A stretch of 64,000 nt of DNA from Balamuthia mandrillaris (lineage: Eukaryota; Discosea; Longamoebia; Balamuthiidae): contig JAVKOQ010000005.1 of NCBI GenBank assembly GCA_031835245.1, positions 491,850 through 555,849 on the forward strand. Direction: 5' to 3'. Every line of letters starts with the position of its first letter. Positions within the stretch are counted from its first letter, which is position 1. A program made the position numbers and the translations under genes. This document shows, piece after piece, positions 1-64,000 of the stretch. The notes beneath the pieces are model-generated. The model saw nothing but the letters and a program-made list of their open reading frames with translations. It was not told the origin of the DNA and searched no databases.

Positions 1-250
1 AAGCGGAGTGTTTTGTATATACAACAAGGAAGAATAGTTCTCTCCGTTGAAGCTGCCTGCTTTGAGATCGAAACGAAAAAAGATAAGTATTCTCGCCTCT
101 CTTTGTTTGTGTGAAAAAAATGGCAGAAAAGAAAACTTACTTTTGTTTCTTTCTCTCTCTCTCTGTTTTCTTTCCAGCTTTCTGGCTGCTTGCATGGAGA
201 GAAGAGCATCGTGTGAACCTGTACCTAGCTTTAGAGAAAGCAAAAGTTGA
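1..250 (+). CDS. 3' end of an unidentified gene (partial)
   Basis: The frame starting at base 1 is open (KRSVLYIQQGRIVLSVEAAC and onward) to about 104. There a GTTTGTG donor opens a 73-base intron with a CT-rich tract that ends TTTCCAG at 177. With the phase given by that donor, the last exon (178-250) reads FLAACMERRASCEPVP... to a TGA at 248-250. The other frame of this exon (WLLAWREEHRVNLYLALEKA...) looks more protein-like but does not match the donor phase, so the splice is uncertain. No family recognised. The gene would end 76 bases before the stop of the convergent RPB8 gene. Confidence 0.3.
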
Positions 251-326
251 CTAGTAGAAAAACACAAAGCAGAGCAGAGAAAGGAATGCATGTTGAGAGG
301 AGAACGGAATGAAAGCTTGTTGGTTT

Positions 327-644
327 TTAAACTTTTCGAATGAGAAGATAAATGCGAGCGTCTAATTCAACGCCTTGTAAGTTTCTGGGATCCCCATTCA
401 ACATCATCAACAGACCTCCATATGACACATAAACCGAACTATAAGGCATCAAGAGAAGTGAGATTACTCAGATGCAAGAGGAGGGAACCAAAGAACAAGA
501 GGAGCAGACAAACAAACAGGAAAGCAAAGAGGAACGGAACGATAGAACGAGATAGGAGAGAGTGAGGACAAGTTAATAAGGGGGAGAGAGAGAAGCGAGA
601 GCACAGAAGCCGAGAAAGAGAAGAGAGACGCGGAACGAGTGTAA

Positions 645-690
<46 letters not shown>

Positions 691-1118
691 GAGGAAAGGT
701 ATACGAACACTTTGGTGGCAGGGTTCTTGTCCTCGACGTACTTAAAGACCTTGCCATACATGACATACTCATATTTGTCCGCCAAAGAGGGCCGGTTGCT
801 CTGATAGATGACCTCCTCGTCCTGCTCCCCGTCGGCGCTGAGCGTGCTGGCCAAAGCCATGGTGAACTTCTCCCCTATTTCCACCGGGTAGATGTCAGAG
901 TTCACGTCCAAGACGAGCTGCATCTCGTAGTTTTCGCTCTGTGCTTCGATTCGGGAGACTTCACGGAGGAAAAATCATCGTCATTGTCAGTGAAAAAAAA
1001 CAAGAGGGGAGAGGAATCATGGGTTCGGGGAACGAAAGGTTTGCTTGCCTTTGTCGAACTTTTTCCCTTCCGGATCCATGTTCTTGATCTCAAAGATATC
1101 CTCAAACAATACCGACAT
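327..1118 (-). CDS. RPB8: RNA polymerase I/II/III subunit RPB8 (RPABC3)
   Basis: Shared small subunit of the three nuclear RNA polymerases; an OB-fold protein of about 145-150 residues, here 143. Exons on the minus strand: 1118-1049, 958-709 and 438-327. Exon 1 reads [20 protein letters not shown], matching the family N-terminus LFEDIF.(V/I)K..DPEGKKFD. Exon 2 carries the [19 protein letters not shown] and [11 protein letters not shown] blocks, and exon 3 the [15 protein letters not shown] block and a short basic C-terminus. Intron 1 starts GCAAGC rather than GT (AAAG|GCAAGC), a GC-AG intron; using it restores FDK-VSR exactly as in the family. Intron 2 (439-708) is packed with (CT)n on the coding strand. 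The upstream region (1119-1310) holds TGACG/CGTCATGA motifs. Confidence 0.95.
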
Positions 1119-1310
1119 TGTTATTTTTGTTTTTATGTGTGTGCGCTGTGTGCTGTGTTCCTCCCTTTCGTTTCGCTCGTTTTCTTTTTCTTCTCTTCTT
1201 CTTTCTTCGTACGAACCCGCATTTTCGTGTCGTCCTGTGAACCACATTCACGCCGTCATGAGTATCTCACTACATGACGACACGGAAAGTTATCAAAAAA
1301 AAATATTCGT

Positions 1311-1790
1311 GACGACCCTAGCTATTGCACCCACAATGAAAAAGAGGGAACGGAGAAGCACCGCTTCAAATGGGGGAAGGAGGAGAGGGACGAGCCTCAA
1401 GGGGAAAAAGAGAAAACAAGGGTTTGAAGTTTGAAGGTTGCAAAAATGTTTCGCATGCTACTTCGTTTATCAACATCCAGGACTTTAATGCAACGACGTA
1501 GCGGAGTACCGAATGTATTCCTTTGAACTGTTCAAAGCTTCAACGACAAAAACAAGTACCTTCTTCGGGAACTTTTGGACGTCGGCTGCTGGGGTCGGTA
1601 TAGACCTCGGCGGCCAACGACCGCTAAGGAGAGTTGCTAAACTCCATAACACAAGTTTCTATCCCCGCCCTTTGTCTCGTGCCCTCGATGGCGTGAGGCA
1701 AGGCGGGGATCCCCCTAGAATTTACCAATTCTAACCCCGCATGGTACGCCGTCAACCTCTTCGACCTTTCCCCTATTTCTTTTTTTTTTT
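1311..1790 (+). repeat. Structured dispersed element, left copy (possible Pol III-type ncRNA or SINE)
   Basis: About 460-480 bases that recur, inverted and over 90 percent alike by eye, at 49300-49762. This copy ends in a T-run (1780-1790), as a Pol III terminator would. It folds strongly: ATCCCCGCC (near 1661) pairs with GGCGGGGAT (near 1703), and the arm extends through TTGTCTCGTGCC / GGCGTGAGGCAA with G-U pairs. Further hairpins are TAGAATT-TACCAATTCTA, GCGG...CCGC, AGTT-GCTA-AACT and CTTTGAAC-TG-TTCAAAG. Loop bases differ between the copies while stems are kept. It lies between the divergent genes RPB8 and COQ8. No known ncRNA family was recognised (U1-U6, SRP, RNase P, U3 considered). 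Confidence 0.7.
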
Positions 1791-1914
1791 TCGGTTTGGC
1801 ACATATACTCCAAGCCGCTACCATAGCAAACCTTCTCGTATAGACAGGTAGGACAAGACACTGCTCTGCACGTTCTTGCTTGCTGCTTTCTTCTTTCTTC
1901 TTATGGTACTTGGT

Positions 1915-1995
1915 GTCGACAACAAAATCACAATTCTCATGTCGTCGTATCTGTCGACAACACAACGAATTTTTTCATGTCGTCATCATGTCGAC
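1915..1995. promoter_or_regulatory. GTCGAC triad upstream of COQ8
   Basis: Three copies of the palindrome GTCGAC at 1915, 1953 and 1990 (spacing 38 and 37), interleaved with CATGTCGTC half-like motifs at 1939 and 1976. They sit 60-140 bases upstream of the COQ8 start codon. The same kind of triad is found at 15299-15347, 18988-19037 and 29103-29171, each time in the 5' region of a gene. A DNA-binding factor site is inferred. Confidence 0.55.
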
Positions 1996-2053
1996 GATAA
2001 AGAAACGATAAAAGAGAAAGAAGGAAACGAAAGAGAGAAAAGGAGGAAGAGGA

Positions 2054-2891
2054 ATGGCCAGCGCCGCCGGGGGTGGCGTTACTTTATGTTGTCGCGGAGG
2101 CGGCCGCGGTGGTGGTGGTGGCAGTGTCTTCTTCTTTGTTTCCAACCGTCTACGCGTCACTTGCCGTCGTAGCCAAAGTCATCTCTTTCCACCTCCTCTT
2201 TATCTACGATCGTTCTCAACTTCTCCCTCTTCTTTTTCTTCTTCTTCGTCTTCTTCGGAGGACGTCGCCAGAGTGGGTCTAGGCTTCGGTCTGGTGCTGG
2301 ACGCTCTCTCCCAACAACGCACCCTGCTGCACCGCAGCTCCTCTTCCTCCTCTTTTCTTTTCAGCTCCCCTCCTCTACTTGCCTCTTCCTCTCCTCCTCC
2401 TCCGCTCCTCACCGTCGACCCGTTGAGCCAACGATCGGATCCTCTTCCTCATGAAGCACAAGAAGAAGAAGAAGAAGAAGCGAGCGTGAAGCCCGCTGAA
2501 AAGGTTTCCGGTGAAGCGATTGATCCACACAAAGACTCACCAGCGGGTTCTTCTTCTTGTTCTTCTTCTTCTTGTTCTTCTTCTTCTTCTTCTTCTTCTT
2601 CTTCGATGACAACAAAGAGAGAGACAGAAAGGAGGAAAGAGGAGGAGGAAGAGGAGACAAAACAGCAACAACGAGTCGCGAGGAGGAACCCAAAAGAAGC
2701 GGAGGAGAAACGAAGAGCGTATCTGCGCGAGCAACAGGTTTGTTTTTTTTAAAAACTTCTTCTTTCCTCTTTTTTTTTGTGAAGAGACGAACCATTTGTC
2801 TCATCAAAAAATAGCAACGAATGGAGCAACATTCGAAGCAACGCGCTGTGCCTTCTTCGCCGTTATCTCGTCTTTGGCACTTCGGAGGTTA

Positions 2892-2932
<41 letters not shown>

Positions 2933-2943
2933 CCTCTTCTCTG

Positions 2944-2976
<33 letters not shown>

Positions 2977-4903
2977 TTAAATCATTTGCTTGTGTGCACG
3001 TTATAGGATTAGCAGCAGGAATGGGAATAGGCGCGGTGGGAGAGCTGCTCAAAAGGAGCGTTGGCGCTGGGACTGAAGTGGAAGGCCTCTCTGGTCGTGC
3101 CCCTGCCATGGTCAATGAGGCCAATGCACGTCGCCTCACCAAAACTTTGGGAAGGATGAGAGGTGCTGCCCTCAAATTGGGACAAATGCTGTCCATACAA
3201 GGTTCTCCTTCTCATTCTCCTTCTTCGTTCTTCGTTCTTCGTTCTTCGTTCTTCGTTCTTCGTTCTTCGTTCTTCGTTCTTCGTTCTTCGTTCTTCGTTC
3301 TTCTTCTGCTTCTGCTTCTGCTGCTTCTGCTGCTTCTTCTTCTCCCTATGATTCTCCCTCTTCTGCTTGCTTCTTGTAGTTCTTGCTTTTCTGATGCCCA
3401 AGCAAATGTTTCTTAGACAATGCTTTGATTCCTCCTCAATTCACTGAGATATTAGATTCTCTTCGCTACAGCGCCGATCGTATGACCGACAGCCAACTTT
3501 ATGTAACTCTTTCTTCGCTCCCTATCTCTCTTTCTTCTTTTCTCTATAAAATCCTCTTCGTTAACGTTTCTTGCTCTTGTATAGCAAATGATGGAGGAAG
3601 AGTTAGGCCCAGAATGGCGCAACCACTTTATCGAATTCGACCCCATTCCCATCGCCGCTGCCTCCATCGGCCAAGTCCATCGTGCTGTCATCCCTTCTTC
3701 GTCCTTCTCTAAAGACAACAGCAACCACTATAACGCTAAGGATAGCGATGTAATGGAAGTTGCAGTCAAAGTACAATATCCAGGAGTAGCGGAGAGTATC
3801 GTTAGCGACTTGGCAAACCTGAATCGGCTGTTGGGCTGGTGGTGGGGAGCTGCGCTCCCCAAAGGAATGTACTTTGAGAATACAGTCAGAGTGGCGCAGG
3901 AAGAGTTGTTGGCAGAATGCGACTATGAAAGAGAAGCGCACTGTCAAATGGTATTCTTCATTTCTTTTTACATTGAAATGTTTCTGTTGTTTTCTTTTCT
4001 TCTTGCTTTCGCTCCATTTCTTCGTTGCTAACTTAAGTTCAAAATGACAGAGAATGAGGCAACTGTTGGAAGGAGATGAGGCTTATGTGGTTCCAAGAGT
4101 AATAGCTCCTCTCAGCACAAAACGTATTCTGACGACGGAACTCGTGTCCGGCGTTCCCGTTGAGAAGCTTAAAGATGCCGACCAACAAACTCGAAATCAT
4201 GTAATTTTGCTTTCTTCTACCTTCTCTTTGCTTTTTGATACTTACTGTTCTTTTCTGCGCTCTCTCAAGGTGGCGTATCACATGCTGCGATTGAGCTTAA
4301 GAGAGTTGTTCGAGTTTTGTTTCATGCAAACCGATCCCAACTGGTCCAACTTTTTGTGGGATGAAACAACCAACAAAGTACTCCCTTTCTTCTCTCTTTT
4401 CTCTCTATCTCCTCTCTTTTCTATCGCACTCTAACTTTCTAACAAACGAAAACAAGTTATGCCTTTTGGACTTTGGTGCAACCCGCGAATACTCCAAAAC
4501 GTTCATCCACAACTACTTACGCGTGGTGCGCAGCGCCGCTCAACAAGACAAGAACGGCATTCTCTCCGCTTCCACCGACCTAAAGTTTTTGACGGGAGAG
4601 GAGACGGCTCTCATGAACGAGGCCCACTGCTCCGCCGTCATGATCCTCGGCGAGCCCTTTGCCGAGCGCGGCGTGTTTGACTTTGGCAAACAGAATGTGA
4701 CGAAGCGGATTCATCAGCTGATCCCGACGATGCTGCAGCATCGGTTGACGCCGCCGCCGACGGAGACCTACTCGCTGCATCGAAAGCTGTCGGGAGCGTT
4801 CTTGTTGTGCGCCAAGCTGGAGGCCAAGATCGAGTGCAAAGCCATGTTCGACGCCATTTGCGCGCGCGCAGAAGTTGCGTTAGCGGAGGAGAAGCAGAAG
4901 TAA
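2054..4903 (+). CDS. COQ8: COQ8/ADCK3-type atypical kinase-like ATPase (coenzyme Q biosynthesis)
   Basis: UbiB-family ATPase needed for ubiquinone synthesis at the mitochondrial inner membrane. Exons: 2054-2737, 2815-2887, 3007-3201, 3417-3502, 3585-3950, 4051-4200, 4270-4377 and 4457-4903, giving 702 residues. The KxGQ signature is present ([13 protein letters not shown]), as are the alanine-rich loop that replaces the usual glycine loop ([13 protein letters not shown]), the ATP-binding lysine block (VAVKVQYPG), the ECDYEREA motif, the [12 protein letters not shown] catalytic loop and the metal-binding [10 protein letters not shown]. The first 230 residues are low-complexity, rich in Ser, Arg and Glu, and probably include a mitochondrial presequence. 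The small second exon supplies the family block [15 protein letters not shown], so the region 2738-3006 is two introns and not one. Intron 2 has (CT)n; intron 3 holds a 7-base minisatellite. A GTCGAC triad precedes the gene. Confidence 0.95.
3221..3304 (+). repeat. CGTTCTT heptanucleotide minisatellite in COQ8 intron 3
   Basis: About a dozen near-perfect copies of the 7-base unit CGTTCTT between the splice donor after 3201 and the TTCTGC/TTCTTC-rich stretch before the acceptor at 3416. The unit is pyrimidine-rich on the coding strand, like the other intron repeats here. Confidence 0.85.
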
Positions 4904-5031
4904 AAAAGAACTTGAAAACTTTTTTCAGTTCATTTTTTTTTTCGAGATTTTTATGAGAAAAAAGTTGGAAAGAAAAAGCGATTATAGCTTTGTTGTAGTT
5001 TTATTAATCGTCAAACACGGAAAGGAAAGAG

Positions 5032-5911
5032 ATGCAGCAAATGGATAGAAGCAGAGCACAGCCGCTACCAAGCCCCTTTGATGCAACATGCTTCATAGGC
5101 AAAGGAGCGCTGAGCGAGGCGGAGTGTCTGGGGCTTATCGCTCGCATCGAGCAGCCGCTAAAAATCGACACGACCGCTTCCTCCGATGCGGATAACGTTC
5201 TTCGCGTTGTCGAACGAACCAGCTTGCAGGTTTGTCCGTGTTCTTCTTCCCTTCTCTTTCTGGTCTTCAAGAACACGAACAAATAAAAAAAAATTTTAAA
5301 AAAAGGATGAAGAACTGGCCAGCTTCTTGTTCGACCGCGTCTCTCCCTTTTGTCCTTCCGCATGGACGGTTTCCTCCGAGGACGAGCACTTGGGTCCGTT
5401 CTCCAAAGGAAGCTGGCGGATCGACAGCGTCGACGCCCGCATCCAACTCTACCGCTATCATGCCCCTGAAGGTCTCTTCGGGCGCCACAGGGACAAACCG
5501 ACCTTGCATTCCCTCCACAAGCGTTCTCTCTTCACGGTGCTCGTCTACTTGAACAACGACTACAAAGAAGGGCAAACGGTCGTCTATTCGGAAGGAGAAG
5601 ACGAGGAAGAGAAATACTGTAAAGTGCCGAATGACGGCGTTGGCGATTGCTTTGTGATGTTGCAAAGAATGTTGCACGAAGGGAGTCGAGTGGAGGAAGG
5701 CACCAAGTATGCTTTGCGGTGTGATGTCTTGTACAGGAGAGAAGATGAAAAAGGAGTGGAAGACGTGGGGGAGGGGGAAGAGGATGAAAAGGAGAGAGCG
5801 AAAAAGTGGTTCCGATTGGCGAGTTGTTTAGAGTTGTCGGGAAAAATTGAGGAGAGCGTTGGGTATTATAGGAAAGCTTACAAACTTGACCCTGATCTTG
5901 TTGCTGAGTGA
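5032..5911 (+). CDS. 2-oxoglutarate/Fe(II)-dependent oxygenase with C-terminal TPR-like helices
   Basis: Probable prolyl-4-hydroxylase-type dioxygenase using Fe(II), 2-oxoglutarate and O2. Exons 5032-5229 and 5306-5911 give 267 residues. The region IQLYRYHAPEGLFGRHRDKP has the first iron ligands as HxD (H-R-D), and TVLVYLNNDYKEGQTVVY is the following strand pair. The distal histidine and 2OG-binding basic residue fit LHEGSRVEEGTKYALRCDVLY. The last 50 residues (WFRLASCLELSGKIEESVGY, then YRKAYKLDPDLVAE) resemble one TPR hairpin. The substrate is unknown. The gene starts 128 bases after COQ8 and ends 97 bases from the stop of the next, convergent gene. Confidence 0.75.
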
Positions 5912-6008
5912 AAATAAAAAGAAGAAAGAGAAACGAAGGAAAGAACGGAAGAAAGGAAGGTCTTTACTTACACAAAACAAAAATGTATCTTTCTGTTCCA
6001 AAATGATG

Positions 6009-8839
6009 TTAATGCTGTTGAGTTCCGCGAGTTGAGTTTGTTAGCGTCTTTTTCTTTCTCCAAGACGAAAACGAAGAAGGAGAAAGTGGTTGTCGATGCC
6101 GGCGTTGTTGTTGTTCTTTTTCTGCCTCTTGCTGTTGTCGCTGATTGCCTTCTTTGGTTGCTGTCGTTGTGGTTGTTCGACTTCTCCGTTTGAGCCAATA
6201 TTTCTTGAAGAGATTGACATAAGCGATTTGGGCTGGATTTCGAAGAGTGTTTCCTGGCCGAGCTGCTCTTGTTAGGTTGATAGCATCATTGACGTTCATT
6301 CCAAGAGCCACTAACAAACTGACGACTACCATTGCGCTTCTCCCTTTTCCTCCGTTGCTATTTTGTTATTTTTTTAATAAAAAAAAAGAGGATTAGATGA
6401 AAGAAAGGAGAATAGAAGAGAGAGAGAGAAAGGGTGTACCAGTGAACAACGATGCATTTTTCTTGTTTTACTTCTTCCATTAATAGCCGAACTAGTCGTA
6501 TCAACATTTCCATTTCTCTTGGCAGCCATTTATCTTTTGGTTGCAGATGTAAAGAAGGGAGATGAACGCAGAAAGGAAGCGGAAGAGGAAATCGTACCAG
6601 TAATAGGAACCCAAATAGACTTGATGCCATGATTTTCCACTACTCTGAAAAAGTTGGTAATGCCCATAGCGTCCAGCTCTTTTTGTTGGACCAACGTTAC
6701 CAGCACATCACATCCAAACTCTTCCTTCAACCGTTTCATATCTTTGTACAGATCTCTTTGATGTCGCTTCTTGTTGCGACCTGGGCAACAACTTATTCCT
6801 ACTTTTGCTTTGTTGTTCTTAAGTAATGAAGAAGATGCAGTAGGCGAAGTGGAAGAAACAAAAGTAGAAGAAGGAGAGGATGATGGCGATGGAATGGTTG
6901 AAGAGGGAGAAGCAGGCGACGAAGAATCATGAAGAGAAAGTCCGATGAGGCTTTTGAAGGCCGGAAGAAAGTCAACTTGATAAGGTTCAGAGTCCGAAGT
7001 GACGAGCTGTAAAGGAGTGGAAGAGATGTGCTTATTGCTGGAGAGTTCCATTTGTCGCAGCTGTTTGTGCCGTTGATAGTCTGCGCAGTGCATCAGAAGT
7101 TCTCTAGTGGCAGTAGACTTGGCCAAATCGGCTGGTCTGCGTCCATATTGGTCTGTTGTTTTCCAGCAAAAGGGTGAAGAGAGAAGTGAGAAAAATAACT
7201 AATGGGGAAACAAAGACAAGAGAAAAAGGAAAAAAAGCACAAGGACAAGGATAACGCGACAGAAGAAGAAGAGAACGAGAACGAGAACGAGAATATGAAC
7301 AAAGCAAGGAAAAATGCACCAGTGCTAAGCACAGAAGCTCCACTTTTAACAAGCAACGTAACAAGCTCCAAAGAATCCGCCAACAAAGCTATACTCAACG
7401 CCGTAAATCCGCTGTCATCCGCTTTGTTTACATCAGCTCCAGCCTCCAACAGAAGAGAGGTCGTTTCCAAGTGACCTTGCTCTACAGCTGCGTGAAGGGC
7501 GGTCGCTCCAATCATGTTAGCTTTGTTCACGTCAGCTCCGCTCTCTAAAAGTGATTTAACGACTTGAGTTTGTCCTGTGTAAGAGGCCAAACTCAGTGGT
7601 GTTATCCCGGTTACGTCTCCCTTGTCCACCTGTTATTGTTTGTTGGCAATGAGAAGAGAGAAACGAGAAAAGAGTGAAGGAGAGAGTAAGAGAATTGAAT
7701 AGTGAAAAGAGAACGATAGGCAGAGATGAAAGCATTGAGGAGAGAAGGGAAAGGAAGAAAGAACAAACAAGGACGCCAGGATGAGCAAGCAGCAGAGCTA
7801 CGGAGTCTTCTTGGCGGTTCTGTACAGCAACATAGAGAGCCGTTCTGCCAACTTTGTCCTGTTCATTTACACCAATGTCCTCTGTCGTTGATTTTGTGTG
7901 TCCGAAAGCACGAAAATAAGATAACAAAGAACGAAATAAAGAAAGAGCAAGAGAAAAGAGAAAGAGAAAGAGAAAAAGAAAGCATCAAGAGAATAGAGAG
8001 CCGAGAGGAATAGAGAGGAAGAGTAACGCGAGAGAGAGGAAGACAAAAAGGAGAGAGAGAAGCCATACCACACTGCAAAAGTTTAGACAGTATTTGGGGT
8101 TCCGCCTCTCTAACGACCACCAACAACAACGGCTCGACCTCTCCTCCGCCTCCCTCTGCCTCTTCTGCCTCTTTCTTCCTCCGCTCCGCAGCGGCTTTGT
8201 AAATGGCGAGTCCAAACCTTCTCAGCAGCCCCTCCATTTGCGTGGCCCTCTTTCCGGCCAGCACTTCCGTCCTTCTGTTTCGTGCCAGCCTCTCTTCATG
8301 TTCTTCCTTCTTTGCTTCTTCCCCTTCTTCTTTCTCTTTTTTGTCCTTTACTTCCTTCTCCTCCTCCTCCTCCTCCTCCTCCTCCTTCTTCTCCATCTCC
8401 GTCTCCTTCTCCTTCCCCGTCTCCTTCTCTCCTTCTCCTTCTCCGTCTCCTCCTCCTTCTCCATCTCCTTCTTCTTCTCCTTCTCCTTCTCCTTCTCCTC
8501 CTTCTCCTCCTTCTCCTCCTTTTCCTCCTCTGCTTCTCCTTCTTCCATTTGTTTTCCTCTGCTGCTGCATAGACTCAGAAATGATCGAATGTCCTCTTCC
8601 GTGATGTTCTCCTCCGCTTGTGCTACTTTGTCTGCTGCCTCTTTGGTGGTGGTGGTGGAGTTGGACCGGCTGAGTGCCAACAAGTTTTCAGTGTGGCTCC
8701 TTTGGCTCCTTGGGGAGAGCTTCCAGTTTGAAGGGAGGAGGGAAGAAGCAGAAGGGGGAGAAGACTGCGAGGATGCAGTTGAGGCTTCCGGTAGGCTTTC
8801 TTCTTTTTGTTTGTCTTCATCACCTTCCGCTTCTTCTTC

Positions 8840-8871
<32 letters not shown>

Positions 8872-9142
8872 CTTCTTCTTCTTCTTCTTCTTCTTCTTCT
8901 TCTTCTGGTTCTGTGGTTGTTTCTTGATTCACTCCCTCTGCTTCCTCTTTCTCAAATGCTCCTTCTGCTTCTTTTTCTTCCTCCGCCGCCCTGCCTTCTT
9001 GTGTCATGTGTTCATTGTTGGTGAGCACGTCATCTCCGAGCGAGTCTTCTTTTGCAGGCGGAGCGTGTGTGGTTTTAGAAGCCAACTCAGAGCACGAAGA
9101 GGGGCAAGAAGCATCTGCAGCAGCATGCGCCTCTTCTTGCAT
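6009..9142 (-). CDS. Ankyrin-repeat protein fused to a CDKN3-like dual-specificity phosphatase
   Basis: Exons on the minus strand: about 9142-8069 (frame break inside), 7881-7775, 7629-7320, 7152-6598, 6533-6440 and 6357-6009. The N-terminal third is disordered, with poly-Glu, poly-Gln and Glu/Lys runs. Ankyrin repeats follow (NEQDKVGRTALYVAVQNRQE, GITPLSLASYTGQTQVVKSL, GATALHAAVEQGHLETTSLL, GFTALSIALLADSLELVTLL, QYGRRPADLAKS), then a Ser-rich linker. The phosphatase domain resembles the cyclin-dependent kinase inhibitor 3 (KAP) type: CDVLVTLVQQKEL, the HGIKSIWVPITDKWLP block with the general-acid aspartate, and HCNGGKGRS, a perfect HCX5R(S/T) active-site loop. The exon 8069-9142 changes frame somewhere in 8348-8570 inside a Glu/Lys purine tract. 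No good intron fits there, so an assembly indel is likely. The substrate is unknown. Confidence 0.8.
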
Positions 9143-9404
9143 CTTTTTTTTGACTTTCTTTTTCCAGATCTCTTTTTCGTGTCGTCATGGAATGCCCGCC
9201 TACTGTTCGATGCCCACTGCAGACAATTTAATTTTTTGCCAAAATGCACGAAATTTCATCTTGAAATTTCTATTACGCCGGTTCGGAAAATTACTTTAAA
9301 AGGATAAAATCGATAAAAAATAAATAAAAAGGCGAAAACAAAAACCATTAAAAAAAAAAACGAAAGAGGGAAGGGGCCTAAACAGGGCGTTGCATTTTTG
9401 CCTC

Positions 9405-11091
9405 ATGGAAGAACCGCGCGTAGTGGCTGGGACCACCATCATACTGGCCACCCAGTCCAAGGAAGAAGAACGTCAGTTAAAGGTTTGCTTGATTCCTGTT
9501 TGCTTCCGTACTTTTATTTACGTTTGTTCAAACGAACAACGAACAGATTTTCACCAACTGGACAAACTTTATTCTCGCCAGAAGGGGCCTCAAGGTCAAC
9601 AGCATCGCCACCGATACCGACGACGGCATCATCCTGATCGTCCTCTATGAGATCCTCACCGAGGATAAGCTGCTCTCCAAGTTCCACCGCCAACCCAAGC
9701 TGCTTGCCCAAAAGGTGAACAACGTGACCGTCGCGCTGCAAGCCTTCAAACAGGCGGGAGTGCCCGTCACATGCTCCGCCACGGACATTATATGCAGGAG
9801 GGTCAAGTCCATACTGGGGTTGTTCTGGGTGCTGATAGCAAAATTCCAGCTGGGCAAATATGTGGCCGGGCAAACGGATTCTCTGGAGGCCAAACAGCTG
9901 CAAGAGGAACTCGTGGCTATAGGAATGGAAACGTCAACGATGATGGAGAGCGGAAGTCGAGAGAGAGCAAGAGAGGAGGAGGAGGTAGAGGAGAGAAGGA
10001 GAAGGGAGGAGGAATTGGAGAGGAGGATCAGAGAGGAGGAAGTGGAGATAGAGAGGAGAAGAAAAGAAGAGGAGGAGAGAAGGAGACGCTTGGAGGAGGA
10101 GAGGGAAAGAGAGCAACAAAGAAAGTTACAAGAGGAGGCGGAGGAGCTTCGTCGCATGTTGGCTGAACAAGAGCGTCTCCGTCGCGAGGAGACGGAGCGT
10201 CTTCGGGCAGAGGCCGTCGTCACCTGGAAGAGCAAAGCAGAGAGGCTGAGGCTCGTCATCGTCTGGAGATAGAGAGGCTGCGCTTGGCTCAGCTACAGCT
10301 CAACGAGAAGCAGTTGAGGGAGGAGGGAGAGCCGGGTGTGAAGACCTTCATTGTGCGAGAGGCCAACAAGGAAGAAGCAGAGGAGCTCTGCGAGATCTGC
10401 GAGCTGGCTTTGTCCTCAGGCAGGATCGTGCTGGTGGACGACAAAGATATGTACCACCTGAACTGCTTCGTGTGCACGCAGTGTGGCTGCACGTTTCACG
10501 AGTTCTATTGGGAATGGGAGGGAAAGCCGCTCTGTAGGCCACATTATTTAGTGGCTGCTGGTCTGGTTTGCGCCAAGTGTGGAGATACGATCGGTTTGTT
10601 GGTTTGGCAATTTTCTGTTTTTTGGTTGTTTGTGTTGTGGTTTCGTTAACGTTATATCAAAAAGGAGGAGGCAAAGTGATAGCAGCAATGGGAAAAAAGT
10701 GGCATCCGACTTGCTTTACCTGCACCGTGTGTGATTGTACTTTCAGTGAAGGGCATTACACTCACGAAGTAATCCTTTCCTCTTGTTCTCACTCTCTCTC
10801 CTGGTCCTCTTAAAGATGAAGACACTTACGAGCTCGAACAAACAAAAGGGGCTTCCTTATTGTAAGTCGCATTACATGGAGGTCAAAGGGTTGCTCTGCG
10901 CTCGGTGTGGAGGTGCATTGGGCAGCGGCGATACCAAAGCGTTGGGCAAGGGTTGGCATCGTGGCTGCTTCGTATGCGACGTGTGTGAAGGTCCGTTCGG
11001 GGCGGAGGGCTTCTTCGAGTGGAACGGAAAGCCCGTCTGCAAGACCGACTATAGAAAATTGAAACTGAAGATGGTGGCCACCAGACGATGA
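9405..11091 (+). CDS. CH domain - coiled coil - three LIM domains (actin-cytoskeleton protein)
   Basis: Likely actin-binding scaffold. Exons 9405-9482, 9547-10593, 10665-10768 and 10849-11091. A calponin-homology domain comes first (FTNWTNFILARRGLKV, TDDGIILIVLYEIL, CRRVKSILGLFWVLIAKFQL). A long Glu/Arg coiled coil follows, then three complete LIM zinc-binding domains: CEICELALSSG...CRPHY, CAKCGDTIGGGGKV...CKSHY and CARCGGALGSGD...CKTDY, each with the CxxC...HxxC...CxxC...CxxH pattern. The coil frame is broken near 10215: EETERLRAEA continues as RRHLEEQSREAEARHRLEIE only after a one-base shift in a GCC run, with no plausible intron, so a missing base in the assembly is the simplest reading. 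The stop lies 13 bases from the stop of the convergent methyltransferase gene. Confidence 0.85.
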
Positions 11092-11104
11092 TTGATGATG
11101 ATTA

Positions 11105-12434
11105 CTATTGAAACAGTCCTTCCGTGTTATATATATGAAGAGGGTCTACAGATTGGTCTTCTTCTTCTCCTTCTCCTTCCTCTTTGTGCTTCTTTTTCGT
11201 TCTGCCAAAAAGCTCTTCCAAACGAGTTCTGTTACTTTCATCCTTTATCGTGTCTTTCTTCACGAACACTTCCAAAAGGACGTTCATGTCTGTTGGAAGG
11301 CGTGACTCTTGAGTGCGGTCTCCTTTTTCTTCTTTGTTGATCATGGTAATTGAAGGAAGAGGGTATGCCTCCACGGAAACATCTATGTCCACCTCCCACC
11401 GTTCCATACCGATACTATCCATTTCTTTTCGCAGCTGTGCATGATGACCTGTGATATTTTGTCAGTAAAAAGTTGCCACTTCAGTTTCATTCCTCCTTTC
11501 TCATCGTTCTCTTTTGTTCTCTCGCTAACCACTTCTATGATCTTACGTGCCATAAACCCGCTCGTGAAACGCAAGAATAAAGACAGCCCACGGATCGCTC
11601 TTGCTCAGTAAACGCTGCACAGTGCAGCCAAGACCTTCAAAGTCTGTCATGTGATAGATAATATCAGCTGCAACGATGACCTGGAATCCTCCATCACTTA
11701 CTGCCTCCTCCTCTCTCCTTTCCTCTGTTTGCTCTCGAAGAAGTTTCTCTATGGCCTCTTCCTCTCCCCAAACGAGTTGCAGTGCGTGCAGCGATTGTGG
11801 TTCCGTTTCTGTCAGTTCCTTCTCTTTCCTTTGTGCTCGCCAACATGTTAGGTTGAGGTCGATGTTGTGTTTAAGCAAAGGCAAGACTGTGGTGTCCGCA
11901 TCTGTCATCACCACTTTGGTTGCTCCTAGGGCTCCACAGACGAGACCCACTAATCCCGTTCCACAACCGAGCTCTACCACAGTTCTATTGTTTTCCCAGG
12001 AAAGTGAGCAATTCATTCAACAACGAATGACATTCCAGTTAACAAACGACATAAAAAGAAGAAGAAGAAGCAAAAGAAGAGGAAGAACAATGAGAAGAAG
12101 AAGAACAAGAACAAGAAGAAGAAAAACAAGAAGAACAAGAACAAGAAGAACAATAAGAAGAAACAGAAGAACAAAACAACAAAATCAGAACGAAAGGAAC
12201 AACAATGAAACAAAAGAAGTAGCACAACACAAAACTGTAACAGCTTTACTTGCGTTGGATCAAGTGAGGCTTGCCGACCAAGTAGTGCGTCAAAATGCTG
12301 GCGGAAGGCCAGAGGACATGGCTGGTGGGACAAAAAGAGGACTGATATTCCTTTCTCACAGCCGCGCTGAGGCGCTTGCTGTCCACACTCACGCGAACGT
12401 TCCTCTCCGGCCACTCCACCGTGGTTCTTTGCAT
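11105..12434 (-). CDS. Seven-beta-strand lysine methyltransferase (METTL21/FAM86 type)
   Basis: SAM-dependent protein (lysine) methyltransferase of the Methyltransf_16 group. Exons 12434-12250, 11984-11558 and 11434-11105 give 313 residues. The SAM-binding motif I is VVELGCGTGLVGLV, the acidic loop is VVMTDADTTVLPLL, and the post-motif reads VIVAADIIYHM, which occupies the family's active-site DxxY position. The WPSASILTHYL block before motif I is also typical. Intron 2 (11435-11557) happens to be largely open in another frame and could be mistaken for coding sequence; splicing at HER|LRKEMDS keeps one continuous frame. Intron 1 carries a long (TTCTTG)n-like tract. The protein substrate is not predictable. 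Confidence 0.85.
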
Positions 12435-12871
12435 CTCTCTCTCGTCTCTCTCTTGTCTCTCTCTACCCTTTTGACTCCCGTTACCCCGTTTAAGGTAGAG
12501 GCCTTAAATTTCTATTGCGTATTATGGCGTTCACTCCTTGAAATACGTGGCATGCTTGGCATTCTTTCAAAAAAGGTGTTGAATTTTTGTCGACAAGAAA
12601 GATCTCCACCATAATGTCTTTATATGGTAAAAGTAAAAGCTCATCTTTGATTGTTGATTGGTGATTTGATATTTTACGGAATAATGCCCGAACGAATTTC
12701 AGGAATGTGGGTCGTTCCGTAAATTTACCTTTAAACGGAAATGAAAAGGCAATCAATAGACTAAAATTGAATGCTTGGCAGGTAACGCTGACTTTACCCG
12801 CACGAGATTATTCTGGCATTTTCAAACCCAGCGTAACTGCTGAACAACAGAGCTTGAACTTTGGAACTACC
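12435..12871. other. Divergent intergenic region, methyltransferase / sulfotransferase 1
   Basis: About 437 bases between two divergent start codons. The frame of sulfotransferase 1 stays open upstream to 12707 but lacks an ATG before 12872. No repeat, RNA gene or GTCGAC site is seen. Confidence 0.5.
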
Positions 12872-13843
12872 ATGGCTCTTGCGGCCTCTGTAAACACCAT
12901 GCTGGTGTTCTTGGTGGGAGTGGCCGTGGGGCTCACCGTCGGCTACTTCACTGGAACCACCACCACCATTCATCAGACCCAACTTTCAACCTCTTCCGCG
13001 TCCTCTTCTTCTGCTGCGTCTTCGCTTGCTTCCCCTTTTTCACCTTCTTTTGCTTCCGACGACGCCAAAACAAAGCTCCTTCAGTTTCAAGCGGTAGGAC
13101 CAACAGAGCTAAGAAGGAAGGTCTCCATTGTAACAGAACTTCAAACCTACCTTGACGACTATCGCGGCCGACCTTCCCTTCCTTCCCCTTCTTCCACTGC
13201 TCCGAAAGTTTTTGGTCTGGGCCTCTCCAAAACCGGAACTACTTCTGTAAAAGAAGCACTTCGTCTTCTAGGGATAGACTGCAACAAAGAAGTCAACATC
13301 ATGAACGATTTTTTGCTGGAAACCTTTCTTTCTGCTTCTTGGAATAAAAGAGACAGCGTCAGCGTGGACATTGTGCGGCGTTACGACGACATGGCCTCCG
13401 TGGTGGACCTGCCATTGCCTTACTTCTTCGAGGAACTGGCTCAGCTCTACCCGGACGCCAAGTTCATCCTCACCGTTCGTGACCCTGCCTCCTGGTGGCT
13501 CTCCTTCAAAGACCACATGGAGCGCAACCACGACAAGAACAGAGCTGAAAGGGAGAACCAAGCAAACCAAGTGAGGAGAGCTTTGAGGACATTGCACTAT
13601 GGAGGGGAGAGCCCTTCTCAGTACGTTGCAGTAAAGTCCTTCTTGCGGCACAACAAGCTGGTGCAGGCCATCATCCCTCCCGAGAGGTTGTTGGTGTTGG
13701 ATGTTACCAAGGCAAGCGGCGAAGAGGACGCTTTGTGGGAGTTGTTGTGCGACTTTCTGGGGGTGGCTGAGGGGGAGTGTCCAATGGACCAGGACTTCCC
13801 TCATGCCAACAAGAAGCCCTTATATCAGCAATGGCAGTGGTAG
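12872..13843 (+). CDS. Sulfotransferase-family protein 1, type II membrane
   Basis: Single exon, 323 residues. After MALAASVNTM a hydrophobic segment (MLVFLVGVAVGLTVGYFTG, about residues 10-28) makes a signal anchor, which suggests a Golgi or secretory-pathway enzyme. The PAPS-binding P-loop is KVFGLGLSKTGTTSVKEALR, the form seen in the Sulfotransfer_4 group; the partner motif is FILTVRDPASWWLSF (3'-phosphate-binding region). The ATG at 12872 has a good context and directly precedes the anchor, so it is preferred to the longer open frame. A 70-percent-like copy follows 132 bases downstream. The lack of introns is unusual here. The acceptor substrate is unknown. Confidence 0.8.
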   Translation: MALAASVNTMLVFLVGVAVGLTVGYFTGTTTTIHQTQLSTSSASSSSAASSLASPFSPSFASDDAKTKLLQFQAVGPTELRRKVSIVTELQTYLDDYRGRPSLPSPSSTAPKVFGLGLSKTGTTSVKEALRLLGIDCNKEVNIMNDFLLETFLSASWNKRDSVSVDIVRRYDDMASVVDLPLPYFFEELAQLYPDAKFILTVRDPASWWLSFKDHMERNHDKNRAERENQANQVRRALRTLHYGGESPSQYVAVKSFLRHNKLVQAIIPPERLLVLDVTKASGEEDALWELLCDFLGVAEGECPMDQDFPHANKKPLYQQWQW

Positions 13844-13975
13844 CCGCGATTGCACGTGTAATCATAAAAGAAAAATTCGAAAAGGATTAAAGGAATTGTA
13901 TAATTGCACCTTGCTATTGCTCTCTTTCCGTTTCGATGGTTGTTGTTGGCAAGCCTCGCAACATGAGAACGAACC

Positions 13976-14947
13976 ATGCCGCTCTCCGCCTCAGCTAACA
14001 CCATTTTCGTGTTCCTACTCGGCCTCACCTTTGGTCTTACCATTGGCATCTTCTCTGGAACCGCTCATCAGAATGCGTTGGCTCCTACCTCCAGCGAAGG
14101 TCAACAGAGACTGCTCGAGTTTCAGTGGACGGGACCCACAGAACTGAGGCGAAAGGTCTCCATTGTCACAGAGCTACAAAACTACCTTGACGAGTTTAGA
14201 GGCCGTCCTTCTTTACCTTTTCCTCTCCCATCCCTGCCCTCTCCCTACTATCCCTTTTCAGCCCCCGTCACCTTGTCCACTAGAGCTGTTCCAAAAGTTT
14301 TTGGTTTAGGGCTGTCCAAAACCGGAACAACATCTCTAAAAGAAGCACTTCGACTTCTCGGTATTGATTGCTACAAAGATACCAACCTCATGAACGACAT
14401 CCTCCAGCAATCCTTCGCTGACGAGCCTGACGAGCCTTACAGCGTGGACATTGTGCGTCGCTATGATGACAAGACCTCGGTGACGGACCTACCATTGCCT
14501 TACTTCTTCGAGGAGGTGGCCCACCTCTATCCAGATGCCAAGTTCATCCTCACCGTTCGCGAACCTGCCTCCTGGTGGCTCTCCTTCAAAGCACACATGG
14601 AACGCAACGACAAGAGCAGAACAAGCCAAGTCCGAAACACTTTGAGGGCATTGCACTACGGAGGAGAGAGGCCCTCTCAGTACGTTGCAGTAAAGGCCTT
14701 CTTGCGGCACAACAAGCTGGTGCAAGCCCTCATCCCTCCTGAGAGGTTATTGGTGTTGGACATCATGACAGAGAGCGATGAAACGCTGTTTAGGAGGCTT
14801 TGCGAGTTTGTGGGCGTGGCAGCAAAGGAGTGCCCTTCAGACCAGGAATTCCCGCATGCGAATAAGATACCCTCCTTTCAGCTGGGGAAGAAGAAGCATG
14901 GACAGAAATCCAATGGAGCAGAGACCCATCCGCCTTTTTCTATGTAA
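13976..14947 (+). CDS. Sulfotransferase-family protein 2, tandem paralogue
   Basis: Single exon, 323 residues, the same length and order as gene 1 just upstream: signal anchor (NTIFVFLLGLTFGLTIGIFS), a variable Pro/Ser linker, GPTELRRKVSIVTELQNYLD, the P-loop KVFGLGLSKTGTTSLKEALR and FILTVREPASWWLSF. The linkers differ in sequence (poly-Ser in copy 1, Pro-rich in copy 2), while the catalytic part is nearly the same. It ends in a basic tail (LGKKKHGQKSNGAE). A recent tandem duplication is inferred. Confidence 0.8.
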   Translation: MPLSASANTIFVFLLGLTFGLTIGIFSGTAHQNALAPTSSEGQQRLLEFQWTGPTELRRKVSIVTELQNYLDEFRGRPSLPFPLPSLPSPYYPFSAPVTLSTRAVPKVFGLGLSKTGTTSLKEALRLLGIDCYKDTNLMNDILQQSFADEPDEPYSVDIVRRYDDKTSVTDLPLPYFFEEVAHLYPDAKFILTVREPASWWLSFKAHMERNDKSRTSQVRNTLRALHYGGERPSQYVAVKAFLRHNKLVQALIPPERLLVLDIMTESDETLFRRLCEFVGVAAKECPSDQEFPHANKIPSFQLGKKKHGQKSNGAETHPPFSM

Positions 14948-15298
14948 TAACAGCAGCAGAGGAGTTTGTGTAAGATGAGAGATATGTAAAAGTGTCTTAG
15001 AGAGAAGCAGCTTTTATTGCTCAAGCCACCTGGACGGTCCTTTTTCCTCTGACAACAGGTTGAAGGAATGACTAACATCCAGAGGTGGCATAATGACATT
15101 GACGGAAGGAATACAGAGCAACAACCGAAGCACGTCGAGACAAGGAAACAAGCTCTCCACCGAGGGTCCTTCGATCAGTTTTCTCATCAATGCACAACGG
15201 CTGTTCTGCGCTCTTCAAACGAATGGCTGCTCTTCCCGCAGCAGCACTTATAGCCTTCAACGACTTTATGGTCTAATAATGAACCAGGCACAATTACT
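14948..15298. other. Intergenic, sulfotransferase 2 to kinase-like gene
   Basis: 351 bases holding the 3' end region of sulfotransferase 2 and the distal promoter of the next gene. No gene or repeat is seen; the GTCGAC triad begins at its right edge. Confidence 0.5.
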
Positions 15299-15347
15299 GT
15301 CGACAATTGTGTCTGTAACGTCGACGTGAAAGATAATATATGTCGAC
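15299..15347. promoter_or_regulatory. GTCGAC triad upstream of kinase-like gene
   Basis: GTCGAC at 15299, 15320 and 15342, spaced 21 and 22 bases (about two helical turns), 31-79 bases before the ATG at 15378. The outer copies read TGTCGACA. The close, even spacing suggests side-by-side binding on one face of the DNA. Confidence 0.6.
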
Positions 15348-15377
15348 ATCAGCAAAGAAAAAACCCTATTGTTGGAG

Positions 15378-16916
15378 ATGAAAACCGATCGGCTTGTGCT
15401 GCTCTGCAACCTCAGGCCTGCTTTGTCTTCTACTTCTTCTTCTTCTTCTTCCCTACGACTGGCGACTCCGTACTCCTCCTTTCCCTCGCACGCTTGCTGC
15501 ACGCTTTCTCCCACGAAAAATTGGACATCCTCTTCTGCAGTTTTCGCTTCCAGAAAGATTTCTTCTTCGTCTTCTTCGTCTTCGCTTTCCTGCTCAGCAG
15601 CGTCACCGGCGAGAGAGTTTTGGCAGACCCAAGAGAACTTGAAAGGGAAGCACCAGGAGGCCCTCAACAGCACGGAGGAAAAGCTTCACTTTGTGTTCGT
15701 GGAAGGCCCAGCGGGCACCGGCAAGAAGGACTTCCTGTGGCGCTTGCGCAAGATCGGGTACCGCGTGCTTCATGGCCACTCTTTTGTTCCCCTTGCCGCT
15801 CAGGTTTGTCCTCTGTCTGTTCTGTTTGATTTGATCAGTTTCTTTGGTTTTCCATCCTTTCTTTCTTGTGGCCTACTCTCGTTCCCTCTTCTCTCCTTCT
15901 CTCTTCACTTCTCCTAACGCTCACTCTCGTTTCGTGCTTTCTTCCTACCGGCGTTAAAACAAAAAAAAAAATGGGCAGCTGGATTATCATAAAGCAAACA
16001 CTAGGCTGCATGCTCAGGTTGAATGGACACAACGACTTTTGTCAGGTCTTAGAAGCCTTAAGAATGAAGCTTTGGTACTTCTTCTAATTGTTCTTCTTCC
16101 TGTTCTTCTTCGTTCTTGTTCTTCCTGTTCTTGTTCTTGTTCTTGTTCTTGTTCTTGTTCTTGTTCTTGTTCTTCTTCTTCTTCTTGTTCTTCTTCTTGT
16201 TCTTGTTCTTCTTCTTGTTCTTCTTCTTCTTCTTCTTCTTCTTCTTCTTCTTCTTCTTCTGCTTGTTTTAAACTCTAATACGCTCAATAGGAAATACAGA
16301 CGAAACAACAACAACCTACATTCAAAGACAACATTGTATTTGTGCATCGCAGTCCTCTTTCCTCTTATCTTCGTTTGCGACACGAAGAGGAGGCCAAACA
16401 AGGAATAGCCCCTTCTTCGAGCCGCTTCTTTTTGGAGCTGATGAGAGAGTGTCAGAAAGAGTACAGCACCTCTCTGATTGTTTGTAAGTCGGACATAATT
16501 CGCATGAAAGAGCGTTTAGCTGAGAGATACTTTGATGCTGAGCAAGAAAGCGAACAGGTTCATTCCATCTTCTCTTCTATCTTGTTATGTTTCCTTCCTT
16601 CTTCCGTCTTCATTAACAAACCCTAACAGAGAATAAGAGAGCTGTTGGGCGAACAAAATGAGGACGAAATGAACAAATGGGTTCAACTCTACAACAAACT
16701 CGCTGAAGACCAAAGCGAAGGACCAGTGGACGGAATTGTGGACACCACCTCCACCAAACAAGCCGTCGCCCAAATCTTGAAACTCTACGGCATCGAGATG
16801 AAATGGTTCGTTTGCTTTTCTTTTTCTTTTTTCTTTTTATTTGCATTTCGTAACTTTGTTTCATGTTTTTTTGTTTTAAAAAAAGGGTATTTACGCAGGA
16901 ACAAGTCTTTCGTTAA
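15378..16916 (+). CDS. P-loop kinase resembling deoxynucleoside kinases
   Basis: Exons 15378-15803, 15979-16074, 16291-16557, 16630-16805 and 16886-16916 give 331 residues. A Ser-rich N-terminal stretch of about 80 residues could be a transit peptide. The Walker A is FVEGPAGTGKKDFLWRLRK, with Lys where many family members have Ser/Thr after GK. Next comes DNIVFVHRSPLSSY, which resembles the ERS motif of deoxynucleoside kinases, and SDIIRMKERLAERYFDAEQE, which resembles the arginine-rich lid. Intron 2 has a long (TTCTTG)n stretch (16105-16262). The family call is tentative: a nucleoside or nucleotide kinase is likely, but the substrate is not shown. The stop is 73 bases from that of the convergent TMEM184 gene. 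Confidence 0.55.
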
Positions 16917-16989
16917 AACCTAAACCTAAAAAATGATAAACATAACAACAAAAAAAAAAGGATGTACAAAAAAAAAAAAAGCGTTAGTA

Positions 16990-18777
16990 TCACGTGGAAG
17001 AGGCGCCTTGAAGCGTCGTCATCTTCATTCCGTCTTCTCCTTCAGCACCTTCATCTTCTTCTCCCTCCTCTTCATCTTCCGAGGTCCATTCCTCGGAATC
17101 GTCATCATATGCATCCTCGTAGTCATCCTCCGGATACGCCTCAATATCCACATCGTAGTCCTCCTCCGCTTCGCTCTCCTTTGCTTTGATCTTGTTGATA
17201 AACGTTTGCGGGCTGAACACATCCACCGACTCCTGTATGACGTCCTTTTGGGAGACGACGTGCCCAAAGTTGCTGCAGAGCTCAGTGCAGCAACAGCAGA
17301 AACAGCAGCACCACTCCACCCAAAAGAAGCAGGGGATGTAGTCCGTCCATATCCTGTCTTTCTCTCGGAACGTCTTGTAGCCAAACGCATAGCTATCAAA
17401 GAGAGAAAAAGGATGAGAACGGAGAAGAAAGAAACGACAAGAAAAGAAGTACGAAGAAGAATGAATGAGAGAGAAACATAAGACAGGGAGCCAAACCCAT
17501 GGGCAATGGCAACAAAGAACATCTCGATACAAATGATAAAATTCTCCAGGCCAACGGTAATGCTATGATCGGTCCATCCCTTCTCAAGAGCGTCCTCGTG
17601 GGCACCGATCCATCCCATAGCAGCCATGAAAGCAATGGCCACGCCCTGCCAGAAGGCAAACATGATGACGGCCTTGATGCACAAGAACTTGGAAACGGGG
17701 TTGAACGGCTTCAACTTCTCTTTCATGACGTGATAGAACAGCACCAAGTAGTACATGCTCACCGTGATGCTGATGTTGTCAATGATCACGATATACAGGT
17801 ACGCTGTTCGATGTTTTCGTTGTTGTTGACAAAATGAATGCAGTTAGTTTTTTTTCATCTCCTGTCTTCTCTTCTCCGAGTGTTGCATGCAGAAGTAGCT
17901 TACCTGAAGTAAGGTGAAACTCGCCATCGCCATAATATCCAAAGTAGTTCAGAATGGCTGCCAGTAAGGCCAACGTCGGCTTCACAAAGACGAACTGCAG
18001 GATGCAGCGCTTGCACTGCCTCAAGAAGGCCGCTCCCGGTTTGAACCGCGGCAGGCAGCAACAGGGCCACGGGTGAGACATCTCCGGTTTAACCTCCAGT
18101 ATTCTCACCACTCGTTCTTCGCCAGCGTAAGGAGAAACGGCCGAGGCCGACGCTCCACCTACTCCAAGCTTGGCGGCTGCCTCAGCTCTAACTCCCCCGG
18201 TGCCCCTTCCTTTGCCTCTGCCTGGGGCCTCGGTGGCAGGCACGGACAGAGAGGAAGGCGCTAGCCCCCTCTGTCGAAGCCGCTCCACCTCGGACCTGTT
18301 CTTGCGTTGCCTCCTCCTTCTCTTCTTGCGCGCCTCCAGGTTCTTGCCGCCGTCCTCCGGCCCCGCAGCCTCCTCCATCTTCTTCATCTCGCCCCTCCTC
18401 CTCCGCTCCGCTCTCTCCCGCTTGCTGGTCCTGCTCACCTCCGCCGCCACCAGCCGCCTCTCCTCCTCCTCCTCCTCCTCAAAGGTGTTGATGAACGCTA
18501 TCAGCAGGGCGAAGAACTGCCAGATGACGTAGGCCTCGTAGCAGTCCCTGAAGAGGTCAAAGTAGAGGCTGTGCTTGGGGAAACGCAGCGAGAGCCAGGA
18601 GTCCACCGAGTAGATGGGCACCATCAGCAGGATGCGCACGATGTAGCGCTGCAGGTGGGGCTGAGTGTAGTTCTTGAGGTGCTTGTAGATGAGGTAGAGG
18701 CTGACCACGAAGGCGAGCAGCGAGAACACGCCGCCGATCCAAACGGCTTGGTCCATCTCCAGTTCGATCAGTGCCAT
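16990..18777 (-). CDS. TMEM184/DUF300 seven-helix membrane protein (organic solute transporter alpha-like)
   Basis: Exons 18777-17904, 17803-17497 and 17392-16990 give 527 residues. Family blocks are seen in order: YTQPHLQRYIVRILLMVPIY, the DSWLSL and RDCYEAYVIW motifs, the loop PWPCCCLPRFKPGAAF, CILQFVFVKPTLALLAAIL, then VSMYYLVLFYHVMKEKLKPF, KFLCIKAVIMFAFWQG and FIICIEMFFVAIAH. The cytosolic loop after the third helix carries a 130-residue insert rich in Glu, Arg, Lys and Ala that the family normally lacks. The tail is very acidic (DYEDAYDDDSEEWTSEDEEE). Probably an endomembrane or plasma-membrane solute carrier or receptor-like protein. It is divergent from the DNA methyltransferase gene and shares a GTCGAC-triad promoter with it. 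Confidence 0.9.
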
Positions 18778-18987
18778 TTTTTTTAAATAAAAATAAAAAT
18801 AAAAACAAACTAACGGATGGTTAGGAAGGCAAAGGAAACAAGAGAGAGGTGTGTTTTTGAATGAAGCGTGTCTACGCGGGTCCGACAAGAAAGGTCGCTC
18901 CCCCCCTTCCTTTCAGCTTTTTTCTTTCTTTTGGGTGGGGACGTTCCTGCACTCTCTGCCTTTGATTTTTCTTCATTGATTTTTCAG

Positions 18988-19037
18988 GTCGACATTACGA
19001 AATTTTCCATGTCGACATGATCGATGCATTTGTCGAC
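18988..19037. promoter_or_regulatory. GTCGAC triad in the TMEM184 / DNA methyltransferase divergent promoter
   Basis: GTCGAC at 18988, 19011 and 19032, spaced 23 and 21. The last two read TGTCGACA. It lies between start codons at 18777 (minus) and 19268 (plus). Nearby at 19078-19100 are ATGACGTGG and GATGACATCATC, which look like CRE/AP-1-type sites. Confidence 0.6.
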
Positions 19038-19267
19038 ATAAAGTAAAAAGCCCGTCGGGTAATTTCATTGAAGGGGATGACGTGGCTTTACGATGACATC
19101 ATCACCACTCTCTTGTCCTCTCTCGTGGCTTATCTCTCGTCCCACTATCAAATCAATAAAAAAGAAAAGAAAAGAAAAGAAAAGAAAATCAGATTTTGTG
19201 GAAAGCGATTTTTATTTATTTTGTTGATGATTTTTTATTTTTGGTTAGTGGAGAGCAGAGTACTGGA

Positions 19268-20076
19268 ATGGCATCCAAACGCACGTCCACTTCCCACCCT
19301 TTCAGCCACGCCTCTCACCCGACATCAGCCACCAACGACGAAATCTGCGAAAAAGATGAAGCAGAGGACGACGAGGAAGACGGCGATGAGGAAGGAAACG
19401 AGCGCAAGGTGATGTTGAAATCGGAAGCCACGACGCTAACCGAATGCAACCTCCGCGCCCTCTTTGCCGACTCCACCCGCTGGCAGCTCCTCCACGACCA
19501 GCTGCTCCACCCAAAAAACTCCCGCCGCTACCGTTTCTTCTCGGGCCCTTGGCTGAGCATGGTGGCCTCCTCTTGCCTCCTCCTCTCCTCTTCCGCCTCC
19601 TCCTTTCTTGAGAACTACACAGAGTGTCCCATGCAAGTGGGCTCCTCGGAGAAGGTGCGACGCCAGTGGCACGCACGGCGCCTGCTGCACCTCAACCTGG
19701 CTCGCCTCTACGCCTTTCTGCTGCGCAAACGACGACGGCAGCAGCAGCAGCAAAGGGCGAGAGTGCCTAGTAGCTACTGTGAAGAAGCAAGAGAAGGAGA
19801 AGGAAGACAAGGAGAAGGAGGAGAAGCACGGGGAGGAGAAGAAACGGAGTGGCAAAGGTTTGTGGGAGACATGCCGGTGATGATACTCTGCGTGAGCCAC
19901 GTGAATGAGAGAGGGCAGAAGGTGGTGGTCCTGAGGGACCCCTCTAGGGAGAGGGATGCATGGGGCTGTGTCGTAGAGCCGGATTGCCTCCTGCTGAGGT
20001 TGCACGCGCTGCCTGGCACCGTTTTGCTGCTTTCAAATGTTCGTTGCTCTCTCTGATGCTCTCGTTCTCTCGTTCG

Positions 20077-20125
<49 letters not shown>

Positions 20126-22596
20126 GGTCTTGCGTTCTCTCTCTTTCTCGTTCCTTCTTTGCTTCTGTCATTCTCTGCTTCTCTTTCTGTTTCTCTTCTC
20201 TCTCTGTTCTGTTTCTCTACTCACCATGGCTACAGCCCAAAGCCAAATTGGACCCAACTGGACGAACGGTTTTGCTACAACTGGACTCTGCCACATTCCA
20301 AACTTCAAACAGCCATCACAATCGTCATCAACAACCAATACAAAAGAGGGTGTGGCAATCGGATGAGCCCATTCCTTGGCGTTGGCGAGACCGTGATCGC
20401 AAGCTTTGGTTTCCAAGACCTCCTCAATTCACTCTTCAAGATGGTTTCTACACTCCTCTTAGCATCTACACTCCTCCTGATAGACAGGAAGAAGCAGAGG
20501 ATGAGTACATCACAAAGGCAAAAGCGAGACATGACAGACCACTCATGGAATTGTTGCAAACGGATTCGTTCTTGTTAAAACAATGGAAAGAGATGCACGC
20601 TCCAAAGCTGAAACCCAAACCAAAGTCGTGGTTGCTATCGTTACAAAGACAAAAACAACAACAAGAACCAGAACGGTCACGAAAGGTACCATTTACAACA
20701 CCAATAGCAACAAAACGGAAAGAAGTAGAACAAGAGTCGCTGATGGAGGAATACCATAGTCAAGAAGTAATGCAGGGGGTAGAAATATTGTGCGAGTCAC
20801 AAGGCGACGAAGAAGAAGAAGAAGGGTTTAACGACTCGCAATCAAGTCAACAATCCAGCTCGTCGGCGTCATCGATAGAAAGCTATCCGTTACGAAGACA
20901 AGAATCTGACCCTGGATACTTTGCTGCTATCATTCCTTTTTCTTCTTCTGACTCAGATGAGGAGAGAGAAGACGAGGAAGAAGCAGAGCATAACAACGAA
21001 GACAGAGAAGACAAGGATGAAGAAGTGAACCTAGCTGAAGAAGACAGCGAAGAGAAAGTGGAAGAGGAAGCGGAAGAAGAAGAAGTGGAAAAAGAAGAAG
21101 AAGAAGAAGAAGAAGAAGAAGAAGAACCTCAAACGTTGAAGCGAGGAGAGGATATCGTTCTTAAGACAGAGAAGATAAGAAAAGCAGGAACGCAAGAAGA
21201 GGCTATCGTTCCAAAGAAGCCTTCTCTCAATTTTGATTATCATCCTCTCAGTCAACAACAACAGTCTTCTGTGTCGCTCTATTCAACAACAGCAATGACA
21301 ACCCCGAAGCAACGCAAAACTAGATCACAACGTAAAGTGTTTTCGCAACCGTCTTCATCTTCAACTTCGTCATCACAATCATCGTCTTCTTTTCACAACA
21401 TTTCTAATTTTTTCACCAGAGTTAGGCGAGAAGAAGATAAACAGGATCCTCTAGCTTTTTTATTTCAAAGCTTTGAACGAGACAAAGAAAAAAGACAATT
21501 GCGAAGTAGTCAAGACGAAAACGAAAAAGACAAGGAAACGGAAAAGGAAACGAAACGTAAACGTAAAAGAATCAGAAAACCACAAGTTGTCTCTTCCCCA
21601 AAACCATCTTTGTGTTCTTCTTCGCCGCAACCTCGTCACAAGCGTCGACGTTCTCAAGATACTCTCACGTGCTCTTCCGCCAACATTCTTCGCTTCAATG
21701 AAAACATTTCGTCTTCGCAATGGACCCAGAATACTCCTCGTCCCGTCAAGAGAGGTTTCTTGCTTTCGCTTTTCGTTCATTTGGGTTCTTCTTTTCTGAG
21801 CTTTACTTCTTGGCAGGCTTACGAGTGCTTTCGTTATTCGATGGCATTTCTGGAGCTTATCATGCATTACGTCTTTCTGGAGTTCCTATTGCTCAATACC
21901 TCGTCTCAGAGATTGATCCTCACTGCTTGCGTCTCACGAAACAACGCTTGGGCAGCATTTGCGAGTTTTTGGGAGACGCTAGGCTGCTTAACGGAGCTGA
22001 GTTGATTGCCAAGTATGGTCAAATACATCTTCTTTTTGCAGGATTTCCTTGTCAAGGTTTCTCTTTCTTATTTCTGTCCTTCTTATTGTAATTCTATGTT
22101 CTTGTTCTTATCCTTTACACTGAATTCGTGGACAAACAGACTTGAGTTTCTTGAACCGGAACAGACAAGGTCTACGCGGAGACCGCAGCAAATTGTTTTA
22201 CGAGGTGCCACGTTTGTTGGAAGAGCTGGAAGCCGTCCAAGGCTTCTGCCCTTACTTTATCGTGGAGAACGTGGCGAGCATGTCGCCCAAAGATAAAGCC
22301 TTGATCACGGACGCCTTGGGCGTTGTGCCAATCTTTTTGGATGCGCAGCGCTTTTCGGCAACATCACGGTTCTTTCTGCTTTCTTCTTTGTTTTATCATC
22401 TTAGTTTCTTCTCCACATGAGCAGCTAACTTTTTTTCTTTTCCTTGTAAACAGAAAGCGATTTTATTGGGTGAATATCCCGCAGTTCCGTTTCCAACCTA
22501 AACACATTAAGCTGCAAGATATGTTGGATCCTGGCGGCACCGCTATCACCATGAAAGCAGCCTGCATTACCAGTTTGTTCAATTCTTCGCCTCATA

Positions 22597-22657
<61 letters not shown>

Positions 22658-23863
22658 TGTTCTTCTTCTTCTTCTTCTTCTTCTTCTCGTTATGCTTCTA
22701 TCCTTTTTTTCTCTTTTCTAACAACAGTAATAACAGCTGGAAATCATTTGGCATTTGTAAAGTACACCAACGAATATTATTCGGATCCAAGGGTGCAACA
22801 ATCTCTGCGGAGGTACAACCTGGTTAAAGATGCCACAGAGGAAAATGGGTTTAGGGGCCTTCGTACGACAGAGGTCGAACGCCTCTTAGGTTCTCTCCCT
22901 CTATCCTTTCACCTTTCTTTCTGTTTCTTTGTTCTTGTTCTTCTTTTCTTCTTTCTCCTATCTTCTCTCTTCTCTCTTCTTGCCTCTTTCTTTTTCTTCT
23001 TGTTCTTCGTTCTTCTTTCTCTTGTTCTTCTTTCTTCTTTGCCTCATCATCAAATAACAATATTCGTTTTAAGGCTTTCCAAAAAATTGGACCAACTTGA
23101 ACGGGGTCAGCAGGCAACAACGAAACAAAATGCTGGGCAACAGCTTCTCCGTTCCGGTGATAGCCGGTTTGCTTCGCCCGTTGGCATGGCGCATGGAGGG
23201 CCCGGAGCACAACGTCCTATCCAAGATCAAACGGCGCGTGGTCGCTCAACAAACCCTCACTCAGGTCTTTCCGAGAGCTGCTGCCCCTCCTCTTTCTCCC
23301 TCTGACGAACGACAGCTCTTGTTGGAAGCAGCAGAGGAGGAAGAAGCAAGAGCTCGACAACAAGTTGGAGAAGAAAAAGAAGAGGAAGTGGAAGAGGAAA
23401 AAGAGAAGGAGAAAGAAGAGGAGGAGGAGGAGGAGGAGGAGGAGGAGGAGGAGAAGGAAGAAGAAGAAGAAGAAGAAGAAGAAGAAGAAGAAGAAGAAGA
23501 AGAAGAAGAAAGAAAGAAAGAAGAAGAAAGAAAGAAGAAAGAAAGAAGAAGAAAGAAGAAAGAAGAAGAAGAAGAAGAAGAAGAAGAAGAAGAAGAAGAA
23601 AGAAAGAAGAAGAAGAAGAAGAAGAAGAAGAAGAAGAAGAAGAAGAAGAAGAAGAAGAAGAAGAAGAAGAAGAAGAAGAAGAAGAAGAAAGCACTCTGGA
23701 AATGATGGAGGAAGCTTATGAAAGACCGTCCGGAGAGTGGAAGAACGAACCAGAAATGGAGTGGAAGACGGATAGTCCGATCGACGTCTTTTGGGTTCGT
23801 CCTTCTGAGGATACTAACGACGACTGCGAAGATGATTGCAAATGGGAGAGAATGTATGAATAA
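19268..23863 (+). CDS. Dnmt3-type DNA cytosine-C5 methyltransferase with N-terminal OB-fold-like region
   Basis: Exons 19268-20038, 20236-21754, 21817-22056, 22140-22368, 22454-22572, 22728-22889 and 23074 onward. The C-terminal half is a C5 methyltransferase closest to Dnmt3: RVLSLFDGISGAYHALRLSG (motif I), SEIDPHCLRL (II), FAGFPCQDLSFLNRNRQGLR (IV, catalytic Cys), YFIVENVASMSPKDK (VI), ATSRKRFYWVN (VIII) and RNKMLGNSFSVPVIAGLLRP (X). The N-terminus lacks PWWP or ADD domains. Instead it has VVVLRDPSRERDAWGCVVEP followed by LHALPGTVLLLSN, resembling the OB fold of HROB-type (DUF4539) DNA-repair proteins, then 500 disordered, acidic residues. The final exon runs into a long GAA repeat, where the assembled frame ends in poly-Lys and ALWK (stop at 23703-23705); another frame continues to 23863 as an acidic tail (STLEMMEEAYERPSGEW...). 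Confidence 0.85.
23410..23692 (+). repeat. GAA/GGA microsatellite in the last exon of the methyltransferase gene
   Basis: Nearly 280 bases of pure purine, mostly (GAA)n with GAAA interruptions that move the reading frame between Glu-, Lys- and Arg-coding registers. Its length decides which of two C-terminal ends is read. Such a tract is prone to slippage and to assembly error. Confidence 0.95.
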
Positions 23864-24056
23864 AAGGCCACTTGCTTTTTTTTATAGCGCGAAACGACGT
23901 TTCATGTTGTTTGAATTTCGATTGGTGAAATATACCTTCAACATCCAATCGTAATTCATATTTTCAAATTGCGAACATATATTAACAGAAATATTAAGAG
24001 AAAAAAGAAAAACAAAGCAAAGGAGTCTCTCCTTTGCTTTTTTTGAAGCACCGAGC

Positions 24057-24665
24057 ATGCAACAAACAGGAGGAGACAAGAAGGCAAAGGTCTTGTTGGT
24101 GGTGGATTACACCACCAATTGGTACGCCAAGTTCGCCAAAGCAACGCTGCGCGATGGCACTCCCATTCGCGTCGAACAAACCGAATGGAAAGACATGAAC
24201 GTTGAGGCGAGGTTCCGCTTTTCTCTCTCTCTCTCTCTCTTGTCGTTCTTTCTTTCTTTTTCGCGTTTTGAAATAAAACTAAAAGCAAGAGAACACAACT
24301 AGTTCTGAAGAAGGAGCTGTGGTGCATTTGAAAGCGTCGGAGAACCCGCTGCCGTTCTCGACGCAAAAGGAGGAGCGAACGGTTCGTCCTGACTTTATGC
24401 TGGTGCGTAATTTTCCTGGAGACTTGCACGACAGTAGGTCCGTGTCCCGACCCGAAGCCGTTTTCGCTTCTTCTGTTTTTTTGCTTCGTTCGGGTCTGTT
24501 CTGATGGAAAGCGATAACAGCTTTAAGAACATGGTGGTTGGCCTTTTGTTTGGCAACGTTCCTGCTGTGAACACCATCGAGTCTATTTATCGCTGCATGG
24601 ACCGTACGTGTCCCCTGCTTCTCTTTCCTCCTCGAGAACAGTCTCTATGCTTCTTTGCTCCCCTC

Positions 24666-24708
<43 letters not shown>

Positions 24709-24734
24709 TCTCCTTGTTGGAGGCAACGTTTTCA

Positions 24735-24794
<60 letters not shown>

Positions 24795-25804
24795 CCTTCA
24801 CTCTCATTCTCTTTTCTTTCATGCTTATTCTTATCTCTTAGGGCCGGTGGTTTATGCTGAAATGCTAAAGATACAACGCAAACTCAGGAAAGAAGGGCTG
24901 GACTTTCCCATCATCCCGATGAACTACTATCCCAACCTTCGAGCCAGCACCCAACAACTCCTGTCGCCTTCTTTTCCAGCCGTCATCAAAGTGTCGAGCA
25001 CTCATGCCGGTTCGTGCTCCTTGAAGCCTTCAATCTGTGTTTGCTGCTGACCTCCTAAACTGTTTCGATTGTTTTTCTTTGTTCTTCTTCTGCTTCTTCT
25101 GCTTGTTCTTCTTGTTTTTCTTCTTCTTCTCTTCTTTGACAAACAGGTTACGGTAAAATCCAAGCAAAAGATGCCAAGGAAATGCAAGACGTTCAATGCG
25201 TTCTTGCTCTTCATAGCGACTATTACACGTATGCCTTTCTTGTTCTTCTTCTGTTTCTTTCTTTCTTGTCGTTTCTTTCTTGTAGTTTCTTTCTTGTCGT
25301 TTCTTTCTTTCTTTCTTGTCGTTTCTTTCTTGTCGTTTCTTTCTTTCTTTCTTTCTTTCTTTAACATAAAAAACTACAGAGCAGAACCATTCGTTCCTCA
25401 CGAGTACGAGTACCGCATCCAGAAGATAGGGAACCACTACAGGGGCTTCCGTCGCAACTCGGACAGCCATTGGAAGAACAACTGGGGCGCCCTTCAATTC
25501 GAGGACCACCCATTGACCGAGTTGGACAAGAGATGGGCGGACGAGGCCGGTCTGCTCTTTGGAGGATTGGACATCTTGGCTTTGGACGTGCTGCACAAGG
25601 AGGATGGCACCAATGTCATTCTGGAGCTCAACGACACTGCTAATGGTTTGTGTTCTTCTTCTTCTGTCTTCTTCTCCTTCTTCCTAAACTTTTTGCTTCT
25701 CGTTCTTAAACAAAGGTTTAATGTATGACCACGAAGAAGAAGATTTGGGGCACATCAAAGACATTGTGTTACAAAGAATGAACGACTTGTTTTGTCCTGA
25801 ATAA
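24057..25804 (+). CDS. Synapsin-like ATP-grasp protein
   Basis: Exons 24057-24211, 24303-24437, 24512-24603, 24842-25009, 25147-25228, 25380-25645 and 25716-25804 give 328 residues. Synapsin C-domain blocks are recognisable in order: KVLLVVDYTTNWYAKF (N-terminal strand, like the VVDEP..DWAKYF block), RPDFMLVRNFPGD, NSFKNMVVGLLFGNVPAVNT, FPIIPMNYYPNLR, FPAVIKVSSTHAGYGKI (the phosphate-binding loop), YTAEPFVPHEYEYRIQKIGN, NWKNNWG-like HWKNNWGALQFED, FGGLDILALDVLHKEDGTNV and ILELNDTANGLMYDHEEEDL. The P-rich D/E domains of animal synapsins are absent. The ATP-grasp fold implies ATP binding; a vesicle role is known only in animals and cannot be assumed. Introns 3 and 5 are CT and TTTC repeats. Confidence 0.85.
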
Positions 25805-25836
25805 AACAAATAAGATGTGTCCTTCTTCCTCTTTCT

Positions 25837-25969
25837 CTTGTTCTTCTGCTTCTTCTTCTTCTTCTTGTTCTTCTTCTTGTTCTTCTTCTTCTTCTTCTTC
25901 TTCTTCTTCTTCTTCTTCTTCTTCTTCTTCTTCTTCTTGTTCTTCTTGTTCTTCTTCTTCTTTTTCATT
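25837..25969 (+). repeat. TTC microsatellite between convergent genes
   Basis: A (TTC)n tract with a few TTG units, 33 bases downstream of the synapsin-like stop and about 80 bases from the stop of the convergent mitochondrial-protein gene. The gap 25805-26047 holds nothing else that I can see. Confidence 0.9.
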
Positions 25970-26047
25970 TGTATGTCACAACAGTGTTTCTCTTGGATTG
26001 TGCGATAGAGAGGAACCTTTGAAAGAGTTAACTGTACAAAGGAACCT

Positions 26048-26985
26048 TTATTGGTCTTCACCTTCTTGTTGCACTTCCTTGAGATGTTTGTTCTTCTTGT
26101 CTTTCTTTTTCTGCTTCTTTTTCTGCTTCTTCTTTTTCTCCTCTTTCTTCTTTTTCTTCTCTTTCTTCTTCTTTTGTTTTCGTTGCTTGTCTTCCTTTTC
26201 GTCGTCAGACCCCATGGAATCATCATCTTCTTCTTCGTCTTCGTCTTCGATTTCTGCTGTCGCGCCCTCTTCCACCATTCGCTTTGCTTTGTCTTCCCTG
26301 TTGTGTTGAAGTTTGTCAGTTGCTCTTCTTTTACGGCAACAAAAAGCAAAAAAGACAAAAACAAAATATACTTCAAAAAAAAAAAAGAGGATTATACGAA
26401 CACCTACTCTGCTTTTCGGTCCGACGCTGTCAGTTGTTGCTGCTCCTCCTCCTCTTGTGTTCTTCCTCCTTCATTCTCTTCTGTAGTTGTTGTTGTCGTT
26501 GAGGTTTCAGCACGCTCGCCGCCCTCCTCATTTTGTTGCTGCTTCTTGCTCTTCTTCGTCTTTGGTCGGTCGTAAAAGTCCTTGGCGAACCAGGAGGAGT
26601 CCTCCTCCTCCTCCTCCCACCGGAAAAAGTCGTTCCAGTGCAGCTCCAAGGCCCGGTTCCACTTGCGCCGGACCGAGTCGTTGAGGACGGCGCTGAGGGG
26701 CACCTCCCTCTCCTCGGCGCGGCACTGGAGGGCCCTCCCCACGAAGCCGAAGCAGAGCAGGCCCGTGGCGGCGCAGGCAAAGGACAAGGCACGCAGGGCG
26801 TGGACCTTGTTCTTGGAGAAGGCCTGGGAGGTGGAAGAGGAGGAGGCAGAGTAGCTACGACGGAGGAGAGAGGAAGAGGAGAGCGAAGACGGGGAGGCAA
26901 GCGAAGCGGCGGCGTTGGAGCGCGACGACGGAGCGAGGAAGGAAGAGCGGAGGGAGAAGGCGGCGTGGCCAGGGAGTCGTTGCAT
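26048..26985 (-). CDS. Predicted mitochondrial single-pass membrane protein, lysine-rich tail
   Basis: Exons 26985-26408 and 26297-26048 give 275 residues. The first 50 residues (MQRLPGHAAFSLRSSFLAPS, then a Ser/Ala/Arg-rich stretch ending LLRRSYSAS) are a textbook mitochondrial presequence with an R-x-Y/S cleavage-like site. One hydrophobic helix follows (LRALSFACAATGLLCFGFVG). The next segment, VLNDSVRRKWNRALELHWND, is the only part that looks like a conserved domain, followed by acidic, Gln/Thr-rich and finally Lys-rich low complexity. No family recognised. Divergent from the next gene, with a single GTCGAC at 27196 between them. Confidence 0.65.
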
Positions 26986-27330
26986 GATCCAAGGAAGTTT
27001 GGCCGCAAGGAATGGGATTTTTGGAACGAAGAGAAAGGACTTGGAAAGTAGTTTTTTTTTTGTTTTTTGAAATGAGGGAGCGTTGAGTGCTCGCGTGTCG
27101 CAAGTTCAGCCGTAGGTTTGGCGGCGGTGACCTTGTTTCTCTCTGTTTGCTGCCACTTTGTTTTCTTTTTTTTGGTTTATTTGTTAATTATTTTCCGTCG
27201 ACAAACGAATTTGGGAGGTCGCGGTTCGAATCTCAATGTGTGCAAAAAAATTTTTGTAAAAACAAAAGCGTGGGGATGGGAGTCGAACTGGCGCCAGTTG
27301 GGACAAAAACAAAAAGAAAGATAGAAAAAA

Positions 27331-27855
27331 ATGAGTTGGTGGCGGAGCGCAAGTAACGACAGCAACAAGAAGGAAGCGGCGGCGGCGGCGGACGCCGCGA
27401 AGAAGAAATCCCCCTCGCCCCCGCTCTCTCTCAACCCCACGCCGGAGCAATGCGCCATCTACAAGCTCAACGCTGACTTTGTCATCTCCAACCTCAAATT
27501 TTCGCTGGTGCACCACACCGCCCGCACCGACGGCACCATGCTGAACGCCTGGAAGGAGGAGGAAGCTATGCTCAAAGACCAACTCAAGGTTTGTCTTTGT
27601 TGTTTTTTCTTCTTCTTCTTTTCGTTTCTTACGCAAGCACACACACACAAGGTGCTGGAAGGCTTTCCGGACAACCCTAAGCTGCGTCAGATTCGCGATT
27701 GGTTGAATGAGGACCTGGCAGAGAACCAGCGACACCAGCACGAGACGGTGGAGCCCGAGGAGGTGAAACGGATGGAGCGAATGAGGGACATGCATCGCAC
27801 CATGGTGGACTCTTTGGAGAGCCTCATCCCTCTGCTCAAGGAGAAGTGTCCTTGA
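27331..27855 (+). CDS. Small helical protein of unknown function
   Basis: Exons 27331-27588 and 27652-27855 give 153 residues. After an Ala/Lys-rich start, the sequence NPTPEQCAIYKLNADFV begins a largely helical body (WKEEEAMLKDQLKVLEGFPD, DWLNEDLAENQRHQ, RMRDMHRTMVDSLESLIPLL). No TM segment or signal. The motif PT..QCA(I/L)(Y/F)K is shared with the neighbouring convergent gene at 28150-29035, so the two may be distant relatives. No family recognised. Confidence 0.65.
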   Translation: MSWWRSASNDSNKKEAAAAADAAKKKSPSPPLSLNPTPEQCAIYKLNADFVISNLKFSLVHHTARTDGTMLNAWKEEEAMLKDQLKVCLCCFFFFFFSFLTQAHTHKVLEGFPDNPKLRQIRDWLNEDLAENQRHQHETVEPEEVKRMERMRDMHRTMVDSLESLIPLLKEKCP

Positions 27856-28149
27856 GAAGGATACCTAAAAAGAAGAGATGTTGCTCCAATATTCTTTCTT
27901 TCTTGCTTGCTCCTCTTCTTCGCTCCTTTTCCTCTTCTCCGCTCCTTTTCCTCTTCTCTGCTTCTGTTCTATCTTCTTTTCTTCTGCTTCTTCTTCTTCT
28001 TCTTGTTCTTCTTCTTCTTGTTCTTGTTCTTCTTCTTCTTCTTCTTCATCTTCTTCTCTTCTTTCCTTTCTTTGCTTCTTCTAGAGCATCACGAAAATAC
28101 AGAAAGCAAAGAAGAGAGGAGAGAGCAGTGTTTTTGTGTGGATTCAAAC

Positions 28150-29035
28150 TTACACAGGACAACCTCCTCCTCCTTTTGAAGAAGAAGAAGAGGGCGGTGG
28201 TGAGGGTTGATCCACAAAGCCTAACTTCTTGCAGTGTTCGTCCAACAAGAGCCGCATGAAGGCTGTCGTTTCACAGATCTCTTCTCGTTTCTTCCAAAGA
28301 ACATCTAATCGAGACTTTCCTCTGTTGAACAAGAACACCAACCATTGTCCAACACAATCGAATGAGCGAAGAGACAATAGAGAGAATAAGAGAATGAGCA
28401 AACGAGTCAGGGAAGCTGAGAAGCAAAGGCAGAAGAGATAAGAGAAGAGAGAGAAGAGAAAAGAGAAGAGAAAAGAGAGAAGAGAGAAGAGAGAGAAGAG
28501 AGAGACAGAAGAGAGAGAAGAGAGCGAAGAGAGAGAGGAGGTAATAACTGTTCGACTTGGTCCAACTTCCTTTGCAACAAGGCGTTCTCTCTTTGCAGCT
28601 CTCCCTCCAACCGTCTGCATGAGCATATTTTTTAGAAAAAAAAGAAAAAGAAAAGAAAAGAAAAGGAAAGGAAAAAAGAAAAACAAACCTGCGAGTGGGA
28701 TGAGTAGCAGAGTACTTTTCAAGCGAGGCCATCTGTGCCTTGACCCTCTTCTGCGCCATCTCGTACTGCTCCTTCTCAAAGTCCAGCTTCTCCCTCTGGA
28801 GCGTCTGCTTGTCCTCCCCTTCCTCGTAGAACCGATAGATGCGGTCGATGGAGCGCTTGAAGAGGGCGCACTGCTGGAGGGTCGGCGGAGGGCGGTTGGG
28901 GTCGGGGACCGTTCTGGGGTCGTCCCCTTCGCGGGCCTCCTGCAGGACCCACCCGGCGGAGTGAAGGGCGGCGGGATCCGTGTCCAGGCCCCACTCCGTC
29001 TCTATTTTCTTGATCCCTCCTCGGTCGCTACTCAT
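28150..29035 (-). CDS. Coiled-coil protein of unknown function
   Basis: Exons 29035-28689, 28614-28549 and 28321-28150 give 194 residues. After ETEWGLDTDPAALHSAGWVL comes PPTLQQCALFKRSIDRIYRF, then a coiled coil spanning YEMAQKRVKAQMASLEKYSA, RLEGELQRENALLQRKLDQV and SRLDVLWKKREEICETTAFM, and a Ser/Gly tail. Intron 2 is a 220-base AG-rich microsatellite on the plus strand (CT on the coding strand). No family recognised. Divergent from the SDR gene and sharing its GTCGAC-triad promoter. Confidence 0.65.
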
Positions 29036-29102
29036 TCGATGATCCACGCTTTACTTTTTTTGTTTCCGCTACTCTTTTCTTTTATTTCTCATTCCTTTTT
29101 TC

Positions 29103-29171
29103 GTCGACATTCATTCTTTGCATTTCTTACTTTTTTTGGTACAAAATGTCGACATATGAATAATTGTCGAC
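29103..29171. promoter_or_regulatory. GTCGAC triad in the coiled-coil / SDR divergent promoter
   Basis: GTCGAC at 29103, 29148 and 29166, spaced 45 and 18, between start codons at 29035 (minus) and 29324 (plus). The middle copy reads TGTCGACA. Confidence 0.55.
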
Positions 29172-29323
29172 GCCCGCTAGGAAGACCGTGCAGCTTTGCT
29201 GGACAAATGGAGCTTAAAAGCTGAAGAAATCATAGAAGGGAGCTCAAAACGTGCTTAATTTGTGTTGCATTGCACAACCAGAAAAAAATCGGCTGTCAAA
29301 CAATTTTTTCGTGAAAGAAGAAG

Positions 29324-29688
29324 ATGGAGGAAGGGGAGGAGGGAGCGAAGGGCGACCGACTCGCGGAGGCTCTTCCTTCTTGTTCTTCTTGTTCTTCTCG
29401 TTGCTTTGGTGCCAAGGATGAAGGTGGTTCAACTCCGGAAGAAGAAGTGATGAAGAAGATGAGCCCGAAGGGAGAAGAAGACCGGCTTGCCGCCTCCCGA
29501 CAGCAAAATGGTGAAAGTAACACGATGGAGGGAGAGGAGGAAGAGGAACGTGATGGAACACAACAACACCAGCAACAAGAAGAAGAGGACGTCAAAAGTG
29601 TGGAGATGGCCGATACACGCTCCGCTGCTGAAATCGACGAGGAGCGTGGATTTACCGACCACGACTTGCAGTGTTGCCTCAAAGTTTG

Positions 29689-29721
<33 letters not shown>

Positions 29722-32700
29722 TCTCTCCCTCTCTCTCTCTCTCTCTTGGGTGCGCTCGCTCACACACGCATACACAGGTGTTGTTGGCCTTTCAAAGGAA
29801 CTTGCCCTTGCTCCAACAAAAACGTTACAAGGAATTGCGTGCTGCCGGCTTGTTAGTTCTCCTTCCTTCTCCCTTCTCCTCCTTCCTCCTTCCTCCTTTC
29901 TCCTTCCTCTACTTATATCTTCTGACAAAAAAAATAATAATAACAGAGTATTCCTGGAAGGAGTGAGCAAACGTTACTTCAAAGGAATGACGCCACAAGA
30001 ATACAACCACAACAAGGCACGCAAAGCAGAGCGTAAGCGCCGCAGGAAGGAAGAAGCCAAAGCTGACATCATTCGCATCAGCAAAGCCAAAATGCGACAA
30101 CAAAAGCTGCGACGCTTGGAGAAGCTTATTGAGGGAGAGGACGACGAAGTCTCTCTTCTCTCGCTTCCTTCGTCGTCTTCTGCAAAGTTGTTGTTGACTG
30201 GAGGCGAAGGAGGATCCAGTTCGCAACAAGCAGATGATGAGGCTGAAGAGCTCGAAGAGGATAGGAAGAGAAAACAAGAGGATAGGGATGAAAGTAGGCT
30301 ATTGGTTCCGGAAGGAGCTAGAGAGAGGAGATCCGTTTGGAGGGCTTCGGTGGATGGAGTTAGAAAAAGCAATCCAAAGAAGAAGAATAAGAGAAAGATG
30401 AAGAAAAGAAAGACTAACAGCAACAGACACGGAAAGAAGGAACTGAGCAAAAAAGAAAGTGAAGAACAAGGACGTGAAGAAGAAAAAACAACAGAAGCAG
30501 ATGAAATGGAAGGAGAAGAGCTGAAAACAAGAACCGATAAAGCAACAGATAAAGGTAAAGCAAAACAACGAAAGAAACCCCTTGTTCAGAGTGATGAGAA
30601 TGCTGATAACGAAGCATCATCAGAAGCAGATGAGGGTACGTTCACGCCTCTCCTTTCGTTTTGTCATGTATGCACTATTCCCAATACTTGTTTTTTGCAA
30701 TATAGTACTGAGCATTCCAGAAGAATGTTACATGTGTAAAGCGATGTTCTACCGGCTTCATCACTTTTATGACAGAGTCAGTTTCCTCATAAACAGCAGC
30801 AGTATAGCCTCACTTTAACTTACTCTGTTCCCTTTGAACAAAAAACAGATGTGTCCCGCTTGTGCTCAATTGAATTGGAAGAAACGAAACCAAAAGGCTG
30901 ATTTGACCGGTCGTGTTGCTTTGGTCACTGGTGCTCGCATCAAAATAGGGTACTTCTTTATTCTCCCTTCTTTCTACTTTGTTCTTTGTTCACCTTTGCT
31001 TTCACCTTTCTTTTGTGCAGATATGAGACCTCATTGATACTCCTGCGTTGCGGAGCACAAGTTATAGCAACGACGCGTTTTCCCAACGACGCTCTGCTGC
31101 GTTACAGCAAGGAAAAGGATTTCGAGGAATGGAAAGACAGGTTGCACATTTACGCTCTTGACTTACGGTACTTGCACGTTGTAGAAGCGTTTTGTGACTT
31201 CATGCTTAGCGCCTACCCACGCCTTGACATTCTCATCAATAACGCCGCTCAAACAATTCGCCGGTAATTCTCTCTTCTATGCTCTTTCAGCTCTCATCAG
31301 TCAACTCACTTTTGAACGATAAATAGGCCACCAGCGTTTTATTCCCATCTCCTTTCAAACGAGTCGGTGCCTATAGAAAGTCTTCCATCCGACTTTCAAC
31401 GGATCCTTTGTCCCGTTTCCCTTTTAGACGGTGCTAGACCCTGGGGAAATCACGACATGCTGGATGCCTCTCCTGGATCCGTTCCTTTAGCGCTGCCTTC
31501 TTCTTGTTCTTCTTCTTCTTCTTCTTCTTGTTCTTCTTCTTCTTCTTCTTGTTCTTCTTCTTCTTCTTCTTCTTCTTCTTCTTCTTCTTCTACAGTAAGC
31601 TTTACAGTACCAACTGAAAAGTATGTTAGCACTATTTTACTTCAAGGCACTTCAACATCTTCTCTTTCGTCCTCTCCTTCAACGACTTGCCAAGTTCGGA
31701 TAGAGGAGGTAGATCCCAACGAAGAACAAGATGAAGCTCTTAAACAACAAGAGCAGAACAACGGAGAACACGGAACGCAACTGCCTGAGATTATTCTATC
31801 AAATGAATCTGACAAAACAATGGAAGAAGAGGCAACAGCAGACCAACAGCGTAATACAAACATAGAAATGTCTGCATCTGCTGCACCTGCAGCGTCTTCC
31901 ACTCTGCCAAGCATTTCAGCAAGTTTGTCTTTGGCTTCATTTTTTTCCCTTCCTCTTATTTTCGTCTCCCTTGAACTAAACAACGCAACAAAAACCACAG
32001 TGTTATCGCAAGTGGCGGTTACCAATGCAGAGCAAAACCAAAGATTCAGAGACAAACTATTTCCACCGGGTCGCTACGATGAGCACCACCAACAGCTGGA
32101 CCTTCGCAGAAAGAACAGCTGGACGATGCAGGCCGATCAGGTGCCCATTCATGAGCTTGCTGAGGTGCACGTCATCAACTCGTTGGCGCCTTACATCCTT
32201 TGCAATCGTCTAATGCCTCTTTTGGAGAAGTCTCCAGTTGTATGTTTCTCTCTCGTTCGGGTCTTCTGCTTTCTTCTTAACTTTTATTCATAACACAAAC
32301 AGAGCGACAGATTCATTATAAATGTGTCATCAGTGGAGGGTCAGTTCTATCATCGCAAGACAACCAGCCATCCGCACACGAACATGGCCAAAGCCAGCAT
32401 GAACATGCTTACGCGCACCGCTGCCGCTTACTTTGCCAAACGTCGCATTTGGATGAGCAGTGTTGATACTGGATGGTTTGTTCTTCTCGCCGCCTTCTCT
32501 AGTTCTCTTTCTAATTCTTCGTCGTTCTCTTCGTCGTTCTCTTCGTCGTTCTCTTCGTCGTTCTCTTCGTCGTTCTCTTCTCTTCTCTTCTCTTCGTCGT
32601 TCTCTTCTCTTCTCTTCTCTTCGTCGTTCTCTTCTCTTCTCTTCGTCGTTCTCCTTCTCCTCTCTTCTCTTCTCTTCTCTTCTCTTCTCTTCTCTTCTCT

Positions 32701-33145
32701 TCTCTCCTTCTCTTCTCTTCTTTCTTCTCTTCTCTTCTCTTCTCTTCTCTTCTCTTCTTCTCTTCTCTTCTCTTCTCTTCTCTTCTCTTCTCTTCTCTTC
32801 TCTTCTCTTCTCTTCTCTTCTCTTCTCTTCTCTTCTCTTCTCTTCTCTTCTCTTCTCTTCTCTTCTCTTGTTCTATCGTTCTCTCGTTCTCTCTCTTGCT
32901 CTTTCTTTTTCTCTTTTGCTTCTTTTTTTTTTCTTATCTTTCCTCCACAAACAAAAAGGATATCGGACATGAATCCGGTGCAACGCTCAGAGAGAATAGC
33001 CAAAAAGTATGGCACGATCTTTCGTAACCCAATCGACGAGGTGGACGGAGCGGCTCGTATTCTGGATCCCGTCTTCCTTCGACTGAACGAGGGCAAGGTC
33101 GTCTTTGGAAAGTTCTGGAAGGACTACAGCGTTGCGCCTTGGTAA
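29324..33145 (+). CDS. Atypical short-chain dehydrogenase with zinc-binding CxxC pairs and long charged N-terminus
   Basis: Exons 29324-29683, 29778-29851, 29947-30635, 30706-30776, 30849-30949, 31021-31263, 31327-32239, 32303-32475 and 32959-33145 give 936 residues. The first 380 residues are charged and low-complexity ([20 protein letters not shown] and Lys/Glu runs), perhaps nuclear. CYMC...CPAC (residues about 385-408) could bind zinc. The Rossmann domain follows: [77 protein letters not shown] and SSVDTGWISD. The usual catalytic YxxxK is replaced by HPHTNMAK, and the glycine motif is TGxRxKIG. A 200-residue Ser-rich and acidic insert splits the fold inside exon 7. It belongs to a subfamily I know from fungi and other protists, of unknown substrate. 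Confidence 0.8.
32571..32872 (+). repeat. TCTTC pentanucleotide array in SDR intron 8
   Basis: About 300 bases of (TCTTC)n with TCGTCGTTCTC blocks at its left, inside the 483-base intron 32476-32958. It is pure pyrimidine on the coding strand. Confidence 0.9.
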
Positions 33146-33162
33146 TGGAAAAAAGTGTTTTT

Positions 33163-33583
33163 TTATTTGTCTTTCCTCTTTCCAGAAAGCTGCTGAGAGA
33201 GTTCGTCTTCTTCGAGGAAAGCGAGTTCTTCAGGGGTGGAAGTGCGGCCCAGCACCTCGTTGCGGTGAGGATACCTTCCGAACTTATCTATTATCACTTT
33301 GTGCCTTGTGTGGAGAGGAGGTGTGTTGGTCATTGAGAAGAACACCGGAAGAGGGAGAGAGAGAGAGAGAGAGAGAGAGTACTTGAGTTCGTAATCAAGA
33401 AAGGTGGGACCCATCTTCTCGAATGGAGTTCCTTTGAGGTCATCGGCGAGGGCAGTAAACTTCTCGACGGCAATCTCGTGCATCGCTTTGTCTTCCGAGT
33501 GCTCAAGCGGCTATTTGAGAGAAAGATTGTTCATGCTCATGAGCAGCAGGAAAGAGAAGCAAAGAGAGAGAGAGAGAGAGAGA

Positions 33584-33614
<31 letters not shown>

Positions 33615-33830
33615 CAGAGACAGAGACAGAGACAGAGACAGAGACAGAGATAGAGCGAAGGAGAAAGAAGAGATGGGAGAAGGGAGAAGAGCAAACGAGA
33701 TAGAAAAAGCTGCGTTGCAAGGGGGTCAGTTGCTTATCGAAGCCTTTCTCGATACCATGCAAGGCCAACTTTAGGGATTTGTCATCATGCGCAAACGCCT
33801 TTTTGTGTGGTCGAGTTAACCTCAAGCTTA

Positions 33831-33868
<38 letters not shown>

Positions 33869-34214
33869 AACGACGAAGAGGGAACGACGAGAGAGAGAGA
33901 GAGAGAGAGAGAGCACTACAAACCAGAGGAGAGTTACGAAACATGTTTCTGGAGAATTGATCCAGAACTACAATGACGGCAAGAGCCGCAAAGGCGTCGT
34001 TGTGGGCTTGCTCACCAAACTTGCCGGCGACCACGTCCTCGTACAAAGCCTTGAACCGGCGGGTGATGTCCTGGTCCACGCTCTCTCCTCCTTGGAACCA
34101 GATCGAAAAGCGAGGGACGTCCTCCTTGCCGAACCAAAAGTCCAAGACGGAGGCCAAAGGCTCTTCCAAAGCGCCGAAAGCGGATGGAGACGACGACGAA
34201 GAAGAAGAAGACAT
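33163..34214 (-). CDS. DUF924 family protein
   Basis: Exons 34214-33924, 33798-33697, 33510-33383 and 33304-33163 give 220 residues, the usual family size. Hallmarks: VLDFWFGKEDVPRF, WFQGGESVDQDITRRFKALY, ALAVIVVLDQFSRNMFRNSP, AFAHDDKSLKLALHGIEKGF, PLQRSFFYL-PLEHSEDKAM and DKFGRYPHRNEVLGRTSTPE. The fold is TPR-like and all-helical; the biochemical role of the family is unknown. The starting ATG is followed by a run of Ser codons. Introns hold (GA)n and (GAGACA)n repeats on the plus strand. The stop is only 17 bases from the stop of the convergent SDR gene. Confidence 0.9.
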
Positions 34215-34714
34215 GTTTGACTGACGACAATGATGTTGATGAGAGGATGCAAACAAACGACGGAGGGAGGAGGAGTGAGGAGGGGTGCAAAGTGGGCGGA
34301 TGGAGCTCTCAAGCGCGAGGCAGCGACGGCGGGGAAAGGGTGATTGTCCTGTGCTGCGTGCTCTGTTGCTAGTTCGCGAGAGGAGCGATGACCGAAGAAA
34401 GCAAGCCGAAGAGGAAGTCGAAGCAGGAAACCGACAGCTATTTTTAATGCTGCTCATAACGCCTATTTCCCCGTTCAGTTCTATCATAAAAGGGCTTGAA
34501 TGAATGGAAACTCTCCGTAATGCATCGGCGTTTTTCGTTACCGCCGAGAGACTTTGAGTTACGCAAACCAATATAAACTCCCCCTTTGCTCCAGGAGAAG
34601 AAGAAGACAAACGCAAGGACTCAAGTTATTTTCTTGTTTAAAAACAAAAACTAACAGTTTGGTTGAGCTTTGGGTGATATTATAAATACAGGAATGAATG
34701 CAGAGAGAAGGCAT
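34215..34714. other. Intergenic, DUF924 promoter and 3' region of the next gene
   Basis: 500 bases between two minus-strand genes. An open frame extends the DUF924 protein upstream (to 34616) without a better start. No repeat or RNA gene is seen. Confidence 0.45.
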
Positions 34715-36080
34715 TTAGGCAGCAGCTTCCACGTCGGACATGAGCTGATCTGTTGGTCTTTCGGCATCATCCTCCGCCTCGTACTCTTCTTCTTCGTCTT
34801 CGTCGTCATCATCGTCATCGTCGTCATCGCTGTCGTAGTCGCTGTCTTCTTCAAGAGCCTCTGTTTCTTCCTCGAGTTGCTTAAGTTCTTCCTCCAATCG
34901 TCGCAGCTCCTCTTCTTCAGCGAGACCTTCCTCCTCCAGTTGCTTCAACTGTTGCTCTTCCTCTCGAAGAGCATCACGACCTGCATCATAGTAACTATCT
35001 TCTTCTTCGTCTTCGTCGCCTGTTGAGAGAAGATAACAATGAGAAAACGAACAGCGAAGAGGAAGAGACAATCAAAGTGGAGTAAAGAACGTCAGAATGA
35101 GAAGAGAGGGGGGCGAAAAGAGAAGAGAAAACACGAAAGCAACGAAAGAAGAATAAGGAAAGACAAAAGAACCTGATTTAGGTTGAAGGGTCAATGAAGC
35201 AGCAATCTTCTTCTTTCTAGCTTCGAACTCTTGCTTTCTGAGCTGCTCTTCATCAACAGGGGAAGAAGAGTTAAGCAACTGCGGGAGAGACGATTGTTGC
35301 TTATCAGTTTGTCTGGTTTGAAGTTTCGCTTGCTTCCGTTTGAGCGCCATTTGTTCCTGCCATTTTGCCACCAGCTTCTTCTTGTCTTCTTTGTTGGGAG
35401 AAGAAGTGGGAGTGGTTTTTACTCCAGCAACAGCTGACTTTCGTCTTCTTTCGGAGGGAGGAGTGGAGTCGATGTGGAAAGAAACGTTTGCTTTCTTTTT
35501 CCTCGCCTCTTCTTCTGCTGCCGCTTCTGCCTCTTTCTGCTTATCGCCGCTATTCTTCAGAGCTGGCTTTAATGCAACCGTTGTTGGGGAGAGTGGCGTT
35601 GATGGGGCTTCTTGTTCCTTCCGGGCTTTTTCTTTTTCGGCGTTTCTGTCTGCTTCTTTTTCATTTTTGTCAGTAACTTTGTTTTCCTCTTTTTTCGGTG
35701 GCTCAACAGCTGTTTTGATGGGAGTTGGCTCCTCCTGCCTGTTGTCTTTTTCCTTTTGCTTGTCGTGCAAAGGTAGTTGTTCGTTTTGTTGTTGCGGAGA
35801 GGGAACTACAGCTGCTTCCTTGGCCTTTTCTTTTTCTTGCTCCTGTTTTTTCAAGAAAGAAAGCAAAAACTTATTTAAAAAAAGGAAAACTAAAAGAAAA
35901 AAAGAAAGAAAGAAAGGAAAAATAGGTTACCTTCGGCTCGTTGGGTTTGTCCTTGATCTGCTGTTTGCGATCAGTTACGGCGGTGTTTCCGCTTTTCGGT
36001 CTTATGAACTTAACAAAGAGGAGTAAGGCGAGCCCGAAAAGGCCGCCATAGCAAAGCCACGCTCCTACACCCGAAAGCAT
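34715..36080 (-). CDS. Membrane-anchored, highly charged coiled-coil protein
   Basis: Exons 36080-35931, 35842-35173 and 35019-34715 give 374 residues. MLSGVGAWLCYGGLFGLALL starts an N-terminal membrane anchor, followed by a long Lys/Glu-rich cytosolic part, a WQEQMALKRKQAKLQ helix, an EARKKKIAASLTL block, a Glu/Leu coiled coil (RDALREEEQQLKQLEEEG...) and an almost pure Asp/Glu stretch with the terminal DQLMSDVEAAA. No family recognised; the layout resembles ER-anchored charged proteins. Compositional bias means similarity searches will be uninformative unless masked. Confidence 0.65.
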
Positions 36081-36457
36081 TGTTCTTGCGATTTTTTCTG
36101 CAATATAAAATAACAACCTCTTGTTGTAACGAAAGACACGTTTCAGCAAGCTCCACGCCTGCCGACCAAACCTTCCAACGTCTTTTTTTAAAAAAAGTCT
36201 TTTACTCAAACCTTCTCTCGCCGGCTGCCGCCAAAATTTGTATCCTTTGTAACGCCCTATAATGATCTATATTATTCATCCAACCAAAAATCAAATATAT
36301 TGTAGATCCCCGATCATAAATCTCCGAGTTTTCTCCTTGATATTCGTGAAATTTCGTGAAGGTTCTTCTCTCCTCTCTCCTCTCTCCTCTCTTCTCGCTT
36401 GTCTTCTCTCTTCACTCTCTGCTTCTTTGTTGCTGCTTCTTCCTCGTCTCAGCTTCT

Positions 36458-36492
<35 letters not shown>

Positions 36493-36649
36493 TTGTTGAG
36501 TGAGGGCGGCAACCAGAGATCTTGAATTTGAAAAAGGAACCAAGTTATTGAGAGGAAAGAAAAATGGCAACAAAACAAAAAGAGATTCGGGGAGGAGAAA
36601 AACAAAGTTTCATCCATTGCCGGTTGTTAGTTCTGCTCTTCTTTCTGTC
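36081..36649. other. Intergenic, CT-rich
   Basis: 569 bases: the promoter side of the charged coiled-coil gene and the 3' side of the MFSD1 gene. It contains TCTCC/CTCTT repeats (36364-36490). No gene is seen. Confidence 0.5.
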
Positions 36650-36684
36650 TTAAATCTGCACACAATAATTGACATCAGTGAGCG

Positions 36685-36724
<40 letters not shown>

Positions 36725-38821
36725 ACCGAATCACCGTAAGGCTCAATGAGAGGGGCAGGCTCAGCGGCATCAACAGCTGACATCATTTCCTTGTAACGCT
36801 TCCTGAGGGCAGCATCCGCATTCAATTTTCCTTTCTGGCCTCCGTTGCCCTTACCCGCCGCATCCAAACTCATCAACAACAACGTCAGTCCCAACGCCAA
36901 CACTATTAGTGTTTGTTAAATTCGTGAGTGGAAACAAATAACTAAACGTAAAGGAAGTAAAAAGGAGATGTACAATACCAGCGCAACACACGAAGATCAT
37001 AATGGGAATTGAGTATTTAAGATTGCTATCAGAGATGCCATCAGCGTCCTGCAAGACACCGATTATCTGCGGGAAGATAGCAAGACCAGCGTTCTGCACG
37101 GCGGTCATGGCGCCGTAGGCAGTACCCAACATGTTGGGAGCAACAAGGAACGCCAACATCGGCCAGATGGCGGCAGCGAACATGGCGTAGCCCACGCCCA
37201 ACCACAACATGATGACAACGGGGTGAATCTCAAAGAGCTCGTAGGCATTGCCGAGGAAGCACAAGTGGGCCACGATCAACATGATGCAGGCCACTGTCAT
37301 CCAATACAGCGCTCTTCCGAACTTGTCAATGCAGAAACCAAACACTGTTCGTATTGTGATTAATTCCCATGAGGACAGAGAAAGTGAGGAGCGAGAACGG
37401 GAGAGCAAGAGAAGAGAGAGTACGTGTGGGAGAGGGAGGGGAAGATAAGTAAAAGTGAAATGAGGAAAGGAAGAAGACACGTACGAGGGGAAGCAATGAT
37501 GCTGACAAAGTTGGGAATGGAAAGGAAAAGAGTGGCAGTAGTCTCCGAATATTGTACGCCAGTGTGTTGCATAATATCGCTGGCCACTGTGTAGAACGTC
37601 AAAATGCCAATGTAGAAGAAAACGCAGATGAAGTAAATGATGTAGGTGGATCCAGGGAAACGCGTGATGTGACGGAAGGAGATCTTCTCCGTTGAGACGT
37701 TGGTCTTGACCACCCATTTCTCACCTGCTTTGTCCAAGAGGCCGAGAATGCAACAAGCCGTGAAGGAAATGAAACAAGTGCCAGCTCCGAACCAAACGGC
37801 AAAGGGGACGCTGATTGTGGCGAGGGAGGGGGTGGCGGCGAAGTTGACGGAGCTACCCACTCGTGCGAAGCTCAACACAAGACCGAAAGCCAATGCCAAT
37901 TGGGGACCGTCGAACCACCGTGCGGTGTATGTGTTTTGGGCCACCGTCAACGACTCACCTTTTGGTTTACAATAAAGCAATACAATTTTGGATAAGAAAA
38001 AAGAAAAACAAAAAGAAAAAGAAAAAGAAAAAGAAAAAGAAAAAGAAGGAATAGCAATAAAGCGAAGAAGGAAGGAGAGGAAGAACATACCGCCCAAACC
38101 AAAAACGAACCTGCCGACCAAGCATAGATAGTACTGCTGGACCTGCACTCCAATGGCGAAAAGGATTTCTCCGGTAAGGATGAACCCGCAAAAAAGAACG
38201 GCTCCGAGGCGCACTCCCGTGAAACGATCGACGATGATACCGCCAAAGAAGCAAAGAATGATGTTCGGGTACGAATAAACCGAGTATAGCGTCAAGTTTT
38301 CTTATTCGTGTTCACCAGCAATAAAAAATAAAAAAAAAACAGAGCGCGGGGAGCTCTTGTGAGTCGCTTTCTTCTTCATCTTCACGAAAGAACAGTAACA
38401 CAAGGAAAACGAAAAGGAACAACGCGCGACCCCGGAGACGAAGCGGAGCGAACAAAGAAGAGAAGAAAGAAAAGACGGAAAAGGGAGAGAGAGAGACGTA
38501 CTGCTACTGGTGTAATCAGAGCCAAACCACCCCTGCAGTTGAGTGAAGAGAGCACCAGGTGTGTCGAAAACCCAATAACTGCCTTTTGTACGAAACGTGG
38601 AGGCATCAGATGAAGGAGAAGAGGAAGAAGGGGGAAAAAAGGGAGTTTGTTTGACAAGAAGCAAAAAAAAAAATGAACGGACCAAAGGTCAGGAACATGA
38701 TGAACAGGAGCACCACCCAGCGGTACAACCAGCTGCACACGCTCTTCTCGCCGAGCTCTTGCGCATCCCCATCTTCCAAGTTGACGATTTTGCTGTATTC
38801 CGATTTGGTGTCCTTGTCCAT
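36650..38821 (-). CDS. MFSD1: Major facilitator transporter, MFSD1 type
   Basis: Lysosomal/endosomal dipeptide exporter family (known from animals). Exons 38821-38683, 38582-38502, 38300-38091, 37958-37485, 37344-36979, 36902-36727 and a putative 6-base last exon 36655-36650 (ATT TAA) give 483 residues. Matches in order: FDTPGALFTQLQGWF, YSVYSYPNIILCFFGGIIVD, GRFVFGLGGESLTVAQNTYT, LALAFGLVLSFARVGSSVNF, TLFLSIPNFVSIIASPLFGF, CIDKFGRALYW and AIWPMLAFLVAPNMLGTAYG followed by MTAVQNAGLAIFPQIIGVL. Without the last intron the frame would run to 36610 through (CT)n, which is unlikely. Twelve membrane helices are expected, and the N- and C-termini are cytosolic. An acidic YSKIVNLEDGDAQELGEK N-terminus could hold a sorting signal. 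Confidence 0.9.
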
Positions 38822-39196
38822 TTTGTTTTATTTGATTGGATTGGAGGAGCTGTGCTTCAAAAATAAAATAAAATAAAATAAATAAATAATAAAAAAATGA
38901 ACGAAGAGCAAATGAGGAAAGAGAACACGGAAACTTTTCTCTCTCTCTCTCTCTCTCACTCTTTTGGGTTGCTGCCTCTTTCTCTCTCTCCCCCCCTTTT
39001 TTTTTTCTTTCTCCCTCCAACGAAAAAAAACCACTTTTTTTCTTTTTCGTTTCTTTATTTTTTTTGTTTCTTCAACTTTTTCTTTTTCCATTTCCTCGTT
39101 TTCGCAGTACGTCATACATGACTAAATAAGGATAACTATGACATCACATAGTCTTAAAAAGGAAAACACGTGATACAATTGATCTTTTTTTTAATT
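38822..39196. other. Intergenic, MFSD1 promoter and 3' end of the CLU gene
   Basis: 375 bases with AATAAA-like and AAATA repeats near 38862-38895, (TC)n at 38940-38957, and TACGTCATACATGACTAAAT and ATGACATCACAT (39107-39150), which look like CRE/AP-1-type sites. No gene is seen. Confidence 0.5.
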
Positions 39197-42100
39197 TTAG
39201 GATTGGAAGGAGCGCAGCTTCTCGTGCAACTCGTCCCAAAAACTTTGGGCAGCCCCTGGGGCGTCCTGTTTTTTCTCCCACACCACGCCGGATGTGTTGC
39301 CCAACGAGCCCAACGAAGAGGACGTACGAAGCTGCACGTGTGGATAGTTGGCCTTGCGCCACAGCTCCAATTGACGAGTGAGCCCCATGCTCATCGTTAG
39401 ATCTACGTATTGCAGCCGTTCTGTTGTTGTTTTCGAAAAAGAGGTGTGGTGTGAGAGAGGGGCGTTAGTGTGAGAAAAGATCCACAAAAGTTGCAGCGAT
39501 GTGGGATATCAAGGAGAAGAAGGGGGGGGGGGAAGAAGAACAAGAGAAGAGGAAGAAGGGAGGGGGAACGCAATGACGTACGAGAACGATCCACAATGGC
39601 CATCACAGTCTCATCGGCGAGTGGTATATCTCGCAGGTACAAGGACCGCAAATCAGGTAAGTAAAGCGCCAAGCGTGGCAGCATGGTCTCTGGGGAGAGA
39701 ATGGTGCACGCTGATATGTCCAAATAGGTCAACGAGGTCAGAGCGGTCAGTTTTCGTATGCTTCGGTTGGTGAGGCCTTTGCAGTCCATTAATGAGAGCT
39801 TTGCAAGACCTTCGAATGGCGAATAGGGCATCATGGTAGCCAATTCTTCTTCGCTGTAGGCAGCCGCAGGAGGGGGAGGAGAAGAAGCAGGCAAAGGAGG
39901 CGGTGGTGGAGCAGATGAAGACGGGGGAGGAGGAGCAGAAGAGGAAGCAGCAGAACTAGAAGGTGATGAGGAAGTAGCAGAGACAGAGGCATAGGTAGAG
40001 GTTTGTTTGGATGAAAACGCAGCGGTAAAGGCTGAAAGACCAGGCAAACCATCATCAGTGATGTTATAGCATCCAGATACATCAAGCTCTTGCAGGTATG
40101 CCATCTTGGCAAAAGCGAAAAAGGATTCTCCCGTTATAGCCTTGCAGTACCGCAGCACCACCTGTTGCAGCGCTGGACATTGGCTAAGACTGCGTGCATC
40201 AGCATCGCTAAAGTATGTTTGCGAGAGATTCACAGTGCGCAGTCGTTGAAGCCGTGACAAATGTTGGAGAGAATGGGTGCTTACTTGAAGACACTCGCGC
40301 AAGCTATTGCGAGAAAGAGGGAGAATGAGAGAGAAAGAGATAGAAGACAAGGGTGAATAACATAGATTTCTTGCAAGAGTGTGTGAGAGAGAGGGAGAGG
40401 GAGAGAGAGCGCGAACGTACTTAAGTGAAGTGAGGGATGTGCATCTGGTAATTATATGTTCGGCAACTCGATTGGAAAGTGAACGCATTCCAGCAACAGA
40501 CAGTGATTGCAGATTTGGGAGCCTATCTACTAGTTTCTTTATGAGTGCTCCCTATTCATTTGACAAAATTGTCATAAGTGGTGCAAAAAAGTGAAAGCTG
40601 AAGAAAAAACGACAGAAGAAAAGAATAAATGAGGTTAGAGAAAAGGAGCCTACGGATATGATGCATTTGGAGAGGTCAATCGATTGCAGAGAAGTTTGGA
40701 AGAATGAAGGCATGGACTTGATTTCTTTTACTAGAATTTGATCTGCAGAGCCAGACGGAGCCATAAACCGTTGAACCTCTTGTTGAGCTCTGTGCCCAAC
40801 GTTTTGTGCAGCCACACTCTTCAAGCTGATTGTTTCAGCCTCAGGTGCATTCTCTTGCGTACCAGATGAATCAAGTACGGTCGAACGTGCTGGAGAAAGG
40901 AGATGCTTCAGAAATAGGTGTAAATCAAGCTGGTGGCATTCTCTCACGTAGAGCTCTTCTAACGAAGTTTGCATGCGTTGCATGACTATAATGAGCCGCT
41001 GTGCGGTGATTTGCTTGTTGCCGGAGAGATCCAAAGATTGGAGACTCAAACGAGCAACATCCTTTGCGGAGAGTTTTGAAGCTGAATTAAACGAATGCAA
41101 AGTAGAAGTTTTGAGAGGATCCGTCTCTGTTGCAGCCAAGAAGAATACCGCTGCGTCGGTTAGCTTGTAGCAATTCCTCAGAGAAAGCGATCGCAACTCC
41201 TTCAACTCCAAAATACCGTTATGAAGAGGAATAGCATCCGTTGTAGCAGTTTTGTTGTCTGTATCTTCCTTTTCTTTTCCTTTTTCTTCATTCGCCTCTT
41301 TTCTCTCCTTACTGGTCTCTCCTTTCATCCTATCATCATTTGCTGGTCCTTCCCCCCTGCCTACACCTCTACCACCTCTTCCAATACCTCTCTGGCCTCT
41401 GCTAATAAAGCCACTGCCTCCTCTTCCTCTTCGTCGTTGAAGTTCTTCTGGAGAAGGAAGTGGTGGCAACACGGCAACCGGTTTCGCTTGAGTGCTGGCC
41501 AAAAGAAAGTCGGTGGCGGGGGAGACTTTACTGGGAGGCAAGGGCTTGTAGCTAGGGGCAACGAACGGGAAGAGCGCATTGTCCGTAATTTGGTTGTTGC
41601 ATGCCAAGTCCAATACTTGCAGCTTTTTGCAGTGGCAGCACAGCATAGAGATTACTCGGCTGCCGATCTTGGTGGAAGTCAGGCGAAAGAATTTTAGGCC
41701 AGGTAGTTTCGGGAAAAGGGCTTCGAGGGAGGGCGGGTCGATGCTGTAACATCCTTCCATGTTCAAATCTTCTAGTGCCAATTTCTCGATGTCATGTAGC
41801 GCTGTAATTGTAGATAATGAGAATGTTAACATGTAAAATTGAAAACAAAAAAAAAAAAAAAAAAACTGAAGTACAAGTGTCATAAGGTTCCATCTGCAAC
41901 GACTTTAATTTAGGACAATGCCGAAGCGAAAGTGATGTAAGCAAAGGACAGCATTGAAGCAGCAACTGAGTAGAGACAGCAGTAATGTGGCAGTAATCTA
42001 GCAGGCACGTTCTTAATGCAGGTAAGCCTGGATTTTTGTCTCCTCCCTGTCAACAAAAAAAAGAAACAAGAAGATAAGAACAAAGTGTAAAATCCCAGTA

Positions 42101-45100
42101 TTCATAAGATGTCAGCAAACCTGCGGTTCGGCAGTGGGTTGCAGTCGTTGAATTTTGAAGCGAGTGGTTGGTGCGTGAACCAGCGCTACCGACATGTCCT
42201 CAAAGTCGACTTCAAGGTCAGCATTGTTGGCGGTTTGAACTCTCGGCAATACAAACTTTGCGGTACTTTCTTTCAGGTGTGCTTCTTGATTTGTTTCCTG
42301 TTGTTGCTGGTGATTGCTATTTAAGGAACATGAGCATTGGTAGCGTTGCCATCGTTCTTCCAACATGTTGTTTTGCTCATGGGCAAATGGAACCCAACTT
42401 CTTTTTTGTTCTAAGTGTCCTGGTCGGCGCTCAAAGAGCCATTGGACTATGTGAAAGCAGAAAAAGCAAATAAATAAATATGGAAAAACAAGAATGCACA
42501 TAATGACAAACAGTACAAAACGGAAAGCTTACCTGAGGTGCCGGGCGAATATAACAATTCGAATACTTGGTCTACGTTATACAAAGCACGAAAATGTGTC
42601 AGTAGGGTCAATAAAAAGGGGAAAAAAGAAGAGGAAAGCAACAATACCTGTAATATATGTACAACGGGATAGGTCCAAGTGGACAATAAGGTGGCTATAG
42701 CAATGCAGTACACTGAGACAGCTGCTTTGAAGCCAAAGGCATCCACTCATATCAAATACACGAAGCAAGTCAGGTTGTTCCTCAAGACAGGAAGTCACAA
42801 CCTCCAAAAAGTTTTGATTGTAGACACACATCTGTAAAAGCGCGCGAAGCTTTGCCTGATAACACGCTTTCTTTCGTTCGGGCAGGGCTTGATCATCTGG
42901 TGAGGTGGCAAAGTGAATGATATTGCTGTCATTCATCTGTTGGTTGAAGTAAGAAAAGTATTTGGTGATGTAGCATTTGCACTGGGTGGCTTGGCGATGT
43001 TGAGGAATGCCCAGTTTCTCTAGCATGTGAAAATGGCTAAGCACATCAGCGGCTCTTCTTAATGTCAGGCCTTCATCCTTTGCACTTTGTGTCAGTGCAA
43101 AGGAGACCAATGCCTTACCCATTATAATGGCATTCTTGTTCCAAGCGCGTTTTCCTGTTATTGCCATGGATGTGAGAAACAGTGAAGAAAGAACTAGAGA
43201 GAAGAGGAGGAAACCATGTGTAGCTTGAAGAGATGCAGTAAGGAGGGAAGTGCTCGCAGCAGAGTGGACCGAGCCAAGGACATTGTATAAATAAGCAACT
43301 ATCAATTCCATTTCTTTATGAAGCTTGGCTTCTGCCCGAAGTGGCTCCAATAGCTCTTGCTTCAACCATGTTCTATATTTTTCGTAGTCTATACTCAAAA
43401 GAAGAGCAGCCTGCAATAATAATAATCAGATTTTGATAGAGACAGAGACAGAGAGAGATAAGAAAGTAAGAAAAAATTGGTACCTTGTCGTTTATATCCG
43501 AAGCACAAGTTACCAAGGAAGTGGGCCAGACGGTGGCTAGCCTACCTTTTCTTCGCCTATGACCATACAGGCCTAAGCCTTTACGACTAAGTACTCGTGC
43601 GTATTGCACCAACGACTTGATCCAGAGAACGAGGCATTGTTCCTCCTCACTACCAAAAACTCTGTGTTGAACATGCTCTTTTCCTTTCATTTGGGTCAAA
43701 CGACGCAAACGAGAGGTATCATAGGAAAATCTGTAAACAGAAGTTCAATTTAAGCAAATGAAGGAAAGGAGCAACAACAAAAACAAAGAAGTCCACAACC
43801 ACAGAAAGGGCAAAAATAACAAAAATAAACAAGAGAAAAGCCAAAAGAGCCAGATACGAACTTGAGGGGATTGTTTGTGCGTTCTTTTGGAAGTGGCAGA
43901 GTAGGATCAGAGTGGGTTTTAGGGATTGATTTTTCACCTTTTATAAGGTTTACGGTGGGAGAGGAAGCATAAAAGACTTCCTGTTGATATTATGAATGCA
44001 AGGAATTAGGCTAATAAGCAACAACAGATAAAGAAGACTGTTGAAGCGAAATTTACCTCCGTTAAGTTGTCTTCAGAAGGTACATCCTCCTGATTTTTGT
44101 TGTCTTTCGAGGAAGAAGCGTCTAAGGCTCCGTTGGGCAGAGGAGTACATGCTCGCTGGAACCTGTAAAAGAGAAGAGGAGAAGGAAAGACCATGACTTT
44201 CTTTGCTTGGTGCGTCGGGTCAAACGAAGGAGTTGATGACGATTGTTTGAGCTCCATGAACTTGTTATGGGCAGGAAAGAGACCTGCTGGATTGAGAGAA
44301 GTGTATAACGCGTCGCAAATGGCCAATGCTCCTACAAGACCCCATCGTTGTCTCATTCTCTTTCGTTTCCGAGTTAATCCAACTGGTATAGTTTCTAATT
44401 TGATAACTTTGTTAGACACACGAAAAGGTAGGAAGAGAGCAAGAGTGAGAGAGAGAGGGAGAGAGAGAGAGATACCGTTTTGTTTTATAGATTTGCCGGT
44501 ATCTTTATGGATGGCTTTCTCGTAGAAGAGATGAGCATCAGCAAGCAAGACTGGAATAAGCATTTCCTCATTGGAATCTTCTCTGCTCTTATCCAGAAGC
44601 AAGGCTTTCGTCAGCATCTTATGGGCTTTTACAAACTTCTTATTGATGTGTTCGCTCTTCTCCTCTTCTTTCTGTTTCTCTTCTCTCGACTTGGAGGACA
44701 CTAAAAGCCGTGTTCCTGAGACAGGTGGAGACGAGGGGGACCCTTGGAGTGAAGCATCCACTTCTAGAGCAGAGTTGGTTGGAATACCTCCAAGGCCGAC
44801 CATGACGTCTTCCTGCGAACCAGAAAGCATGCCTTGCTCGATGAGCAGTTTTCCTAGTTCATAGTAAGCAGGGCCGTATGATGGATTTATGCGAATGCAT
44901 TGCTTGAAGTTCTCGTGGCCGCGGTTTAGAAGGGAGATACGCTTGGTGGTGTCTTTGCCTTTGGTGCAGCTTTGAGCTTGCAGGGAGAACACTCGGCCCC
45001 ATCGGTAGAGTGTTATGAAGTTGTTGGGTGCAGCCTGGAGAGCTTTTTCGAACTTTTTGGAGGATAGTTCTAGTAATCTCATCCGTTCTTGACCTTTGGG

Positions 45101-47701
45101 CTTGGCCCGTGCGCGAAGATGGAGAGCTTGTGCCTCGCTGAAATCGATTATGTTAAAGTGTTTCACCTACATAAAATAGTCTTTCGTAAGCTTACAAAGT
45201 GAGAAAAGAAGGGAAGGAGAATGAGGAAAAGAACAAAGAACATGGAAGAGAGGGAACTACGGTGGAAGTAATGCCAATAATGTCAGCAGGAACAAACTCA
45301 AAGTCAGGAGGTATTTCGTTCCAGGCGTCCAGCAACTGAAGCACGTCTTTCGATAGCGTAATGCCACACATTTCTGAAACCCGCACAAAGAGATGGTACA
45401 TGTCGACATTTTTGGCCAGTTTTTGTCGGTCTTGCGCCATCTCTAAATCTGACAGAGCACTATCGAACTTTTGTTGTGTTCTTTGCTTCCATTCTTTGTC
45501 CCAAAAGAGAGATCGCACGCTCGGGGAAGTGGGAGAAGAAGATAGAGTTGAAGAAGAAGGCAATAAAGTGGTAGAAGGGAAAGAAATTGAAGGAGGTGGG
45601 CCAGGAATAGGAGGTTCCGGTTTATGCTCTGCTGTCTCGTTATACTGTTGTTCTGAAGCGATCTTCTTGGGAAGAGTAGGCCATGTCTTCCCAGAGGACT
45701 TTAAACCTCTCATGGTTCTTCGTAAAAGTGAAGAGTTGCTCTGAGAAAGAGGGGCTTCGGTTTTGTTGTCCGTGTTTTCCCAGTCTTCATACTTGGTTTT
45801 GGCTGGGAGAGTTGAGGGTGGCACGAATGGCGGTGGAGCTGCTAAGTTTGGAGTAGAAAGTGATACGTTGTAAAGGTAGTCCGCTTCCTTTTCTGAAAGT
45901 AGAGTTTCTTCGTGATCGAAGTTTTTGTTGACTTCTTTCTCTTTCTCTTTCTCTTTCTCTTTCTCTTTCTCTTTCTCTTTCTCTTTCTCTTTCTCTTTCT
46001 CTTTCTCTTTCTCTTTCTCCTTCTCCTTCTCCTTCTCCTTCTTTTTTCGTTTCGCCAACCTCTCCTCCAGTAGCGATGGTTCCTCGTTGCTTTGTGCAGA
46101 GGATGATCTGTAAAGCATCTCATTCAATAGGTCCACTGCTATTTGAATTACAGGTGTTGCTTCTTCTTCTTGTTGTACCTCACCATGCTTGTTAGATGGT
46201 TCCAAGTACGTTCTCCATCGCTCTCGTAGAATAACTTTAGCCATGCGGGCAGCGATCTCAGTCAACAGCAACTTGCGAATGCCTGAGTGGCTCACTAACG
46301 CCCTGACTCTTCCTAAATGCCTGTTTTTGTTGCGTACGCAGAAATAATAATTGGGATCAGCATGACAGAACGTATTCAAGGAAAAAAGTATCACGGAGCT
46401 GACCTCATGTTGATGCCATGTTGGTGCATATCTTGAGTAATGTTATGATGCAATAAGACATCCCGCCGTAGTACAGCTTCTTGTTTCAGACCAACCGCTA
46501 CAACCGCCTGTTTGATACTCTTTTGTGTGATAATATTAAATTGTTAGAATAGTGGTGTTTTTAAGAAATGGCAGAGTTTTATGGTACCTTAAGAAATAGA
46601 GATTCTTCTTGGGCATTAGTGGCTTCTTCAAGTTCTTCATTATCCTTTTTAGATTTTATGTAATAAGATGAAAAGAATATAAGGAGTGAGAGAGAGAGAG
46701 AGAGAAGGTAATGGAGGGATAAATACCTTGAGGGCATTGCTTTCCCCAAGCAGAGCACACTTCAATTTGAAAGCGTACTCAGGAATAAACTTGGTCAGCA
46801 GTTTTTCTGTTGCCTCTTTCACTTTATCGTTGTACTGCTGGTAGTTGGGGTCCGGTCTGGTGAACCCACTAAAAGCATCACTGGAGAGTGGTACATTCAG
46901 TCGAACCAATAATTCTATGTAGAACAGGAAATGCTTGTTTCTCAGCAAAGAAGCGTAAGCTTTTCAAAGAAGTAGAAAAAAAAACCTGGTCTCAACAGTT
47001 GGAACCAGATGCGGTAACCGTAAGCCCGTTGCTCTGGATATTGTGGAGGAAAAACTCTGGCACCTGATTTATATGATTTGGTATGAGAGAAAGAAAGAAT
47101 AAAGAAAGCACAAAAAATAAAAGCTGAGACCATCAACGATATAAAAGCGGCCATCGTATCCTTTGTGTACTTCAACATCTACAGGAGCATAAAGCTTCTT
47201 GTGGCTTCTCGTACAACCTACAATCTAAAATTGAGGCGAGAGAATTTTTAGCAATAACTCAATAAAAAGAATGGGACAGAGTTTACATACATGACCGCTT
47301 AATCGTAGCTTGCTAGCTGCTTGTTTCATTAGTCGGTTGCATTGCTTGTCCGACCGGTGAACAGTCATTCCTGGTTTGCCGGCTGTATGTGAAATATTGC
47401 AACGTTTTCTCAGCTTCACGTTACAACCGAGAAACAACGAAATACTGACCATTGGCGCAGCCATAAACGATGGTGTTGGAAGAAATAGGAAGGAGGCTGA
47501 AGGCAATCAGACGACAACCACGATTGTCGATAAGAGCACCCAAAGGAACATGTAATCCCTTGATGTTGCAATTAAAATAGTTAATTAGCCCCTTGAGTTC
47601 GTGTCCAGCTGCTTTCATTGCATTCTCTACTCCGTGATACATTTGGTGAGATGTATCCTTTGCGAACTTGAACAATATACCTGATAATAGCTCATCAGTG
47701 A

Positions 47702-47744
<43 letters not shown>

Positions 47745-49035
47745 CAGTACCAGCACAAATATATTTATCACCACCAGCCTGTCCTCCAAGCGACACTAAG
47801 AAAGAGGCAACATGAGCAAACACAAAAAAAATGCCAAGAGAGAAGAGTAAGTACCCGGTTTTAGTGTTTTCTGATGCAAAGGAAGGTGCTGCTCCTCGAT
47901 GATAATTCTACCATACTGTTCTGCCGTGAAGACAAAGGACTGAGCGAGGTTGCTGAGTCTATTAAACTTGCTGATACTATCCTTCTCTTGGAGAAGACGC
48001 TGAAAGCGTTCGTTCCAATTATGTGATAGCTCCCTCTTTCCCTGTGGTTTCGGAGGGAGAAAGAGAGAGAAGCAGAGAAGCAGAGAAGCGAAGGATATGA
48101 TAAGCATTGAAACAGGGAAAAGAAGAGAGCATAGGAACAGGCAAGCGAAGTAGCAGATGAAATAAAAGGCTGAAGGGAAGAGAGGCCATTACTTTAACAG
48201 CACGGTGGACAATGTTACGCTGGTCGTTATCAAACCGCACCGCAGAGAGCAAAGTCTCAGTGGCGAGTTGCTTCAACTGAGAATGGTCGTCCACATGAAT
48301 GCCACACAGCTCCAGCACGAATGACAGCTTTTCCTTCAGCATTACTCGCTTTATTTCTTCCAGCTGTTGATCCACCGCTGAAACCATTTGAGTGGCAGCA
48401 GCCGAAGAAGAAATGAAGGAGGAAGGAGTAGTGGAAGGCAGTCGGTGTTGCGGTGTCTCTTTGAGCGTTGCTGATGCTTTTTGTGCATGCTCTCTCTGTG
48501 TGGACGTTTGCGGAGGCCGTACGCTATCTCCCACCACTTCCATGTATGTAACATCCTCCTCACCAGCTTCTTCCGCATCTTCTTCGTGCCCTTCATCGTA
48601 GCGCCTTGTTGCTGCTGCAGCGGTGGTGATTGCGGTTGTTGTCTCGTTGAATGGGCTCGGCGGAGCACCGCTGGAACCACGACCGCTACCCCCTGCGAGC
48701 AGAGCTTGTTTCTTTTGGGCTTCCTTGCGCTCCACCTCATACATGTACTCCACGTCTACGTTGTACTGCCGCTCTATTCGTCGTGCACTCAACAGGGACG
48801 CCTCATGACCAGCCGCTTCCTCAAGAGTAAAATACTCGGGTATGGAGGAGGAGGAGGAGGAATCTGCCTCCCCCTCCCCGTCTTGGTTGTTCTCCTCCGT
48901 CGGACTAAATGTGGTGCTGGTGGTAGTCGGCGCAGTGGCGGTGGTGGGTGTTTGTCGGTGGTTCGAGCTGTCTTCACATCCGGTCTCCAGAGAGGTGATG
49001 ACCTCATAGAAGTCCTGCTCTTCTTCTTCCTCCAT
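39197..49035 (-). CDS. Giant CLU-domain protein with TPR-like region and leucine-rich repeats
   Basis: About 23 exons and roughly 2,650 residues by estimate; the frame could be followed through the splice sites from 49035 to the stop at 39197. The first exon (49035-48193) is disordered. The CLU-type core follows: ILFKFAKDTSHQMYHGVENA, GLHVPLGALIDNRGCRLIAF, the LLPISSNTIVYG and HKGYDGRFYIVDGARVFPPQ blocks, FQLLRPELLVRLNVPLSSDA and MHQHGINMRHLGRVRALVSH. A Lys/Glu repeat, a helical region with TPR-like hairpins (FEKALQAAPNNFITLYRWGR, INPSYGPAYYELGKLL), and then many LRRs of the F-box/AMN1 type ([53 protein letters not shown]) follow. CLU proteins elsewhere bind mRNAs for mitochondrial proteins and affect mitochondrial distribution; the LRR part suggests an added partner-binding surface. 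Confidence 0.8.
45936..46040 (+). repeat. TTTCTC hexanucleotide repeat in a coding exon of the CLU gene
   Basis: About 17 units, encoding (Lys-Glu)n on the minus strand. The six-base unit keeps the frame when its number changes, unlike the GAA tract at 23410-23692. Confidence 0.95.
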
Positions 49036-49299
49036 CCTCCTCTGACGGTGTTGTTCTTGCTCGTCCCGTCCTCCTTTTTTTTATTGTTGTTTTTTTTTCC
49101 TTCTTTCAATTTTTGGTGGTACATGACGTCATGAGAAGTCTACAAAAAATGCCCACGCGACAGCTACGGAGGAAGCGAGGAACAGGAGCACCTAGGGCGC
49201 AGCAGTTTTTTTGGTACAATGCGAAGCTTGTATGACCGCTTCTCTCTTACTACGCCGGACGGACGGCCGGACGGACGGACAAGGAGAAACCAAAATGGC

Positions 49300-49762
49300 A
49301 AAAAAAAATAGGGGAAAGGTCGAAGAGGTTGACGGCGTACCATGCGGGGTTAGAATTGGTAAATTCTAGGGGGATCCCCGCCTTGCCTCACGCCATCTAG
49401 GGCACGAGACAAAGGGCGGGGATAGAAACTTGTGTTATGGAGTTTAGCAACTCTCCTTAGCGGTCGTGGCCGCCAGGGTCTATACCGAGCCCAGCAGCCG
49501 ACGTCCAAAGTTCCCGAAGAAGGTACTTGTTTTCATTGAAGCTTTGAATAGTTCAAAGGAGTATCTTCGGTACTCCGCTACTTCGTTGCATTAAAGTCCT
49601 GGATGTTGATAAACGAATTAGCATGCGAAACATTTTTGCAACCTTCAAACTTCAAACCCTTTTTCTCTTTTTCCCCTTGAAACTTGTCCCTCTCCTCCTT
49701 CCCCCATTTGAAGCGGTGCTTCTCCCCTCCCTCTTTTTCATTGTGGGTGCACCAGGGTCGTC
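49300..49762 (-). repeat. Structured dispersed element, right copy (inverted)
   Basis: Inverted copy of 1311-1790. Read on the minus strand it starts GACGACCCTGGTGCACCCAC, runs through the same hairpins and ends in a T-run at about 49309-49301. It lies between the divergent CLU and pyridoxal-kinase genes. The stem GCGGGG-TTAGAATT-GGTA-AATTCTAG-GGGGATCCCCGC is intact; the hairpin loop CTCGAT of the left copy reads CTAGAT here. A (GGAC)n-like stretch lies just outside at 49259-49281. Confidence 0.7.
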
Positions 49763-49873
49763 AAATAGAATATATCTTTAACTTACCGGGTCGTCCTGAA
49801 AATCCATAAAATCCGCGTCGTCATGAAAAATTAAGGTGGTGGGCAAAAAAAAAAGGCGAGAAGGAAGACGCGG

Positions 49874-51379
49874 ATGACGGAGCGGAGCTGTGCTACTGGT
49901 ACTCTTGGGAGGGATGGGGAAGACCTGCGTGGAGGAGAGGTGGTGGCGGAGGAGACTCGCATCTTGTCCGTTCAGTCCCACGTGGTGTCGGGGTATGTGG
50001 GCAACAAGGCGGCCATCTTTCCATTGCAGCTGCTAGGCCTGGAAGTTGACTTCATCAACACGGTTCAGTTCTCCAATCATACTGGTAACCGTTTTTTTTC
50101 CAGTTCGTCTTTCTTCTTCGCTTATTGTTAACGTTCCGTTGCCTTTGTCTGTTTTCATAGGCTATGCCAAATGGGCAGGCGAGCGGACTACCGGCGAGCA
50201 AGTTCGCACGCTCTTTGAAACGATGGATTACAATGGTCTGCTTTGTCACTCCCACGTCCTCACCGGCTACATAGGAAGGGTGGAGGTCTTGCGTGCCGTG
50301 CTTGATGCCTTGAGACGGATGCGGGAAACCAACCCTGACATAACTTTCTGTAAGTTGACCACCTGCCTCTTTTTCAAGTCTTGGAGTCTTTTTTTTTTTG
50401 CCTTTGTTTCTCTGTTATGCTGCTTTCCAGCTCTTGTGCATGAAATAACGCAAAAGCCTTTTGAAATGGGTACTTTCGCTAGTTTGCGATCCGGTGATGG
50501 GCGATGATGGGCATCTCTACGTGCCGAAGGAGCTAGTGGAGGTTTACAGAGATGAGGCCCTCCCTCTGGCCAACTTTGTTACCCCAAATCAATTCGAATG
50601 CGAGTTCGTATCTTCTCTCTCTCTCTCTCTCTCTCTCTCCTTCTCTCTCTCCCCTCTCTCTCTCTCTCTCTCTCTCTCTTCCCTCTCTCATGCTTCTGCT
50701 TCTCCTTCTCTGCTCCCTCTCTCTTCTGTCTTCTGTCTTTTTGTCGTTCGTTCTCGAAAGTTTACAAAACAAACTTTTGTTAATAAAGCTTCCCAGACAG
50801 CTAACAGGACAAGCCATTAAGACAGAAGAAGACGCCATAGCTGCTTGCGACTTACTCCATGAGAAAGGCGTATCAGTGGTGGTAGTAACCAGCCTCTTCT
50901 ACGGTGCTGAAGGAGAGATCATTCTGTTGGCAAGCCAACAAAAACGGAATAACAGCAAACAAAGAGAAAAAGCAACAGAAGAAGACGGAGAACAAACAAA
51001 GAAGGCAGAGCGATGGCGCATCAGGATAAAGTCTTTCCCGGAACACTTTTCTGGCAACGGCGACCTCTGCTCAGCTTTGTTGTTGGCCTGGTCTATTCTT
51101 CATCCGGATAACTTGGCGTTGGCATGCGAGAAGGCCGTTGCTGGCGTTCACGTCGTCTTGCAAAACACGCTACAGTATCACAAAGAACGTCAGCTGGAAG
51201 AAGCCAGAATGGAGAAGGAAGAGATAGAGAAGGAAACAGAGAAGGGACGAAGAGGACGCTCGTGGTCTGCGAAGGACAAGAACGGAGCGCCAAAGCCGAT
51301 GGAACTTCGTCTTATCCAGAGCAGAAACGAGATCTTAAATCCACGTTGTTTGCCCTTCCGTGCTGAGCGGATCTCTTAA
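49874..51379 (+). CDS. PDXK: Pyridoxal kinase
   Basis: Phosphorylates vitamin B6 vitamers to PLP/PMP/PNP with ATP. Exons 49874-50084, 50161-50349, 50483-50603 and 50797-51379 give 367 residues. Matches: [40 protein letters not shown] with the HTGYAKW continuation, [47 protein letters not shown] and [15 protein letters not shown], whose GDL aspartate is the catalytic base of the ribokinase fold (family: GTGDLFAAMLLAW). A 40-residue Lys/Glu insert lies before [10 protein letters not shown] and another near the C-terminus. Intron 3 is mostly (CT)n. The ATG at 49874 gives a 28-residue leader before the conserved part. Confidence 0.95.
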
Positions 51380-51540
51380 AAACCATTACTCTTTTCTCTT
51401 ATGCTCCCTGCTCTCTCTGCTCTCTCCGCTCTCTCTCGCTCTGCTCTCTCTCTCTCTCTCTCCCCCCTCCCCCCTCTCTCTCCCTCTCTTTACATTAAAA
51501 CAAGAACGAGACTACAATACAAAACTGCAGAAAATGTATT

Positions 51541-52313
51541 CTAAAAGTCTCTCTTTCTTCTTTCACGAGAGGAACGAATGTTGGACGTGAACTCACCAAT
51601 GACACCTCCAACAGCGCACATGACCACCAACCCAAATATCACGATGAGACCAATGAAAGCATCGTTCAGACCTTCTTCTTCATCCTCCTTCTCTTTTTTG
51701 TTCGTTGGTAGGTTCCCTTTTTGTTTTCCCCAACAAAGCTGGAAGATGAGAAGAGCGAAAGAGCAACAGAGAAGCAGGAGAAGAGACGAGATAAAGAACG
51801 AACCAATGCCTTGCTCGATGCCATCAAAGTAGGTCGGGATTATCCGATGGATGTGGTCCATGATAGGAAGAATAAAAGCGCCGGAGAAGGTCTCTCCCAC
51901 GAAGAATACGTTGCCTTTGCCCTGCAGAGCATCCACCTCCTCGAACCAATACAGACCTGTCGCTTCTGTTGGCACTTTGGATGGCCACTCAAAGTCTTTG
52001 TGTCCATAGTATTCCTTTGGGAAGGGGGGCAAATAAAGAAGAACAACAACAAGAAAAAAAGTGAAAGAAGGTCAGGATGCTCCAGCCGTGCTGAACATGG
52101 TAAGTAAGGGGTCAACGCACCACGACAGAGGAGGAACGATCGTTAATGTCAGTTGTGAGGTCGTCTTCGATATCCTGCTCGGTGTCGGTTGATCCTTCAG
52201 AAACATAAATGAAGCCAGCAGTTATGTCGTTCTGAGGATATGGGCGAAACAGGGCATGGATGAGGTCCGTCGGGGTATCTTTGAGCAAAGTAAGAGACAG
52301 TGTTTAGAAAAAT

Positions 52314-52344
<31 letters not shown>

Positions 52345-54178
52345 TAGACAGAGGGAGAGAAGTATAAAAGCAGGCAGAAGAGGGATACCAGGATGGAGAG
52401 CTCGTTCCGGAACGACATAAACTTGACCGTCGTTTGCAAGGTGAGGCTCATTCTGGAAATACAAAGACCTCACCTTGTTTCGAGTAACCTGCAACAAAGA
52501 AGAGAAGAATGGGCGTTTAGAGAGAGGGTGGTGCTCCCTCTTCGGGTCTCACAAGAAGGACAATAGAGTACGTTTTCAAAGTAGGGGCGAATGTCGTGAT
52601 TGTTTGGCAAGAAAGAGAGCGCATCCTCAGGAGCGGTGCTCACCACCAAAGCGTCAAACGTGTAAGTATCCTGCGAGGTTGTTACCTCCACGGTTATGTC
52701 TTCCCCGTTCTTATTGCTGTTTGAAACAAAAAACAAAAAAAGCAACGCTCATTCTTCAGCGAAGAAAAGAAGGCGGAGGAGGGAGGAGGAACAAAAGAAG
52801 GACATACGAGGAGATGGAAGTAACGGGCTCAGACAGGCGGACATCGATATCCTCTATATCTACCAAGGTTTGAAAGAAGGCTTTGAAGCCTTCCTTCAAC
52901 AGATAAAGCTTTGGGCCTTCCAGGCCGGCAATGTCTTTCAACACGGGATCCAGCTGGGTCACTCGGTTAAACTCCTCTTCTGGTACTTGAGAGAGCAACG
53001 TCTTTGTGGATGGTGTCGTTGTGAGTCGTTCAGCATCGCGCGGAGCAAAAGAATGGAGAGAAGGAAGAAAGGAGAAAGGGCAAAGGATGAAGAAAAGTAA
53101 GTAAGCTTTACACGATAGAAAGGAACCAGGTGGAACTGGGAGGCTTTAAGCACATAGGCGGCATCCGTTTGGAAGGCAGGACCGGCCAAGTACACGTCAA
53201 AGAAGGCGGCCGCTATCTCTCCGAAATACTCCACTTGCTGGACTTTGGCCCACTGCTGGAATGTCTGACCTACTGCCGGGCTACTCCTTACTCCTGCCAC
53301 TCCTGTTTGTTGGACCACGCTTCGTTTTAGCAAATGAAGGAAAAGAAGAAGAAGAACGAAGAAGTGGAAGAAGAAGTGGAAGAACGAAGAAGAAGAAGAA
53401 GAAGAAGAAGAAGAAGAAGAAGAAGAAGAAGAAGAAGAACAAGAAGAAGAAGAAGAAGAAGAAGAAGCAGAAGAAGAAGAAGAAGAAGAAGAAGAAGAAC
53501 AAGAAGAAGAAGAAGAACAAGAAGAGGAGGAGAAAACAAGAACAAGAAGCTCGAGAAAGAGAAGCAACCTGGCTCATCAGTAAAGTAGCGCTTCAACTGG
53601 AGCCAACCTTCTAAGGCCTGCTGTACCGCCACCTCCACGTCGTAGTCGGACTGAAAGGGAGGGATGTTGGTTTGCTCAGAGGGGGAGCCGTCGCCGGTGG
53701 CCCAGTTGAGGTCCGCATTGAACCCCACTTTTTCGATCTGGTATTCCTCCAGCAGGTCGAAGAAGGGCTCGTATGGTTTTCCGTTCAAGAACTGAGCTGG
53801 AAAGGACTGTGTCGCCCAATCATACTTTTGTCCTGTTTAACATCGATCGATGAAAACCAAAACAACAACAGAAAAAACAAAGGAAAGAATCAGAGCACAA
53901 AGGAGGGAGGGAGAAAAAAAAAACAAACACAAACCGTTGATTTCTATGTCGTCCGCCAAACCGCCGACCTTGTTTTGTGCCTCAAGGACGGTGACCTCAT
54001 AGCCGTTCAGCTTCAGGAGGCGCGCCGTGAACAGGCCGGCTGGACCGGCGCCTATCACGCCCACTCTGGCGCCCGCCTCGATCTCGCTCTCCAAACGGCT
54101 TGCGCCGACGACGGCGCTAAGGCCAAGCAAACAACAGCAACAAACAAGGCAGGCCAGAGGCAAGAAGCGCAACTCCAT
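51541..54178 (-). CDS. Secretory-pathway FAD-dependent oxidoreductase (amine-oxidase fold)
   Basis: About nine exons and about 570 residues. The ATG at 54178 gives a clear signal peptide (MELRFLPLACLVCCCCLLGL); longer in-frame starts at 54226, 54214 and 54211 overlap an ATGA repeat. The FAD-binding motif follows, ARVGVIGAGPAGLFTARLLK then NGYEVTVLEAQNKVGG. Later blocks include WATGDGSPSEQTNIPPFQ, YFGEIAAAFFDVYLAGPAFQ, FDALVVSTAPEDALSFLPNN, RSLYFQNEPHLANDGQVYVV and GKGNVFFVGETFSGAFILPI, the C-terminal flavin motif. It ends in a membrane helix (FIGLIVIFGLVVMCAVGGVI) and a basic tail. The substrate is unknown. An intron at about 53340-53575 is a long (GAA)n on the plus strand. Confidence 0.75.
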
Positions 54179-54443
54179 TCTTTCTTCTCTGTCTCCAGTA
54201 GGCTTGGCCATCATTACAGCATTCATTCATTCATTCATTCATTATATGTCTCCCCTCCAATAATTATCCATGAATTAATACAATAATTTATCCAACATAA
54301 CAATAATTACACTCTCCTCGTGAAACGGATACGGAAAGTCTTTGTCTAGCGTTGCTATTATCAGCTAACGATGGCCACAGGAAACAAAACCCTTACCATT
54401 TCCAGAGGAGAGCAAACGCACTGATAAGAGTAGAGCAAGAGGG

Positions 54444-54711
54444 ATGGAAGGAAAGGAGGTGGGCAAGGCCAGCTTTTTGGGGCTTGGCGCGATGGGCTGG
54501 TGGATGTGCAAGCACCTGGTCGCTGCTGGCTACGAGGTGACGGCATGGAACAGGACCGCCGGCAAGACGGAGGAGCTGCGACAAGCGGTGGCAGTCGATG
54601 ACACCGGCGGCGGAGGTTCTTTGAGCGTGGCCTCCACCGCCAAAGAAGCCATTTGCGCTTCTCCATGTATTTGGCTCTCCTTGTTTAACTTCTTCCTTCT
54701 GAACTCACTCT

Positions 54712-54747
<36 letters not shown>

Positions 54748-55772
54748 CGTCTCTACAGACGTGCTTATGATGCTGTTCGACGCCGAAGCCACTCGTCAAG
54801 TGCTCAACACACTGGACAGCGCTGACTATGAAGGGAGGACATTTGTGGTGCACAGCACCATCTCTCCTGAAGACAGCCAACAGCTGCACGATCTCGTTCA
54901 GTCCAATGGGGGCATCTACATGGAGTGTCCTGTACTCGGCAACAACAAAGTGGCCAAAGCTGCCAAGTTGCAGGTGTGTTCCTGTTGAGAAAGGTTAGCC
55001 GTTTACGCCGTTAACTGATGAGAACGGTTTTTGTTGGAAGAAAAGGTGATGGCCGCTTGTGACCATGAAGAGAGCTTCCAGCAGTGTAAACCGCTGTTGG
55101 CACCGTTTGGTACGCCAAAGTATGTCGGCACAGTGCCGCAGGCTACCACCATGAAGCTGGCCTTGAACAACGTGCTCTTGGCCAACCTCACTGGCTTTGC
55201 CACGTAAGCTCTCCAGTGCCTCTCCTTCTCTCCTTTCCCTCTCCTCTCCTCCTTTCTGCTGCTCTGTTCTCTCCTATCTTCTTTCTTCTTTCTCTTCTCT
55301 GCTTCTCTGTACCTTTTTTTTTTCTCTGGTTGCTTTTCCGGCAGTACTCCCTTTAACCAGATGATGTGCTATGCTTTAAAGGAGCTTTGGTCTGGTGGAA
55401 CGGGCAGGCGTAAACAAAGACTTGTTTATGGAGGTATTAAACAACGGTCCATTCTCTATAGGCTATCACAACGTTTGGCGATACAAGTTTGAAAACAGAG
55501 ACTACTCTGACTTCACGTTTTCGGTGGAAGGTCACTTCAAATACTCTTTTTCTGTAACATATTTAACTGACATTATACAACACAAATATAACAAAGGAGG
55601 TCGCAAGGACAGCAGTTTAGTGCTAGAGCAAGTCAAAAAGTGGGGCTTGGATCCCTCGTATGCGGAAGGCGCGTTAAAGTTCTTGGACAGGGCAGTCGAG
55701 GAGTATGGGCTTGGTCCTTGCGACTTAAGCTCTGTATACGACTGCGCCAATCCTCGTTCTGCCCCAAAGTAA
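54444..55772 (+). CDS. Beta-hydroxyacid dehydrogenase (3-hydroxyisobutyrate / glyoxylate reductase type)
   Basis: NAD(P)-dependent reductase. Exons 54444-54666, 54759-54973, 55046-55203, 55382-55530 and 55597-55772 give 306 residues. The Rossmann motif is ASFLGLGAMGWWMCKHLVAA then GYEVTAWNRT; VVHSTISPEDSQQL is the D-S-T region; ECPVLGNNKVAKAAKL is the substrate loop, with Leu-Gly-Asn instead of the more usual VSGG/VTGS form; and MKLALNNVLLANLTGFAT contains the catalytic Lys (KLALNN, family K.x.NN). Intron 4 (55531-55596) is a multiple of three and open, so it can be read through; removing it restores FSVEGGRKDSSLVLEQV, the family pattern. The departure in the substrate loop makes the substrate uncertain. 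Confidence 0.85.
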
Positions 55773-55806
55773 CAATAAAAGAAGTGGAAGAAGAACTCGC
55801 ATGTCG

Positions 55807-56772
55807 TCATCCAACCTGAACCCTTGATTGTGGAACTTTAGCGACTTGATGGTGCCCCTTTTTGTTGGCTTCTTTCCTCATACTCCTTCCTCTGGCGCTG
55901 CTGAGCGTGATGCTTCTCTTTCGATGATCTCCCAGCAAAGTTGTTGAAGCAGAAGGAGGGGTTGTGGTAGCTGGAATGGCTACTGAGGAAGATGAACTCA
56001 GTTCTCTGCGGCCTCTACCATCACAATCTCGTTGCTTTTGCGGCTGGTTCTTCTTCGTCTGCACTGTTGGTGACGACGTTTCGGTTCTGGCACTGCTGTG
56101 CATAGTACGTTTTGGTTCCTCCTCTTGTGGAGAAGACCTCTGCGGTTTGGAAGGGAGGAAGAAAGGAGGATCCGAACAAGAACGCTCTTCACGTCGGCGC
56201 CAGCTCCTGCTCGGCAAACTATTAGTTTTGGAGGCTGCAAGAGCAGCTTGCAGTCGCAGCTGAGCCGCGCTGTCAGCTAACCGTGGCGAGGCAGAAGGAG
56301 AGAGCTCCTCCTCCGAAGAAGAGTAGGACAAAGAGGAATTAGAGGAGGAGCTCCACGACAACGAATCGATGGAGAAGGCAAGATCTTCCTCTTCCTCATC
56401 TAATGGGGCAGCTATTTTATCCCTCGTCTCTTTGACCGCATTGAGAAGAGTCCAGGAGAGAGAGCGGGCCAGCTGCACCGCTTTGCTATCGCTCTCTGCT
56501 TGCGCTTGCGCTTTTTGCCGTTTCCTTTCATGGGCTTGCAGCTGCTTCCGTCTCTGTTTTCGGCTTTTCTTTTGTTGCTTCTTTTGCTTTTTGGTGAGAC
56601 GGTCCTCCTCTCGGGGCCTTGGCGAAGAGGAAGGCGAGCCTGTGGAGCTTTTGGGGGCCGAAACGCTCCGTGGTCTTCGAAGCCAATGCCGAGGCGAAAG
56701 AGAACCGGTCTTATACCAGGGAGCTCCTTTCTCTCTGCTGATAGCAGAACAGGCAAGAGTTGGCTTTTGCAT
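55807..56772 (-). CDS. Ser/Arg/Lys-rich disordered protein
   Basis: Single open frame of 321 residues. Basic KKQKKQQKKSRKQRRKQLQ, then a possible amphipathic helix (SKAVQLARSLSWTLLNAVKE), an acidic/Ser-rich stretch (SFSIDSLSWSSSS-like) and an RS/KP-rich tail. No family and no membrane segment. It ends 34 bases from the stop of the convergent dehydrogenase gene. It could be a real nuclear or RNA-associated protein, or a fortuitous frame; the lack of stops over nearly 1 kb favours a gene. Confidence 0.5.
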   Translation of the reverse strand: MQKPTLACSAISREKGAPWYKTGSLSPRHWLRRPRSVSAPKSSTGSPSSSPRPREEDRLTKKQKKQQKKSRKQRRKQLQAHERKRQKAQAQAESDSKAVQLARSLSWTLLNAVKETRDKIAAPLDEEEEDLAFSIDSLSWSSSSNSSLSYSSSEEELSPSASPRLADSAAQLRLQAALAASKTNSLPSRSWRRREERSCSDPPFFLPSKPQRSSPQEEEPKRTMHSSARTETSSPTVQTKKNQPQKQRDCDGRGRRELSSSSSVAIPATTTPPSASTTLLGDHRKRSITLSSARGRSMRKEANKKGHHQVAKVPQSRVQVG

Positions 56773-57318
56773 GGTTCTCTGCCCTCGCTATGAGCTCGTA
56801 TTTGTTTTTTCGTTCACTTGCTTTCTCTCGTTATCCAAGTGTTTCAAGCGTCATGCCAACAACAGCAGAGCGGGACGAAAACGATACTCCTTGTTCTGGT
56901 AAGTTGAAGACCGGGGCTTGCAGGTTTTGAGAGCTCGTTAACCAAAGGTGGCCTTGCAGGGCCGCACGTTTGCTCAAATGAACAGCATGGATGCTATTTT
57001 TGTAAAGTTCAGCGCGCCTCTTCGCCCGTTTCTTCTTTTTTTGTGACCGCTTAAAATGGTGAAGCCCAACTCTTCCTTTCCTTGATCGGGTTGACCTCTC
57101 GTGAAGAAACGACTTGGTCACGCGCCATCCTTCGCTTTCTGAAGTTGGTCAGCATCAACCAGACACGCTAACAGAAACCTCGTTGTCCTCCGGTAAAACC
57201 ACGAAACTGTGTGAGAGAGAAAGGAAGAAGAAGAAGAAGAAGAAGAGATGGAAGTTTTTAAAAGCGGAGAGAAGATACAGATATCATTTTTCCGGTTGGG
57301 TGAAAGCGGTTAAGAAGG
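56773..57318. other. Intergenic, no gene recognised
   Basis: 546 bases between two minus-strand genes. Short open frames exist, but none has a domain or splice pattern that I can support. Confidence 0.45.
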
Positions 57319-59342
57319 TCAAAGCTCTTGATAACCGCCACCTTGTTTCTTTTTTCGGCGAGCAGGCACCAACAAAGGATCCTCTCTATCTTCTGTTTGT
57401 GCGCTGTTGCTACAGTCTGGACGTGCCTCCTCTTCTTGATGCCTCGTGACCACCCCTTCCGCTCTAGGTGATGCCCCTTCTTCTTCCGCAACCGACACAT
57501 AAGTGTAGGTCCATGCCACCAACAGGAAGAGCCCCAGAAAAACAATCATCAACCCAGCGTAAAAGAAGAACTCCCATGCTTGGCTCTCAAAGATCTTAAC
57601 TTCAGCGACACCTGCTACGATGGCATTGCCAATAGCTGTTGTCAACACTGTAAACAGAAAAGAATAAAGAATAAAAGAATTTTGTCAATAAGTCGGAAAG
57701 TCGTTTAAAGAACTAGGGGGAAAAACGTACGCCAGCCAGCCATTACCACGCTTTTCATAGTTTTAGGAGCTTGACTGTACGCAAACTCCAACCCAGTGAT
57801 AGATACCAGGATCTCGCCGCAACATAGCAGAAAGTATTGTGGTAACTGATGGCGACGGAATGAACATTATATAAGTCGTAAGCAATAAATAAACAAGCAA
57901 GAAAAAGATTGGCAAATAGGCACTAAAGCTAGTAACCAACTAGAAGAAACGTACCTGCCAGGCAATAAAGACATCCATCTTTTTTTCAATCGCCAATTCC
58001 ACAAGGCCTGATACAACGAAGGATAATGAGGCGAGAAACATTCCAATAGACATGCGGGCAAGGGGCTTGAGTTTTAGCTGTAGATGAAAAAGCCGAGTAA
58101 GAAGAAAAGTGAACAGAACAAACTCTCTCCTCTCGTGATAAAAGGCGTACGCCAATCTTTTCTAGCCCAGGATAAACGCCTTTGTTGAAAATGGGTATAA
58201 GGAGCTATCCAAGCGAAACGAATTTTTTTAAATGGTTAAATAAGAAATGTACAAAAAAAACCAAGTGCAAGGCCAAAGCAAACATACCAAGATAAGAAGC
58301 GGGTTCAACGTTGGGACCTGGTCGGGTTGAATCTCAAAATCAAAGCCAAGGTATCGGTCCATTTGCTCGGCTTGAAAAATCCAACGGCTAGAATGTTGGT
58401 CATACAAGCTCCAAAAGATAGGCAGAGGCCTTACAGTTACAAACAGAGTGTCAGAACAGAAAATTGATCGAAAAAAGAGAGAAAGGGCCTTGCGTAACAC
58501 TTACAAGAAAACTTTAAAGACTTGCAAGACATCACGCACATCCTGGATGGTTTGTTGAGGATATATAGGATAGGCGTAGTCCAGAAAACGTTTACGCCCG
58601 ACAGCTTGCTCTTCATCTCCCATTACAGAATATCTTCGTCTAAATGACCGGTATTTTTCTGCAATAGCTCGCTGAAGTATACCTTGAATCAGCCATAAAT
58701 GTCATAAAGACAACAGCGTGCAATAGAAGAAAGAAACGTACGCCCACCACTCCAAACGTAACATTGATAACGTTTGGTCCAGGAGGCACCTGGTCCAATA
58801 ACACAATAAGAATGGGATGCGCTACCAAGAAGGAAAAAAAAGGGATGGGTAATGTACGATGCGGTAGGTTGGTTTGCCGAGCCAGAAGATCACTGTGGCG
58901 AAGAGCAACAGGACAGCCGGTACTCCAAAAGCAATGCTGTAAGTGGTATACTCACGCAGCAGGGGCGTAATAAGAGTGCTGGAAAGGCTGCCCATGTTGA
59001 TGCAAAAGTAGAAAATGGAAAATACAGTTGTAAGAAGGGCCTCTTGTCCAGGTCCTGGAGGAAACTGGTCACCTACAAATGATGACACAGATGCTTTGAT
59101 GCCTCCCGTCCCAATAGCCACCAATAGCAAACCCAGCGCTGCTCCCCACCAATGTGGCGGATCTCCTGTTCATCATTCTATATGAGTAATGTAACAGACA
59201 GTGAGAAAACTAGGGGAGTATTACCTGTGGCTCCTGGTAGAGCTGTACATGCTAATGTAATACTTCCCAAACAATACACGAATGATATGTACAGGATCGT
59301 TCTAAACTTTCCTTTATGTCGAAAGAAGGAACGGGTGAAAAT

Positions 59343-59375
<33 letters not shown>

Positions 59376-60057
59376 AGAACAGAAATATGTTAGAAAAGAG
59401 CAGTGCAGAACGACGGTGATGAAGAGGAGAACAATTAAAAGGAGGAGCAGAAGAAAAAAGAAACAAGGGAGAGGATGCGCGTGAGAGAAAGAGTTGAGGC
59501 CCAACTCGTGTGAGCGAAGAGCATACCCAAAAAACTGTCAGCAATGTAGCCACCGAGAACTGATGAACCATAGGCTCCAAAGATGAAGGTATGAATGACA
59601 GTGGTAGCCGTATCCTCGGACAGGTGGAGGAAGTTTTTGAGGTAGAGCGCCAAAATAGCCTTCAGCCCTGTTGAGATGACCACGAGTTTTTGCGGTCAGC
59701 GTTGCAAGAAGAAGGGGCTAGAGTGAAGAAGAGTGAGAGATGACTGCGATGGTAACTAACCGTAGAAAGAAAAGCTGAACCAAGCAAGGAAGCATTGCAA
59801 GAGGAAGAGAAAGAAAGATGTCCCGCATGGCAGATGAACAACAAGATGATCAGACACGCATCGAGGAGAGGTGCACGCAACGCAAAAGGGACTCACCGCT
59901 CACAAGCTTCATTGCCCATGATGTACTTGATGCTAGGTGGCCACTTGCCTGCATGTTTCTCTGGCAACAGCGTCCGGCCTTGTTCTTGTTCCTCTTGGTC
60001 GTCGTTCTCCTCCTCCTCTCCCACAACAACCCTGCTGTCCCTTCTTGTTTCTTCCAT
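57319..60057 (-). CDS. Proton-coupled peptide transporter (POT/PTR2/SLC15)
   Basis: Exon 1 (60057-59897) has an acidic N-terminus and [17 protein letters not shown], exon 2 (59774-59761) is a 14-base micro-exon coding FSFY, and exon 3 (59667-59527) reads [40 protein letters not shown] and IADSFLG. Together these give the family signature E-(R)-F-(S)-(F)-Y-G with the usual conserved Glu/Arg proton site. Later blocks: [40 protein letters not shown] (the PTR2 signature region), [40 protein letters not shown] and [18 protein letters not shown]. The C-terminal tail is cytosolic and basic. About 11 exons, 12 expected helices. Sub-type (di/tripeptide or other) is not resolved. Confidence 0.9.
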
Positions 60058-60107
60058 TTGTTTTTTCTGCCTATTTTTTTTTTATTTGTTTACGCGTACA
60101 CAAAGCA

Positions 60108-60150
<43 letters not shown>

Positions 60151-60151
60151 G
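60108..60151 (+). repeat. (GCTT)n microsatellite
   Basis: Ten to eleven perfect GCTT units about 50 bases upstream of the POT transporter start codon (on the other strand), between the gene and the transposon. Confidence 0.95.
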
Positions 60152-60296
60152 CAAGGAAGGAAGTGATCGAAGGGCAGAGCAACGGCGAACACAACGTGGC
60201 TGAGGTTGGTTGGTGTGAGGATTGGTGCTCTGCTGCTCTTTTCTTTTCTTTTGCTGTCAAAGCCGTCTTTTTGGTTGGACCGGTGGTGGGGAATCG

Positions 60297-60378
60297 GGTA
60301 AACGTCCCACCCCACAACGCTAAAAGTCCCACCCCTTCGGTAAACGTCCCACCCCTCAGGTAATTTACCCACCCTAAT
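60297..60378 (+). repeat. Left terminal repeat block of the transposon
   Basis: Four units: GGTAAACGTCCCACCCCA, CAACGCTAAAAGTCCCACCC, TCGGTAAACGTCCCACCCCT and CAGGTAATTTACCCACCCT. The inverted partner is 63907-63993. Confidence 0.8.
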
Positions 60379-61053
60379 ATGTATTTATAACAACCTATTA
60401 TTTTTGTGCTATTTTGCCACCAAAGCGTGCGCTGGCCATTTTTTTAGAGAGTGGAGAAAAGGGATCAGAAAAATCAAAAATTTATTTTTTAGGGGGCTTT
60501 TTTTTTTCGTTTTGTTCTTTTGGCCAGTCTTTTCTTTGTCACGCTGGGCACCTTTTCTTCGTTCTGTTCTTTTTTTTGAGGAGAGAGGAGCTTCACGACC
60601 TGTGTGTTCTGGTACCGTGGGTTGGGCTTCAGTTGTCGTTTTGGAGAGAGAGGCTTCCTTTTGTCCACTCGGGGATCCTGGTAGTTCACCACGGGTGCGA
60701 CGCCATAGATCTCTTCCGTTTTACAGTTCTTTTGCCATTGAGAGGTACGATTTGCTTTGCACTCTTCAAAAATGACAAAAATCAACTTCAGAAAAAGAAT
60801 CTGCTTGATACAAAAAGTGACAAACATACCACTTTGCGTTTTTGTTTTTTGATTTTGTTGTTTTTTTGGTGCAGCCGCCGCCACCGCCGCTGCCTTTTTC
60901 TTTGTTGTTTCAGGTTTTGTTAAATTTGATTGAAAGGTACGTTCGGTTTCTGGTGTTTGTGTGAGGTGTTAGCTAAAAGTTGGAAAGGAGGGAGAGATTT
61001 TGTTTAAAAAAAAGAGATACTAACTTAATTCAAGCAAACAAATTCTTCTGTGG
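60379..61053. other. Transposon interior without a recognised gene
   Basis: About 675 bases between the left terminal block and the transposase stop. Short open frames are present on both strands, none recognisable. Confidence 0.5.
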
Positions 61054-63581
61054 TCATGGGTTGGTTGCTACTTTGAGCCTCTTTGTTGTATTGCGCGGCC
61101 TCCCAGGTGATGACTTCCCTGTAGCATATGCGATTGCTTGTTCTGCTTCTTCCTTGCTAGAGTACTCGATTTTTTGCTCCACTGGATGTTGATGCTTTGT
61201 TCCTTGATTTTTGTTTGCATTCAGTTTGTCTTTCTCCTTTTCCTTCTCCTCCTCCTCCTCCTCCTCCTCCTCCTCCTTTTCCTCCTCCTCCTTGTTGTGT
61301 TGTTCTCCTTCAGAAGTTTCTTCCTCGAGATCTCTGCCATCATCCTCACCAAGTTCATCCATCGATGGCTCCTCCAACAGTAGCAGGGTCGGCCTTTCCT
61401 CTTCCTGTTCATGGCCCTCCTCTCCTTCCTCATCTTCATCATCAAGGGTAACAGGCGCTACACGTTGCTCCAGCAAGTCAGCATCATCTGCTTCAACAAT
61501 CTCGTCTTCAACCATTCTTGCCACTTTTGAGGTGCTGCTGTTGGTGCGTCTTGTTTGTCTTTTCAGTCCAAGCTCTAAAAGGTTCTGATCTGAAAATGTT
61601 TTCTGTAGATGAGCAGCAAGTCCAAAAACATGTTTGCACCTCCTACCATAATACCGAAAGTAAGGACAGGTGCATGAAGGCGATTCTATACTCACATCGT
61701 ACTCGTTCCATTTGAAAACGCCGTCAGCAAGCTCCACAAAATGTGCGTTCAATCCTTCTCCTTCTGCCTCTTTTTCCTCTCTGTCATTGTTGTCATCATC
61801 GCTATTGCTGTCTTTCTCTGTTTCTGCTTTTTTTTTTTTTCTGTTTCTCACTCTGTTGGTGCTGTGCCAGCCGCAATCCCTCTTGATATCTCCTCCACAG
61901 CCGGCGAACACCACGGCTTGGGCGTTGCTGTTGCACGTTGATGCGGTTGAGCTCTACATTGTAGCGCCGAAACACATTGTCTGCTAACGTTAAGACCAAG
62001 TTGTGGTCCCCTTTGGTGCCCTTGCAGTGGAAATCACGGAGAACACTCCGAAAGATAGTCTCTGTTGCATTGTTGGTATTCCACAAGCCCTCTCGGTGCC
62101 CCGGACGACCAATGCTTTTCCACGTTGATGCCCATGGAGGAGAAAGCCAGTTCTTGTCAAAGTACTTCCAGAAACGGGTAATCCTCTTTTTTTGGCAATA
62201 GTTCTGCAACACCTTGGTTGCTTCTTCCTCTGCTTCTTCTGTCATGGCGTGTTGCAGTCTTTTTAATAAACCCAACACACTTCCATCATCCTTCCCTTGT
62301 TGTTTGGTATTATTGTTAGTTTCTACTTGTATGAACAATGAGAGCAAGAGAGCAGATGCATGCATGAAAGAGAGAACAAACCATACTGTGCAACTTTTTT
62401 TCTCCACAGTTGTTGCGTATGAAAGTCGCACAACAACACCTGAAAGCCAGCGCTTGTCGCCCCGTTGCGCTCCACCTTGTCTTTGTCGATCATTACAAAG
62501 GGTTGCCACGTAGTGTTCGGGGAGTAGATCGTTGTGGTCTGTGTCTCAAAAAAGTGACGAACGGACGAAAGAAAAAAGCGCACAACTGCAGCTCGTTCCT
62601 TGCTAGCAACAGCGAAGGCAACAGGCCAGCTCCGTCCCAAGTCATCTTGCACCACCAGTGCCCAAACAGGATGATGTGACTTGGATAGCTTGTAGATGCT
62701 GTCCAGGCCGACTACATCCTTACCCCATCGCTGAAGCACAGTGACTGCATAAGGCGCGATCAGAAAAATCATCCATGGCCGATGGGCTGCAGTGCGATCA
62801 AGGATGTACGTTTCACGGCTCTCCAAAGGTGGAAAAAGGATAGTGGAAGCCAGCTCGGGTCGATTCAAGGCCTCTTGGAGGGCTTCTGCTCTGGTTTGGC
62901 CTTTCTTGCCGATTCGCAGTTTTTTCCTTCCGTTGTGGATTACGGTGGCAATCTCCTGCACAGTTGGTACATCACGAGCATCCTTGACCAGCTCGCAAGC
63001 GCCCCCCAGCAACAGTTGTTGCAGCTCATGCGCCGTCATTGCTCCTCCCCTCCCTTTCATCCCGTCTTCTTTTGCTCCTTGCCCATCCATCTGGCGGAGC
63101 CACTGTCGAAGCGCAGGCGTCATAGGCATTGCAGAAGGCGCACAAAACCCAGGTCCGTGGCTTTGGGCTTCCTTCTGGATGTAGATGTAGGCAGTGTTTA
63201 GCTCGTCTCTAAACACCACCCAACGGCTTTGCACTCCACAGTCCTTTATTTTTTTGTTTTTCTTTCTGCTTGGAGGAGCACAGGCAAAGCCGCCAGAGCA
63301 GTGAAGATTCTCGCTGAGTGCAACCTCAAGGACTCCATTCTTCGCCTTCTTGACTGTTGGTGCCACCTACACTTTCACTCCTTCAAGGGTGGTGCGAGGA
63401 TTACTAAGCACCTTCACTCCTGTTCGCTTTGTAAGCCCACGAGTTGATCTCCATTGGACTCGATAGAAGGTCGGAGCATCCTCTCCTCCATTGTACAACC
63501 TTGAAAGCTGCTGCAATGGAACTGTTCTTTCAAAAATCCAACCGTAAATCTCTGCAAATCTTTTTTTCTTCTCTTCCATAA
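61054..63581 (-). pseudogene. MULE-type transposase with SWIM zinc finger, broken
   Basis: Reads from an ATG at 63581 (MEEKKKRFAEIYGWIF...). The catalytic core has KDVVGLDSIYKLSKSHHP (first Asp), HPVWALVVQDDLGRSWPVAF, QPFVMIDKDKVERNGATSAG (second Asp) and VLLCDFHTQQLWRKK (the LC.FH motif of MULE transposases). A short intron at 62381-62326 joins the core to the C-terminal half, and the SWIM finger is SCTCPYFRYYGRRCKHVF (CxC...CxH). Two defects: an in-frame TAG at 63369-63367 between EGVKV and APTVKKAK, and a frame change at a 13-base A-run (61840-61828 on this strand) before the SWIM part. The element is probably dead, although the poly-A break might be an assembly error. Confidence 0.8.
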
Positions 63582-63906
63582 TGAAAAAAAAAAAAGGAAA
63601 AAACAAAAACAAAAGCCAAACAAACAAAATAGGTGTGTGATGGTCGTGTTGTGTCACTGTTTCTGGTTAAAAGAAAAAAGAAAGAGAAGACCTTGTCACA
63701 GCCCAAAAGTAGCATTAACGTTATTGAAAAAAAAAACAGAACAAAAAGAAAAAGTATGGCGGGCAAGAATGGTAGAGAGGAATAACCGTTGACCAAGGAT
63801 ACAGCATGCTTTCAATTCCTGACAGTTTCTTTTACGGTTATTCCTCTCGCCAAGCAAAGAGAAACACAGTAGAAATGTAACGATAGAGTTACTCATAATT
63901 CATGTC

Positions 63907-63993
63907 ACCCTAATAGGTTGGGACTTTTACCTGAGGGGTGTAATTTTTATCGGTGGGGTGGGAAGTTTATGGGCGGGGGGTGGGATATCTACC
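63907..63993 (-). repeat. Right terminal repeat block of the transposon
   Basis: Read on the minus strand: GGTAGATATCCCACCCCC, CGCCCATAAACTTCCCACCC, CCGATAAAAATTACACCCCT and CAGGTAAAAGTCCCAACCTA. Same order of units as the left end. Confidence 0.8.
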
Positions 63994-64000
63994 ATTTTTG

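Follow-up and report, generated by a model that had tools for sequence, protein, structure and literature searches.

YGTCGACR, a probable proximal promoter element of Balamuthia mandrillaris

In a 64,000-nucleotide stretch of the Balamuthia mandrillaris genome (hereafter the window), the palindrome GTCGAC occurs three times in close succession at four separate places. What are these triads, are they peculiar to this locus, and what kind of protein might bind them? Our analysis suggests that they belong to a wider class of sites, YGTCGACR, which is probably a proximal promoter element of this organism: roughly one in five sampled genes has one, two, or three copies no more than 300 bp before the predicted ATG, and the putative binding protein is a homodimer. 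The sites are concentrated in 5' flanks, have a preferred sequence, cluster, occur in genome-wide excess, and in one case are conserved between duplicate loci. Balamuthia is a lethal opportunistic amoeba, and a palindromic element this short and frequent would make its regulator directly purifiable and would offer an anchor for gene annotation.

The four triads and their surroundings

All 12 triad copies of GTCGAC lie exactly where an earlier note on this DNA had placed them; each triad spans 49-81 bp, and seven copies (at 1915, 1953, 15299, 15342, 19011, 19032, and 29148) have the form TGTCGACA. Gene starts, here and throughout, were predicted by a compact HMM gene finder of our own, which allows for splicing and was trained on the sample described below, and are not an annotation. 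By these predictions all four triads fall in 5' flanks, as had been claimed. Triad 1 (1914..1996; GTCGAC at 1915, 1953, and 1990) lies 61-136 bp upstream of the predicted ATG of a COQ8-like gene at 2054 on the plus strand; its copies at 1915 and 1953 are TGTCGACA and that at 1990 is TGTCGACG, and ATGTCGTC occurs twice between its GTCGAC sites. Triad 2 (15298..15348; GTCGAC at 15299, 15320, and 15342) lies 33-76 bp upstream of a predicted plus-strand ATG at 15378. The other two are common to divergent gene pairs: triad 3 (18987..19038; GTCGAC at 18988, 19011, and 19032) stands between a TMEM184-like gene (ATG at 18777, minus strand) and a possible DNA methyltransferase gene (ATG at 19268, plus strand), and triad 4 (29102..29172; GTCGAC at 29103, 29148, and 29166) between predicted ATGs at 29035 (minus) and 29324 (plus). 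The sites themselves are not assigned to a strand.

The gene names that had been proposed fared unevenly. Pfam matches bear out COQ8 (PF03109, ABC1) and TMEM184 (PF03619); the DNA methyltransferase and SDR labels have the expected matches, each under its cut-off (PF00145 at 17.8 bits, cut-off 22; PF00106 at 25.5 bits, cut-off 26.6); and for the "kinase-like" label at 15378 no Pfam match was found in the two exons scanned.

The window contains 19 copies of GTCGAC in total, the 12 triad copies included. Two of the other seven are intergenic, in divergent spacers: a single TGTCGACA (12588..12595; GTCGAC at 12589) between ATGs at 12434 (minus; Methyltransf_16) and 12872 (plus; Sulfotransfer_4), and a single CGTCGACA (27196..27203; GTCGAC at 27197) between predicted ATGs at 26985 (minus) and 27331 (plus). 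The remaining five are in predicted exons (2414, 5429, 21644, 42205, and 45402).

That the triads exceed chance could be confirmed: 200 dinucleotide shuffles of the window produced no triad with gaps of up to 60 bp, against the four observed. The total of 19 is mildly high (shuffle mean 10.7, maximum 19), and when 19 sites were placed randomly 20,000 times the probability of at least one triad was 0.006 and that of at least two was 0; the anomaly of the window is its clustering, not its total count. Among the 64 six-base palindromes compared in 264 kb, GTCGAC formed four clusters of at least three sites (gaps of at most 60 bp) and the others at most one each. All four of these clusters are those of the window, and no GTCGAC triad was found in 200 kb of contig C1; the window is unusually triad-rich, with four in 64 kb vs. 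378 matches in 64.8 Mb. The triad 3 stretch, searched against the genome, matched only itself and is not a repeat, and among the matches listed for triad 1 none covered it except itself.

Location, sequence, and spacing of the sites

The assembly searched comprises 64.79 Mb in 775 contigs, the window being C4:491850-555849, and the same sequence read backwards served as the control. Two Balamuthia-specific mitochondrial 16S primers (PMC6105249) have exact matches on its contig C775, where they point toward each other at a distance of about 230 bp. We counted 4802 occurrences of TGTCGACA (control 1236), 1477 pairs of GTCGAC 9-39 bp apart (control 513), and 378 GTCGAC triads (control 13), the triad pattern allowing 8-38 bases between sites and therefore missing triad 4. 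As the assembly contains diverged duplicate loci and overlapping triads were counted separately, these figures are numbers of matches, not of genes.

Location relative to genes was analyzed in a 314-kb sample made up of the window and 250 kb outside it, namely 20 stretches of 10 kb taken at even intervals along C1 and five further stretches from contigs C2 and C5. The promoter zone was defined as the 300 bp before a predicted ATG (outside the window 23.7 kb, or 9.5% of bases, each base counted once). Outside the window, 23 of 50 GTCGAC copies and 13 of 20 copies of TGTCGACA fall in promoter zones, where shuffles of the zone bases gave means of 2.6 and 0.2 (maxima 8 and 2), respectively; the remaining 27 GTCGAC copies fall outside the zone. 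These are single-base recounts, an earlier tally of 29 GTCGAC and 17 TGTCGACA in the 104 promoters having counted shared spacers twice. GTCGAC is carried by 23 of these 104 promoters, at a median of 130 bp from the predicted ATG (quartiles 92 and 179; based on 29 site-promoter pairs, in which a site shared by two genes enters once for each). One pair of sites, at L002:3315/3334, lies beyond the 300-bp zone.

Among the 38 GTCGAC copies in the 200 kb of C1, 13 are in divergent spacers (13 kb; 1.00 per kb), nine in tandem spacers (24 kb; 0.37), three in unassigned ends (0.29), and 13 in exons (116 kb; 0.11), with none in introns (31 kb) or convergent spacers (5 kb). The 15 copies of TGTCGACA in the same 200 kb are distributed over these classes as follows (divergent 7, tandem 5, unassigned 2, exon 1, intron 0, convergent 0). 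For the control palindromes CAGCTG, TGGCCA, and GAGCTC, exons are the commonest place or nearly so, while GACGTC, the CRE core, also reaches a high density in divergent spacers (0.69 per kb), as does TTGCAA in tandem spacers (0.74 per kb). Apart from A/T runs, TGTCGAC is the most significantly promoter-enriched 7-mer (56 vs. 28, both strands). A coarse check based on open reading frames of at least 100 aa, which take up 75% of bases, points in the same direction as the HMM result with a weaker contrast: GTCGAC has 31 copies inside and 19 outside such frames (ratio 1.8), TGTCGACA has eight and 12 (ratio 4.3), and eight other palindromes have ratios of 0.5-1.2, except TGACGTCA at 4.4. The earlier note had held that clusters equally frequent in coding sequence, introns, or 3' regions would speak against a promoter element; compared for single sites instead of clusters, and with predicted gene starts, 5' flanks are enriched over coding, intron, and 3' regions, an outcome that favors the promoter reading.

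The preferred form of the site is YGTCGACR, and its best form is TGTCGACA. In the 37 promoter copies, read on both strands (74 sides), the base before GTCGAC is T on 56 sides, C on 14, G on four, and A on none, and in the other 32 copies it is T on 28, C on 17, G on 11, and A on eight. The outer Y is a preference: the inner flanks of 42 listed pairs are less strict, with the equivalent of A (T after the site) on nine of 84 sides. When the 12 one-letter variant classes of TGTCGACA were compared, the outer T to C change (CGTCGACA) held the promoter bias best (10 in promoters, eight elsewhere); GGTCGACA (four and four) and TATCGACA (three and six) perhaps hold it, and the other variants do not clearly do so. 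The CRE palindrome TGACGTCA occurs six times in promoters vs. three times elsewhere. Mixed half-sites, which are conspicuous in triad 1, were set aside as not clearly promoter-enriched: TGTCGTCA, which a mixing of CRE-type and ZDRE-type bZIP halves would predict, is weakly enriched at most (five in promoters vs. 18 elsewhere), and ATGTCGTC (four vs. 12) shows no clear enrichment. GTCGTC occurs once in the 42 listed spacers outside the window.

Copy number varies from promoter to promoter. Among 140 promoters, with a shared spacer counted for both genes, 107 have no copy, 21 have one, six have two, and six have three; for the 104 outside the window the corresponding numbers are 81, 17, six, and zero. 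Singles, doubles, and triples thus form a series, of which the triads are the tail and not a special class.

The spacings of 21-23 bp (two helical turns) and 37-38 bp in the window had been taken to suggest cooperative binding of a dimeric factor; strict helical phasing was not sustained. The 42 listed neighbor spacings outside the window (C2:395099, with a spacing of 28 and another site between, was left out) include 29 of 13-25 bp; 24 fall at 16-24 bp (12.2 expected if flat), with no single peak inside that range, two at 26-34 bp (12.2 expected), and eight at 35-39 bp (6.8 expected). Genome-wide, however, spacings of 26-34 bp number 374, a count that takes in non-neighbor pairs, vs. 429 if the 1477 pairs were flat over 9-39 bp, so the shortage observed in the first contigs does not extend to the whole genome. 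Strict 10.5-bp phasing is supported by neither set of spacings, and a loose preference for close packing of sites is possible.

Target genes and candidate binding proteins

The genes that carry the motif include members of the Arf, PPR, ADP-ribosylglycohydrolase, PIP5K, TSR2, proteasome subunit, protein kinase, SDR, ADH, sulfotransferase, lysine methyltransferase, TMEM184, and COQ8 families, and the sampled targets look like general cell functions, with no zinc theme among 33 genes of which one exon each was scanned. With one exon scanned per gene outside the window, 17 of 23 motif genes gave a Pfam match at E ≤ 0.001, compared with 14 of 27 controls (Fisher P = 0.15; of 34 controls drawn, the seven within the window were left out), and no clear functional bias of the motif genes is seen.

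The proposal that the triads are promoter elements bound cooperatively by a dimeric factor stands in part: a promoter element is supported and the palindrome fits a dimer, but strict helical phasing is not supported. We propose that a sequence-specific factor would bind each 8-bp palindrome as a single homodimer, for which a palindromic site is suited, and that the site, because it is symmetric, may act on both genes of a divergent pair. Where there are several copies, occupancy may rise, either additively or through loose cooperation, without a fixed helical phase, and the element would support general, not pathway-specific, transcription.

Our first guess for the binding protein is a bZIP, and our second a BED-finger protein. 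A bZIP is a candidate because the 8-mer is a proven plant bZIP site, TGACGTCA is promoter-enriched as well, and bZIP genes are present in the genome. A total of 15 bZIP_1 matches were found, and the basic regions of 14 of these 15 loci (L037 left out) include, among others, NRES-type regions and regions of an N-x2-AA-x2-FR kind. The F-group bZIP basic-region pattern is N-x2-AV-x2-YR, and it is present in none of these 14. TGACGTCA, the CRE palindrome and the site of CREB/ATF-type bZIP, is a comparable 8-bp bZIP palindrome enriched in the sampled Balamuthia promoters, but its half-site is TGAC, as opposed to TGTC in the Balamuthia element. In plants, Arabidopsis bZIP19 and bZIP23 of the F-group are reported to bind the zinc-deficiency response element (ZDRE), RTGTCGACAY (PMC5476651, PMC9643250). 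The ZDRE and the Balamuthia element have an identical 8-bp core, and both are palindromic and multi-copy, the plant ZIP4-group promoters being described with one to four ZDRE copies, mostly two (PMC5476651). Arabidopsis FD, also a bZIP, is reported from ChIP to occupy in vivo a GTCGAC motif in the FT promoter, beside a C-box and an A-box (PMC13360168); the hexamer is the same, but it is one of three motifs, in one promoter.

The same promoter element might instead be bound by a BED-zinc-finger dimer, which we regard as unlikely. Drosophila DREF, a BED zinc finger, is described as recognizing TATCGATA and human ZBED1 as recognizing TGTCGYGAYA, and both proteins as self-associating and acting on proliferation and some ribosomal-protein genes (PMC6179265). 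Like the Balamuthia element, these are palindromes of 8-10 bp with a CG center in growth-related promoters, the Drosophila site differing from TGTCGACA in two symmetric letters and the human site, which also starts with TGTCG, differing in length (PMC6179265). The Balamuthia genome has nine zf-BED (PF02892) matches, one of them in a 214-aa frame on contig C15, and general-looking targets would suit such a factor. However, some of the matches are probably transposase, since four of the nine share one score in frames of 662-691 aa. In the 314-kb sample, TATCGATA occurs once in a promoter and once elsewhere, and TGTCGCGACA, the only TGTCGYGAYA form counted, is absent, so that the site sequences do not place the element with DREF/ZBED1.

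That the 5'-flank signal is something other than a transcription-factor site (a replication origin, a chromatin boundary, a DNA-methylation mark, or a 5' untranslated RNA element) seems improbable to us. The CpG in the site is symmetric and the possible C5-methyltransferase gene adjoins triad 3, but the closeness to predicted ATGs, the strict sequence, the presence in divergent spacers, and the variable copy number fit a protein-binding site better.

Despite the identical 8-bp core and the several copies per promoter that plant ZIP genes also have (PMC5476651), there is very little to recommend the idea that Balamuthia and land plants have a homologous zinc-deficiency regulon, with a zinc-sensing F-group bZIP acting on ZDREs. 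A genome search with a query for an F-bZIP with the Cys/His-rich zinc-sensor motif returned nothing convincing (best E = 0.01), and the two green algae examined in one plant study are reported to be without F-bZIPs (PMC5476651). The plant regulon is small, consisting of zinc transporters and nicotianamine synthases, with fewer than 20 genes reported as changed in the double mutant (PMC9643250), whereas the Balamuthia element is found in about a fifth of sampled promoters, before mixed genes such as Arf, proteasome, TSR2, PPR, and PIP5K; neither zinc transporters nor nicotianamine synthases turned up when a single exon was scanned from each of 33 motif genes. As to sequence, the outer T is preferred around a core identical with that of the ZDRE, but the letter before the TGTCGACA core is A in 39%, G in 12%, and T in 41%, so the R/Y flank of RTGTCGACAY is not required in Balamuthia. 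With no F-bZIP found and general-looking targets, membership in the ZDRE system is unsupported.

The near-expected GTCGAC total of the window might have suggested chance, an effect of base composition, or a family of repeats; this was rejected as practically without probability on the strength of the shuffles, the genome-wide triad excess over the backwards control, and the searches with flanking sequence.

We return to a promoter element read by a homodimer, for which the most likely factor would be a bZIP with a basic region unlike that of the plant F-group. The earlier note had stated that no such element is known in protists. Among the papers listed in our searches of the open-licence literature, none contradicts this or describes a Balamuthia promoter element, and the words "promoter" and "transcription factor" are absent from the main text of the 2023 Balamuthia annotation paper (PMC10471605). 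The 8-mer, however, is that of the land-plant ZDRE core. The element is real and strong. It follows a known kind of design, yet the exact agreement with the plant core is remarkable. More tentatively, and with doubts of our own, we suggest that an amoebozoan may have adopted this core, in homotypic clusters, as a general promoter code for a large share of its genes, with a dimeric reader whose recognition surface is not that of an F-bZIP. If true, this would mean that one bZIP-type recognition sequence evolved convergently and that eukaryotes have a further, new class of general promoter element. It also poses the question of whether amoebae and plants arrived at TGTCGACA independently, and through which protein surface.

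Duplicate loci

Searches for second copies of the window's own promoters returned no duplicate of the COQ8 triad promoter among 40 of 947 candidates scored and, for the TMEM184/DNMT promoter, only three partial matches (74-80%) in the TMEM184 coding part; a 15-kb query was dominated by simple repeats and uninformative, its own locus not being among the matches listed (39 of 3103 candidates scored). Two aligned duplicate pairs from elsewhere in the assembly have no 5'-flank site and one coding-sequence GTCGAC each, in one copy only. In a third pair, C82/C236, ATGTCGAC is retained in the 5' flank while its surroundings differ at many positions, a single-site case that is suggestive of conservation. 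It lies about 600 bp before the ATG of a bZIP gene and, as judged by eye, roughly 100 bp away from the apparent start of a divergent neighbor.

Candidate binders: bZIP and BED-finger proteins

The basic region NR(K/Q)AA..FR(K/R)R is common to five of the 15 bZIP loci (L029, L031, L036, L038, and L039), a group that has seemingly expanded in the Balamuthia genome. Among BED-finger (zf-BED) proteins, the rival candidates for binding the promoter palindrome YGTCGACR, four matches on contigs C21, C141, C430, and C742 of the assembly have the same score and lie in open frames of 691 aa (three) and 662 aa (one), and these perhaps represent a hAT-like transposase family.

Duplicate loci and repeats

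The assembly contains the duplicate bZIP locus pairs L027/L028, L032/L033, L034/L035, and L040/L041, which are either diverged haplotypes or an old duplication. L034 and L035 are nearly identical; in L027/L028 and L032/L033 the coding parts are very similar and the flanks have clearly diverged. Such duplicates are of use in promoter footprinting.

Upstream of the GTCGAC triad preceding the COQ8-like gene, a 98-bp stretch (1700-1797) has an inverted, 94% identical copy at 49287-49384 (C4:541136-541233 in the assembly). The simple repeats or low-complexity tracts at 3203-3392, 16078-16268, and 23370-23690 are common to very many loci across the genome.

Exonic palindrome and other promoter words

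The gene finder placed TGTCGACA (45401-45408) in a predicted exon of a long minus-strand model (42414-45713), although this copy may alternatively mark a gene start that it overlooked. Also enriched in promoters of the 314-kb sample (within 300 bp before predicted ATGs) were the CRE palindrome TGACGTCA (6 vs. 3 elsewhere) and AATTAAT (16 vs. 7).
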